A stretch of 64,000 nt of DNA from Vitis vinifera. Its lineage: Eukaryota > Streptophyta > Magnoliopsida > Vitales > Vitaceae. Shown one piece after another: positions 1 through 64,000 of the stretch (its first letter is position 1; every line of letters starts with the position of its first letter). A model generated the notes under the pieces. That model was not told the origin of the DNA and made no database searches. It was given only the letters and a program-made list of their open reading frames with translations. The stretch covers positions 28,311,001 to 28,375,000 of the forward strand of contig NC_081818.1 in the NCBI RefSeq assembly GCF_030704535.1, given 5' to 3'. A program made the position numbers and the translations under genes.

Positions 1-1
1 G

Positions 2-3000
2 TTGCCTCAGCCTCCGAGCTCCTCCGCATCTCAGACATCTCAGGCTTCTATTGCCTCTGTTGCCCAGCCTGGTAATGCCTCTGCCTGCCTTACCCACACA
101 TCTTCTCTTGGACCCTGGATTCTAGATTCTGGAGCATCTGATCACCTATCTGGTAATAAGGATCTTTTCTCCTCTATTACTACTACCTTTGATTTACCTA
201 CTGTTACCTTAGCTAATGGTTCTCAAACTGTGGCTAAAGGTATTGGTTTGGCCCTTCCTCTGCCTTCTCTACCTCTCACTTCTGTCCTTTATACTCCTGA
301 ATGTCCTTTTAATCTTATTTCTATCAGCAAAATCACTCGTACTCTTAATTGCTCTATTACCTTTTCTGATAAATTTGTGACCTTGCAGGACCGGAGTACG
401 GGGAAGACGATTGGCATAGGACGTGAGTCTCAAGGCCTCTATCACCTCACCTCAGATTCATCTCTTACAGTTTGCATTTCCACTGATGCTCCTCTCCTCA
501 TTCACAATCGTCTGGGCCACCCTAGTCTCTCCAAGTTCCAGAAGATGGTTCCTCGTTTTTCCACTTTGTCGTCGCTTCCGTGTGAGTCCTGTCAGCTTGG
601 GAAACATACTCGTGTCTCGTTCCCAAAGCGTTTGAATAATCGGGCAAAGTCTCCTTTTGAGCTTGTCCACACTGATGTTTGGGGTCCTTGTCGGACTGCG
701 TCTACTTTAGGATTTCAGTATTTTGTCACTTTCATTGATGACTATTCTCGATGTACTTGGTTATTTTTAATGAAAAATCGAGCTGAGTTATTCTCTATTT
801 TCCAGAAATTTTATACTGAAATCCAAACCCAGTTCAATATTTCTATTCGTGTGTTACGCAGTGACAATGCCAGGGAATATTTTTCAGCCCAATTTACTTC
901 GTTTATGTCTCATCATGGGATTCTTCATCAGTCTTCTTGTGCTCATACTCCTCAACAAAATGGGGTAGCTGAACGCAAGAATCGACATCTTGTTGAGACA
1001 GCTCGTACTCTCCTCCTCCATAGTCACGTTCCTTTTCGCTTTTGGGGGGACGCTGTTCTTACCGCTTGTTATTTGATTAATCGTATGCCCTCCTCTGTCT
1101 TACACGATCAGATTCCTCACTCCCTTCTTTTCCCTGACCAACCACTTTATTTCCTTCCTCCTCGTGTCTTTGGTTGTACTTGCTTTGTTCATATTCTCAC
1201 TCCTGGACAGGACAAGCTTTCCGCCAAAGCCATGAAGTGCCTCTTCTTGAGATATTCTAGACTTCAGAAGGGTTATCGTTGTTATTCCCTTGAGACTCAT
1301 CGGTACTTTATCTCCACTGATGTCATCTTCTTTGAGGTCTCACCATTCTTTTCCACCACTTCTGAGTCTCTTCCTGTTTCTGAAGTCTTGCCCATTCCCA
1401 TTGTCTCCCCACCTGATGCTATGCCCCCTCGACCACTTCAGGTTTATCATCGTCGCCCTCGTGTCGTTGCTCCTCTCCCTTTTCCTGAGGCGCCTGCTGA
1501 CTCACTTCCTATCCCTTCGGCTTCACCTGCCCCGGCTCTGCCTTCTCCTAATGACTTACCCATTGCTGTTCGGAAAGGTACTCGCTCTACTCGTAATCCT
1601 CATCCTATTTACAATTTTTTGAGTTATCATCGATTATCTTCACCCTATTCTGCTTTTGTTTCTGCTATATCCTCTGTTTCTCTTCCAAAGAGCACCCATG
1701 AAGCTCTTTCCCATCTAGGCTGGCGACAGGCAATGGTGGATGAAATGGCTGCTCTGCACTCTAATGGCACTTGGGATCTTGTTGTTTTACCCTCTGGTAA
1801 ATCTACAGTTGGTTGTCGTTGGGTCTATGCAGTTAAGGTTGGTCCTGATGGTCAGGTTGATCGCTTTAAGGCCCGCTTAGTTGCTAAAGGCTATACTCAA
1901 GTTTATGGTTCTGATTATGGTGACACATTCTCCCCTGTTGCCAAGATTGCTTCTGTCCGCTTGCTTTTCTCCATGGCTGCTATGTGTTCTTGGCCTCTTT
2001 ATCAGTTGGATATTAAAAATGCCTTCCTTCATGGTGATCTTGCCGAGGAAGTTTATATAGAGCAACCTCCTGGTTTTGTTGCTCCGGGGGAGTCTGGTTT
2101 AGTGTGCAGGTTACGCCGTTCTCTATATGGCTTGAAACAATCTCCTCGAGCATGGTTTAGCCGTTTTAGTTCTGTTGTTCAAGAGTTTGGCATGCTTCGC
2201 AGTACAGCAGACCATTCAGTTTTTTATCATCATAACTCCTTGGGGCAGTGTATTTATCTGGTTGTTTATGTGGATGACATCGTCATTACAGGCAGTGATC
2301 AGGATGGTATTCAGAAACTAAAGTAACATCTTTTTACCCACTTTCAGACCAAAGACTTGGGGAAACTCAAGTATTTCTTGGGAATTGAGATAGCTCAATC
2401 CAGTTCTGGTGTGGTCCTTTTCCAAAGGAAGTATGCTTTAGACATCCTGGAAGAAACCGGTATGTTAGACTGTAAACCGGTAGACACACCTATGGATCCG
2501 AATGTCAAACTTGTACCAGGACAGGGGGAGCCTTTAGGAGACCCCGGGAGATATCGACGGCTCGTAGGTAAATTGAACTATCTCACCATTACTCGTCCAG
2601 ACATTTCTTTTCCTGTGAGTGTTGTCAGTCAATTCCTACAGTCACCATGTGATAGCCATTGGGATGCCGTAATCCGTATTCTTCGATATATCAAAAGTAC
2701 ACCAGGCCAAGGTGTATTGTACGAGAACAGAGGTCATACTCAAGTTGTTGGTTACACAGATGCAGATTGGGCTGGCTCACCCACAGATAGACGTTCCACT
2801 TCAGGGTACTGTGTTTTTATTGGAGGTAATCTAATATCTTGGAAGAATAAGAAACAAGATGTAGTGGCCAGATCTAGCGCTGAAGCCGAGTATCGAGCTA
2901 TGACTTTGGCAACATGTGAACTCATATGGTTGAGACATCTTCTTCAGGAGTTGAGATTTGGAAAGGATGAACAGATGAAACTCATCTGTGATAACCAGGC

Positions 3001-3223
3001 CGCATTACATATTGCATCCAATCCAGTCTTTCATGAAAGGACCAAGCATATTGAAGTTGACTGTCATTTCATTAGAGAGAAGATCGCATCAGGATGTATT
3101 GCTACAAGTTTTGTCAATTCAAATGATCAACTAGCAGACATCTTCACTAAATCTCTCAGAGGTCCTAGGATTAAATATATTTGTAACAAGCTTGGTGCAT
3201 ATGACGTATATGCTCCAGCTTGA
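2..3223 (+). pseudogene. copia gag-pol polyprotein, partial, one internal stop
   Basis: This is one reading frame throughout, broken only by TAA at 2324-2326 between the RT and RNase H regions. The same frame resumes immediately and runs to a TGA at 3221-3223. In related copia proteins a Gln is common at this spot, so CAA to TAA is the likely change (inference). Visible motifs, by residue of the first segment: protease LDSGASDHL near 41-49; GAG-pre-integrase with H..LGHP and CESCQLGKH near 170-200; integrase core HTDVWGP near 225, RSDNARE near 286 and NGVAERKN near 324; RT with LDIKNAFLHG near 667 and VVYVDDIVITG near 757. After the stop come LGIEIAQ, then RNase H with YTDADWAGSPTDRRSTSG and SSAEAEYRA. 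The reading frame is open at the left edge, so residue 1 is not a real start. Confidence 0.93.
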
Positions 3224-3230
3224 GGGGGAG
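3222..3230 (+). other. polypurine tract of the copia element
   Basis: The purine run GAGGGGGAG directly precedes the TGTTG that starts the 3' LTR. This is the usual position of the plus-strand primer in LTR retrotransposons. Confidence 0.75.
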
Positions 3231-3397
3231 TGTTGAATATAATGTATGTATAGTATACTATCTTTCCTTGTTAATATAGGTCACATGTATGGTAGTTAGG
3301 ACTCCTAGCCTTGTATATATATATCTCTCAATTGTAAGTAGACATTACATGAATGTGAATAAGGTTTTTCTCCTCTCTCTCTCTCTCTCTCTCAACA
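3231..3397 (+). repeat. 3' LTR of the copia element (about 167 bp)
   Basis: It starts TGTTG right after the polypurine tract. The right end is placed at CAACA, just after a (TC)n run at about 3371-3393, giving the usual TG...CA ends. The next bases, AATAC, would be the target-site copy, but the left flank is outside the window. The right end is therefore an estimate. Confidence 0.65.
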
Positions 3398-3485
3398 AAT
3401 ACAATAATACAATACACTTTTTTATGGAAATCGATACATATCACAATCCATATCTTATCTTAAAGTGTTTCTTACGATATATTTA

Positions 3486-3972
3486 CAATACACTATTATA
3501 CATGATATAACAATATAACAATATATAAATCTTCAACTATTTTCCATAATTTTTAAGAAAAGTCAAATTATTATTATTATTTTTTGTCGAAAGAATTTGT
3601 TATATAAAAAGGAGAAATAGGTAAAATAATTTTATATAAAAAGCTATATTCTTGTTGTTAAATGCTAAATTAAAAGTTCTTCAAAGCCAACAAAAAAGGG
3701 TGAGCGCTCTTATGCTAGTAAGCTTTTTGGCTAAGGCCCTTGCCTTAGCTTTCCTCTTTGGACTTCTTTCACAATACTATATGTGATATAATGATACAAC
3801 AATATATGAGTCTTTAACTATTCAAATCAATTTTTTTTCTTAAAAGAATTTACTATATTGCTTGTTTAAAATGTACTAAAAAAATTAAAAATTGAACATA
3901 AAAAGGAGAAATAGGTAAAATAATCTTATATGAAAAAGTACGTTCTTGTTGTCAAATGTTAAATTAAAAGTC
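3486..3972. repeat. diverged direct repeat, two units
   Basis: The stretch 3486-3680 recurs at 3772-3972 with many changes. Shared landmarks are AAAAGGAGAAATAGGTAAAA at about 3608 and 3900, the following TTCTTGTTGT and AAATTAAAAGT blocks, and the CAATA...GATATAA...AACTATT block. The unit spacing is about 290 bp. It may be an old local duplication or two related non-coding elements. Confidence 0.6.
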
Positions 3973-4448
3973 AAGTAAATTTATTTTTACAATGAGTATT
4001 GAAGAATTTTCATTTGAATAATTTGAATGTTGATGTTGAAAATGATGGTGATTAGTAAAGAAATTTTTTTACTTAATATATTAGTTTTTTTTTAATTTCT
4101 TTTTTGATGGGGAAGGAATGATAACAAACATGATAAAGTTGGAACTTTGAAGTATGTGTATATATATAAATATATATCAATCAATCAACAACACAATAAG
4201 TGCTTATGCTTGGTTAGAATTTGGAACTAAAAGTCATAGCTAAAAATTGAAGAAGTTTATTTTTTGGATTATGTGATGAATTTATATATTAGAGTCATAT
4301 TTTATTAATTTGGACTTGTCAAAAATCTAATATTAAACGCTTTCATATTATATGATATAATTTAACTCTTTAGATCCTGCCATCTTTCATAAAATTGGTT
4401 ATATATTTCTTTGTACTTCATACTTTATACTTTCAATACATATGCATG

Positions 4449-4451
<3 letters not shown>

Positions 4452-4505
<54 letters not shown>
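4452..4505. repeat. (AT)n microsatellite
   Basis: An uninterrupted AT dinucleotide run of about 54 bp. It is likely to be length-polymorphic. Confidence 0.95.
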
Positions 4506-4507
<2 letters not shown>

Positions 4508-4581
4508 TATTTATGTTTCGCTATATAAAAAAAATTACAATACATGATATGATACGATATACTATACAAAAAAATAGAAAA

Positions 4582-4800
4582 ATGATTTTTTTTTCTTTTT
4601 TGATAGGTAAAGAAAAAAATGTGTATTAAAAATGAGGAACGCCAAAAGCACCCCAAAATACATAAGGAGTATACAAGGGGCGCTTAAAGCGTCACCAAAA
4701 AAAAAAAAAGAGGGACTAACAAAAAAGGGCACCCCTCAACAAGACCCTATCCAATCCACAAAATCAATAATAGAGGAAGGGCCTAGAGTTATAAACAATT
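4582..4800 (-). mobile_element. 5'-truncated LINE tail, reversed
   Basis: Read on the minus strand, this ends GTATACTC... TTTACCTATCAAAAAAG followed by A-rich sequence. That matches in layout and wording the 3' end of the intact LINE at 25240-25337 (GTATACTC, then TTTACTTATCAAAA). No coding part is left. The boundaries are approximate and I could not find a clear target-site duplication. Confidence 0.6.
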
Positions 4801-5061
4801 TGGACCACGATATGTTTTACGAGTTAACAACTATGTTTGTGAGGACTATAATATTCCATGAATAAGTTTTTGTTTCTTATGAATTGTTTCACCTATGAAT
4901 TAAAAATGTTTTACCATTAATGAACCTTATTGTGCGTTCTGGTGTTTATATCATCAGTGTCTTGGATATGTGGACTCAGTTATGTGATATCTAGGTAGTA
5001 ACTAATATATAGACATACAGAGGTATGTTGAAATGGAGTTGTTGCATTTTCTTTTCTGTAG

Positions 5062-5930
5062 CCCTTGAAGACACAAGTGCACCACTTAGAATGGAGGTAA
5101 AACAGAATAAGAACAATAGCAGTGTAAATATTTCTTTAGCAGAATTTGATCATGAAAATTGTAAATCATGTTATTTATTAAAATTAAAGAATTGAGCTTA
5201 TATGGAATATGCAACCTACTCATTTTAATGCTCTAATAAGCCAAATAAGCCTATTGCAACCTTGGAAAGAGAGGCAGAAGTAGAATTTTGTGTCCAAGAG
5301 GCAAGTCAGAAAGCCACAATGTATGAGATTCAAGTATAGTTATTTATTGCATATTTTTAAAGAACCATTATTTGGTTCCCTATGATCTGAAGCTTAGTCT
5401 GCACTCTTTTAGCACCACAACTTCTTGGTCCTATGCTCCCTATCATGAAGCCAAGTTCATGCAGTCATCATGTCTATTGAGTTGACAGGACCCCTTTAGT
5501 TGGGCTCTCCAGAACTTCTTTGAGTACAATTATTACCTAATCAATGCTTATAAACATCTAGTATGCTTTAATTCTTATGGGTTCATGCTGTGCATATTTT
5601 GAGCTCTGTTGCTGAAATATCATTGCTACAATCTGGACAATATGCATTGCATGATTTGTTGCCGCAACCTCTTGGAACAGTTGAATGCACTGGTTGGCAA
5701 GCCATTGGGTTTGGTTTTCATTTCTGCTTCCCTCAAATGTGGATAATATAAGTTTTTATTTGTTTCAATAATCAATGTGCATTGTCAAGCAAATACTACC
5801 GACAATGTTATTGTTTATAATCAATTGTCAATGCTGCTATCTTTTATTTTGCTGTTTGCAAATACCAATTTTCTTTTCTCCACCATGCCAGTTCTGGTTT
5901 CATCTTGACATATATCTGTTTCTTTTCAAG
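5062..5930 (+). other. intergenic or intronic sequence, possible upstream exon
   Basis: A small exon-like piece at 5062-5096 sits between TTCTGTAG and GTAAAAC and reads LEDTSAPLRME. Other short open pieces occur near 5270-5335 and 5630-5740. They may belong to the same gene as the exons at 5931-6099, but I recognise none of them and cannot join them reliably. Confidence 0.25.
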
Positions 5931-6099
5931 GAATTCAACTCTGAAGCTGATGCTCAAGCAAATCTAGCTGTAAATCTAACGAGTGAGAGCTGTCGAGCAC
6001 TTTTTATTTTTTGGCATCTTTGAGTTTTTTCTCAGCAAATAACTGATGTGATCTTATGCTTACTCAGATGGTCAAGTTCAAGAGGAATATAAAAAGTAG
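5931..6099 (+). other. possible last two coding exons of an unrecognised gene
   Basis: After a good acceptor (TTCTTTTCAAG) the frame reads EFNSEADAQANLAVNLT to a donor at 5983. The next acceptor, ACTCAG at 6062-6067, continues in frame as GQVQEEYKK and stops at TAG 6097-6099. The joint codon is Asn. Two in-frame pieces with good splice sites and a polar, acidic C-terminus look like real coding sequence, intact or decayed. I do not recognise the family. It could also be a gene remnant carried here by transposition. Confidence 0.3.
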
Positions 6100-6902
6100 T
6101 TTGAAGGGGCTACTGCTTAGAAGAGGTTTTACAGCTGCTGCTCTAATATCAAACAGATTAACAAATGCAACAAATTAAAACAATATCTTGAAACGACCTG
6201 CTCAGCCCTTGATGTTGCACTGTTACTCTAATTATCATTTTCCGGTTTCGAAGTTATGAATCCTTCTTGAATTCCTGCATCTTGGGCATTGGGGGTTCAA
6301 TTATGTTATCAATGAATTCCATGAATAGATGAATATATTTAAGTAGATTTTTAGTGCATGTGCATGTTTTCTTCTCCTTTCAGTGGTTCTTCCTCCCTTA
6401 TGTTTTGCCTTATATTCTGGGCCAATTGTGGTGATCTTGCAACTGAGAAATGGTTCTAATTGGCCAATGCCCAAGCTCACTTGAGTGTTACATGCACTGC
6501 CATGTTTTTCTAAATTTGTGCAAGATTAAGGGTACTTAAAGCCTGCTTTGATGGCCTTTAACTTCTGCATTCAGTTGTGGTAGAAGCATGATGGTTTTTT
6601 TCTTTGATTTTATGCTTACCAATAACTCGATATTATCGTGTTGCGCCTACTTCCAAAATGTAGATAGATTAGGTTAGAAAATCTTAGGAAATTTTGAGTA
6701 CTTGGAACTATTTTCCAAACTCGAAAATATGTTTGATAGTAAATGTTTTCACTTGGTTTTTTGCAGATTGTTTCAAAAAATAATTATATAAATATGAATA
6801 ATCATTGAAAATAAAACATTATAGATTTAAATTATTTTAAAAAAATATTTGAAGACAAAATACAAAATGAGAATTTTTAGATTTTCAAATAGGCATTTGT
6901 TA

Positions 6903-6952
<50 letters not shown>

Positions 6953-7046
6953 TAATTATTTTTTTATTACCATTATTATTTTTAAGTGACGAGATTTATT
7001 AAAGGGACAAGAACAGAAGAAGAAAAAACAACCCATTTGGGTGGGA
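6100..7046. other. intergenic DNA, A/T-rich
   Basis: No gene is seen. A poly-A plus (AT)n low-complexity tract lies at about 6904-6950. The last 170 bp before 7221 would be the promoter and 5' UTR of the next gene. Confidence 0.55.
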
Positions 7047-7052
7047 CACGTG
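7047..7052. promoter_or_regulatory. G-box / ABRE-like CACGTG
   Basis: The palindrome CACGTG sits in GACACGTGGAG, 169 bp upstream of the plastid-protein ATG. G-boxes bind bZIP and bHLH factors in light and ABA responses. A hexamer occurs by chance, so a role here is inferred from position only. Confidence 0.35.
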
Positions 7053-7220
7053 GAGTTATCTCACTGCTTGGAATTGGTACGAGTACTCACACTCTAAATG
7101 TTCCCGTTGATGAACCATAAACGTGATAACCCAAAGCTTGTGGATAGCGAGGGAAATAAACCGAACCCCAACTGTGGAAACGCAAAACCCTCCCAAAATC
7201 CTGAGGAAGCCCACAAATCA

Positions 7221-9250
7221 ATGGCTACGATTGCTGCAGTTTCGTCTCTATCTTCAATCTGCAAAACCAGCATCCACTGCCATGGAGCTTCCCGCCATTC
7301 TTCTTCTTTTATGAAGTTTCCGGTTCACAGAAACTGTGCCGCCAATTGTTTCGGCCGTTTAACAGTGAAGAATGAGAACCGGTCCCACGGAAGCAGAAAG
7401 ATTAGGTCGGTGGCAGAAGAAACCCTAGTTCCAGAAGAAGAAGGAGAAGAAGGAGAAGAAGGGTCATCGGTCGACCAGCCCGTTTCGGTCCCGGTCTCGC
7501 CTTCTGACATCCTCACCATGTTCTTTCAGGTGGGTTGCCCTGTCATAAGCTTTTCATTATATGGTTGTGGATTTTTCGGGAATGGGCCGAAGTCTTAACA
7601 GACCCGTTGAGTTTAATTTCTGAGCCTGACAAATTCTTTGCAGGTCCTGAACACTGAGTTATGGAACTTCAATTCCGTGCTCTGGCTTTATTTGTAGTAT
7701 TTATCAATTGAGTTGATTTCTGAATACATTGATCGGGTTCAATTTTCACAATGTGGGTGATTTTTGTTTGTTTCTAGGTTTAGAGAGAAAATTCCTTTTT
7801 AGAGGGTTTGGTCATGCATTTGGGGTCTTGAGTTTGCGTGAACGCTTGTGATTCATTTAATATATGTATGTGGTTACCTGTTCTTTACTAGTTGGGTTTA
7901 AGGTTTTGTGGAGTTGAGTGTCTGATGCTTAATCCTTGTTCCACTTTAAGGTTTCGGGTTTTGATAAACATGCTGATAAATATCTGAATGATTGTGTGTC
8001 TCGGTTTGTTCTTATTTTATGCCTGGTTGATTTGTATCTTCTTAACATATCACTGATGTTCTCTCTTTTCAAATGTAAGGCTGAAGGGACCATGAATGAA
8101 ACAGCTATTCCTACAGTGACCAAGGCTTTAGAGGTAAACCAGGGCATTCTCCTCAAAATTTTCTTTATGTGGCTGTATTGATGTGTGTGCTTTTATTCCC
8201 ATCACATTGTTCCCTTCATTGCCTTATGAAGATGATCTTACCAGTAATGCATAAGATAAGCCTTTAGAAAGAATGGAAAGGTGTACACTTTCTTATTATT
8301 TAAAATTTTATTCTGTAGTCATCTAACTTTAAACAAAAAGAAATGAGAAAAAGAAGATTGGCAGGAGGGGGAATGAGTGAGTTGAACTTAGAGTGCTCTG
8401 CCAGGATTCAAGTTTGGATCAATTGGATGTATCAAGGATCTGAGTTTGAAGTGAAGTTTTGCTGGTCCTATGCAGCATCTAAATCAAACCTTTATTGGAC
8501 AAAGCTAGGTGCTAAGTTCAAACAGATTTTAATCAGATTCTGACATGTATGATTGATTTGGGTTTAAAAAGACAAATATTAGTGGTTATAAAAGTTGAAA
8601 GTATAGCATGATTGGATTTTTATCCAAATGGACCCAAGGATTGGTGGCTCTATGGGAGTAGTAATCACTCAAATATTGTCTGCCATATTGACTAAAAGTT
8701 TGATACTGTTTATTTGTCAACTTTTGCAATTACCAATCATTCTTATCATATTGTAGGAAACAGAAGGCATTACCACTTTGAAGGTTCAGGTTGTTGAGGG
8801 TATTGCAAGTGTTGCGGTATGACCATTACTTCTTATATCTGCCAAATACTTCAACTGCATTGCAGTAAATAAAACATACATGATATGGTTGGTTTTTTTT
8901 TCCCCCACTTGGATCCTGATAATGCGGCTATGCACCTCTCCATCTGTCAACTTTTCAATTTAACCCTTTAAGCAGGGAACCACCTCTTGAATTTGGTGGC
9001 TGCATAGATGGCATGGTGGGAGTTTTATGACTAATTGTTTGTCATGTCTGTTACATATTTTTTGTGTGAATTCTATATGTAATTAACTATATTGAAAGAT
9101 GATCCTTTTTTCTTTGTGTAGTTAACAAAACAGACGACAGTACAAGCTACTGGCGTGGCTTCTAGTTTGGTTGAGACCATACAAGGTTCAGGCTTCAAGT
9201 TACAGACATTGAATTTGAGTTTTGAGGATGAAGAGGACATCATTGAGTAG
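7221..9250 (+). CDS. predicted plastid protein with an HMA-like ferredoxin fold, no CxxC
   Basis: There are four exons: 7221-7529, 8080-8133, 8757-8816 and 9122-9250 (TAG), all phase 0 with GT-AG introns, giving 183 aa. Residues 1 to about 65 are rich in Ser, Arg and Lys and poor in acidic residues, like a chloroplast transit peptide (starts MATIAAVSSLSS). An acidic patch, PEEEGEEGEEG, lies at 71-81. Residues about 104-175 have the spacing of a heavy-metal-associated beta-alpha-beta-beta-alpha-beta domain: TKALEETEGITTLKV, then VEGIASVAL, then ASSLVETIQGSGF. The metal-binding CxxC is absent (MNETAIP stands where it would be), so metal binding is unlikely and protein binding more plausible. 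An in-frame upstream ATG at 7098 exists, but only the 7221 start gives the transit-like N-terminus. The exact function is unknown to me. Confidence 0.8.
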
Positions 9251-10266
9251 ATCTTGTAGGCTGAGTTATTGTCAAAATCCAAGGGAAAAGATGTATCCTT
9301 TTGCTCTGTTTTCTGAAAAACTTGTTATCCTGTCAGCAGATGCTGGAAAGTGTATGGTATTTACCAACCATTGTCAATTTTTAAAGGCATCCTTTATTTG
9401 GTAGTTTATATACTATTTGAAAATCATTTTTATATCCTCAGCCATTGTTTCCCTAACTTGTTTTCTTCTTACAAGATCCAATAACCAGCCATCCTTTTTA
9501 CTTTATTGTGTGGTGATCCCACTGAGGCATCCATCGTTGGCATGAAAAATAGAATTTTGAATCCATGAATAACTGTCTTCCTAATGTGAGATTTGATTTA
9601 GTGTTTGGCAAGGAAGAAAATTCTATATACATGCACAAATGGATCTCTTCATAGGCCACTTGACAGAGTTTCATGGAAACCTATCTTCAATCCTAGATCT
9701 TATACTAGAAAGAGAAAAGCAGGTAAAAAAAACAGAGCTTCATAGATACCTATCTCCAATCCTAAATCATATACTTGAAAGAGGAGTGAACTACCTTGTA
9801 ATATGAATTAGATTACTATGACCTTGGAACCAGGAATCTACTGTGTAAACAATTCTGCAAAACATGGACTTAAACCCACATCATTGATAATTATGACTTC
9901 CGCTGTAATCAAATAGTAGTTGCAGACTTGCAGGAACCCTCTTGGAAGGATGTTGATGTCATCCTCTTCTTGAGGGATAGGGGGATATGGGTCTGAATAT
10001 GAAGTTTGGTAAATAAAGAAACTGTACAGCTGAGTGTTGGCTATGGTATAAGATCCAATGCATGGAAATCTTAGTGAAAAATGAGCCAATTTACCATAGC
10101 AGCTCCATCTCTTTGGCCATATTCTAATGGCCTGATCCTAGATTCCTGAGGGCATTATAAACCAAGGTTGTTAAAATATCATTAATCAGGTGAAAAGCGG
10201 AAGCATGCACAGATTACTCATCTCTAATAAGCCTGTGGGCATATAAATCATGGCTATTAAAACTTA
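9251..10266. other. intergenic DNA
   Basis: It holds the 3' flank of the plastid-protein gene. A diverged direct repeat has units at about 9667-9716 and 9738-9784, sharing ACCTATCT-CCAATCCTA and TATACT-GAAAGAG. No supported gene. Confidence 0.5.
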
Positions 10267-10545
10267 GGCGATGTTTATTTTTTTGACTTTTTATTGAAAG
10301 TAATTTGTTTTAAGAATTTAGGTTGTTTGTTTTTTTACTTTTTTATGATTTATTATAAACTTTTTACTAAATAGAAAAAGTAAAAAATATGTAATTTTTT
10401 TTAAATATAAAAAATAATATATTGATTTTTTTCTTTATTTTTTAATACGGAATAGAAATAAATACTATAGGAACAAAAAACATAATATTTAACACTATTA
10501 AGTATTAAGATTTTATTTAAAATTCAGTAAAAAAAAAACACCACC
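10267..10545. mobile_element. MITE, Tourist/PIF-Harbinger-like, old copy
   Basis: It is 279 bp long and starts GGCGATGTTTATTTTTTT. It ends with an A-rich run and CACCACC, an imperfect terminal inverted repeat of GGTGGTGTTTG type. The flanks are TTA on the left and TAA on the right. The interior (ACTTTTTATTGAAA, then TTTTTACTAAATAGAAAAAG) matches the 278-bp element at 40614-40891 nearly end to end, so both belong to one non-coding family. The decayed termini suggest an older insertion. Confidence 0.75.
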
Positions 10546-11770
10546 TAATCCGAAACCAGTTATGCAAAATTGAACACTTACATTTGAAGTAAGGATTCAC
10601 TTTAAACTTGTGAGTGATGACCCCATCGGTAATTGGGGTGTGATAGATATTTTGCTGGACATACCTAAATGGAAACGCTCCACCGACAAAAGATACAGAA
10701 GGTTGGCTGGACTGGTGTCCTTAAAGAAAAAAAGTTGTGATGCCTTTTCCATGCCAATGCCACTGAGGAGAACAAGCCCCATCATTTGATCTCTGTCTGC
10801 TAATCCAAATTTCTATAACCAGAAGCAAAATCCCCAGGGCAAATGCTAGTGGAACTTTCCTAGTTCGATTCTCAACTCAATGAATTTAGCACATGTGACA
10901 TCACATGTAAAGAGTAGGAGAGAGAATCCTGGTGCCTCTGCTTAAATCTTATTTAATTTGTAGTTGGAGTAGGACTCTATGCCACTTGCAGTCTAGGGTT
11001 CCAAATTGGTTAGTCATTTTAAATCAGTTTCACATTGTTTGGTCATTGACAGTAAACTAGTCTTATGCATTATAATATAGAACTCTATGCCTAAATCCTC
11101 AGAAAGAGTGTATCTGCATGTTGGAACACTCAAATCTATAGCATTGTAGCTCATCTTTGGTGACTGACCACTATGTAACATCAGCCACAGTACAGCTATC
11201 AACAAATGAAAAGAGTAAAACAATGAAATTACCTCATCTTTCAGATAGGGTGACAGCCCAGACCAGCCCCACCGCCCCTACATGGTCATGTGTAGTGTTG
11301 GGGGACCTTGGGGTTGGTTGATCGGAACCCATCCCTGAGCTCAAGTACATGTATATGCTATTGGATGAAGCAATACTCCCCATATAATGTTCATGGTTAT
11401 TTTTGAACTAATCTTGGAACTAGTCTAGTCTCTCTCTGAATCTCTTTGGGCAATTGAGTCAACCTATAAAGCCAGGATGGCAATGGTTTGCTGTCAGTCA
11501 TGAGCTAAGCCATGAAATGTAGGCTTGCTTCTCCAAGGTGTTAAAAAAAGTAGATCTTCGCATGCCCGGTTAATAATTAATTAGTAGCACGGTTTCTGAT
11601 GAGCATAGATATATTAGTTTAGCAGACACTGTCCTTTTGAGGCATGTGGATTGAGCTCTAAGTCAGATTTAGAACAGCTGCCCATAACTAATGTCTCATT
11701 CATCAGGTCAAGCTGGCAGTGACATTGATGGTGCCAAGGCCTAATGATTTCTACCTCCACCACTTACTAC
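10546..11770. other. intergenic DNA
   Basis: No supported gene. Short open frames on both strands show no family features. The right end is the presumed promoter of the GASA-type gene. Confidence 0.5.
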
Positions 11771-11778
11771 TATTTATA
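11771..11778 (+). promoter_or_regulatory. probable TATA box of the GASA-type gene
   Basis: TATTTATA lies 84 bp upstream of the ATG. That would place transcription start near 11800 and leave a 5' UTR of roughly 50 nt. Confidence 0.5.
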
Positions 11779-11854
11779 CCACACTCATCCTGCTTGAATG
11801 GTCACTCAGTAGCAGCTCCTCACCCCTGGACTTTTCTTTTCTCCCTGCTCTGCA

Positions 11855-12863
11855 ATGGCTTTGAAAATCCTGCTCCTCCTTCTTGCCTCTTATCTTTTAG
11901 TTACAAAAAGGGTCTCTGTCTCACTCTCTCTAGCAACTCTTGTATTTTTTTTTGTTCTTTGGTTAATTGGGTATCTGAATTTTGTAAATATCTTTTGCTT
12001 TTGTAGGTCTCGGCCAATGATGAAGAATTCGGCGTACAGGTAATATCAAGACAATGCCATGGCTTCATTTTCTTGTTTAAAGGACTTGAAACAGTCTCTT
12101 TTGAGCCCTCAAAACTTATTATCGTGTCAAACTTGACAAATTTGTTTTACAGGCTACTTATGCCAAAGCTCCAGTACCTGCTCCAGTGAAGACACCCATT
12201 CCTGCACCACCGGTCAAGCCTCCTACTGTCACTCCAAATCCCCCTGCTCCTGTGGTGAAGCCCCCCACTGTTGTGCCCAAGCCCCCTGCTCCACCGGTCA
12301 GCCCTCCTACTGTTGCTCCGAAGCCACCTGCTCCTGTGGTGCCCAAGCCCCCTACCCCACCTGCCAACCCTCCTACTGTTGCTCCCAAGCCACCTGCTCC
12401 CCCAGTGAAGCCTCCTACCGTTGTGCCCAAGCCCCCTTCTCCACCTGTCAACCCTCCTACCCCCAAGCCACCTGCTTCCCCAGTGAAGCCTCCCACTGTT
12501 GCACCAAAGCCTCCTGTGCCACCAGTCACGCCTCCTACTACAGCACCAATGCCCCCAGTGAGGGCAAGATTGGGTACTATTTCTTCCCTATGATAGGATA
12601 AAATCTGCTGAGCCTTTTTCATCTTTTTCATCTTTCTTGGTTAATATTCTGAGAATGTGTTGTGATTGTCGTCTGCAGACTGCATCCCACTATGTGATCA
12701 GAGGTGTAAAGCACATTCAAGGAAGAACATATGTGTGAGAGCATGCATGACATGCTGTGACCGCTGCAAATGTGTTCCACCAGGAACGTATGGTAACAGG
12801 GAGAAGTGTGGCAAGTGCTACACTGACATGACCACTCACGGCAACAAACCCAAGTGCCCTTAA
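11855..12863 (+). CDS. proline-rich gibberellin-regulated (GASA/snakin) protein, GASA14-like
   Basis: Exons 11855-11911, 12007-12039, 12153-12573 and 12679-12863 give 231 aa. The N-terminus MALKILLLLLASYLLV is a signal peptide, so the product is secreted to the cell wall. Residues about 31-170 form a proline-rich spacer made of degenerate P-[VNP]-KPPTV-PKPPAPPV units. The last exon encodes the GASA domain with all 12 cysteines of the family: CIPLCDQRC, then CVRACMTCCDRCKC, then a C-terminal KCP. The exon layout (signal peptide, tiny exon, Pro-rich exon, Cys-rich exon) and architecture match Arabidopsis GASA14. GASA proteins act in growth, redox control and defence downstream of gibberellin and other hormones. 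Codon 141 is split by intron 3 (G|AC, Asp). The GASA domain assignment is firm; orthology to GASA14 is inference. Confidence 0.93.
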
Positions 12864-14020
12864 AATGGACTAGAATCATGGTTTTCTTTGTCGGGTGCGA
12901 GTCTTGTTGACTGAAGATGTAATAACTTGAAGAGGAAAGTAAGAAGTAAATCGTTTCTAGGGATCTTTCTTCCACCGGCTTCAACTATCATTAGCCAGTC
13001 CTCATCTTTTCATGGTCTGTACTGTTTTTCCCCATTGTGAATTGCCCTTGCTACTGTTTGTTAAAAGTTCTCCTTACAAGAACCGGTTCTTGATTCTTCT
13101 GTGATTTTTTCAGTGAGTATTCTTTTTTTCCAAAGGATTCGTGTTTAATTTGTCCGTCCAAAGAACCAAACTGAAATTAGATCCTTGAGATCATCAAACT
13201 AAGCTGACTTTTAATGAATTGGACCTGTCACTCGGTGGATCCGAATCCAATGTTTGATGCTAGGTAGCATAGAATGATTTCATATATAAGAAGCCTAGTG
13301 TAAAGGGCTCCGTAAGTATAGATGTAATGCTCAATACTTTTCCAACCTTTGAACTAGTCGTTTTTAAGTTCAATAATGAAGGAGCTGGCACAAGTTTCAT
13401 TCTTTAAACATATTGGAATAGAAGCCATTCCCCTTGAGTCAAGCAGCAAGTGGGACTCAAGAGAAGTCTTGTCATTAATGGCAGACTAGAGGCTGCAGAA
13501 TAATTCAGGACATTGCAGTATGATTGGAGAAGTCTGCCACAATGTCCCTACATTTCCAGTGTGATCATATAAATTCTTTCATCATTGATAACGAACAAGT
13601 TGGAGCTGTGATGACCGACTTGGTTAATTGTTTAGGGTTTTGAAAGTGGCTGATAATGAGTTCCACCAGTGACCGACCAAAGGATAATTTGGCTGTTCCT
13701 GTTAACCTATTTACAACTCGGGACCAGCAATGAGGAGTAGGTTGGAAGAATAAACTATAAAGGAAGAAGTTACCATGGTGTGTCAATCTAACAGCTGGAA
13801 TCGATGGAGCAGGTTCACTATGCAGCTTTGGCTTGTCCTGCACCACCATCATGAAGCAAACGACAAAGATGCCTCAAAAATCTTTGGAATTGCTTCCAGG
13901 CCAGCACATTAAATTGTAGCTATGAATGACAGTGACTATCCAAAAAGACAAGACACCAAGCGTAGATATCAATGCCCGTATCGAACGGTCATGAGTATAT
14001 TCCTACATGTATCTCTGCCT
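12864..14020. other. intergenic DNA, 3' flank of the GASA-type gene
   Basis: No gene is supported. The region holds the 3' UTR of the preceding gene and the promoter of the arabinogalactan peptide gene. Confidence 0.5.
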
Positions 14021-14029
14021 ATATATATA
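14021..14029 (+). promoter_or_regulatory. TATA box of the arabinogalactan peptide gene
   Basis: ATATATATA within CTATATATATAGG, 82 bp upstream of the ATG, is a canonical position and sequence. Confidence 0.6.
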
Positions 14030-14102
14030 GGAGGGATACCGGGACATGATGATATAGCAGGCTGCCAACCACCTAGTTGCTTTCACAAAGAGATCAGAAA
14101 CT

Positions 14103-14294
14103 ATGGCTTTCCAAAAGTATGCTGTCATTTTCTCAATTTGGTTTGTTTTATCAGTATTGGCCGTGGCTGCACTTGAAGCACCTGCCCCCAACTCCCCATC
14201 TCAGGCGCCAAATCCACTTGCATCTTTCCAGGCAATGCTGATGGGATTCGTGGGTGTTGCTATTTCCTTTATTTTCTTTAAATCTGTGGCTTGA
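14103..14294 (+). CDS. arabinogalactan peptide (short GPI-anchored AGP)
   Basis: A single exon encodes 63 aa. The layout is that of AG-peptides: signal peptide (MAFQKYAVIFSIWFVLSVLAVA, about residues 1-22), a short mature segment (EAPAPNSPSQAPNPLA) with Ala-Pro and Ser-Pro dipeptides that are hydroxylated and arabinogalactosylated, and a hydrophobic C-terminus (MLMGFVGVAISFIFF) that would be replaced by a GPI anchor. The product would be a heavily glycosylated peptide of about 10-20 residues at the plasma membrane. A TATA box sits at a suitable distance. The family is recognisable by architecture; the individual orthologue (AGP12/13/14/21-like) is not resolved. The downstream gene happens to encode a GPI-anchor biosynthesis enzyme; I see no sign that this is functional linkage. 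Confidence 0.88.
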   Translation: MAFQKYAVIFSIWFVLSVLAVAALEAPAPNSPSQAPNPLASFQAMLMGFVGVAISFIFFKSVA

Positions 14295-15110
14295 GCTCCC
14301 CCATTCAACTCTACTTGTTCTGGTGTGCTTCTTTCAGTATTTTCTGCACCATGTTTCTGTGACTGGAGATGTTATTGAGCTCACAATCTAGCACAAAATT
14401 ATGAATAATGCACTTGTATCAAGTCCTCCCCCTTGATTTACTACAATGTTGTAATGCCTGTCCTATTGTGTACCAACCCTTGATTGAGTGAAATATCATC
14501 TCCGATCTGTTTCTATCTTGGAAAATGTTAGGGCACTGATTCAGTATCAACAGAACTTGCAGTCAGGATCCTTAAAAATTCATGATGAAATTGTGGTTAG
14601 GGTACAATTACAAACAAATCAAACATCAAGCAACATACAAACAAATGGGACGCAAGTGAAATATAAAAACATTGGAACCAAATTATATATATGATATGTT
14701 TTTGGACAAATAGTTGAAGAGGTCAGCCAGCGGAAAAATAGAGCCAGCCCATCACTTTTTGCTGGAAATGGGCCTGTCATTACATGAGCTGGGTGCTGCC
14801 ACATTGGTTAACATTTGGCTTGGCAGGTGACCCCCCACCCCCAACAAAAACAAAAGGACTCTTTGGAACCAAAGCCTTCGAGCCACATTGGTCAAGGGCC
14901 ACGGTGCCAATCTCAGAACAAAGATCCTCTCGTTTATGCCAGCCAAACCAGGCTGCTTTCATTAGTGATTTGGGACTAGAGTGATCCGTTGGCTGGTGTC
15001 TGGCTTCGAAAATTAGAGGTGGTTTTTAGTTATTTTCAGGTGGGGTTTTCTCAATTTCCACGTCTCAGCCTAAAGAAAAGAAGAGAGCATAGCGAGAGCG
15101 GAGTCACAGA
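14295..15110. other. intergenic DNA between the AGP and PIG-N genes
   Basis: It holds the AGP 3' flank and the PIG-N promoter/5' UTR. Open frames at about 14752-14984 lie on both strands and show no family features. Confidence 0.5.
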
Positions 15111-18100
15111 ATGGGTGGAGATGGGATCTTGGGGTTCGGAGATGTTGAGCAAATCAAAGAAGCTACAAGCGGAAAGAGAAGGTGGTTGAAGAGGAGAGAG
15201 AGATGGCTTGTGGTTCTTGGGGTGGTTCTACACGCAGTTTACATGCTCAGTATCTTCGATATCTACTTCAAGACCCCAATCATCCATGGCATGGACCCGG
15301 TCACTCCTCGCTTCAAGGCTCCCGCCAAGCGTCTCGTGCTTTTGGTTGGTACGGTCTCTAGAGCACCATCTATTCGCTGATTTGATCCAGCTAATTTCAC
15401 GAGTTATTGGCATTGGATGTAAAGTGGGTCCGTTTAGTTTTGTATTGCTGGTTGTTTATTTGATAGTAGGGACTAATTGGTTGCTTCGAGCATTCTAAAA
15501 GATCTTTATTTATTTATTTATTTTTTGGGTATTTTTTGCATTGAATCATTGTGGTTTATTAAAACTGAACACCTGGTTCTGTGATTTCCACTGCAACCAC
15601 TTTAGCATTTCTTCGTTGGCTGAAATCCGATAGGTTCTTTGTTAGAAAATTGAACTACTTTTTCTGTATATTATTGTTGATGGAATGTTTTCAACCCTGA
15701 GTTTCTTAAAATTTTGAAATTGGAATGTAAATGCAGCGGATGGGTTACGGGCTGACAAGTTTTTTGAGCCAGACTCTGATGGAAATTACAGAGCACCTTT
15801 TCTGAGGAGCATAATTAAGGAGCAAGGTCGGTGGGGTGTGTCTCATGCTCGTCCTCCAACAGAGTCAAGGCCTGGACATGTTGCTATAATAGCTGGTTTC
15901 TATGAGGATCCTAGTGCAGTTACAAAAGGTGTTTTTTCTGTCTTCTTTTACCAACTTAAGAAAAACTCTCTGGTTCAGTCTTTTACTGCTATTCTTCCTG
16001 GAAGTAATTCTTATAACTTGTAGAATGCATGATTTTATGCTGTTGGATTCTGTTTACCAAAGATAAATTCTGTTGCAGGATGGAAAGCTAATCCAGTTGA
16101 GTTCGATTCTGTGTTTAACCGAAGCCGGCATACATTTGCTTTCGGTAGTCCAGATATTGTTCCAATATTTTGCAGTGCCCTGCCACACAGTACCTGGAAT
16201 TCATATCCTCATGAGTTTGAAGACTTTGCTACTGGTCTGGTACTATTCTTTTAACACTAGTTATTCCGGTTATAGAAACTTATTCTCCATTATGGATATT
16301 TAAATTGGATGTTAGAAGCCCTATTTCCTGTTCTTCCAAAACAGAAGGAAGTTCGATAGAAACTGTTATGGTTTAACTGTCTCGTCTAAAAGCTCTTTCA
16401 TTCTCATCATATTTACATTTTGCTTTAACTTTTTTGTATGCTTTTTTTTTTCATTGACTAGATTGGATGCATGATGACCATGTGCATCCCTCATATTTTC
16501 CACTTGTTATGCTTGTCTTAACATCAATCATTTCATTAGGTTTTGGCTAATGTATGAACTCCCTGTTTAGTAAACTACTCTGTGGTGTCTCATCATTCTG
16601 ATACATGCCTGCATTGACATCTTGATAATATAATTTTAATTGAAAATGCTTTGTCAAATAACATTAGGGGTGATATGCCTGATGGGTACTATTGGATGCC
16701 TGGTGGCTATCCTTGATAACACTGAGGAAACCTGCTGAACATGCTTGAGGTTCCCTGGAAATGGCTGTGATGATTTATATTTCTAATTTCTTATCTTGAT
16801 ATCAGAAACTGTTGCCACTAAACCTAAAACTATTCAAAACAAGCATTGTTTTCAAATTCAATAAGTAACAAGCATTGTTTTCAAATTCAATAAGTTATCT
16901 TAAACTTGATCAAAGTAATTTGTCCCAGTCAATTTTTTTATTGACTCAGCAGCAGCTCACTTTCAATCTAACTTACTGGAGTTGGAGTCTGCTAATTAAT
17001 TATTTATAAATTAGATCATGGTCTTAGTTCACATGTTTGAGTTCCAAAGTGCTCTGCGAATTGCCCCTTTTTCTATTTTTCATGTGTTTCACATAATTTT
17101 TTTAGTCTTCATTATAGGGTGAAAAATAGTATAGCTTCTTTTATTGGTGTCTGTATAAGTAAATGAGTTCTAAGCCAATTGGGCTGACTTTAAAGTTGAA
17201 TGGAGTTTAATTTTGAACTACATAAAAGAGTAAAATTGTGTTGTTTGTCTAGTTTAATTTTTTTTAGACTAAGCCAAAATGTGGCACTTAAATTTTTCTG
17301 CATATGCATTTATGTGTGTCAATGTGTGATAAAAAAGAAATAAAAAATGACTTATTACTACCTACTATGGTCAATGGCCTATTGGCTATAAGTAATATGT
17401 TAATGGTGTAATTTTCAATTCTACTAGACACCCACAAATGTTTTTCGCAAATTCATTTGTATAGTTGCTAAATAAAGATGTTATAGCTTAATTTTTTTTG
17501 TGTAATGAACGGCTCTCTCTCTCTCTCTCTCTCTTCATGGCGTAGTCTTTCAGTTTATGGATCTCTCTTTGAGTAACAAAACCTTAAGTATATAATTAGA
17601 GCTCTATGGTTGGTGCAACTGTCGTTATCTATATATGCAAATAATATAATATCATGTCTCCCAATCTGGATGGTGGTCTTATAAATTGGGATGCCTTATT
17701 TTTATTGATGTTTTAAATACTTCTCACCCTCATTTGTTATATCCTTCTTCCCTGTTGATAAAAAGTTCTGTATTTCTTTTATGTCTTTCTTAAAGAATAA
17801 AAAATGTGTAATCTTGGGTACTTCTCACCCATGTCAACATCATACTTTTCTATCCTAAAAACTAAGGTGTGTTTTCTCAGTTTTCAACATCTCATCTGTG
17901 CTTGTTGGCATTCTGTATATCTGTCTGAAGTCGGAATTATAGACTTTTACTGAACTTTTTCCTCCCATCAGTTGTAACGTAGTGCTAAAGTTCTTACTGG
18001 AAATTTAATTTTCCTGAAGTAAAAATTTTCTAATAATATTGTGGGCACCAAGTTTTTTTGTTTTTATATATCAACCTCTGTAGTTCTCACTTGAATCAAT

Positions 18101-21100
18101 GCTTTCCTGATTTAATAGTGTTAATGCAGATGCATCCTTTTTGGATGAGTGGTCCTTTGATCAATTCCAGAGCCTTCTGAATAGCTCCAATAAAGATCCA
18201 AAATTGAAGCAGTTACTTCTACAGGATAACCTCGTCATATTCCTGCATCTACTTGGTTGTGATTCGAATGGTCATGCACATCGGCCCTATTCATCTATCT
18301 ACCTTAATAATGTTAAGGTTGTTGATCGTATTGCTGAAAATGTTTATAATCTTGTTGAAGACTTTTTCAAGGACAATCAGACAGCATTTATTTTTACTGC
18401 TGATCATGGAATGAGTGACAAAGGTATGAAGCTTTTAGAATATGTATATTAGTGGAACTTGAATTTCTTTTGTTTCATTGCTCTCATTCAGGTTTTTGTC
18501 TTGTGTAACCTGCTCAAAGCTTGAATGTTGTTGAATGCATGAATAGTGGTCACAAGCACTCCATAGCATTTGATGATTCATTATGTTTATTGAGCAATTT
18601 TTGCTTTTTTGACCAGACAACATTTGATGATGCATTATGTTTATTGAGCAATTTTTGCTTTTTTTGACCAGACAACATTCTATAGATGGTAGGGAAGCAA
18701 GCTAAACAAGCCTGATTCTTTACTTGAATCATTTAAGGAATTTAGTCCACCTCCACATGTCCATGGTGATCTCCTTAACTAGTTAATTTAGCTGGATGGC
18801 TATTGAATTGTTCGAGCCTCAAAAGTTTCACATAATCCAAGCACCGACCTCACATCCACCGCCATGACTACCCTTCCAGAAAAGTGGAACAAAAAGAAGT
18901 GAATAAAAGGAATCACTTAACTTATAGCAATATAATTGGTTGAGCTCAAAGGTTTTGGTAATCTACTTGAATCCATGAATCTATACTACCTTGGAGCAAA
19001 AAGTGATTGTGTGTTACTGAAAAAATAAATGAAGAAGAAACTTCTTGTTGGGTGGCTGAATTAGGCATATAATATGCATTTAATATGACATTATCCCATT
19101 GGAACAGTTGACCCACCTGGTTAACCATTTTGACCAACCTTGCCAGTTCCTCAATGGCTAGAGTAGTGTTCAAACTTTGAAGCATTGGTTCCTTAGATTT
19201 GAATGCTACTAACATGATCTGCTCAGACATGAAATATGATATTTCCTGTCTATTTACTTAAGATACTGTTTAATTTGGTTTCTCTTGGATCAGCTTAAGA
19301 AGGGATGGCTGCCTTCTCGGAGGGAGAAGGAGCTCCGAAGGGGGGCAAGTGCTGGTTTGCTGTGGAATCAAAGACTTTTGAGATCTCTATTGAAGAGACT
19401 CGAGGCAAACTGAGGGGGATTATTCTGGAGAGAAGCAAAGGCTTATCTTCCTGGATAAAATTTGGAGAAAAGAGCCTCAGTTCTCTGTTGGAAGGAGTGG
19501 AAGAGTGGTGCAGAGAAGAATCAAGTTCAAGGAGCCTTAGAGCTTGGGAAGAAGGAGGAAGGAAATATAGGTTGGAGTGTCGTTCAAATGCTGCAGGTAG
19601 GTATCTGCTATGTTCAGTGAGGGACTCGGAGGCAAAGAGGTTTTGTCTGGTTTTCCCAGAAGGTAAGGGCTTAGTAGGTGGTTGGTTCATGCTGGCTCAG
19701 AAGCTCAGAGCCCTTGGAATAACTTCTCAACCCATGAAGAAGTTTGATCTGGGTAATTCCACCTCTGTAAAGGAAGATTATAGAGGTAAAGGAAAAGAGA
19801 AAGGGAAAGGAGTTATTCCAGATGCTGAAAGAGTGGAGAAAGGAGATTTAGGGGAAGCTTTATGGGTGGATGTTGGTGAGCGAGACTTGACCAGAAGGGA
19901 AGTGCAGCTTAGCCGCTGTTTGGTAGGATGTTTTGGTGATAGTGTGGAGGATGTTCCGCCTTTGTCCTTTTTGGAAGAATGGGCGTATGATAGCTGGTCT
20001 CTCAAGGGAGGTTTAAAAATCTCCCGGTTGGGTGGAGCCTTAGTGTTGTTCGAATTTGAAGACAAAGTGGATGCGGAATGGGTGCTATTAAGGGGTAGTA
20101 GAAGGCTCCAGAGGAGAGAGTTTTTCTTGCAGAAATGGGGACCTGAAGTGGGTTGTTGCAGAAATGGAAGCCACCCAAAGGATGTGTGGGTGAAAGTAGT
20201 CGGACTACCACTTCATCTTTGGAGTAGAGAAGTGTTCAAGAGTATACGAGAGAGATGCGGGGGATTCATAGCTGTGGATGAGGATACAGCCTTTTTCTCC
20301 GAGCTACAGTGGGCTCGCATTTTGGTGAAAGCTCCGGGAAAGATCAAACAGGGTACACTACAGGTGATAGCCGGAAAATGCTGCTGGACGGTGAGTCTTT
20401 GGTGGGAAAATCCCCCATGGTTCTCGGAGGTGGTAGAGAGGCGGGAGGTCAGGGATGAGGGTAGGGGAGAATCACGCGCCAGTGGTAGCGTGAGAGGTTT
20501 TCAAAATGGCAAAAGTGGTCTGCAGGTTCAGGCGTCAGGGATTTAGGTTGAGTGTGGCAGAGAGCAAGGTGAGGCGGCAGTTGCAGGGGTGGATGAGGGA
20601 AGGAGGCCCTTCGCAGGTGATCTGGGCCATTTAAACAACGGGTTTGGGCCCAGTAAAGAGAAGGGACAGGCATATAAAGGCATGAGTGTCTTGGGCTTAA
20701 GTGAGGACAGGTTTTGGGCCAAAAGCCCACTACCCGCTAGTTTTAAAAAGAAAGGCTGGGGGTGGGCTTCTAAGCCCACTTCTGGAAAGGAGTTGGAGGT
20801 GCGGTCCTCCTCGGCTAGGGCTTCCTCTGTTCCCGCGGAGACTGAAGAGGGGTTGGATCCAGAGCTCAGGGTGTTCCAAGCTGAAAATGCCGTCGGGTCG
20901 ACGCCGCGTGGATGGAGAGGCACCGACGAGGCTCTAATGGAGGAGGCTTCCAGGTACGATGCTGGTCCTTCTCCTCTTTCTCAGCTGGGGCATCGGGGAC
21001 ACTCCCACCTTTCTTCTTCTTCTTTTGGGGGCATCGCCGAGGCCGTCGGGACTTCGGAGGGGGTGATTGTTGGTGCGGAAGGGGAGTTGGACTGTTATGA

Positions 21101-24100
21101 GATAAGTTTGGGGAGAATCAATGCCGCGTCGGCTTGCGGGGATGGGAGTGGACTTTTTCGGGACTCGGGTGATGCCGAAAAAGAAAATGAGCTAGCTCTG
21201 GTACCAGTTGGGGAGTTTGTTATGAGTCTTTGTGAGGAAGAGGAAGCATGTCACAGAGAAGAAGGGGAAAGTGGGGAAGGATGGAGTACTAGTAGCCTTG
21301 CGAGATTCAGCCACTGTTTGGGGATGCCAACGGAAGGCTTCGAAGAGGAAATCTTATATCTCTTAAGAAGAATGAAGGGGAGAATGGAGCAAAAGGGCAG
21401 GGAAGGGGTGACTAGGAAGAAGAGCCTAAAATCTTCAAAATCCAGTAGGGAACTCAAGAAGCTGGAGTGGACGGTTAGTTACAAAAAGGCGAAAATGGGA
21501 TCTAGCACGGGGTTTTCTGGAGGGGCTTCAGGATCAGGGTGTAAATGAAGATAAGAATTCTGTCATGGAATGTTAGAGGGGCTAATGATAGGGATAAAAG
21601 GAGGATCATCAAGTCAGTTATTAAATCCCAGAGAGTGGACGTGGTGTGTTTACAGGAAACTAAAATTAAAGAAATGTCTACGGGGCTTGTTCGAAGTTTG
21701 GGGGTGGGAAGAAATATAGAGTGGAGAGCAGTCAACTCTAGGGGAGCAGCTGGGGGTATTTTGGTGTTCTGGGACAACAGGGTGGTGGAGCTGGTGGGAT
21801 GGGAACAAGGAGTGTTCTCAATTTCGTGCCGGTTCAAAAATTGTGTGGATGGTGTTGTATGGGTGTTCACTGGGGTGTATGGGCCGGTTTGCAGTGGTGA
21901 TAGAGAGGAGTTTTGGGAGGAACTTGGTTCAGTTAAAGGACTATGGAGGGACCCTTGGTGTGTGGGAGGGGATTTCAACTTGGTAAGGTTTCCAGAGGAG
22001 CGTAGCAGACGAGGTGGTCTTACAGCTTCTATGAGGAGATTCTCAGAAGTGGTTGAGGATCTGGAGCTCAGGGACTATCCATTGCGGGGGGGTCCGTTTA
22101 CTTGGAGAGGGGGTTTGAACAACCGGGTCCAGTCTAGGCTGGATAGGTTCTTAGTGACGGATAATTGGGATAACATGTTTAATGGTGCTGTACAGGGCAT
22201 TCTCCCGAGACCTGTCTCGGATCACTTCCCCATTCTCTTGGAAGGAGGAGGTTTGAAGAGGGGTCCTTCCCCTTTCAGGTTTGAGAACATGTGGTTGGAG
22301 GAGGGGGGTTTTAAAGACAAGTTGAAGACGTGGTGGGGGAGTTTAAAGTTTACTGGGTCAGCCAGCTACATTCTAGATGCTAAATTGAGGGCCCTTAAAA
22401 ACATTTTGAAGATTTGGAATAAGGAGGAGTTTGGGTTAGTTGAGGATAAAAAGGGTGAAGCTCTTAAACAAGTTGAGTACTGGGATGAAAAGGAGAAATA
22501 TGATGTTTTAAATATGGAAGATTGTGAAGCAAGAAATGGAGCAAGGGAGGCCTACAAGTCTTGGGTGATAAAAGAAGAGATTTTCTGGAGACAGAAGTCT
22601 AGGGAGTTGTGGTTGAAGGAGGGGGATAATAATACCAGATTCTTTCATAGGATGGCGAATGCTCATTGTAGAAGAAACTGGCTGTCCAAGTTGAAAGTTA
22701 ATGGTTGTTGGCATTCAGAGGAAAATAACTTAAGAAACAGTGTGGTGGGGGCGTTTCAAGAGCTGTACCAGGAAGAAGAGGGGTGGCGTCCTAGTGTTGA
22801 CGGGATCTCTTTTATGAGGTTAGATATCAGTGAGGCTGAGGGGTTGGAGATCCCTTTCGTGGAGGAAGAGGTGTTAGCAGCTCTTACGGACCTAGGCAAA
22901 GACAAAGCCCCGGGGCCGGATGGCTTTACAATGGCGTTCTGGCTTTATGGGTGGGATGTGGTGAAGTTTGAAATTATGGGATTTTTTAGAGAATTCCATG
23001 AAAGGGGCAGATTTGTAAAATCCCTAAATGCAACCTTCTTGGTTTTAGTCCCTAAGAAGGGAGGGGCAGAAGATTTGAAAGATTTTAGACCGATTAGCCT
23101 TGTGGGAAGCCTGTACAAGTTGTTGGCCAAGGTATTGGCAAATAGACTCAAGAAGGTTATGGGAAAAGTGATTTCGGAACCCCAAAATGCCTTTGTGGAG
23201 GGTAGGCAAATTCTTGATGCAGTTTTGATTGCTAATGAGGCTGTGGACTCCAGATTGAAAAGCAATCAAGGGGGCGTAATGTGCAAATTGGATATAGAGA
23301 AGGCTTTTGATCATGTTGGCTGGAAGTTCTTGTTGACTGTGTTAAAGCAAATGGGATTTGGGCAGAGATGGATTATGTGGATAGAGTGGTGTATCTCAAC
23401 TGTTAGATACTCCGTTCTGATAAATGGCTCTCCTTCCGGATTCTTCCAAAGCTCAAGGGGTCTGAGGCAAGGGGACCCCCTATCCCCTTACCTGTTCGTG
23501 ATAGCTATGGAGGTGTTTAGTTGCTTAATGAGAAGGGCCATCAGTGGGGGCTTTCTATCTGGATGGAGGATTAGAGGCAGGGGTGGAGAAGGGATTATGA
23601 TATCCCATTTGCTCTTTGCGGACGACACCTTGGTGTTTTGTGAGGAGTCCCAGGATCAGTTGACGTATCTAAGTTGGCTTCTCATGTGGTTTGAGGCTTG
23701 CTCAGGTTTGAAAGTTAACTTGGAGAAGAGTGAGCTTATTCCGGTGGGGAGGGTGACTGATATAGAGGATTTGGCTCTGGAGTTAGGTTGTAAGGTGGGG
23801 GGTCTGCCTTCTAGGTATTTGGGTTTGCCTTTGGGGGCACCTTTCAAATCAGAGGTGGTATGGGATTGTGTTGAAGAGAGGTTTAGGAAAAGGTTGGCTA
23901 TGTGGAAGAGACAGTATATTTCCAAGGGGGGAAGACTCACCCTTATTCGGAGCACTCTTTCCAGTTTGCCGGTTTACTTCATGTCTCTTTTCCTTTTGCC
24001 CAGAAAAGTTAGGATGCGGTTGGAGAAGATTCAGAGGGACTTCCTGTGGGGGGGAGGTGCTCTTGAACAGAGGCCTCATCTGGTTAGGTGGACTCTGGTT

Positions 24101-27100
24101 TGCTTGGAAAAGAAGAAAGGTGGTTTGGGGGTAAGAAACTTAGCGTTGATGAATAAAGCTCTCTTAGGCAAGTGGAATTGGCGTTTTGCCACTGAAAGAG
24201 AGGTGCTGTGGAAGAAAGTGATCAGTCACAAACATGGTGTAGAGGAGGGGGGTTGGTGTACTCGGGCCGAAAGAGGGAGGCATGGTGTAGGGCTGTGGAA
24301 AGCTATTAGAAAGGAATGGTTGGGTATGTATAGCAGTTTAGCCTTCCGTGTGGGCAATGGTCGAAGAGTGAGATTCTGGAAGGATAAGTGGTGCGGAGAT
24401 GAGCCTCTCTACGAATCCTTCCCCTCTCTTTTTGCCATTTCTCAGGCTAAAGACGCGTGGGTTTCGGAAGTGTGGAACCCAGATGGTGTAGGCGATGGTT
24501 GGACCCCTTTGTTCTCAAGGGCGCTTAATGATTGGGAAATTGAGATGATGGAACAGTTTATGCTTAAAATCCAAGCTTTTAGGGTGCAAAGGGTGAACGA
24601 GGACAAGATAGTGTGGACAACATCTAAAAGTGGTGTTTTCTCAGTCAAGTCGCTCTACGCTATTTTGGAGCCTGGTGGTTCAGCTATGTTCCCTTATGTT
24701 GGTATTTGGAAAGCGAGTGTGCCGCCAAAGGTTGCTTTTTTCGCGTGGGAAGCATCTTGGGGCAAAATCTTAACTCTAGACCAACTTCAGAGGAGGGGCT
24801 ATTCTTTGGCAAATAGGTGTTTTCTTTGTCTTGCTGAAGCAGAAACGGTGGATCATCTTTTACTCCATTGTGTTATGACGAGGACATTGTGGAATCTTCT
24901 TTTTTCTCTCTTTGGTGTGGAGTGGGTTCTCTCTGGTACAGTTAAGGATACTCTCCTGGGGTGGCATGGAGCGTTTGTGGGGAAAATCCGTAAAAAGGCG
25001 TGGCAAATGGCCCCCTTATGTATATTTTGGTCAGTGTGGAAGGAAAGAAATTCGTTGGCTTTTGGGAACAAGGTGTTGTCAATCCAAAGGTTGAAACATT
25101 CTTTTGTATGTAATTTGTGGTCATGGGTGAGGATGTTTATAGTTTTGAGCCCGCGGTCTCTGGTTAGCTTTATTGAGTGGCTAGGCTTTTGTTATAGGTA
25201 GGGGTTTTGGCTCGCTTCCTTGGTGTAGTGTCGAGGGGCTGCTTTTGTATACTCTTTGTATACCTAGAGGACACTAGTTTGGTGTTTCCTCTTTCATTTT
25301 AATATACTTCACTTTACTTATCAAAAAAAAAAAAAAAAATTTGGTTTCTCTTGAGTTTATTTGATACTCTTAAATATCTCTTTCTTCTCAATGGTTCATT
25401 TTATCCAGTGGATTTTGCAACTGAGAGATTCAAATTATTATGCTTTTGCTGATAGGAAGTCATGGAGATGGGCATCCTTCAAACACTGATACACCCCTTG
25501 TTGTTTGGGGAGCAGGCGTTAAACATCCTAGACCAATGTCTGAAAGCAACCATTCTGATTGTGGTTTTCGTTTTGTGGATGAACATATGCATGACACACC
25601 GACACCTATAGAATGGGGTCTGAATGACTTGGAAAGGGTGGATGTTAATCAAGCTGATATTGCACCACTAATGGTTGTACAGTTTGTCTTTCTCAGGTTT
25701 CTTCTTTGAAGCTTAATTATTTACTTAAAAACCTTTTTTATTTTATTTTTCTGGTGTGCTTATTGACTTTTGGCAGTCAACACTTCTTGGTTCTCCATGT
25801 CCTGTTAACTCTGTTGGCAATTTACCCCTCGGCTACATTAACATGACAGAGGTGAGTTCAACCCTTGATCAGTAGTTCACTTCTTAGTTTTAATGAAGGA
25901 TTGCATGTTTTGTCATGGATATTGGAATGCATTTTGTTTTGTTTTCCATTTTATGAATTGAGTTGTTCCAGATTGAGAATGAATGAGTGAAAATATGACA
26001 TCTATTTTGTTTTATTTTTTATGTCCAGGCAGATGAAGTTGAAGCTGTGCTCGCTAATACAAAGCAAGTTCTCAATCAGTTCCTTCGCAAGTCAAGTATC
26101 CTCTTTATATATCAAACTATTTCTTAGTTTTGTGGGCGTTAAGCATTGCTTCCCTTTTTCCCCATTGCTTTCTGTAGAAGATTATTGACTTTCTTCTGCA
26201 TCTCTCTAAATTTATTGAATTACTTTTCCTTGCTCTCTGAAAATGTAACATAGTTGTTCTGTTTTCAAAATTTCAATGGGTACATATTATTTTTTCATGC
26301 TTTTATTTTGTCTATCATCTATTACTTCGATCCTGTTATTCATTTGCCCATTACATAAAAAGGCTGTTATTCATTAGTTACATCTGTCTAAGAATTTCTT
26401 CATCATTTATTATTTTAAACCTTCTGGAGATATGGGGGATAGGAGGGCAAGAAGCAGGGAATAACTTTGCTATTTTCTGTTAATTTTCTTGACAAGCTCA
26501 GAAATAAAGCAGTCAAATTCGTTAAATTTCAAGCCTTTCAAGCCCCTGGCTCATTATTCCTCAGTATTGGATCAAATTGAAGATCTGATATCTGTTAAAG
26601 ACTATGATGCTGCAATGAGAGTAGCTCAAAATCTCAAAAGTTTGGCACTGGAGGGGCTTCATTATTTCCAAACTTACGATTGGTTGATGCTGATGACTGT
26701 AGTTACCCTTGGTTACATTGGATGGATGGTATATCTTGTTCTCCATGTGCTACAAAATTATACCTCCTTGCCAGAAAATATGTTCAGAAAGGAGCAAGCA
26801 GTCCATCTAAGAAATTACACTGGAAAGGTAATGTTCATATCAACTTAAACTCTTGAAATTACATTTGTCCAAAAATAAGAAAAAGAGCAGGAAACCAAAA
26901 GAAAGAAAGAAAGAAAGAAATGAAGAGGGAGAGTGAGATAAGACATGTTAAATATATGAAGTTTGAATGCCACCCCCCCATCTCCCCAATTGTGGTGGCC
27001 TGGTGCTGTGAATGCATGAAGTTCAGGCCTCTTTTGTATTTTTCAATACTTCCTATTTATTTGCATTTTGAACGTGTATCTCTTGAAAACTTTGATATAA

Positions 27101-30100
27101 TAGGAGTTAATTAAGAAACATTTGTCCAAACATATGAAGTTTGAAGCCCTTGTTGCCAGGTGCTTTGAGTTCTGTGGAAACCTGAAGTTAATGCCTCCTT
27201 TGTATTTTTCAATACTCTCTTTTCATTTGCATTGTGAATTTATAGCAATGTAAAAATGAGATACAAATAGGAGTTAATTAAGAATGTAGCTACTTGTGGA
27301 TTCTTGTGGGAATTGGTTGGTAGTTTATTTCCTTCTCCTTGTGTTGCAATCATGTCTGAACCTTTTTGAAAAGGAGTAAGCATGTCATCAGAGAACATTC
27401 AATTGAGAAACAATCCAAGCAAGTAATGTTTATGTTAGTTTAACTTGCGGTAAAATGCAATAACTAATATGGTTAGTAAAAACATTTTTTAAAACGAAAG
27501 GAAATAGGAAACAAATGAAAGAATTAGTTTGAGTTGCTGGACTCTAAACTCTAATCAAAAGTCCCCCTGATTATATATTTGCTGCCTAATGCATCTGTTT
27601 GAACTCTAAACAGAAGTTCTCCTGGCTGATTATGTGCCCCCCCACTATGCGCGTTTTTTTTTTCTATTCCAACTGGGCTAGCTAATGCTATATAACCATT
27701 AAAGCATGCCATCTTGCACTTTATATGTCAGCCTTGCTGATCTATTTTTCTGTTTGTTGGTTGTTCTATTTGTGCCTTATTTGCTTCTTTGTGGTGGGTA
27801 TCTGTCTTCCCCCTCTGTTATGTATGGGTTGATGGATGAGGAATACCACATAAATTTTACTTGGCAAATGACAAATGTTCCAAACATGTTGATGACACTT
27901 ATGATCAAAACAGGTTATAAGTAGTTAGATTTCTTCTTTAACAATTTTTACAACTAGTGTTACACACCACTTGGTCAAAAAAGAAAAAAGAAAAAAGAAA
28001 AAAATGAAAAACTAACATACAAGGAGCGAGAACTGGAGTTTCTTTCAACATCTCCAATCAAGAATTTGGGGAGCTTGCATGTCCCATATCCTCACTCTTC
28101 CTTGTTTATCTTTTGCCTTCTTTTTGAGATGTGAGAGTTTGATCTTTGGGTTCCTTAGGCATATTCCTGGTTAGTTTCCTTTTTAAAGCTTTGTCTATTT
28201 CTGTTAATATGGTCATTTTCCTTCTACTAAATTTCATTTGGAACTCTGAAGCCTCTTGTAGAGCTGAGCCTTGGCATGGCTTGTAACAAATAAGAAAGTT
28301 AATTCCAATAGTGTGCTTCAAAAGAGGAGGCCTTTCAAAGCCCTTTGCCCTGATTGGTGCATTATCTGGTTGAAGAGGGGAGAAACAGTTGACCCTTTTT
28401 TTGGCATTTCTCAGGACTATTGCATAAGCTGTTCAAACTTGCTAGGATTGATTTGGCTTCTCCCAAAAGTGTGATAGAGATGATGGTAATTTCCTTAAGG
28501 GGTTTTGAAGATCTTTTGAGGGGTTGAGTTCCTGGTATGTGGCTAGCCTCACTGTGATTTGGACTATTTGGCAAGAGAGAAAGGTTGGGATATTTTAAGA
28601 CAAGTGAAGATCTACCGGGAACTCTTCAGGACTTGACTTATTGGTATACTTCTACCACTGATGCCTTTGCTAGTATGCCCTTGTTATCATCGGATTGGTA
28701 TCACATTTGTAGAACCAAGAAGTTAGGCAATGACTCAACCTGAGTGGTTTCCACCTCCAGTGAGCTCTATAGAATTTAATTTCGATGGTTGTTCCTTGGG
28801 AAACCTATGACAGTTTAACTGATGACAGCTTGGGATTGGAGGAATGTTAGAAGATAATTGTGTGGTACTCAAAGCACTTTCTAAACCAGTGGAGAGCATA
28901 TATTGGTATTGGTATTGCTACTGCTATTGAGGCAGATATACAACCTCTGTTAGTGGGGTTTATTGCAGCCTAAAGCTTTTATTCTTCAGATTTGTGGGTT
29001 GTTGGTGACTACGCCATTTTCATTTTAGCCTAAAGAAAAGAAGTTTATGGAATGGAAGTATGATGGTGGAACTGTCAAATTTTTTATGTTACTAGACACT
29101 TGAGATGTTCTTTTTCTTGGCTCCATACATTGCTAACCAAGAAGTGGATTTTTTAGCCAAGTGAGGGGCCAAACACTTTTAGCATTCTTTGTCGGGGACT
29201 TTACCCCCTTGAGCTATGATCTGTAGCTTTGGATTGTATTTTTGGTTTCCTTCATAAGTCGTGCTGCTTATTTTGCTCTTTTTTAATGAGATTGACATAT
29301 CGACCCTTTTTTATCAGTTTTTTCATTTTTGTGTAAATCTTGGAAAGAGTCCTATCCTTCTTTAACTTGATGAGATTTAATGTAATGTATTATCTTGTTT
29401 CTAGTGAAGAAAAATAGAAATCCAATGCAATATATTTTCTTGTTTCTGATTCAGAAAAAAAAAGGATAAAAAAAATCCAAGATATTGTATTTGTTTTAAT
29501 TTAGTTAATTTATACATTATATTTTATAAAGCATTGCTCATTCACATCTTTTCAGAGCTCTGTAGCAGGCTTCTTTTTCACTACCACCATTTACTCTCCA
29601 TCATGTGTCATTCATCATCTAATTTCATTGTGTCTAATTATGCATTATATTTCTTATATTTCTTCTTATCTATGACAGGTATATCTTTGTGGATATCTGT
29701 TGATTGGAGTGCTTTGTCTTCTGCTGTTCCTGGAGCACTCTCCTCCCCTTTACCATGCATACACTGCTATGACAGTATTTCTCTGGACACAAATATTTAG
29801 TGAGTATTGGTTTTTGAAAGGATTATGGAGACACTTACGTCGGAGTAAATATGATTATATCATTAAACTCCTTGCAACTTGTGCTGTTTCAATATTCATT
29901 CTTGAATTCCTGGTATGTGGGGATCAAACTTATCAACAATTGTTCTGTGATTATCCATGTTGAAGTGGCTTCTGAGCATCCTAATTTGTCTTAATTGGCA
30001 CATTGTGCAGGTGAACAGCTTCACTGAGAGGAAGCTCTACACTTGGTGCTTTCTAGTAGTGGGAGTTGTTGCTTCTGTTTTTCTTTTTAAATCAATTCCA

Positions 30101-33100
30101 TGGAGATCTGGGATACCAATTTTTGTGTGGGTTGCATGTTGGTTTTTGTCTGTTTTCACTTTGATGCCAGCAGAAATTCCTGATAATAATCAACTAGTGT
30201 AAGTCAATTCACTCAAGTTTGTCCCTCTGTATTCCTTATTTTGATCCCTTGAAATGTCAAAGCTTTTTATAGGACCAGACAGTTATCATGATTGCCATAA
30301 TTGTTAGTGATGTTCCAAATTGTTCAAACTGTCACATAGGGAAGCCAAGGGGTAATTAAAAAATGTCTGGCTGTCCCAAATTTTATTACTTAAAAGCCAT
30401 AAGAAGAGGAAATATCATCAAATAACTTCATGATATTAAAATAAATGCTCTCCCTGTTGTGAATACTCAAATTCATCCTTTTCCCCAAAAAATTATAACA
30501 TTTGTTAAGGTCATATGCTCAATCATTGACAAGGAACCTCTTCCATTTAGTGAGTCCTTTTTTATTTTTATTTTTATTTTTATGGTTGAATTGCTGTGGA
30601 AAATATAGGACGAGAAGTTAAAATTCTCTCTTATATAAATTACGTGTGTGGGATTAAGCTACACTATGTTAGTGCCTTTGTGGATGAATGTCTGATTAGT
30701 TAATTGCTTTACATTTGCAAAAGATGATTGTACATTGTGTTTGAAACTACATTTAGTTTGCCTCCTCTTTCTCATGGAGTATCTGGCCTTCCTAGTTTAA
30801 AACTGAAGTTTATTTATATATAACACTATTATATCATTAACAGGATTATAAAATTGTAGCATCAATTGAGGATATTGGTTCAATTGGTTGTTATGTGTGA
30901 GTTGATCATGACTTGTGAGTTAACAATTATTTTTGTGTAGGATTGCAAGTGGAATTATGATTATCATGATAGGAATAGCTGCAAGGATACTGGATATGCA
31001 TACTGAAAGGAATAAATATTGGCTATGCATCCTTAGTCATGATAGGCAGAAACACCGGTTCCCCATGCTCTTCCACTTACAGGTGCAGAATATGTCTTTT
31101 ACTCTCCAGATATTAGAATCTTAAAAATTTTTGCTACTAAACAATCTGAAATTAGTATTTTCATTACATTAAAATTAGGCACTTTTGGTTGGGTTGTCAT
31201 CATTGATGGTGTCATTATCAACGTCTCACAGAACTCAAAAGCAAGAACTGCTTCCAGCGCACCAGTTGATTAACTGGTCTATTGCTGGTATACTTTTGGC
31301 ATATCCCTTTTTTCTGCTTTGTTTTACCAATGCTATTCAGGGCTTTCCTATACAGTTTAGATTATCAAATGATTTATTTTTCTCTTTCTCCTCTTTTTTT
31401 TTTTTTTTCAATAATTAACTAAAATACTCAAAATGTTCATTTCATTTTATATGGTACTAACTTTTTTTTATTTTTTTTTGTACTGTACCAACTGGCACTG
31501 ATAATTAGCATACCGTTTCTTTGTGTTAACCATGTGCTTACTGATAGAACATTGCTTTGATTGATTGAGTGCACTGTAAGTGACTAATATTGTTAAGAAA
31601 CCTTATCTGCAAAAATGGCATTTCATACTGGAAGAGAAATTATTTAAGCTAAAAATGGAAATGAGAACTACATCTTCAGAAAAATTTCATATCAAGCTTA
31701 CAATGTATTGTCTGACTACATTTTGTACATTGATCATTAGGCCTATAGCACTACAACTGCACAAACATAGCATATTTCTAGATTGAATATAATCACACAC
31801 ATGTAATTCAAGTACCTGAATCATTAGTCTGTTTCTTTGTTATTTATAAGCATTGCTGATTTTTATTTTGACAAACATGCATTAATTTTTTTTTTTTTTT
31901 GGGTAGAGATGCTCATTGTTTCTGTATGTTTACTCTTTCCTTTTTGAACCTTGTATGATTCAATGCCGAGTTTCATCAGCTTGAAACAGTCATGGCTGCA
32001 TGTTTGTTTATTTATTTATACTATTTATGATTTTAATAAGGATACATGTCTAACTTATCCTGTTAATTTGTTTTTCAGGTTTCTCGATGGTTCTCCCTTT
32101 GTTTTCAGCAAGTGGCCTCTTGTCCCGACTGACTTCTATATTTCTTGGCTTTGCACCCACATTCCTACTTCTATCAATTGGGTATCTCTAATTTCTAGAT
32201 CACTGTGATGCTATTACTGGTTTAACAATTAGTGGACATGCAGAATGTTCAGATACAAATAAATGACATCCTTTTGGTAAAACTCATGCAGATACGAAGC
32301 TGTCTTCTATGGTGCACTTGCTCTTGTACTTATGGCATGGATGCTATTTGAAAATACACTTCTCTATTTAAGTAAGGTGAAAATGTCCTCTGCTTCCATG
32401 AAAAATATGGAGGGTAAAGTCATCCTTGACAATGATGATAGATGCTTGCAGTTGTTTGATGTGAGAATCCCATTGATCTTTGTAAGTCACATCCTGCTCC
32501 CCCTTTTCTAGTCTGTGATCAGTTAATGAACTTCATCTTGTTCATGCTTTCCCCCCATCGGATTAGTAACAAAAACACCAGCATGAAGTACTAGGGTCTA
32601 TGTCTGGATTTTAGCTCATACACCTCAGTTATATCTACTGTACCATGACTTAAAATCTGTTCATTTTTATTTTATTTTTTTTTATCTCAATTTCCATTTT
32701 TTCTTTTAGCAGAAGAGTTCATTTTCTTATTTGACATATTTGGTTTTTGAACTTCTCTTTTAGAGCTTTCTTACATCAAATACTAACTGAACTGATGGAG
32801 GGGATCATAGTTTTAAATGGTGCAAGGCGCACCTAAGACTCAAAAGTCTTCTATAGTTTAGGCGCAAGGTGCAACACCAAGTGCACATGTGAGTGAAGCG
32901 AAATCTAACTTAGGATGCATATAAATTAATATATGATCCAAAATCTAATCCAATCAATAAAAAATTTAAGATTCCAAATATTTTAAAAAAGTGTTGAGCA
33001 AAAGAGGTAATAAAATTCTATAAATTTCAATATATAATTAGAAATTTAAAAAATAAAGGTGTTTAAAAAGGAAAAATAAAGTAGATAAGTTGTGCCTCTT

Positions 33101-35399
33101 GAACAAGGCACATGTCTTGGCAAGCAAGGCCCTATAACTAGTGAGTGGTTGCACTTTGGGCCCATGCGTGCTTTAAGTGCACCTGTTAAAACTATGTGGG
33201 GGGGATTTGAGATTCAGGACCAGCATTGTATTTACAATCTGAATACAAGTCCATTATTAATTGCATTTATGATGATCATTTTAACCTCCACAAACAAGTG
33301 CCTCTTCATGAATTTCTACAGTATTCGGGGGATTTGAGGCTCAGGACCAGCATTTTATTTACAATCTGAAAAAAGGTTCATCATTAATTGCATTTATGAT
33401 GATCATTTTAACCTCCACACACAAGTGCCTCTTCGTGAATTTCTACAGTATTTTGCTGAAATCACAATATGCACCACCATTGACAAATTTGTGTAAAGGT
33501 CTAATTATGTAAATAAGTTGAATAACTTATTTTAAAACTGTATTGAAAGTTCACATAGTCATGACATCTATACAGCTCTAATGGCCTTTTTCCCTCTGTA
33601 GATGGTCTTATTTAATGTTGCATTTTTTGGAACGGGTAACTTTGCAAGTATTGCAAGTTTTGAGATTTCCTCTGTTTATCGGTTCATCACAATCTTCAGT
33701 GTAAGTAAAGGTTAAACATCTGAAGATAATTTTTTGTCCTTGTTTGACATCTAGTGCTGATCTGACACTATTACTTCTGATTGCAGCCATTTCTGATGGC
33801 AGCCCTACTTATTTTCAAGTTGTTTATACCATTCATGCTTGTCATGTAAGTGAAATTACAATGTTTATTATATCTCATAGCCATTAGCTAGCTATATATC
33901 TTGAAGATTATTCTTCTGTTTGAAGACTCATAATCTGTTATGACATTTTGATTCAGGCATAGATTTCAAATTTTTGAAGTTGACTTATAGAATCTACATA
34001 TTATTATGAGAACTGCATTAGATCCAATTCTTTTTCTCATTATTTTACATTGTTTGTGATTCTGCACTAACATGGGTGTATTTTATGCCCATGTTATGTG
34101 CTGTTATATTCACTTATGTTCTTATTTTGGACATTTAAAAATAGCAGTTTTCATATTTTCCATGTGGTAAATTTGAATGCAGATGCGTGTTTAGTGCAAT
34201 AACCAAACTAATTCAAATTCCACGGTTGGGATGCTATTTCCTCGTTATACTATTTTCAGATGTGATGACTATCCACTTCTTCTTCCTGGTAAGTTCACTG
34301 TATTCTCCATGGGTACTTTTATTTCTCTGCATTCTTATTTCTTCCTTAATTTGAATGAAACCTTGGTCTCATGGTTCCTTTTCCCAATCATACTAAAAGG
34401 GCTTTGCAACAGTTCCATTTTATAGCTCACATAGATAAACTGACCTAGTTTTCAACAATTGTGGTTAAAAGATGTGAAATCTTCATTCTTTGTATCTATA
34501 AGCGTGTGATTGTTCTGCATATTCTTTTTGTTGTGAAAACCCAAATGTGTTTGATTGACACTTGTTTTTTTGCATGAGTATGTTATATGGCCTTGTATTC
34601 ACTTCCTCGGCAAAGTCTATTCTTTTAAATATTTCATTTTGCTTCTACAAAAATCTCACAGGCTCTTCCAATTTTAAAGCAAGCTCACCTTTTTGAATTT
34701 GATGGCATCAAACAAAATGGTGCTTCTCTAATTTTTTTTGGCCCAAAATAATCTTGCAAACAAATCCTCTTTCCTTTTAACAGAGATTTCATTCAAGTTT
34801 GAGGGAATCTAGCATGTGGCTGTGGTTTCCAAAGAATGCCAGTAGCATTCTCTGGGGTCATCTCAACTCAAACCTACTGAAATCTAAAAAACAACTATTT
34901 TTATGGTGCAAACTCACCAAATCGTCCACTTATTGTGTGGGTTTAGATCAGCCATTATAACATTGTTCCACCAAAGTTTCTTGTAAATACAAGTGAATAT
35001 CAGAAATCAAGCTTGTAATTTTTATTTCTCATATTTTTTGGGAAGTGGGATGTTTGGGTCATAAAAGAGTCTTTAGCCTTTGTGGATCATGCTTTGATTC
35101 CTAAAGCTGCCACCAAATAGTTGGCAATAGGATTATTGACTGGTTGGTTTGGGGTTAGCTGAGTGGAAATATGAACACATGCATCTTATTACATGTTTCT
35201 GAAAGCTTGCTGATAACATTATGATGGGTAACAGGTTCGAAATACGGGAAGCTGGATGGAAATTGGTAACAGCATCAGCCATTTTGGAATCGTTAGCGCA
35301 CAAGTTGTGTTTGTGCTATTGCTTTTTGCCCTCACAAACATATACACAAGAGACATTCAGACCAGATCTGTTCTACCATCCTCTAGGAAAGCATTGTAG
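15111..35399 (+). CDS. PIGN: GPI ethanolamine phosphate transferase 1 (PIG-N/MCD4)
   Basis: Eighteen exons give 986 aa: 15111-15348, 15737-15928, 16079-16234, 18130-18423, 25456-25673, 25777-25851, 26029-26095, 26502-26827, 29679-29912, 30011-30198, 30941-31082, 31179-31287, 32079-32181, 32292-32481, 33602-33700, 33787-33845, 34183-34288, 35235-35399. All join in frame at GT-AG sites. The enzyme adds ethanolamine phosphate to the first mannose of GPI anchors in the ER. After an N-terminal membrane anchor ([13 protein letters not shown]) comes a luminal alkaline-phosphatase-like domain with ADGLRADKF at 80-88, [15 protein letters not shown], and the metal-site block [18 protein letters not shown] around 283-300. 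The C-terminal half is a chain of membrane helices (PigN domain). The length is close to other plant PIG-N proteins. Intron 4 holds a 6-kb LINE on the same strand but all splice sites are kept, so the gene should be functional. The last exon and 3' flank are duplicated at 48267 and 60135. Confidence 0.94.
16235..18129. other. PIG-N intron 3
   Basis: About 1.9 kb of AT-rich intron. It contains the 29-bp tandem repeat at 16838 and a (CT)n microsatellite at 17513-17534. No nested gene or coding transposon remnant was recognised. Confidence 0.8.
16838..16895. repeat. 29-bp tandem duplication in PIG-N intron 3
   Basis: Two perfect adjacent copies of a 29-bp unit containing AAGCATTGTTTTCAAATTC. 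Confidence 0.85.
18567..18675. repeat. 54-bp tandem duplication in PIG-N intron 4
   Basis: Two nearly identical adjacent units, each starting CATTTGATGAT and ending GACCAGACAA. They differ by one substitution and one T of a T-run. Confidence 0.85.
19272..19287 (+). repeat. LINE target-site duplication, left copy
   Basis: AATTTGGTTTCTCTTG, repeated perfectly at 25338-25353 after the A-tail. The first two A's of the right copy could belong to the tail, so the certain length is 14-16 bp. Confidence 0.92.
19305..21548 (+). pseudogene. LINE ORF1 protein (DUF4283-like), one internal stop
   Basis: One frame runs from ATG 19305 to TGA 21546-21548, interrupted only by TAG at 20544-20546. The first part (413 aa) contains a DUF4283-like region with [18 protein letters not shown] near 243-260, then [23 protein letters not shown] and [12 protein letters not shown]; this is the usual ORF1 domain of plant L1 elements. 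The second part (20589 onward) is a low-complexity, Gly/Ser/Glu-rich C-terminus. ORF1 proteins bind the element RNA. With the stop, a truncated ORF1 protein of 413 aa would be made and the linked ORF2 would lose its normal upstream frame. Confidence 0.85.
21545..25201 (+). CDS. LINE ORF2: endonuclease, reverse transcriptase, zf-RVT
   Basis: It encodes 1218 aa with no stop or frameshift. Its ATG overlaps the ORF1 stop as ATGA (21545-21548), the arrangement used for termination-reinitiation. The N-terminal APE-type endonuclease shows [24 protein letters not shown] and SDHFPIL (residues 1 to about 230). The RT shows [38 protein letters not shown] near 580, [15 protein letters not shown] and the catalytic [10 protein letters not shown] near 690. 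The C-terminus has the plant LINE zf-RVT domain ([10 protein letters not shown], then [11 protein letters not shown], then [18 protein letters not shown], about 1030-1115). All catalytic motifs are present, so the protein could be active. Confidence 0.95.
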   Translation: MKIRILSWNVRGANDRDKRRIIKSVIKSQRVDVVCLQETKIKEMSTGLVRSLGVGRNIEWRAVNSRGAAGGILVFWDNRVVELVGWEQGVFSISCRFKNCVDGVVWVFTGVYGPVCSGDREEFWEELGSVKGLWRDPWCVGGDFNLVRFPEERSRRGGLTASMRRFSEVVEDLELRDYPLRGGPFTWRGGLNNRVQSRLDRFLVTDNWDNMFNGAVQGILPRPVSDHFPILLEGGGLKRGPSPFRFENMWLEEGGFKDKLKTWWGSLKFTGSASYILDAKLRALKNILKIWNKEEFGLVEDKKGEALKQVEYWDEKEKYDVLNMEDCEARNGAREAYKSWVIKEEIFWRQKSRELWLKEGDNNTRFFHRMANAHCRRNWLSKLKVNGCWHSEENNLRNSVVGAFQELYQEEEGWRPSVDGISFMRLDISEAEGLEIPFVEEEVLAALTDLGKDKAPGPDGFTMAFWLYGWDVVKFEIMGFFREFHERGRFVKSLNATFLVLVPKKGGAEDLKDFRPISLVGSLYKLLAKVLANRLKKVMGKVISEPQNAFVEGRQILDAVLIANEAVDSRLKSNQGGVMCKLDIEKAFDHVGWKFLLTVLKQMGFGQRWIMWIEWCISTVRYSVLINGSPSGFFQSSRGLRQGDPLSPYLFVIAMEVFSCLMRRAISGGFLSGWRIRGRGGEGIMISHLLFADDTLVFCEESQDQLTYLSWLLMWFEACSGLKVNLEKSELIPVGRVTDIEDLALELGCKVGGLPSRYLGLPLGAPFKSEVVWDCVEERFRKRLAMWKRQYISKGGRLTLIRSTLSSLPVYFMSLFLLPRKVRMRLEKIQRDFLWGGGALEQRPHLVRWTLVCLEKKKGGLGVRNLALMNKALLGKWNWRFATEREVLWKKVISHKHGVEEGGWCTRAERGRHGVGLWKAIRKEWLGMYSSLAFRVGNGRRVRFWKDKWCGDEPLYESFPSLFAISQAKDAWVSEVWNPDGVGDGWTPLFSRALNDWEIEMMEQFMLKIQAFRVQRVNEDKIVWTTSKSGVFSVKSLYAILEPGGSAMFPYVGIWKASVPPKVAFFAWEASWGKILTLDQLQRRGYSLANRCFLCLAEAETVDHLLLHCVMTRTLWNLLFSLFGVEWVLSGTVKDTLLGWHGAFVGKIRKKAWQMAPLCIFWSVWKERNSLAFGNKVLSIQRLKHSFVCNLWSWVRMFIVLSPRSLVSFIEWLGFCYR
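25338..25353 (+). repeat. LINE target-site duplication, right copy
   Basis: AATTTGGTTTCTCTTG, identical to 19272-19287. Confidence 0.92.
26828..28129. other. PIG-N intron 8, first part
   Basis: It contains a short (GAAA)n run at about 26901-26920 and a diverged tandem duplication at 26948-27290. The rest is unremarkable AT-rich intron. Confidence 0.6.
26948..27290. repeat. diverged tandem duplication (about 175 bp units) in PIG-N intron 8
   Basis: The two units share ATATGAAGTTTGAA, then CTTTTGTATTTTTCAATACT, then TTTGCATT and ATAGGAGTTAATTAAGAA in the same order at similar spacing. Substitutions and small indels indicate an older duplication. Confidence 0.65.
28130..29310 (+). mobile_element. 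degenerate LINE remnant (RNase H region) in PIG-N intron 8
   Basis: Broken coding traces of the C-terminus of a plant LINE with an RNase H domain appear in order: TIWQER-like at about 28560; [12 protein letters not shown] near 28760; [18 protein letters not shown] near 28830-28880; [11 protein letters not shown] near 29130; then a UTR-like tail. Frameshifts and stops are frequent. The family differs from the intact LINE at 19288, which ends with zf-RVT and no RNase H. Boundaries are approximate. Confidence 0.6.
31288..32078. other. PIG-N intron 12
   Basis: About 0.8 kb, T-rich. Nothing recognised inside. Confidence 0.7.
32806..33196. mobile_element. non-coding inverted-terminal-repeat element in PIG-N intron 14
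   Basis: The left end CATAGTTTTAAATGGTGCA and the reverse complement of the right end, CATAGTTTTAACAGGTGCA, match at 17 of 19 positions, forming terminal inverted repeats about 390 bp apart. The interior has GCGC/GGCGCA-rich ends and an AT-rich middle and no coding capacity. This is MITE-like structure. No clear target-site duplication was found, so the superfamily is open. Confidence 0.6.
33201..33452. repeat. 126-bp tandem duplication in PIG-N intron 14
   Basis: Two adjacent units starting GGGGATTTGAG and ending CTACAGTATT, with a handful of differences. It lies directly next to the inverted-repeat element at 32806. Confidence 0.9.
34289..35234. other. PIG-N intron 17
   Basis: About 0.95 kb, with no recognised element. 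Confidence 0.7.
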
Positions 35400-36773
35400 G
35401 TCATTTGAAATTGGGATTTCAGCACCAAAGTCAAATTGCCTTCCTTCCTGAAAGATGAGCATTTTTTATACTCTTACATCGGCTTTTATGGAAATGAAAT
35501 CAGCTTCTCATTCTGTTACATATTTCAATTTTACTGCCTATAACTGCTCACTGGCTGTTTGTGAGAGGTATGGACCCATGGGACATTATCCAGATTTTCC
35601 CTGATCAATTATAGAAAGGTCATTGGACTCATCCATGATTGGAATTTCCTGTTATCATTATTTGCAAATCATCAACCATTTGTCATGATATCTTAAGTTC
35701 AGCTGAGCAAGATTTTCAGCTAAGATCCTCAGAACTAGAAATATGCACTGCAGGTATTACTTGATATGTGAATATCCAATACGATATTTTTTTACTAAGA
35801 GGAATACGAATTTGAAACACTTTCCAATAATTTATCAAGTCATATTTTTGTGTTGTCGTGATACATGTGTCTACTGTATGCATGGCTTTTCTTTTCTACA
35901 CATGCCTTTATCTTTGCACATGACTCTTTTGATACACGCCAGCATCAAGGCAATTGCCTAAATCTAAATCACATCCTTTGTGTCACGTCTTCCTTGTGTA
36001 CCACGGTCCCTCTTGTACACCATGGTCCCTTAATGTAACTTGTGCCACAAGCCCTTTGTGCATGAATTCAAACTGTTCAATCATTTCGCCATTTATACCT
36101 TTTGAGGTCCAACAAGCGTATACAAGAGACTACACTCATTCTAGATGATGAAGTACATTCTAATGAAAGGAACCATGTTGAAGACTCGTATCCCTTTATG
36201 TGTGAGATTGATTTTATCTTTGTGTTTTGTACCAAGTATGTTAGAATTGAAGCTTTTGCCTACATAAGTGGCATGAAAGTTTTCACTAGCTCCAAATCCC
36301 TAACACACACAACCTTGGCTTACTTCTTGAGCCGATACAAAAAATCAGAGCCTTAACTCATCCCGACCCCTATAAGAGGCCCTAGCCATCACATTGGAGC
36401 TTAACCATCTTACAACACATCCATCAGAATTTAGACTATTCATAGAAACATTCTTAACATGTAAATCTACTATTGCCATGCACGTCAACATAGAATTTCT
36501 AAAATTTTTGGATAAAATAAATAAAACAAAAGAAACCCTCCCAAGAGAATTTCATAATCTAATGTCAAATCTACTACGAAGATGAACATCATAAAATTTA
36601 AGGTTTATAATCAAAGTCGACTTGAATCTGAGTTTTAAAACCAATTTGCAGTTTTTAAGTTTGGAGACTAGATCTCTTAAACCAATTAAATGTAAAAAAC
36701 TACAAAGAAAACTTCAATTTTTGAAATGAAAATGAGAATGCAATTCCTAACTAGTTTCTTCATCAAAAATCCC

Positions 36774-36804
<31 letters not shown>

Positions 36805-37180
36805 GAGACCATAGACGCCAGTGTTTGGGTTTAGAACCACCCAAGGGAGAGTAGTCCAATATATGGGCTTAAGAAAATCCTCATGGGCTAAGACTAGGAA
36901 CAATCTTGTATCCGTGGTTGGTTTAGTATGAGCATGTGTACTGCGAAGGAAGTAGCTGAGAATTGCAATGGAATTTCCAGTATTGCTTCCTGAACGAACA
37001 AAACGCATACCCAAGACTTGGTCGTCAACGCCATGCTGGGTGAGAACCGGGGAAGCATCTTCGCTCGTTGACGAGCTTTTGTAGTCTTTCTTTAACAATT
37101 ATAAGGCATCTGAATTCCCTTCATCCTCCCACACCATTGTTTTTGGTCTTATTCTTGTTGCTTTGTGACTACGCATCTCC
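35400..37180. other. PIG-N 3' flank and SAG101-A upstream region
   Basis: 35400-36163 is the PIG-N 3' UTR/flank that recurs at 48373-49112 and 60241-60991. From about 36403 begins the block that recurs at 52894 before copy E. A (GA)n/poly-A tract lies at 36775-36806. The minus-strand frame 36763-37098 lies head-to-head with SAG101-A but is not conserved as protein in the other copies. Confidence 0.7.
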
Positions 37181-37779
37181 ATGGAAGGAAGGAGGATGAA
37201 CCAAGTTCCTTTGTATGCATCAATTTTACTGTTTTTTTTTTCCTTTTTAATCTTTGGATCGAATCATTGCTTAGTTCTTGCTTAATTTCTCCATTTTATG
37301 GTGGGTCTTTGATTGCAGGTTTAGCTCTGCGCGAGAACTGGGAAATTTAATTGTGACCTCCAATCTAATCGACTCTGCTTTGACTAAAATTCTTGAGCTT
37401 CAAAGAGACCAAACAGCCTTGCCTTCCCCCGTTCAATACAGAGTTTTTTATCCATCTCCCAAGTGCACAATTGTAGCTTTTGTCTCTTCACCTGACTGCA
37501 CTCAAAACCCTCTTCCTGGACAAGGAGATTTAGTTCCCTCTCCTCTCTTTGACTTCCTCTGCACCGAAGAATACCCTTCCGTCTCCATTAACGGAGCCGC
37601 ATTAACCCTCTTTACCTCTCTCTACGATCATCTCTCTGGACTAATAGATGAGGTCAAAATCTGATACTTGTTTTAATTTACGTTAACTTTTCGTTAACAA
37701 TTGTGAGACACGAAACAGCTTGACCATGAGATCTCCCTCATGGAGTCAAAACCCGTGTTGGTATCTGTTTTTAGATCAA

Positions 37780-37814
<35 letters not shown>

Positions 37815-39396
37815 TGTGGATAAAAGGAAAGTTTACAAGTGAGAATAGTGGCATTTTTCTGACAGATTTCACACCGTTGCTTGTTTTGCAGTTGACTGTG
37901 ATTGAAGGTCGATTAATCATCACTGGGCACTCGATGGGAGGATCCGTTGCTTCTCTCTTCACCTTATGCCTGCTAGAAGTCATTAATATATCAAAACCCA
38001 AATGCCGCCCCATTTGCATCACCTTTGGTTCACCCCTCATAGGCGACTTTGGCCTCCAACACTCCAATTGGAATTCTTTCTTCTTGCATGTAGTGTCCAA
38101 CCAAGATCTAGTCCCCGGACTCTTCCTCCCATCCGGCAGATCTCCTCCCACATCCTCCCATTCACAAACTACTGGTTACAAGCCCTTTGGGACATATCTC
38201 TTGTGCTCTGAACTTGGTTGTGCTTGTTTTGACAACCCTGATTTAATTTTGGAATTGCTGAAAGTCATATCATCAGAGGTTGCCGGAGGATTGCGGGATG
38301 TTGATTACAGGAAGATTTTAATAAACCTCAAGGAGAGGGCAATCTTCAAGGGACTTCAGCAGGTGGGTGAAAGGTTTGCAGATCCCTTGTCAGCTGGGAT
38401 CGTCATGGACCTTGAGATAATTGGATTTGATCAAACAAAGGTAAACAGCTTTCTCCCAATTAATGATGTAGTATGGTTTACACTCAACTTCACCAAAACC
38501 TGCAACAACTGCCCTATTTAGATTTGCCTTCCTGTTCTTTGGGTTCTTCTATAACTTCTCATTTTTTAAATTCATGGCAGCTGTTGCGGCACAACATTGA
38601 TATCAACACTGTGATAAGGATACTGGGAGTGGAAGCCAGAATCCTAGCCCACAAAAATAAAGCTTCTGATGCCAAGAAACTGAATGACATAAAAATACAC
38701 ATGGCCCAGCTAGAATGGTATAAGAAGAAATCAAAAGATCTGAACAAGGGTTACTACGACTGCTTCAAAAACCAGGGGTCAAAAAGGGACATTAAAATTG
38801 AACAGTATAGGGGACACCTCACAATATACTGGAAAGACATGGTTGCACAAGTACAGAGGAAGCCCCAGAAGGAAGGAGCATCATTTCGAACCAGTTGGCT
38901 CTATCCAGGGACAACTTATAGAAGAATGGTTGAACCACTGGACATTGCTGCCTTCTACAGAGAGGGTAGAACAGACTACATAAACAATGGAAGATCTCCT
39001 CATTACAAGCTGTTGCAGCAATGGTATGAGGAAGATGTGAAGCCCCCATCCAGAGATAAGCTCGATTCCAAGAAACTAAAGGTGTCTGGTATCCTAACTG
39101 AGGATTCTTTGTTTTGGGCACATGTGGAGGAGGCTCTCTTGTCATGCGAATCGCTCAAGAGTGCAAACTCTACTCTTGAGCAGAGAAAATCATCATGGGA
39201 TAATCTGGTTAAGTTTGGGGAGTATGTAATGGAACAGATTGGAAACTATGCAGTGTCCCCTGAGATTTTCTTGGGGGAAAGCAGCTTCATGAAATGGTGG
39301 GGAGTGTATGAGGACTACATAGATGCTTCCAATAATTCCTATGGGTCACCATTGATCAGCTTTATGAAGAACCGTAGTTATAGACTGTATGGTTAG
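37181..39396 (+). CDS. SAG101: SAG101-like lipase-like immune regulator, copy A (intact)
   Basis: Exons 37181-37212, 37319-37652, 37892-38440 and 38581-39396 (TAG) give 576 aa. SAG101 belongs to the EDS1/PAD4/SAG101 family: an N-terminal lipase-3-like domain and a C-terminal EP helical domain. SAG101 pairs with EDS1 in nucleus and cytosol to relay TIR-NLR immune signals; it was first described as a senescence-associated acyl hydrolase. Seen here: GHSMGGSVASL with the nucleophile-elbow Ser136, CITFGSPLIGD, HVVSNQDLVPG with a possible catalytic Asp194, then EP-domain landmarks EWYKKKSKDLNKGYYDCF, YRRMVEPLDIAAFYREG and VSPEIFLGESSFMKWW. The 11-residue first exon ends TT|GTATG and restores the frame exactly. 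Intron 2 is shortened and holds a (TA)n run at 37782-37812. The catalytic His was not located. All splice sites are canonical. Confidence 0.92.
37782..37812. repeat. (TA)n microsatellite in intron 2 of copy A
   Basis: It sits where copies B, C, D and F have ordinary sequence. About 100 bp of intron just upstream are missing relative to them, and copy E has a larger deletion at its own TA run (54208-54232). Confidence 0.85.
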
Positions 39397-39462
39397 AGGG
39401 CAATCCAGTTTGTGTATTGTGTTTATTGTATTGTGAGCATTCAATAGATAAAACTAGAAAGA

Positions 39463-39690
39463 GCGTGACCTTTTTATGACAACTTTAGAAACCAGGGGTT
39501 AAAAGAGACATTACAAACTGAAGTTTTTGAGAGGAAACCTCAAGAGTATACTGGGAAGCCATGGTGGAACAAGTAGAGAGGAAGCCTCAGAAGGAAGGAG
39601 CAATGGTTGAACCACTTGACATTGTTGCCTACTACAGGGAGGGTGTAAGAAACAACATAACCGAGGGAAGATCTGAACGTTAAACGTTGT
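39463..39690 (+). pseudogene. SAG101 exon 4 relic (diverged) downstream of copy A
   Basis: Traces of the EP-domain exon survive: YDNFRNQG-like, then WEAMVEQVERKPQKEGA, then MVEPLDIVAYYREGVRNN, with stops and missing segments. It is much more diverged than the complete copies, so it predates the recent duplications. The same relic recurs after copy E (55888-56103). Confidence 0.75.
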
Positions 39691-40613
39691 CCAATTATTA
39701 TAAATGTCTTATACATTACGTGTGAAAATACCAAAAAAAATTATATTCAACATTTATGTTTGTATACAAGCAATATTTTGGATAGTTTGATATAAAAAAC
39801 AAATGAAGAAAATGAAGAAAAACATACAAATATATTTACAATGGACAAACTTATACAATTAGTATAAATGTCTTGTATATTTAGTACAAATGTCTCGTAC
39901 TTTGTAAAAATATAAAAATATAGTATTTGACTTTTATATATGTGTGAAAATGTAAAAAGAAAAAGAAAAATAGTTAGAGCATTTGGTACCGTGAGTGATG
40001 ACTTCACCTAAAGAAAGGTTAATGAATATTATGGTCTCGATGGAAGAGCGACTCCGGTAAAATATATGGATTAAATTGATGCTTTTCTTTTGACGATGAA
40101 GTAGTTGAGTTATGAATACGAGGTTTTGCTAACAGCATTGAAGGCAAGGATTCCCTAATATACTCCAATTCATATTCAATTTGTAGACCTTCAACTAACT
40201 ACTCTTGCTAACGAGCATATCCAAGTCAATACATAAGATTAATTAAGATTAAGTATTACGTATGATAATTGAAACCCTATTTAAATAAATAATGACACAT
40301 ATATAAAAAATATATATATTTTTAAAAAAATAAATAACAATTTAGAGAATTTCATAACTTAGCATCAAACCTATTGTAAGAAAGAGTATTATACAATGTA
40401 GGGTTTAGGATCCAAGTCAACCTAAGATCAAATTTAAGTTTTAAGATCAATTCACATTCAAAACTAAGGTTTTAAGTTTCAAAAATATATTTCTTAAACC
40501 AATTAAATGGAAAAAAGAAAATTACAAAGAAAATTTCTCCCTCATCAGTTTCTTTTATCTTGAAAACTAAAGGAAATATATATCAATATTTGAGATGGAA
40601 ATTCATAATCTTA
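39691..40613. other. intergenic DNA between copies A and B
   Basis: AT-rich, no gene. From about 40190 it matches the sequence before copies D (from 49113), F (from 56611) and the array end (from 60992). Confidence 0.65.
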
Positions 40614-40891
40614 GGTGGTGTTTGTTTTTTTGGCTTTTTGCTGAAAACTATTTAGTTTTAGAATTTAGGTTTTTTTTTTTTTTTACTTTTTCATGACTTA
40701 TAATAAACTTTTTACTAAATAGAAAAAACCAAAATATGTGGTTTTTTCTAAATAGAAAAAATAACACAATGGTTTTTTTTACTTTTTAATACTTAATAGA
40801 AATAAAATACTACAAAAACAAACATCTTAATATTTAATACTATTAAGTATTAAGGTTCTATTTAGAATTAAGTAAAAAAACAAACACCACC
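40614..40891. mobile_element. MITE, Tourist/PIF-Harbinger-like, with TTA target duplication
   Basis: It is 278 bp long with terminal inverted repeats GGTGGTGTTTGTTTTTT and AAAAAACAAACACCACC. It is flanked by TTA at 40611-40613 and 40892-40894. The paralogous sites at about 49511-49535 and 57011-57035 read ATAATC-TTA-GAAACAC with a single TTA and no insert, so they are true empty sites. The 3-bp TTA duplication and GG-TGTTTG termini fit the PIF/Harbinger superfamily. A relative lies at 10267-10545. Confidence 0.92.
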
Positions 40892-41428
40892 TTAGAAACA
40901 CAAAGAACAAAGAGAGTATGAAGAGACCATACCATGAGAGATTTTCCGAAAGGTTGGTAAACCATGGTAATCACCTTTGAGTCTTGCTGAGAAAAACAAA
41001 CCTTATTTATTTTTATTTTTTTATCATTTTTTCTCTTGTGTGGTGTACATTTAAGAAAAACAAATCTCAAAAAAAAAAAAAAACACAAACCAAATAATGC
41101 CAGAATTTGGGTTGAGAAACACCCAAAAGATAGTGGCCCAATACATGTGCCTAAGAAAATCTTCATGAGCCGATAAACATAGTCACAAAACTAGTAACAG
41201 CCTTGTAGCCATAGTTGGTGTAGTATGAGCAAGTGGGGTATGAAGTAGGTAGGTGAGTATTGCAATGAAATTTCCAGCACTGCTTCCTGAATTAAGAAAT
41301 CACATACCCAAGTCTTAGTCGTCGTCGTCGTCGTACCGTGTGAGAACCGGGAAGAATCTTTGCTCGTAGACTGGCTTTTGTAGTCTTTCTTTAACAATTA
41401 CAAGTTATCTGAATTCCCTTCATCCTCC

Positions 41429-41435
41429 TATATAA
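41429..41435 (+). promoter_or_regulatory. TATA box of SAG101 copy B
   Basis: TATATAA, 52 bp upstream of the ATG. The same box is 53 bp upstream of copies C (44838), D (50056) and F (57555). Copies A and E have CACACCA-type sequence at this place. Confidence 0.6.
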
Positions 41436-41480
41436 TATTGTTTTGGTCTTGTTCTTGTTGCATTGTGGCTAGGCATCTCC

Positions 41481-43773
41481 ATGGAAGGAAGGAGGATGAA
41501 TCAAGTTCCTTTGTATGAATCAATTTCTCTGCTCTTTTTTTTTTTCAATCCTTGAATCGAATCATTGCTTAGTTCTTGCTTTAATTTCTCCATTTTCTGT
41601 TGGGTCTTTGATTGCAGGTTTAGCTCTGCAAGAGAACTGGGAAATTTAATTGTGACCTCCAATCTAATCGACTCTGCTTTGACTAAAATTCTTGAGCTTC
41701 AAAGAGACCAAACAGCCTTGCTTTCCCCCGTTCAATACAGAGTTTTTTTATCCATCTCCCAACTGCACAATTGTAGCTTTTGTCTCTTCACCTGACTGCA
41801 CTCAAAACCCTCTTCCTGGACAAGGAGATTTAGTTCCCTCTCCTCTCTTTGACTTCCTCTGCACCGAAGAATACAAGTCCGTCTCCATTAACAGAGCTGC
41901 ATTAACCCTCTTTACCTCTCTCCACGATCATCTCTCTGGACTAAAAACTCAGGTCAAAATATGATAGTTGTTTTTATTTTCGTTTCCTTTTTGTTAACAA
42001 TTGTGAGACATGAAACAGCTTGACCATGAGATCTCTCTCATAGAGTCAAACTACCTGAAGAAGAAGAAGACGTTACACATATCCATCTGCGTTGCATCAT
42101 CGCATTACCCATTGATCGGTTGTGATTCAACTCTTAATAGGAAGACAGTAGAACTGGTGTTGGTATCTGTTTTTAGATCAGCTTATATGTATCTTGTTGC
42201 TAAAAAGGGAATGTTTAGAAGTGAGATTAATGGGATTATTCTGACATGGATTTCATATGGTTACCTGTTTTGCAGTTGACTGTGATTGAAGGTCAATTAA
42301 TCATCACTGGGCACTCCCTGGGAGGAGCCGTTGCTTCTCTCTTCACCTTATGCCTGCTAGATGAAAATTTATTAAAACCCAAATGCCGCCCCTTTTGTAT
42401 CACCTTTGGTTCACCCCTCGTCGGCGGCTTTGGCCTCCAACACTCCATATGGAATTCTTTCTTCCTGCATGTAGTGTCTAACCAAGACCCAGTCCCCGGT
42501 CTCTTCCTCCCATCTGGCAGAGGCAGATCTACGCCCACATCCTCCCATTCACAAACTACCGGTTACAAGCCCTTTGGGACATATCTCTTGTGCTCTGAAC
42601 TTGGTTGTGCTTGTTTTGACAACCCTGATTTAATTTTGGAATTGCTGAAAGTCATATCATCAGAGGTTGCCGGAGGATTGCAGGATGTTGATTATGGGGA
42701 GATTTTAAGAAACCTCAAGGAGAGGGCAATCTGCAAGGGACTTCCGCAGGTGGGTGAAAGGTTTGCAAATCCATTTTCAGCTGGGATCATCATGGAACTT
42801 GAGACAATTGGATTTAATCAAACAAAGGTAAACAGCTTTCTCCCATCTAATGATGTTATGGAACATGGTTTACACCTCATTAAATACTGCAACAACTGCC
42901 CTATTTAGATTTACCTTCTTGTTCTTTGGGATTTTCCATAACTAGACTCATTTTTTAATTTCATGGCAGCTGCTGCAGCATAACATTGATATCGAGACTG
43001 TGATAAGCGCAATGGAAGCGGAAGCAAGAAACCTAACCCAGAAAAATAAAGCTTCCGATGCCAAGAAACTGAATGAAATAAAAATAGACATGACCCGGCT
43101 AGAATTGTATAAGAAGAATTCGAACATGGGTTACTACGATTGCTTCAAAAACCAGGGGTCTAAAAGGGACATCCACGTTGAACAGTTTAGGGTAAACCTC
43201 ACAGGGTACTGGGAAGGCATGGTTGCACAAATACAGAGGAAGCCTCATAAGGAAGGAGCAACATTTCGAACCCGTTGGCTCTATGCAGGGACGGTTTATA
43301 GAAGAATGGTTGAACCACTGGACATTGCTGCCTTCTACAGAGAGGGTAGAAAAGACTACATGAATAAAAGATCTGCACATTACAAGCTGTTGCAGGAATG
43401 GTATGAGGAAGATGTGAAACCCCCCTCTAGAGATAAGCTTGATTCCAAGAAGCAAAAGGTGTCCAGTATCCTAACTGAGGATTCTTGCTTTTGGGCACAT
43501 GTGGAGGAGGCTATCTTGTCATGCGAATTGCTCAAGAGTGAAAACTGTAATCTTGAGGAGGGAAAATCATCATGGGATAATCTGGTTAAGTTCGAGGAGT
43601 ATGTAATGGAACAGATTGACAACTATGCAGTGTCCCCTGAGATTTTCTTGGAGAAAAGCAGCTTCATGAAATGGAGGGGACTGTATGAGGGCTACATAGA
43701 TACTCGCAGTAATTCCCATAGCTCGCCATTGATCAGCTTTATGAAGAATCGTAGTTATAGACAATATGGATAG
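41481..43773 (+). pseudogene. SAG101-like, copy B (frameshift in exon 2)
   Basis: Exons 41481-41512, 41618-41952, 42276-42827 and 42970-43773 follow copy A. Exon 2 is 335 bp instead of 334: the T-run after AATACAGAG has seven T's (about 41743-41749) against six in every other copy. Translation would shift and stop at 41793-41795 after about 70 residues. Everything downstream is intact (GHSLGGAVASL, CITFGSPLVGG, NQDPVPG, EWYEEDVKPPS, VSPEIFLEKSSFMKW), so the loss is recent or a homopolymer sequencing error; corrected, it would encode about 573 aa. It is the only copy with GGA rather than GGS after the elbow Ser. TATATAA precedes it. Confidence 0.85.
42010..42279 (+). other. open 89-codon frame inside intron 2 of copy B
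   Basis: It starts MKQLDHEISLIESNYLKKKK and runs to a TGA that straddles the intron 2/exon 3 junction. The same open frame, almost unchanged, is present in intron 2 of C (45418-45687), D (50636-50905) and F (58135-58404). It is deleted in A and E. SAG101 from other plants has no insertion here, so in normal transcripts it should be spliced out. Confidence 0.4.
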
Positions 43774-44159
43774 AGGGGTAATCCAGTTTGTGTGTTGTGT
43801 GTATTGTTTTGTGAGCATTCAATGGATAGAACTAGAAAGAGTGTGACCTTTTCCTTTTTTTTTTCAGTTGCTGCCCATATTCTCAGCACTATTTTCTTCC
43901 TTCTTTTCCTCAGTTTTTTTGTTAAGAAATGAATATTATGATGTTGCCGGGATGCACTTTCATTTTTGTTCCATTACATTGTGTTTTATTCATATCCTAA
44001 ACAAATAAATGTAAACAAGAAAATCAAATGAGACTTCAAAGAGTCTGTTCCTTTTAAAGCAAGGGAAAAAAAGGACATGTTTGTTTACTTCCACAGCTGG
44101 GTAGATTCAACTCCACCAAAATTGGCAACAACTTCCCATTGAAAAATTCCTTTTAAGCT
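43774..44159. other. intergenic DNA after copy B
   Basis: 3' flank shared with copy D (52416-52800). No gene. Confidence 0.6.
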
Positions 44160-44500
44160 TGAATGACATAAAACTAGATATGTTCCAGCTAGAATGGTAC
44201 AAGAAAGAAATCAAAAGATGAGCACAATGGGTTATTATGACAGCTTTAGAAACCTGGGGTGTAAAAGAGACATTAAAATGGAACCGAGGGGAAGACATTG
44301 TAGAACAAGTAAAGAGGAAGCCTCACCAGGAAGGGCAGCTTTGCAAACCCTCTGGCTCTGTACAGGAACGAATTATAGAAAGATGGTTGAACCACTTGAC
44401 ATTGCTGCCTACCACAGAGAGGGTGGAAGAAACTACATAACCAATGGAGGATGTAAACATTACACGCTATTAGAGCAATGATGCAATGAAGAGAAGGGGA
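44160..44500 (+). pseudogene. SAG101 exon 4 relic between copies B and C
   Basis: The frames read SLNDIKLDMFQLEWYKKEIKR, then MGYYDSFRNLGCKRDIKMEP, then YRKMVEPLDIAAYHREGGRNY, then a truncated end. Frame jumps occur between the pieces. It covers the 5' and middle part of the EP exon only. Its first part also survives after copy D (52800-52893), and the middle to 3' part lies at 61320-61640. These look like pieces of one ancestral pseudogene split by later rearrangements. Confidence 0.8.
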
Positions 44501-44837
44501 CTTTGTCTTCCAATAATTTAAGAAAATAAAACCAAATAATGCCAGAATTTGGGTTGAGAAACACCCAAAAGATAGTGGCCCAATATGAAGTAGTCACAAA
44601 ACTAGTAACAGCCTTGTGGCCATAGTTGGTGTAGTATGAGCAAGTGGGGTATGAAGTAGGTAGGTGAGTATTGCAATGAAATTTCCAGCACTGCTTCCTG
44701 AATTAAGAAATCACATACTCAAGTCTTAATCGTTGTCATCATACCGTGTGAGAACCGAGGAAGAATCTTTGCTCTTAGACTGGATTTTGTAGTCTTTCTT
44801 TAACAATTACAAGTTATCTGAATTCCCTTCATCCTCC

Positions 44838-44844
44838 TATATAA
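44838..44844 (+). promoter_or_regulatory. TATA box of SAG101 copy C
   Basis: TATATAA, 53 bp upstream of the copy C ATG. Confidence 0.55.
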
Positions 44845-44890
44845 TATTGTTTTTGGTCTTGTTCTTGTTGCATTGTGGCTAGGCATCTCC

Positions 44891-46313
44891 ATGGGAGGAA
44901 GGAGGATGAATCAAGTTCCTTTGTATGAATCAATTTCTCTGCTCTTTTTTTTTTCAATCCTTGAATCGAATCATTGCTTAGTTCTTGCTTTAATTTCTCC
45001 ATTTTCTGTTGGGTCTTTGATTGCAGGTTTAGCTCTGCAAGAAAACTGGGAAATTTAATTGTGACCTCCAATCTAATCGACTCTGCTTTGACTAAAATTC
45101 TTGAGCTTCAAAGAGACCAAACAGCCTTGCCTTCCCCCGTTCAATACAGAGTTTTTTATCCATCTCCCAACTGCACAATTGTAGCTTTTGTCTCTTCACC
45201 TGACTGCACTCAAAACCCTCTTCCTGGACAAGGAGATTTAGTTCCCTCTCCTCTCTTTGACTTCCTCTGCACCGAAGAATACAAGTCCGTCTCCATTAAC
45301 AGAGCTGCATTAACCCTCTTTACCTCTCTCCACGATCATCTCTCTGGACTAAAAACTCAGGTCAAAATATGATAGTTGTTTTTATTTTCGTTTCCTTTTT
45401 GTTAACAATTGGGAGACATGAAACAGCTTGACCATGAGATCTCTCTCATAGAGTCAAACTACCTGAAGAAGAAGAAGACGTTACACATATCCATCTGCGC
45501 TGCATCATCGCATTACCCATTGATCGGTTGTGATTCAACTCTTAATAGGAAGACAGTAGAACTGGTGTTGGTATCTGTTTTTAGATCAGCTTATATGTAT
45601 CTTGTTGCTAAAAAGGGAATGTTTAGAAGTGAGATTAATGGGATTATTCTGACATGGATTTCATATGGTTACCTGTTTTGCAGTTGACTGTGATTGAAGG
45701 TCGATTAATCATTACTGGGTACTCGATGGGAGGATCCGTTGCTTCTCTCTTCACCTTATGCCTGTTAGAAGTCATCAATTTATCAAAACCCAAATGCCGC
45801 CCCATTTGTATCACCTTTGGTTCACCCCTCATAGGCGACTTTGGCCTCCAACACTCCAATTGGAATTCTTTCTTCTTGCATGTAGTGTCCAACCAAGATC
45901 TAGTCCCCGGACTCTTCCTCCCATCCGACAGATCTCCTCCCACATCCTCCCATTCACAAACTACTGGTTACAAGCCCTTTGGGACATATCTCTTGTGCTC
46001 TGAACTTGGTTGTGCTTGTTTTGACAACTCTGATTTAATTTTGGAATTGCTGAAAGTCATATCATCAGAGGTTGCCAGAGGATTGCGGGATGTTGATTAC
46101 AGGAAGATTTTAAGAAACCTCAAGGAGAGGGCAATCTGCAAGGGACTTCCGCAGGTGGGTGAAAGGTTTGCAAATCCATTTTCAGCTGGGATCATCATGG
46201 AACTTGAGACGATTGGATTTAATGAAACAAAGGTAAACAGCTTTCTCCCATCTACTGATGTTATGGAACATGGTTTACACATCATTAAATACTGCAACAA
46301 CTGCCCTATTTAG
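44891..46313 (+). CDS. SAG101-like, copy C, truncated: lipase-like half only
   Basis: Exons 44891-44922, 45027-45360 and 45684-46232 are intact and join in frame (305 aa). The exon 4 that encodes the EP domain is missing. If intron 3 is not spliced, the frame runs 26 codons further to TAG 46311-46313, giving 331 aa. It has GYSMGGSVASL, with Tyr for the His of the elbow, and CITFGSPLIGD and NQDLVPG as in A. The first codons read MGGRRMNQ. Nothing downstream to 48266 can supply an EP exon: intron 3 is interrupted by an 884-bp insertion and then joins unrelated AT-rich DNA. Copy F has the same truncation, so loss came before their duplication. Without the EP domain it could at most act through the lipase-like face that pairs with EDS1. 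Confidence 0.7.
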
Positions 46314-46318
46314 ATTTA

Positions 46319-47202
46319 GGGCAATGATGAAAATATCAGTAATCACGGATATATCAGTATTTCGATTTTACGGATATATCGGATATATCGGAGATATATC
46401 GGTAGATATTTTGAAAAAAAATATCGGCAAGCTTAAAATTGTTAAAAACTCATGAAAATATAAGAAAATCTCATAATAATATAATTAAAAGTATAATAGA
46501 CATTTTAAAGTTATTTTATTGAAAATTTTGATATATGTATAACATGATTTATCATATTTGATAATAATATCGTATGCGTCGATAAAAATATGAATTTTAT
46601 AAGTGTACATTTATTATTAAATTACACCTAATATTATGATATCTGATTATAATATGTCTAATTTTAAAATATATATTAGTATTAAAATATGATCCATTTA
46701 ATTCAATTGTATTAAACAATATAAAATAAATAATGATATATATATATATATATATAATTTTTTAATATTTAATTAATTATTAATGATATTAAAAACATTA
46801 TGAAGAAAATTATATAATTTTTTAATTTTTGGTAATTAATTAAAAGACTTTGCATTTAATTATAAATTAATTATAATTAATTTACTCTTTAAAATATTCT
46901 TATATTTTCTTTATATAATGAATTTAAGTATATATATAGTTGTTGCATATTATATATTAAAGGACAACTTAGCCCAAGTGGTAAGCGAGTGAACCCCAAT
47001 GTGAGGCATTGTAGCACGTGCACTGTAGCATCACTGTAGCGACTCTGACTTTCGTTGACCCGCATTGACTACACGATATATCGGAGAAAAATCACTGATT
47101 TATCGCCAAATCACCAATAAATCGCCGATTTCTCGCGATAAATACCAAAATATAGTGTCGAAACCCTTCGATACACGATTTTTCGGCGCATTTTCTTACT
47201 TG
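46319..47202. mobile_element. 884-bp insertion in copy C with GATTTA target duplication
   Basis: Copy F reads straight through this place (TATTTA-GATTTA-CCTTCTTG at about 59027-59045). In copy C, GATTTA is present on both sides (46313-46318 and 47203-47208). The insert starts GGGCAATGATG and ends TTTTCTTACTTG. Both ends are rich in GATATATCGG-like words and the middle is AT-rich. Near 46975 it has TAGCCCAAGTGGTAAG, resembling a Pol III A box, but I see no convincing B box or poly-A tail. It has no coding capacity and the class is unresolved. Confidence 0.8.
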
Positions 47203-47208
47203 GATTTA

Positions 47209-48266
47209 CCTTTTTGTTCTTTGGGATCTTCCATGACTCATTTTTTAATGCCATTTTATTTTCCTTTTTGTTTCTAAATTTTTAAAAAATCGTTTTCACT
47301 TCTTTTTTTTAAGAAAATTTTGGCAAATTTTGAAAATATAATATTAGTGTTTTCACTTCTTTCTTTTTTTTTTTTTTCTTTTTTTTTTTAAACTCAATTT
47401 TCTAAAAAATGAAAATAGAAAAACATTGTCTAAACATGTTTGTAAACTTAATTTTATTTTTTTATAAATGAAAAAAAAAATCTAAATGAGTAAGGCTTTA
47501 TTAATTTTAATTTTTTTCTTTTCCTTATATTTTCTTATTTTATTCCAAATTTTCTTGCAACCAAACATAATCTAAATGTTTACAACTTTTATTGTAAGGA
47601 ATGAATGACACTACTTTGTGAACTTTTATGATAATATTTTGAATCATAAATTGTGTTTTTTTTAGTAATATCAATTTTATTACCAATGACTTAATTGTTA
47701 ATAACAAAATATAATATTTATAAATATTTTTATTCTCAACAGGCTACAATTTTTACTCTTGTGATAAAAAAAATTTTGTCATAAATTACACATTATGATG
47801 AGTTTTTCTATTTTCCTTATCAGCCAATTCAACAAATATCATATATATTGTAATGGCTAACAAATTTTCACATAAATTTTTTATAAGATAAAGTAGAATG
47901 GAATTATTCAATTTCAAAAAAAAAAAAAATGGTACCTAATGAAAAAGATAAAATATATAGATCATCTCGAAGAAATCAGGAAAGATAAATGATGAGACCA
48001 TATATAGGACCCTTGATGGAGACTATTTTAATTGAAGTGGTGTGCTCCTTCCGACTCAGAACATGTTCAGCATTGCACACAAACTAACATCGTCGATCTT
48101 GAGTATGAAAAAGGTGATTAGATTCCAAGGTTGTCGTTTGTCCCAACTCCTCATATTAGAGGTGATGCTCAAGCTAACGTGCCTCGCAGTTGAGCCCCGG
48201 CCAATCGGTCTAATATGCTTTTCCAATGGTGAGTTTCACTGCCACCATGTATTACATTAATTCCGA
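47209..48266. other. AT-rich segment shared with 59040-60134
   Basis: After about 30 bp of SAG101 intron 3, the sequence leaves the SAG101 consensus at TTTTTTAATG and runs about 1 kb through AT-rich DNA to the PIG-N fragment. The same segment follows copy F. One difference is near 48133, where F has about 40 extra bases (about 59967-60004). No gene is recognised. Confidence 0.6.
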
Positions 48267-48372
48267 TAGCGCACAAGTTGTGTTTGTGCTATTGCTTTTT
48301 GCCCTCACAAACATATACACAAGAGACATTCAGACCAGATCTGTTCTACCATCCTCTAGGAAAGCATTGTAG
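48267..48372 (+). pseudogene. PIG-N last-exon fragment, first duplicate
   Basis: 106 bp matching the end of the PIG-N gene (35294-35399), including the codons for [19 protein letters not shown] and the TAG stop, followed by about 740 bp of PIG-N 3' flank to about 49112. The first 59 bp of the real exon are absent. The fragment has no upstream exon and cannot make PIG-N. It may still supply a poly-A signal. Confidence 0.93.
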
Positions 48373-50055
48373 GTCATTTGAAATTGGGATTTCAGCACCA
48401 GAGTCAAATTGCCTTCCTTCCTGAAAGATGAGCATTTTTTATACTCTTACATCGGCTTTTATGGAAATGAAATCAGCTTCTCATTCTGTTACATTTTTCA
48501 ATTTTGCTGCCTATAACTGCTCACTGCCTGTTTGTGAGACATTATCCAGATTTTCCCTGATCAATTATAGAGAGGTCATTGGACTCATCCATGATTGGAA
48601 TTTCCTGTTATCATTATTTGCAAATCATCAACCATTTGTCATGATATCTTAAGTTAAGCTGAGCACGAATTTCAGCTAAGATCCTCAGAACTAGAAATAT
48701 GCACTGCAGGTATTACTTGATATGTGAATATCCAATACAATATTTTTTTACTAAGAGGAATACGAATTTGAAACACTTTCCAATAATTTATCAAGTCATA
48801 TTTTCGTGCTGTCGTGATACATGTGTCTACTGTATGCATGGCTTTTCTTTTCTACACATGCCTTTATCTTTGCACATGACTCTTTTGATACACGCCAGCA
48901 TCAAGGCAATTGCCTAAATCTAAATCACATCCTTTGTGTCACGTCTTCCTTGTTACCACGGTCCTCTTGTACACCATGGTCCCTTAATGTAACTTGTGCC
49001 ACAAGCCCTTTGTGCATGAATTCAAATTGTTCAATCATTTCGCCATTTACACCTTTTAAGGTCCAATAAGCGTATACAAGAGACTACACTCATTCTAGAT
49101 GATAAAGTACATTCAACTAACTACTCTTGCTAATGAGCATATCCAAGTCAATACATAAGATTAATTATTACATATGGTAATTGAAACCCTGTTTAAATAA
49201 ATAGTGACACAAATATAAAAAATATATATATTTAAAAATAAATAAATAACAATTTAGAGAATTTCATAACTTAGTATCAAACCTATTGTAGGAAAGAGTA
49301 TTATACAATGTAGGGTTTAGGATCAAAGTTAACCTAAGATCAATTTTAAGTTTTAAGACCAATTCAAATTCAAAACTAAGGTTTTAAGTTTCAAAAATAT
49401 ATCTCTTAAACCAATTAAATAGAAAAAAGAAAATTACAAAGAAAATTTCTTCCTCATCGGTTTCTTTTATCTTGAAAACTAAAGGAAATATATATCAATA
49501 TTTGAGATGGAAATTCATAATCTTAGAAACACAAAGAACAAAGAGAGTATGAAGAGACCATACCATGAGAGATTTTCCAAAAGGTTGGTAAACCATGGTA
49601 ATCACCTTTGAGTTTTGCTGAGAAAAACAAACCTTAATTTTTATTTTTATTTTTTTATCATTTTTTCTCTTGTGGTGTACATTTAAGAAAAACAAATCTT
49701 AAAAAAAAAAAAAAAAAAACCAAATAATGCCAGAATTTGGGTTGAGAAACACCCAAAAGATAGTGGCCCAATACATGTGCCTAAGAAAATCTTCATGAGC
49801 CGATAAACATAGTCACAAAACTAGTAACAGCCTTGTAGCCATAGTTGGTGTAGTATGAGCAAGTGGGGTATGAAGTAGGTAGGTGAGTATTGCAATGAAA
49901 TTTCCAGCACTGCTTCCTGAATTAAGAAATCACATACCCAAGTCTTAGTCGTCGTCGTCGTACCGTGTGAGAACCGGGAAGAATCTTTGCTCGTAGAGTG
50001 GCTTTTGTAGTCTTTCTTTAACAATTACAAGTTATCTGAATTCCCTTCATCCTCC
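48373..50055. other. duplicated PIG-N 3' flank joined to SAG101 intergenic DNA
   Basis: PIG-N flank runs to about 49112. There it is joined at the short shared word TTC to the sequence found at 40190 between copies A and B. The remainder equals the region upstream of copy B without the MITE. The same joint occurs at about 60991. Confidence 0.75.
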
Positions 50056-50062
50056 TATATAA
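50056..50062 (+). promoter_or_regulatory. TATA box of SAG101 copy D
   Basis: TATATAA, 53 bp upstream of the ATG. Confidence 0.55.
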
Positions 50063-50108
50063 TATTGTTTTTGGTCTTGTTCTTGTTGCATTGTGGCTAG
50101 GCATCTCC

Positions 50109-52415
50109 ATGGAAGGAAGGAGGATGAATCAAGTTCCTTTGTATGAATCAATTTCTCTGCTCTTTTTCTTTTCAATCCGTGAATCGAATCATTGCTTAGT
50201 TCTTGCTTTAATTTCTCCATTTTCTGTTGGGTCTTTGACTGCAGGTTTAGCTCTGCAAGAGAACTGGGAAATTTAATGGTGACCTCCAATCTAATCGACT
50301 CTGCTTTGACTAAAATTCTTGAGCTTCAAAGAGACCAAACAGCCTTGCTTTCCTCCGTTCAATACAGAGTTTTTTATCCATCTCCCAAGTGCACAATTGT
50401 AGCTTTTGTCTCTTCACCTGACTGCACTCAAAACCCTCTTCCTGGACAAGGAGATTTAGTTCCGTCTCCTCTCTTTGACTTCCTCTGCACCGAAGAATAC
50501 AAGTCCGTCTCCATTAACAGAGCTGCATTAACCCTCTTTACCTCTTTCCACGATCATCTCTCTGGACTAAAAACTCAGGTCAAAATATGATAGTTGTTTT
50601 TATTTTCGTTTCCTTTTTGTTAACAATTGTGAGACATGAAACAGCTTGACCATGAGATCTCTCTCATAGAGTCAAACTACCTGAAGAAGAAGAAGACGTT
50701 ACACATATCCATCTGCGTTGCATCATCGCATTACCCATTGATCGGTTGTGATTCAACTCTTAATAGGAAGACAGTAGAACTGGTGTTGGTATCTGTTTTT
50801 AGATCAGCTTATATGTATCTTGTTTCTAAAAAAGGTAAGTTTAGAAGTGAGATTAATGGGATTATTCTGACATGGATTCCATATGGTTACCTGTTTTGCA
50901 GTTGACTCAGATTGAAGGTCAATTAATCATCACTGGGCACTCCCTGGGAGGATCCGTTGCTTCTCTCTTCACCTTATGCCTGCTAGATGGAAATTTATTA
51001 AAACCCAACTGCCGCCCCTTTTGTATCACCTTTGGTTCACCCCTCATCGGCGGCTTTGGCCTCCAACACTCCATATGGAATTCTTTCTTCCTGCATGTAG
51101 TGTCTAACCAAGACCCAGTCCCCGGTCTCTTCCTCCCATCTGGCAGAGGCAGATCTACGCCCACATCCTCCCATTCACAAACTACCGGTTACAAGCCCTT
51201 TGGGACATATCTCTTGTGCTCTGAACTTGGTTGTGCTTGTTTGGAAAAGCCTGATTTAATTTTGGGATTGCTGAAAGTCAGATCATCCGAGGTTGCCGGA
51301 GGATTGCAGGATGTTGATTATGGGGAGATTTTAAGAAACCTCAAGGAGAGGGCAATCTGCAAGGGACTTCAGCAGGTGGGTGAAAGGTTTGCAGATCCTT
51401 TTACAGCTGGGATCATCATGGACCTTGAGATAATTGGATTTGATCAAACAAAGGTAAACAGCTAGCTTTCTCCCATCTAATGATGTTATGAAACATGGTT
51501 TACACTTCACCAAATACTGCAACAACTGCCCTATTTAGATTTGCCGTCTTGTTCTTTGGGATCTTCCATAACTAGACTCATTTTTTAATTTCATGGCAGC
51601 TGCTGCAGCATAACATTGATATCGAGACTGTGATAAGCACAATGGAAGAGGAAGCCAGAAACCCAACCAAAAAAAATAAAGCTTTCGATGCCAAGATTCT
51701 GAATCACAAAAAAAAAGACATGGCCGGGCTAGAATGGTATAAGAAGAAATCAAAAGATCTGAACAAGGGTTACTACGACTGCTTCAAAAACCAGGGGTCA
51801 AAAAGGGACATTAAAATTGAACAGTATGGGGGACACCTCACATTATACTGGAAAGACATGGTTGCACAAGTACAGAGGAAGCCCCAGAAGGAAGGAGCAA
51901 CATTTCGAACCCGTTGGCTCTATGCAGGGACGGTTTATAGAAGAATGGTTGAACCACTGGACATTGCTGCCTTCTACGTAGAGGGTGGAACAGACTACAT
52001 GAAGAATGAAAGATCTCTTCATTACAAGCTGTTGCAGCAATGGTATGAGGAAGATGTGAAACCCCCCTCTAAGGATAAGCTTGATTCCAAGAAGCAAAAG
52101 GTGTCTGGTATCCTAACTGAGGATTCTTGCTTTTGGGCACATGTGGAGGAGGCTATCTTGTCATGCGAATTGCTTAAGAGTGAAAACTGTACTCTTGAGC
52201 AGGAAAAATCATCATGGGATAATCTGGTTAAGTTCGAGGAGTATGTAATGGAACAGATTAACAACTATGCAGTGTCCCCTGAGATTTTCTTGGGGGAAAG
52301 CAGCTTCATGAAATGGTGGGGACTGTATGAGGGCTACATATATGCTCGCAGTAATTCCCATAGGTCACCATTGATCAGCTTTATGAAGAACGGTAGTTAT
52401 ACAGAGTATCGTTAG
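50109..52415 (+). CDS. SAG101: SAG101-like lipase-like immune regulator, copy D (intact)
   Basis: Exons 50109-50140, 50245-50578, 50902-51453 and 51600-52415 give 577 aa with canonical splice sites. It has GHSLGGSVASL (elbow Ser), CITFGSPLIGG, HVVSNQDPVPG, and a full EP domain with EWYKKKSKDLNKGYYDCF, YRRMVEPLDIAAFYVEG and VSPEIFLGESSFMKWW. It is closest to copy B, and with copy A is one of only two full-length undamaged members. It carries its own substitutions in the EP exon (NPTKKNKAFDAKILNHKKKD) where the other copies have a conserved Ala/Lys-rich stretch. It has a TATATAA box and the longer intron 2 with its open frame. The function is that of SAG101: EDS1 partner in TIR-NLR immunity and senescence; which copies are used is not visible from sequence. 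Confidence 0.92.
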
Positions 52416-53675
52416 AGGGGTAATCCAGTTTGTGTGTTGTGTGTATTGTTTTGTGAGCATTCAATGGATAGAACTAGAAAGAGTGTGACCTTTTTCCTTT
52501 TTTTCTTCTAGTTGCTGCCCATATTCTCAGCACTATTTTCTTCCTTCTTTTCCTCAGTTTTTTCTTAAGAAATGAATATTATGATGTTGCTGGGATGCAC
52601 TTTCATTTTTGTTCCATTACATTGTGTTTTATTCATATCCTAAACAAATAAATGTAAACAAGAAAATCAAATAAGACTTCAAAGAGTCTGTTCCTTTTAA
52701 AGCAAGGGAAAAAAAGGACATGTTTGTTTACTTCCACAGCTGGGTAGATTCAACTCCACCAAAATTGGCAACAACTTCCCATTGAAAAATTCCTTCTAAG
52801 CTTGAATGACATAAAACTAGATATGTTCCAGCTAGAATGGTACAAAAAAGAAATCAAAAGATGAGCACAATGGGTTATTATGACAGCTTTAGAAACCATC
52901 TTACAACACATCCATCAGAATTTAGACTATTCATAGAAACATTCTTAACATGTAAATCTACTATTGCCATGCACGTCAACATAGAATTTCTAAAATGATT
53001 GAATAAAATAAATAAAACAAAAGAAACCCTTCCAAGAGAATTTCATAATCTAATGTCAAATCTATTACGAAGATGAACATGTAAAATTTAAGGTTTATAA
53101 TCAAAGTCGACTTGAATCTGAGTTTTAAAACCAATTTGCAGTTTTTAAGTTTGGAGACTAGATCTCTTAAACCAATTAAATGTAAAAAACTAAAAAGAAA
53201 ACTTCTTCAAATTTTGAAATGAGAATGAGAATGCAATTCCTAACTAGTTTCTTCATCAAAAATCCCGAAAAAAAAAAAAAAAGAAGAGAGAGAGAGACCA
53301 TAGACGCCAGTGTTTGGGTTTAGAACCACCCAAGAGAGAGTAGTCCAATATATGGGCTTAAGAAAATCCTCATGGGCCTAAGCTAAGACTAGGAACAATC
53401 TTGTATCCGTGGTTGGTTTAGTATGAGCATGTGTACTGCGAAGGAAGTAGCTGAGAATTGCAATGGAATTTCCAGTACTGCTTCCTGAACGAACAAATCG
53501 CATACCCAAGATTTGGTCGTCAACGCCATGCTGGGTGAGAACCGGGGAAGCATCTTCGCTCGTTGACGAGCTTTTGTAGTCCTTCTTTAACAATTATAAG
53601 GCATCTGAATTCCCTTCATCCTCCCACACCATTGTTTTTGGTCTTGTTCTTGTTGCTTTGTGACTACGCATCTCC
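52416..53675. other. intergenic DNA between copies D and E with duplication breakpoint
   Basis: To about 52890 it follows the copy B 3' flank and the first part of the exon 4 relic (52800-52893). At 52894 it switches to the sequence found at 36403 upstream of copy A and stays with it into copy E. The switch is in AAACC, shared by both parents. Confidence 0.8.
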
Positions 53676-55816
53676 ATGGAAGGAAGGAGGATGAACCAAG
53701 TTCCTTTGTATGCATCAATTTTACTGTTTTTTTTTTCCTTTTTAATCTTTGGATCGAATCATTGCTTAGTTCTTGCTTAATTTCTCCATTTTATGTTGGG
53801 TCTTTGATTGCAGGTTTAGCTCTGCGCGAGAACTGGGAAATTTAATTGTGACCTCCAATCTAATCGACTCTGCTTTGACTAAAATTCTTGAGCTTCAAAG
53901 AGACCAAACAGCCTTGCCTTCCCCCGTTCAATACAGAGTTTTTTATCCATCTCCCAAGTGCACAATTGTAGCTTTTGTCTCTTCACCTGACTGCACTCAA
54001 AACCCTCTTCCTGGACAAGGAGATTTAGTTCCCTCTCCTCTCTTTGACTTCCTCTGCACCGAAGAATACCCTTCCGTCTCCATTAACGGAGCCGCATTAA
54101 CCCTCTTTACCTCTCTCTACGATCATCTCTCTGGACTAATAGATGAGGTCAAAATCTGATACTTGTTTTAATTTACGTTAACTTTTCGTTAACAATTGTG
54201 AGACACGTATATATATATATATATATATATATCTTGTGGATAAAAGGAAAGTTTACAAGTGAGAATAGTGGCATTTTTCTGACAGATTTCACACCGTTGC
54301 TTGTTTTGCACTTGACTGTGATTGAAGGTCGATTAATCATCACTGGGCACTCGATGGGAGGATCCGTTGCTTCTCTCTTCACCTTATGCCTGCTAGAAGT
54401 CATTAATATATCAAAACCCAAATGCCGCCCCATTTGCATCACATTTGGTTCACCCCTCATAGGCGACTTTGGCTTCCAACACTCCAATTGGAATTCTTTC
54501 TTCTTGCATGTAGTGTCCAACCAAGATCTAGTCCCCGGACTCTTCCTCCCATCCGGCAGATCTCCTCCCACATCCTCCCATTCACAAACTACTGGTTACA
54601 AGCCCTTTGGGACATATCTCTTGTGCTCTGAACTTGGTTGTGCTTGTTTTGACAACCCTGATTTAATTTTGGAATTGCTGAAAGTCATATCATCAGAGGT
54701 TGCCGGAGGATTGCGGGATGTTGATTACAGGAAGATTTTAATAAACCTCAAGGAGAGGGCAATCTTCAAGGGACTTCAGCAGGTGGGTGAAAGGTTTGCA
54801 GATCCCTTGTCAGCTGGGATCATCATGGACCTTGAGATAATTGGATTTGATCAAACAAAGGTAAACAGCTTTCTCCCAATTAATGATGTAGCATGGTTTA
54901 CACTCAACTTCACCAAAACCTGCAACAACTGCCCTATTTAGATTTGCCTTCCGGTTCTTTGGGTTCTTCTATAACTTCTCATTTTTTAAATCCATGGCAG
55001 CTGTTGCGGCACAACATTGATATCAACACTGTGATAAGGATACTGGGAGCGGAAGCCAGAATCCTAGCCCACAAAAATAAAGCTTCTGATGCCAAGAAAC
55101 TGAATGACATAAAAATACACATGGCCCAGCTAGAATGGTATAAGAAGAAATCAAAAGATCTGAACAAGGGTTACTACGACTGCTTCAAAAACCAGGGGTT
55201 AAAAAGGGACATTAAAATTGAACAGTATAGGGGACACCTCACAATATACTGGAAAGACATGGTTGCACAAGTACAGAGGAAGCCCCAGAAGGAAGGAGCA
55301 TCATTTCGAACCAGTTGGCTCTATCCAGGGACAACTTATAGAAGAATGGTTGAACCACTGGACATTGCTGCCTTCTACAGAGAGGGTAGAACAGACTACA
55401 TAAACAATGGAAGATCTCCTCATTACAAGCTGTTGCAGCAATGGTATGAGGAAGATGTGAAGCCCCCATCCAGAGATAAGCTCGATTCCAAGAAACTAAA
55501 GGTGTCTGGTATCCTAACTGAGGATTCTTTGTTTTGGGCACATGTGGAGGAGGCTCTCTTGTCATGCGAATCGCTCAAGAGTGCAAACTCTACTCTTGAG
55601 CAGAGAAAATCATCATGGGATAATCTGGTTAAGTTTGGGGAGTATGTAATGGAACAGATTGGAAACTATGCAGTGTCCCCTGAGATTTTCTTGGGGGAAA
55701 GCAGCTTCATGAAATGGTGGGGAGTGTATGAGGACTACATAGATGCTTCCAATAATTTCTATGGGTCACCATTGATCAACTTTATGAAGGACCGTAGTTA
55801 TAGACTGTATGGTTAG
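53676..55816 (+). pseudogene. SAG101-like, copy E, exon 3 splice acceptor lost
   Basis: A near-identical copy of A: exons 53676-53707, 53814-54147, 54312-54860 and 55001-55816 would give 576 aa. But base 54311 is C where A has G, so exon 3 is preceded by TTTTGCAC instead of TTTTGCAG. The next AG downstream would remove coding sequence and the frame depends on which cryptic site is used. All other splice sites and the coding frame are intact, so the mutation is recent. Intron 2 is also shorter than in A: the deletion ends in the (TA)n run 54208-54232. The EP domain is as in A apart from a few changes (YGSPLINFMKDRSYRLYG at the end). It may be a pseudogene or express a variant. Confidence 0.8.
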
Positions 55817-55887
55817 AGGGCAATCCAGTTTGTGTATTGTGTTTATTGTATTGTGAGCATTCAATAGATAAAACTAGAAAGAGCGTG

Positions 55888-56103
55888 ACCTTTTTATGAC
55901 AACTTTAGAAACCAGGGGTTAAAAGAGACATTACAAATTGAATTTTTTGAGAGGAAACCTCAAGAGTATACTGGGAAGCCATGGTGGAACAAGTAGAGAG
56001 GAAGCTTCGGAAGGAAGGATCAATGGTTGAACCACTTGACATTGTTGCCTACTTCAGGGAGGGTGTAAGAAACAACATAACCGAGGGAAGATCTGAACAT
56101 TAA
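55888..56103 (+). pseudogene. SAG101 exon 4 relic after copy E
   Basis: Duplicate of the relic at 39463-39690, with a few substitutions. It was carried along in the A-to-E segment duplication. Confidence 0.75.
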
Positions 56104-57554
56104 ACATTGTACAATTATTGTAAATGTCTTATACATTACGTGTGAAAATACCAAAAAAAATTATATTCAACATTTATGTTTGTATACAAGCAATATTTTG
56201 GATAGTTTGATATAAAAAACAAATGAAGAAAACGAAGAAAAACATACAAATATATTTACAATGGACAAACTTATACAATTAGTGTAAATGTCTTGTATAT
56301 TTAGTACAAAAGTCTCGTACTTTGTAAAAATATAAAAATATAGTATTTGACTTTTATATATGTGTGAAAATGTAAAAGGAAAAAGAAAAATAGTTAGAGC
56401 ATTTGGTACCGTGAGTGATGACTTCACCTAAAGAAAGGTTAATGAATATTATGGTCTCGATGGAAGAGCGACTCCGGTAAAATATATGGATTAAATTGAT
56501 GCTTTTCTTTTGACGATGAAGTAGTTGAGTTATGAATACGAGGTTTTGCTAACAACATTGAAGGCAAGGATTCCCTAATATACTCCAATTCATATTCAAT
56601 TTGTAGACCTTCAACTAACTACTCTTGCTAATGAGCATATCCAAGTGAATACATAAGATTAATTATTACATATGATAATTGAAACCCTGTTTAAATAAAT
56701 AGTGACACAAATATAAAAAATATATATATTTAAAAATAAATAAATAATAATTTAGAGAATTTCATAACTTAGCATCAAACCTATTGTAGGAAAGAGTATT
56801 ATACAATGTAGGGTTTAGGATCAAAGTTAACCTAAGATCAAATTTAAGTCTTAAGACCAATTCACATTCAAAACTAAGGTTTTAAATTTCAAAAATATAT
56901 CTCTTAAACCAATTAAATGGAAAAAAGAAAATTACAAAGAAAATTTCTTCCTCATCGGTTTCTTTTATCTTGAAAACTAAAGGAAATATATATCAATATT
57001 TGAGATGGAAATTCATAATCTTAGAAACACAAAGAACAAAGAGAGTATGAAGAGACCATACCATGAGAGATTTTCCAAAAGGTTGGTAAACCATGGTAAT
57101 CACCTTTGAGTTTTGCTGAGAAAAACAAACCTTAATTTTTATTTTTATTTTTTTATCATTTTTTCTCTTGTGGTGTACATTTAAGAAAAACAAATCTTAA
57201 AAAAAAAAAAAAAAAAACCAAATAATGCCAGAATTTGGGTTGAGAAACACCCAAAAGATAGTGGCCCAATACATGTGCCTAAGAAAATCTTCATGAGCCG
57301 ATAAACATAGTCACAAAACTAGGAACAGCCTTGTAGCCATAGTTGGTGTAGTATGAGCAAGTGGGGTATGAAGTAGGTAGGTGAGTATTGCAATGAAATT
57401 TCCAGCACTGCTTCCTGAATTAAGAAATCACATACTCAAGTCTTAATCGTTGTCATCATACCGTGTGAGAACCGAGGAAGAATCTTTGCTCTTAGACTGG
57501 ATTTTGTAGTCTTTCTTTAACAATTACAAGTTATCTGAATTCCCTTCATCCTCC
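56104..57554. other. intergenic DNA between copies E and F
   Basis: It follows the A-B intergenic sequence (without the MITE; empty site at about 57011-57035) to about 57310. It then follows the copy C type, for example CTCAAGTCTTAATCGTTGTC near 57434 as in C. It is thus a recombinant between an A-B type spacer and a C-type promoter. Confidence 0.75.
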
Positions 57555-57561
57555 TATATAA
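57555..57561 (+). promoter_or_regulatory. TATA box of SAG101 copy F
   Basis: TATATAA, 53 bp upstream of the copy F ATG. Confidence 0.55.
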
Positions 57562-57607
57562 TATTGTTTTTGGTCTTGTTCTTGTTGCATTGTGGCTAGG
57601 CATCTCC

Positions 57608-59033
57608 ATGGGAGGAAGGAGGATGAATCAAGTTCCTTTGTATGAATCAATTTCTCTGCTCTTTTTTTTTTCAATCCTTGAATCGAATCATTGCTTAGTT
57701 CTTGCTTTAATTTCTCCATTTTCTGTTGGGTCTTTGATTGCAGGTTTAGCTCTGCAAGAAAACTGGGAAATTTAATTGTGACCTCCAATCTAATCGACTC
57801 TGCTTTGACTAAAATTCTTGAGCTTCAAAGAGACCAAACAGCCTTGCCTTCCCCCGTTCAATACAGAGTTTTTTATCCATCTCCCAAGTGCACAATTGTA
57901 GCTTTTGTCTCTTCACCTGACTGCACTCAAAACCCTCTTCCTGGACAAGGAGATTTAGTTCCCTCTCCTCTCTTTGACTTCCTCTGCACCGAAGAATACA
58001 AGTCCGTCTCCATTAACAGAGCTGCATTAACCCTCTTTACCTCTCTCCACGATCATCTCTCTGGACTAAAAACTCAGGTCAAAATATGATAGTTGTTTTT
58101 ATTTTCGTTTCCTTTTTGTTAACAATTGTGAGACATGAAACAGCTTGACCATGAGATCTCTCTCATAGAGTCAAACTACCTGAAGAAGAAGAAGACGTTA
58201 CACATATCCATCTGCGCTGCATCATCGCATTACCCATTGATCGGTTGTGATTCAACTCTTAATAGGAAGACAGTAGAACTGGTGTTGGTATCTGTTTTTA
58301 GATCAGCTTATATGTATCTTGTTGCTAAAAAGGGAAAGTTTAGAAGTGAGATTAATGGGATTATTCTGACATGGATTTCATATGGTTACCTGTTTTGCAG
58401 TTGACTGTGATTGAAGGTCGATTAATCATCACTGGGTACTCGATGGGAGGATCCGTTGCTTCTCTCTTCACCTTATGCCTGTTAGAAGTCATCAATTTAT
58501 CAAAACCCAAATGCCGCCCCATTTGTATCACCTTTGGTTCACCCCTCATAGGCGACTTTGGCCTCCAACACTCCAATTGGAATTCTTTCTTCTTGCATGT
58601 AGTGTCCAACCAAGATCTAGTCCCCGGACTCTTCCTCCCATCCGACAGATCTCCTCCCACATCCTCCCATTCACAAACTACTGGTTACAAGCCCTTTGGG
58701 ACATATCTCTTGTGCTCTGAACTTGGTTGTGCTTGTTTTGACAACTCTGATTTAATTTTGGAATTGCTGAAAGTCATATCATCAGAGGTTGCCAGAGGAT
58801 TGCGGGATGTTGATTACAGGAAGATTTTAAGAAACCTCAAGGAGAGGGCAATCTGCAAGGGACTTCCGCAGGTGGGTGAAAGGTTTGCAAATCCATTTGC
58901 AGCTGGGATCATCATGGAACTTGAGACAAATATTGGATTTAATGAAACAAAGGTAAACAGCTTTCTCCCATCTAATGATGTTATGGAACATGGTTTACAC
59001 CTCATTAAATACTGCAACAACTGCCCTATTTAG
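57608..59033 (+). CDS. SAG101-like, copy F, truncated: lipase-like half only
   Basis: Near-duplicate of copy C: exons 57608-57639, 57744-58077 and 58401-58952 are open and in frame (306 aa). There is no EP exon. Reading into intron 3 adds 26 residues to the stop at 59031-59033 (332 aa). It has GYSMGGSVASL, as in C. It differs from C in ETNIGF (one extra codon) and PFAAGI. Intron 3 lacks the 884-bp insert seen in C and runs straight into the shared AT-rich segment. The open frame has survived in both truncated copies with few changes. That may reflect recent duplication or some selection; the number of differences is too small to decide by eye. Confidence 0.7.
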
Positions 59034-60134
59034 ATTTACCTTCTTGTTCTTTGGGATCTTCCATAACTAGACTCATTTTTTAATGCCATTTTATTTTCCT
59101 TTTTGTTTCTAAATTTTTTAAAAATCGTTTTCACTTCTTTTTTTTAAGAAAATTTTGGCAAATTTTGAAAATATAATATTAGTGTTTTCACTTCTTTCTT
59201 TCTTTCTTTTTTTCTTTTTTTTTTTAAACTCAATTTTCTAAAAAATGAAAATAGAAAAACATTGTCTAAACATGTTTGTAAACTTAATTTTATTTTTTTA
59301 TAAATGAAAAAAAAAATCTAAATGAGTAAGGCTTTATTAATTTTAATTTTTTTCTTTTCCTTATATTTTCTTATTTTATTCCAAATTTTCTTGCAACCAA
59401 ACATAATCTAAATGTTTACAACTTTTATTGTAAGGAATGAATGACACTACTTTGTGAACTTTTATGATAATATTTTGAATCATAAATTGTGTTTTTTTTA
59501 GTAATATCAATTTTATTACCAATGACTTAATTGTTAATAACAAAATATAATATTTATAAATATTTTTATTCTCAACAGGCTACAATTTTTACTCTTGTGA
59601 TAAAAAAAATTTTGTCATAAATTACACATTATGATGAGTTTTTCTATTTTCCTTATCAGCCAATTCAACAAATATCATATATATATTGTAGTGGCTAACA
59701 AATTTTCACATAAATTTTTTATAAGATAAAGTAGAATGGAATTATTCAATTTCAAAAAAAAAAATGGTACCTAATGAAAAAGATAAAATATATAGATCAT
59801 CTCGAAGAAATCAGGAAAGATAAATGATGAGACCATATATAGGACCCTTGATGGAGACTATTTTAATTGAAGTGGTGTGCTCCTTCCGACTCAGAACATG
59901 TTCAGCATTGCACACAAACTAACATCGTCGATCTTGAGTATGAAAAAGGTGATTAGATTCCAAGGACTTGCTACTCAACAATGACCAAAGAAGTTCATTT
60001 GTGGTTTGTCCCAACTCCTCATATTAGAGGTGATGCTCAAGCTAACGTGCCTCGCAGTTGAGCCCCGGCCAATCGCTCTAATATGCTTTTCCAATGGTGA
60101 GTTTCACTGCCACCATGTATTACATTAATTCCGA
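59034..60134. other. AT-rich segment after copy F, shared with 47209-48266
   Basis: Remnant of SAG101 intron 3, then the same about 1-kb AT-rich DNA as after copy C, to the second PIG-N fragment. No gene recognised. Confidence 0.6.
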
Positions 60135-60240
60135 TAGCGCACAAGTTGTGTTTGTGCTATTGCTTTTTGCCCTCACAAACATATACACAAGAGACATTCA
60201 GACCAGATCTGTTCTACCATCCTCTAGGAAAGCATTGTAG
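60135..60240 (+). pseudogene. PIG-N last-exon fragment, second duplicate
   Basis: Same 106 bp as 48267-48372 and 35294-35399, with identical upstream joint (CCGATAGCGC), followed by PIG-N 3' flank to about 60991. The shared joint shows that both duplicates come from one rearranged ancestor. Confidence 0.93.
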
Positions 60241-61315
60241 GTCATTTGAAATTGGGATTTCAGCACCAGAGTCAAATTGCCTTCCTTCCTGAAAGATGAG
60301 CATTTTTTATACTCTTACATCGGCTTTTATGGAAATGAAATCAGCTTCTCATTCTGTTACATTTTTCAATTTTACTGCCTATAACTGCTCACTGCCTGTT
60401 TGTGAGAGGTATGGACCCATGGGACATTATCCAGATTTTCCCTGATCAATTATAGAAAGGTCATTGGACTCATCCATGATTGGAATTTCCTGTTATCATT
60501 ATTTGCAAATCATCAACCATTTGTCATGATATCTTAAGTTAAGCTGAGCACGAATTTCAGCTAAGATCCTCAGAACTAGAAATATGCACTGCAGGTATTA
60601 CTTGATATGTGAATATCCAATACAATATTTTTTTACTAAGAGGAATACGAATTTGAAACACTTTCCAATAATTTATCAAGTCATATTTTCGTGCTGTCGT
60701 GATACATGTGTCTACTGTATGCATGGCTTTTCTTTTCTACACATGCCTTTATCTTTGCACATGACTCTTTTGATACACGCCAGCATCAAGGCAATTGCCT
60801 AAATCTAAATCACATCCTTTGTGTCACGTCTTCCTTGTTACCACGGTCCTCTTGTACACCATGGTCCCTTAATGTAACTTGTGCCACAAGCCCTTTGTGC
60901 ATGAATTCAAATTGTTCAATCATTTCGCCATTTACACCTTTTAAGGTCCAATAAGCGTATACAAGAGACTACACTCATTCTAGATGATGAAGTACATTCA
61001 ACTAACTACTCTTGCTAATGAGCATATCCAAGTCAATACATAAGATTAATTATTACATATGGTAATTGAAACCCTGTTTAAATAAATAGTGACAAAAATA
61101 TAAAAAATATATATATTTAAAAATAAATAAATAACAATTTAGAGAATTTCATAACTTAGCATCAAACCTATTGTAGGAAAGAGTATTATACAATGTAGGG
61201 TTTAGGATCAAAGTTAACCTAAGATCAAATTTAAGTTTTAAGACCAATTCAAATTCAAAACTAAGGTTTTAAGTTTCAAAAATATATCTCTTATCTTTTT
61301 GCATATCAATTCAAA
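60241..61315. other. duplicated PIG-N 3' flank and SAG101 spacer at the array end
   Basis: PIG-N flank to about 60991, then the A-B type spacer to about 61292. There the array homology stops and joins the exon 4 relic. Confidence 0.7.
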
Positions 61316-61640
61316 TTCAAATTGAACCACTTGACAATGCTGCCTACCACATTGAGGGTGGAAGAAACTACATAACCAATGGAGGATCTAAACATTACAT
61401 GCTATTGGAGCAATGATGCAATGAAGAGGAGAAGGGGACTTTGTCTTCTCATGCAAATTGCTCTCAGAGCTCAGAACCTACTCCTGAAGGGAAAGAATCA
61501 TCATGGAGTGATCTGGTTAAGTTTGAGGATTTATTTATATAATTGAACTGATTGGAAGCTATGCAGTGTCGACCCCCACCCGAGCAGCTTCATGAAACGG
61601 TGGAAAGAGTTGGAAGAAGTCATAGATACTTGCTATAGGA
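61316..61640 (+). pseudogene. SAG101 exon 4 relic at the array end
   Basis: Degenerate pieces of the EP exon: VEPLDNAAYHIEGGRNY, then KHYMLLEQ, then ESSWSDLVKFEDLF, then SFMKRWKELEEVIDTC, with stops and frame jumps. It supplies the 3' part missing from the relic at 44160, and the two overlap in the middle. Confidence 0.75.
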
Positions 61641-62244
61641 GCTTCATGAAGTATGGAGAGGTATGGCATAGATACTTACAGTGTCGGAATTTCTCAAATC
61701 CCATTTCAGATTGTTCTAAAATAAGGATTCAGAATTGAGAGCTGGGGCAAAAGGTTTATGCTTAACAGACTCGAAATGAAAAGTAGTGCTTTAAGACCCT
61801 ATGGACCTGGCCCTGGCCCTGGCCACTGTTCATCAGCACGCTTGTCTTAAATATCCGGTCACAATCCATAGAAATGAACAGGCGATTGCCCCACATGAAC
61901 AAAGTAGGCAAAGCTTTGCATATACCCATTAGGCCATTACCCAAATGCAAAATCAGCTGTCAAAGAAACGCCATCATGTTCGTCCCCACACCCAACAAAA
62001 AAGAAAAAAAAGTTTTCTTTCCAGCTGGGAGAGGCAGAGGCTGAGGAAGTGTCAACGTAGATGTGGACTATTAACATGGGACCACCAAGCACATGCAGGT
62101 ATGCGCACCTTCCCTCATTTCTTTCTTATAATAACAATACCTACATTTTCCTGAGCTTTGTTTTAAAAAAAAAATCCATAAATTACCCCATTTTCAAAAT
62201 AATGTCCAATCTAATGTGTTGGTGTCACATAAATTACCATGTTA

Positions 62245-62400
62245 TAAAACCATAGTTGGTAACTACGATTTTACATTTTAAAAATAATAAAAACCGTAGT
62301 CACCAACCATGGTTTTAACTTTAAGTTTAAAACCGTAGTTGGTGACTACGACTTTGACTATTTTTAAAAACAGTCAAAGCTGTAGTCACCAACCGCTTTA
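62245..62400. repeat. two consecutive hairpins built from one motif
   Basis: Hairpin 1: TAAAACCATAGTTGGTAACT at 62245 pairs with its reverse complement form around 62289-62317. Hairpin 2: TAAAACCGTAGTTGGTGACT at 62328 pairs with 62371-62400. The two stems are variants of the same sequence, so the array is motif, inverse, motif, inverse. No coding. Confidence 0.8.
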
Positions 62401-63213
62401 ACTTTAATTTTATATATATATATTTAATTTTAATTTTTTTAAATAAAATATTATATTATTTTGATTTTATATTGATTAAAAATATGTAAGTGATGTAATA
62501 AAAATATTTAATTTTAATTGATCTCATTATTTAAATAATAGTAATATATAAAATTAAATAATTGATGTCTTTAATTTGATATAAAAATATATTTTGATAA
62601 TTTTATTAAAATATTTGGCAATACACTCAATATAAATATAATTAGTTATAAATATATTATTTTATACCCTCATAATGAATAATATTATATTATTTTGTAA
62701 CTTTGTGCAAAATTAAAGGCAATTATGCACTTGTACAAAATATAATATGACTTCAAGTGGGTAAATAATTGAAAAATTACTTAAATAAAACAAAACTATT
62801 TTTTTTTTCCCGGCAGGTTGTGTCGCGTGATTGACGGTGGTGGTGAATCGGTGATGGGGTGGAGAGATAGCGCGTGTAATTTATCACTTCACTTTATCAT
62901 TTCTTCTGCTCCGAGTGGGTCCGTATCCCTAAAATCAGAGCTGGAATGCCCACGAATCTGAACCGTCCCTGCTGGTGGGCCACACACCATACTGGCAGTG
63001 CAACTGCACAGCCTGCACCCCTCCCACCCCTCTCCCGCCGCCGACACTATTATCGGAATCGGAATCGTCTCGCCGGAGGCGTCCCGGTTTCCCTCATTGC
63101 ATCTTCGAAAATGACGGCAAAATTTTTAATTTTAAAATTTTTAAAAAAGACCACCACTAAAAATCAGATCTATCGACATTAAGGCCCATGCACCCTCCCT
63201 CAATTATTTGAGT

Positions 63214-63219
63214 CACGTG
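63214..63219. promoter_or_regulatory. G-box CACGTG upstream of the peroxidase gene
   Basis: CACGTG in GTCACGTGGAG, 340 bp upstream of the ATG. Regulatory role inferred from position only. Confidence 0.3.
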
Positions 63220-63558
63220 GAGTTCCTGCATCGACCCGTACTCCTGCTAAGAGAGTGGGTGCACACCCCCGTAACGTTTTAATTACTGTGATTATTTATT
63301 TTACGGCATTGAAATCAACTTGCCACTGAAATCGATCTAATTTATTTTTAAAAAAATAATTAAAAATAATAAAAATGTTAATGGTGTAACATGTAAGATC
63401 CTTATTTGACGCAAAACTGAGCGAAAACTAGTGGAGTTAGCGGTGAAGGCTTCTGAGTAAGAGCCCACACACTCTCCATTGCTGCCACTACCACTGGCTT
63501 TTTTTTTTATTTTTGTATTTATCTGCTCAGGTCTCTGAGCTTTGAGCTCTGAGAAACA

Positions 63559-64000
63559 ATGGCATTGATCCTCTTTTCTCTACTATTCTTTCTGGGATTA
63601 GTGAACCCTTCGGAGTCCAGGTTGAGTGTCAACTACTACCAAAAATCATGCCCAAGATTCAGTCAGATCATGCAGGATACCATCACCAACAAGCAAATCA
63701 CCAGCCCCACCACGGCTGCGGCCACTCTCCGCCTCTTCTTCCACGACTGCTTCATTGAGGGCTGCGATGCTTCCGTTCTTGTCTCCTCGACCCCCTTCAA
63801 CGAGGCCGAGCGCGATGCCGACATGAACCTCTCCCTCCCCGGCGACGGCTTCGACGTCGTTGTCCGCGCCAAGACCGCCCTCGAGCTCGCTTGCCCCGGT
63901 GTGGTCTCCTGTGCCGACATTCTCGCCGTCGCTACCCGCGATCTCGTCACCATGGTGGGAGGTCCCTTCTACAAGGTCCCGCTGGGGAGAAGAGATGGGC
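63559..64000 (+). CDS. class III (secretory) peroxidase, 5' part, PER41/PER65-like
   Basis: The frame opens with ATG 63559 and runs off the window (147 codons seen, no intron yet). It has a signal peptide (MALILFSLLFFLGLVNPSES), then the mature N-terminus RLSVNYYQKSCPRF with the first disulfide Cys, the distal haem helix LRLFFHDCFIEGCDASVL carrying catalytic Arg and His and the calcium-site Asp, SLPGDGFDVV, and the block CPGVVSCADILAVATRD, then GGPFYKVPLGRRDG. Class III peroxidases oxidise phenolics with H2O2 in the wall and vacuole (lignification, defence). The ITNKQITSPTTAAATLRLFFHD wording is closest to the Arabidopsis PER31/41/65 group as I recall it. GC content of this exon is clearly above its surroundings. 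The proximal His and C-terminus are beyond the window. Confidence 0.93.
   Translation, partial: MALILFSLLFFLGLVNPSESRLSVNYYQKSCPRFSQIMQDTITNKQITSPTTAAATLRLFFHDCFIEGCDASVLVSSTPFNEAERDADMNLSLPGDGFDVVVRAKTALELACPGVVSCADILAVATRDLVTMVGGPFYKVPLGRRDG

Follow-up and report, generated by a model that had tools for sequence, protein, structure and literature searches.

Results

A tandem array of six SAG101 gene bodies

The analysed window, a stretch of 64,000 nucleotides of the grapevine (Vitis vinifera) genome, carries six SAG101 gene bodies in tandem, designated A to F, between the ATG of A (37181) and the stop closing the exon-3 frame of F (59033). Exons 1, 2 and 3 of A have six matches each, and exon 4 is represented by four full-length matches plus relics. 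These matches, together with alignments against the A gene model (from which splice sites and reading frames were taken), confirm the six copies in about 22 kb proposed by a first-pass annotation. Five further EP-exon relics lie inside or just behind the array (Table 1).

Table 1. Genes, relics, spacers and insertions of the SAG101 array (window coordinates)
Feature	Position	Strand	Remarks
SAG101-A	37181..39396	+	intact, 576 aa; exons 37181-37212, 37319-37652, 37892-38440, 38581-39396
EP-exon relic, 3' of A	39475..39674	+	contains stops
MITE-like insertion upstream of B	40612..40891	.	lacking upstream of D and F; relatives lie at 10260-10546 and within the C5 array
SAG101-B	41481..43773	+	1-nt insertion in exon 2 T run (41743-41749) disrupts frame; splice sites normal
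EP-exon relic, 3' of B	44160..44510	+	shortened C 5' flank starts ~10 bp behind
SAG101-C	44891..46313	+	retains just exons 1-3, encoding the lipase-like domain (305 aa); frame runs on for 26 codons into intron 3, ending at TAG 46313
Transposable element in leftover intron 3 of C	46319..47202	.	candidate 6-bp target duplication GATTTA; missing from F
Spacer x, after C	47197..49114	.	sequence behind F, from 59027, matches at 96.7%; a portion recurs upstream of A at 35291-36160
SAG101-D	50109..52415	+	intact, 577 aa; B-type, A-like tracts at exon 3 end and in exon 4
Truncated EP relic, 3' of D	52803..52898	+	fused to A-type flank of E
D/E junction	52889..52903	.	4-bp microhomology AACC, 52894-52897, within truncated relic
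SAG101-E	53676..55816	+	A-type; intron-2 acceptor AG -> AC at 54310-54311; ~75-bp deletion in intron 2
EP-exon relic, 3' of E	55895..56102	+	counterpart of relic at 39475
Spacer t, between E and F	56607..57024	.	counterparts follow A, precede D, precede C5 genes
SAG101-F	57608..59033	+	retains just exons 1-3 (306 aa), frame running on for 26 codons; body of C type; no TE
EP-exon relic, 3' of F	61322..61714	+	91-97% identity to relics behind four C5 genes

A is nearer to SAG101 than to PAD4 or EDS1: its EP exon scores 185.6 bits against Arabidopsis SAG101 (AtSAG101), 89.8 against PAD4 and 67.2 against EDS1, and its lipase part 80 against SAG101 and 66 against PAD4. Among the three of six array proteins scanned with Pfam, A and D show both EDS1_EP and Lipase_3 above cut-off and C shows Lipase_3 alone, while a genome search recovered Lipase_3 at all six array places. 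The EP domain (PF18117) is present in A and D by Pfam and in B and E by the match of their EP exon to that of A; C and F lack it, as exon 4 is missing, and both are SAG101-derived truncated genes. For every part searched, the top PDB hit is AtSAG101 (4NFU, 7XJP, 8YN1), whose lipase-like plus EP layout is found at full length in A and D.

Self-comparison of the window displays the segment pairs described in the first-pass annotation, with identities of 98% for A-E, 95.6% for B-D and 97.5% for C-F. Exons are closer still (99.4-100% for A-E; 99.5-99.7% for exons 2 and 3 of C-F). On these alignments, kilobase copies of 95-98% identity are not due to chance, and the array is genuine, although gene clusters of this sort are ordinary.

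SAG101 and pathway genes elsewhere in the genome

A second chromosome (contig C5) bears an array of four open SAG101 genes, which brings the copies found in the genome to ten, and the genome search with EP yielded 8 EP-bearing SAG101 genes. No match to A was found in the C5 interval 503001-511000 (L013). We considered the C5 copies as partners from the whole-genome triplication and rejected this origin, because their dS to A (about 0.14-0.17, lipase part and EP) is below that expected for an event of such age. Arabidopsis, in contrast to the ten copies of grapevine, has a single SAG101 gene, and where AtSAG101 reads GAALGG, the grapevine copies read GHSxGG, except that C, F and one C5 copy have GYSxGG. 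As to the other components, PAD4 is located on C7 and EDS1, for which one of six places was checked, on C17; an ADR1-like and a probable NRG1-like helper are also present in the genome.

Copies in different states of preservation

The state initially assigned to each of the six copies, namely A and D intact, B frameshifted, E with a dead acceptor, and C and F without EP, is right in every case. In A and D, all four exons are open and the three introns have GT/AG boundaries; they are most likely the usable copies of the array. The dN/dS ratio of the D EP domain is 1.22 against A and 0.66-0.89 against the C5 copies, and that of the lipase part is 0.94 for A-C and 1.11 for A-F; the C5a-C5b comparison gives 1.09 and 1.26 (all NG86 estimates without a significance test). 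Since several of these values approach or exceed 1, there is no clear sign of purifying selection on D.

Both B and E are probably pseudogenes. Exon 2 of B measures 335 nt instead of 334, owing to one surplus T, and the first stop falls at codon 70; exon 4, taken by itself, is open. This homopolymer indel is the sole lesion found in B and may stem from sequencing or from an allelic difference. The coding exons of E are open apart from the intron-2 acceptor lesion. Two cryptic acceptors, at -48 and -60, would keep the frame, but purine-rich stretches precede both, and the other eight AGs examined shift it. Because exon 3 has a length divisible by 3, skipping it would preserve the frame and give 393 aa. 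Among the 14 differences between A and E, eight can be assigned to E, one to A, and five are ambiguous; nonsynonymous changes make up 7 of 8 coding differences overall and 3 of 4 of those assigned to E.

In C and F, exons 1 to 3 are open, introns 1 and 2 have normal sites, the upstream region is of SAG101 type, and exon 4 is gone. The two proteins agree at 303 of 305 aa and the genes have the same EP-loss junction, so that, as read from this junction, EP was lost once, for C and F together, by a single intron-3 rearrangement. On sequence grounds only, both keep the partner-binding (lipase-like) part and lack the signalling part (EP). F does not have the ~884-bp transposable element of C, a dispersed repeat (of 40 candidates scored, 39 are further long copies), yet it retains 5' flank missing from C. 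Thus, the proposal that F copies C holds for the body of the gene, which is C-like, and is ruled out in its simple sense by the element and the flank.

Gene conversion and order of events

Two types of copies can be distinguished: A-type (A and E) and B-type (B, D and the backbone of C/F). E is A-like, as the first-pass annotation had it in calling E a copy of A. The resemblance of D to B, also proposed there, stands as to type, but D carries A-like tracts as well. Similarly, exon 3 of C/F includes a ~400-bp A-like conversion tract inside an otherwise B-like gene. Segment trees conflict accordingly: for intron 2, B, C, D and F cluster together (support 100), whereas C/F group with A/E, apart from B/D/C5, for the first part of exon 3 (support 100). 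Diagnostic sites are clustered, 123 sites falling into 9 runs in C/F (positions at which C disagrees with F, or at which they fit neither type, being omitted) and 146 sites into 15 runs in D (restricted to positions at which B is matched by two C5 copies), and in neither case was any of 100,000 shuffles as low. With conflicting trees and clustered sites both found, C/F and D are, by these two lines of evidence, gene-conversion mosaics.

The first-pass annotation suggested A-B-C as the older order, with D and E-F resulting from later unequal exchange. The sequence does not settle in which order the exchanges took place, because spacer t leans only weakly towards D and the flank of F may be D-like by descent or by exchange; the succession of events is, moreover, read from a single assembly. 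Among the 25 variable sites of spacer t behind E, E equals D at 15 and A at 6, most of the 15 being A-private changes; as judged by the C5 copies, derived sites are shared with D in three cases and with A in one. The 5' flank of F is nearest to that of D (a single difference over ~400 bp), and where C is present, none of the sites separates C from D, apart from C-private changes. Spacer t and the F flank were thus dropped as proof of exchange with D, as the site counts do not prove it. The MITE-like insertion upstream of B is of limited use for dating, as the C5 array has a related copy at another site.

Discussion

SAG101 acts between TIR receptors and the cell-death helper NRG1. The six genes most likely form a birth-and-death tandem array of this EDS1 partner, in which A-type and B-type copies have been mixed through gene conversion, one intron-3 rearrangement shared by C and F has taken away their EP exon, and a pair of A-type and C-type copies (E-F) lies behind D across the microhomology junction. 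The reading frame of B and a splice site of E are broken, and C has received a transposable element. Under this explanation, A, D and the four C5 copies would yield working SAG101, which would pair with EDS1 via its lipase-like domain and, after TIR-derived nucleotide binding, recruit NRG1 via its EP domain. In the available text of PMC8185089, EDS1 pairing uses the N-terminal groove of the partner, and in that of PMC12856790, an NRG1 interface lies wholly within the SAG101 EP. That A and D serve as alternative EDS1 partners is plausible; C/F, which lack EP, could bind EDS1 without signalling if stable as proteins.

A narrower form of this explanation, rather than its opposite, is that B, C, E and F are all dead, leaving A and D as the sole copies of importance. 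We lean towards it: the frameshift in B, the splice mutation in E and the loss of EP in C and F all point this way, as does the mostly nonsynonymous nature of the A-E coding differences, although the frames of C and F remain open and in-frame skipping of E exon 3 is possible.

It is unlikely that C and F are instead expressed lipase-only proteins which occupy EDS1 without passing on a signal and so restrain the pathway in a dominant-negative manner, an effect that would in principle resemble that of the truncated helper NRG1C. Their open lipase-like domain, normal introns 1 and 2 and SAG101-type upstream region would allow it, as would the partner groove and the EP-confined NRG1 interface described above. 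NRG1C, a truncated helper, provides a precedent (PMC12315475, available part) and is said, there and in the available part of PMC12856790, to sequester EDS1-SAG101; it is a truncated paralogue of the same EDS1-SAG101-NRG1 module, but belongs to a different gene family from C/F. Against such a role, the native 3' end is gone, the transposable element of C directly follows the stop, and, given how alike C and F are, their open frames are poor evidence of selection.

Slightly less probable still is an assembly artefact, in which E-F-x would be the other haplotype (an A'-F-x allele) set in tandem behind D. Grape allelic differences are of the same order as the A-E and C-F divergence, the order E-t-F-x parallels A-t-(B..C)-x, and spacer t and the F flank, as noted, give no proof of exchange with D. 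However, the 4-bp microhomology at the D/E junction lies inside a truncated relic, which is not expected from sequence overlap in an assembler and argues against a simple haplotype misassembly; moreover, E has private mutations, and F differs from C by the element and flank. The junction thus weakens the earlier concern that the array is an assembly risk. The least credible reading is that SAG101 has been split into modules, with lipase-only C/F holding EDS1 silent and exon-3-skipped E supplying EP with a broken lipase domain, in which case copy number would tune TIR-triggered cell death, which would therefore differ among grape cultivars.

NLR clusters are birth-and-death tandem arrays with gene conversion. 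They likewise contain mosaic copies, pseudogenes, relic exons and near-identical recent duplicates, but NLRs are pathogen sensors, whereas the genes described here encode a downstream signalling partner. More than one SAG101 per genome is also found in Nicotiana benthamiana (SAG101a and SAG101b, after which PMC9806590 names a mutant line), although the available part of that paper names two genes and mentions no tandem arrays with truncated members; the words 'Vitis' and 'grape' do not occur in its main text. The available part of PMC8556916 places EDS1 and PAD4 and no SAG101 gene. No grape SAG101 array is described in titles or abstract openings among the literature matches listed, and one may be described elsewhere.

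Should ten copies be present on two chromosomes, truncated and mosaic members included, expression studies would need copy resolution, and SAG101 copy number may differ from cultivar to cultivar. Otherwise, the locus is an ordinary, well-preserved case of tandem birth-and-death, in which the C and F proteins would provide a natural experiment on whether a lipase-like domain by itself suffices to block EDS1 signalling.

Condition and surroundings of the six copies

Self-comparison of 34-64 kb and exon matches identify six SAG101 bodies, termed A to F, on the plus strand. A four-exon model of A encodes 576 aa, parts of which match Arabidopsis SAG101 best. When all copies were aligned to A, the condition that the first-pass annotation had ascribed to each was borne out: A and D are intact, B carries one extra T within exon 2, the acceptor of E reads AC, and C and F lack exon 4, which encodes the C-terminal EP domain. 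The B lesion, an indel in a homopolymer, is possibly not a fixed change. The C protein aligns to AtSAG101 over chain residues 13-263, so each of C and F encodes a single-domain product, which ends in 26 read-through codons followed by a stop. Exon 3 of E has a length divisible by three, and its skipping is predicted to yield an in-frame product of 393 aa.

Features in and around the SAG101 array and related loci (window coordinates unless a contig is named)
Feature	Position	Strand	Remarks
LINE-type retrotransposon	19299-25198		endonuclease, reverse transcriptase and zf-RVT domains
Start of PIG-N domain	26465-26845		PIG-N gene or part of one, upstream of array
Short motif of A, with counterparts	37925-37942		GHSxGG or GYSxGG in the copies; GAALGG in AtSAG101
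A-like part of exon 3 in C and F	37911-38312		A coordinates; a few B-like sites
A-like stretches of D	38358-38429; 38747-38833		A coordinates; first one at most sites
EP relic behind F	61322-61714
First exon, presumably of a class III peroxidase gene	63560-64000		resemblance recognised by eye
Second SAG101 array	C5:542501-582500	minus	four genes, EP relics behind genes
EDS1-type places	C17, 8.64-8.95 Mb		six, one with a stop

Related genes in the genome

The window corresponds to C14:28311001-28375000 in an assembly of 495.6 Mb (21 contigs). Relics aside, an EP-exon search of this assembly recovered at least eight EP exons of SAG101, one of PAD4 (C7) and the EDS1-type places, one of the six being checked by PDB match. 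EDS1 may thus be likewise expanded; its location and that of PAD4 agree with the V. vinifera chromosome placement in PMC8556916. With C and F included, SAG101 totals at least ten copies, counts for large families being lower bounds. On the A model, the four C5 genes have open frames and normal splice sites; they carry GTG at the position of A's first ATG, and an ATG five codons further is kept in all ten copies.

Each of A, B, D, E and F is followed by a decayed remnant (relic) of the EP exon. F's relic shares 91-97% identity with those downstream of the four C5 genes, so the ancestral unit probably included one. Gene bodies differ by about 10%, while relic identity reaches 97%, pointing to unequal segment histories.

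Copy types and exchange between segments

Segment comparison reveals two copy types. Between A and E, identity is 100% in exon 2, 99.5% in exon 3 and 99.4% in exon 4. B and D have in common a 6-nt insertion in exon 3, from which the C5 copies are free, and a 9-nt deletion occupies the same place of exon 4 in B and all four C5 copies and is found in none of A, D and E. C and F are B/D-like in the flank, exons 1-2 and intron 2, mostly A-like in exon 3, and B-like again thereafter. Run tests on diagnostic sites fell outside all 100,000 shuffles, and segment trees (unrooted; ten tips for three segments, eight for two) conflict with strong support.

Origin of the E-F pair

The first-pass annotation had E as a copy of A and F as a copy of C. 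The array is real and was well described, but its history needed correction. C and F have the same break from intron 3 into the spacer behind them, so EP loss happened a single time. The intron-3 remnant of C carries a transposable element (TE) flanked by GATTTA; scoring 40 of the 2632 first-look candidates gave 39 other long copies. F is free of this TE and retains a 5' flank that C has lost upstream of the point where an EP relic ends. Over about 400 bp the F flank differs from that of D at one site, and is C-like beyond. Two states that it has in common with D, against B, look derived, as B's letters are present in one C5 copy. C's surviving flank holds no site separating C from D, apart from C-private changes, so the F flank is compatible with an exchange with D as well as with common descent.

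The spacer between E and F lacks the A-private changes of its counterpart behind A and leans weakly to that of D. Among polarised differences, C accounts for 4 of 8 against F (F none, 4 ambiguous), and E for 8 of 14 against A (A one, 5 ambiguous). The D|E junction falls within the EP relic of D and has 4 bp, AACC, in common with A's flank; it looks derived, because D's relic is cut there and the relics behind the C5 genes run on. E-F was thus joined on behind D; any precise order of exchanges is inferred. Synonymous divergence by exon is 0-0.008 for A-E and 0-0.016 for C-F (A-D, 0.07-0.12; A-C5, 0.11-0.19). Assembly error could have produced the A-E and C-F pairs, whose similarity is close enough for alleles; this risk is now reduced.

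Possible function and selection

A short EDS1 helix sits in an N-terminal groove of SAG101 or PAD4 (PMC8185089). EDS1:SAG101 is activated by ADPr-ATP, which turns the EP domain of SAG101, and this domain by itself forms one of the NRG1 interfaces (PMC12856790). The ligand pocket between EP domains, stated there for EDS1:PAD4, is carried over here to SAG101. The genome contains an ADR1-like gene on C18 and a C10 helper scoring 223 bits to At5g66900 (NRG1A) and 221 bits to a helper from rice (PDB 8ZF0); as these scores are nearly equal, its identity as NRG1 is probable rather than firm. Given these roles and helper genes, A, D and the C5 copies could serve as SAG101. The array is a real but ordinary kind of system, in which the truncated copies hold a possibility: C and F could bind EDS1 and would not signal.

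Several dN/dS values, all given without significance test, weigh against this overall reading of the array: 1.22 for the D EP against A and 0.66-0.89 against the C5 copies, 0.94 (A-C) and 1.11 (A-F) for the lipase-like part, and 1.09 and 1.26 between two C5 genes (C5a and C5b). Even so, the EP score of D equals that of A (240.7 and 241.6 bits).
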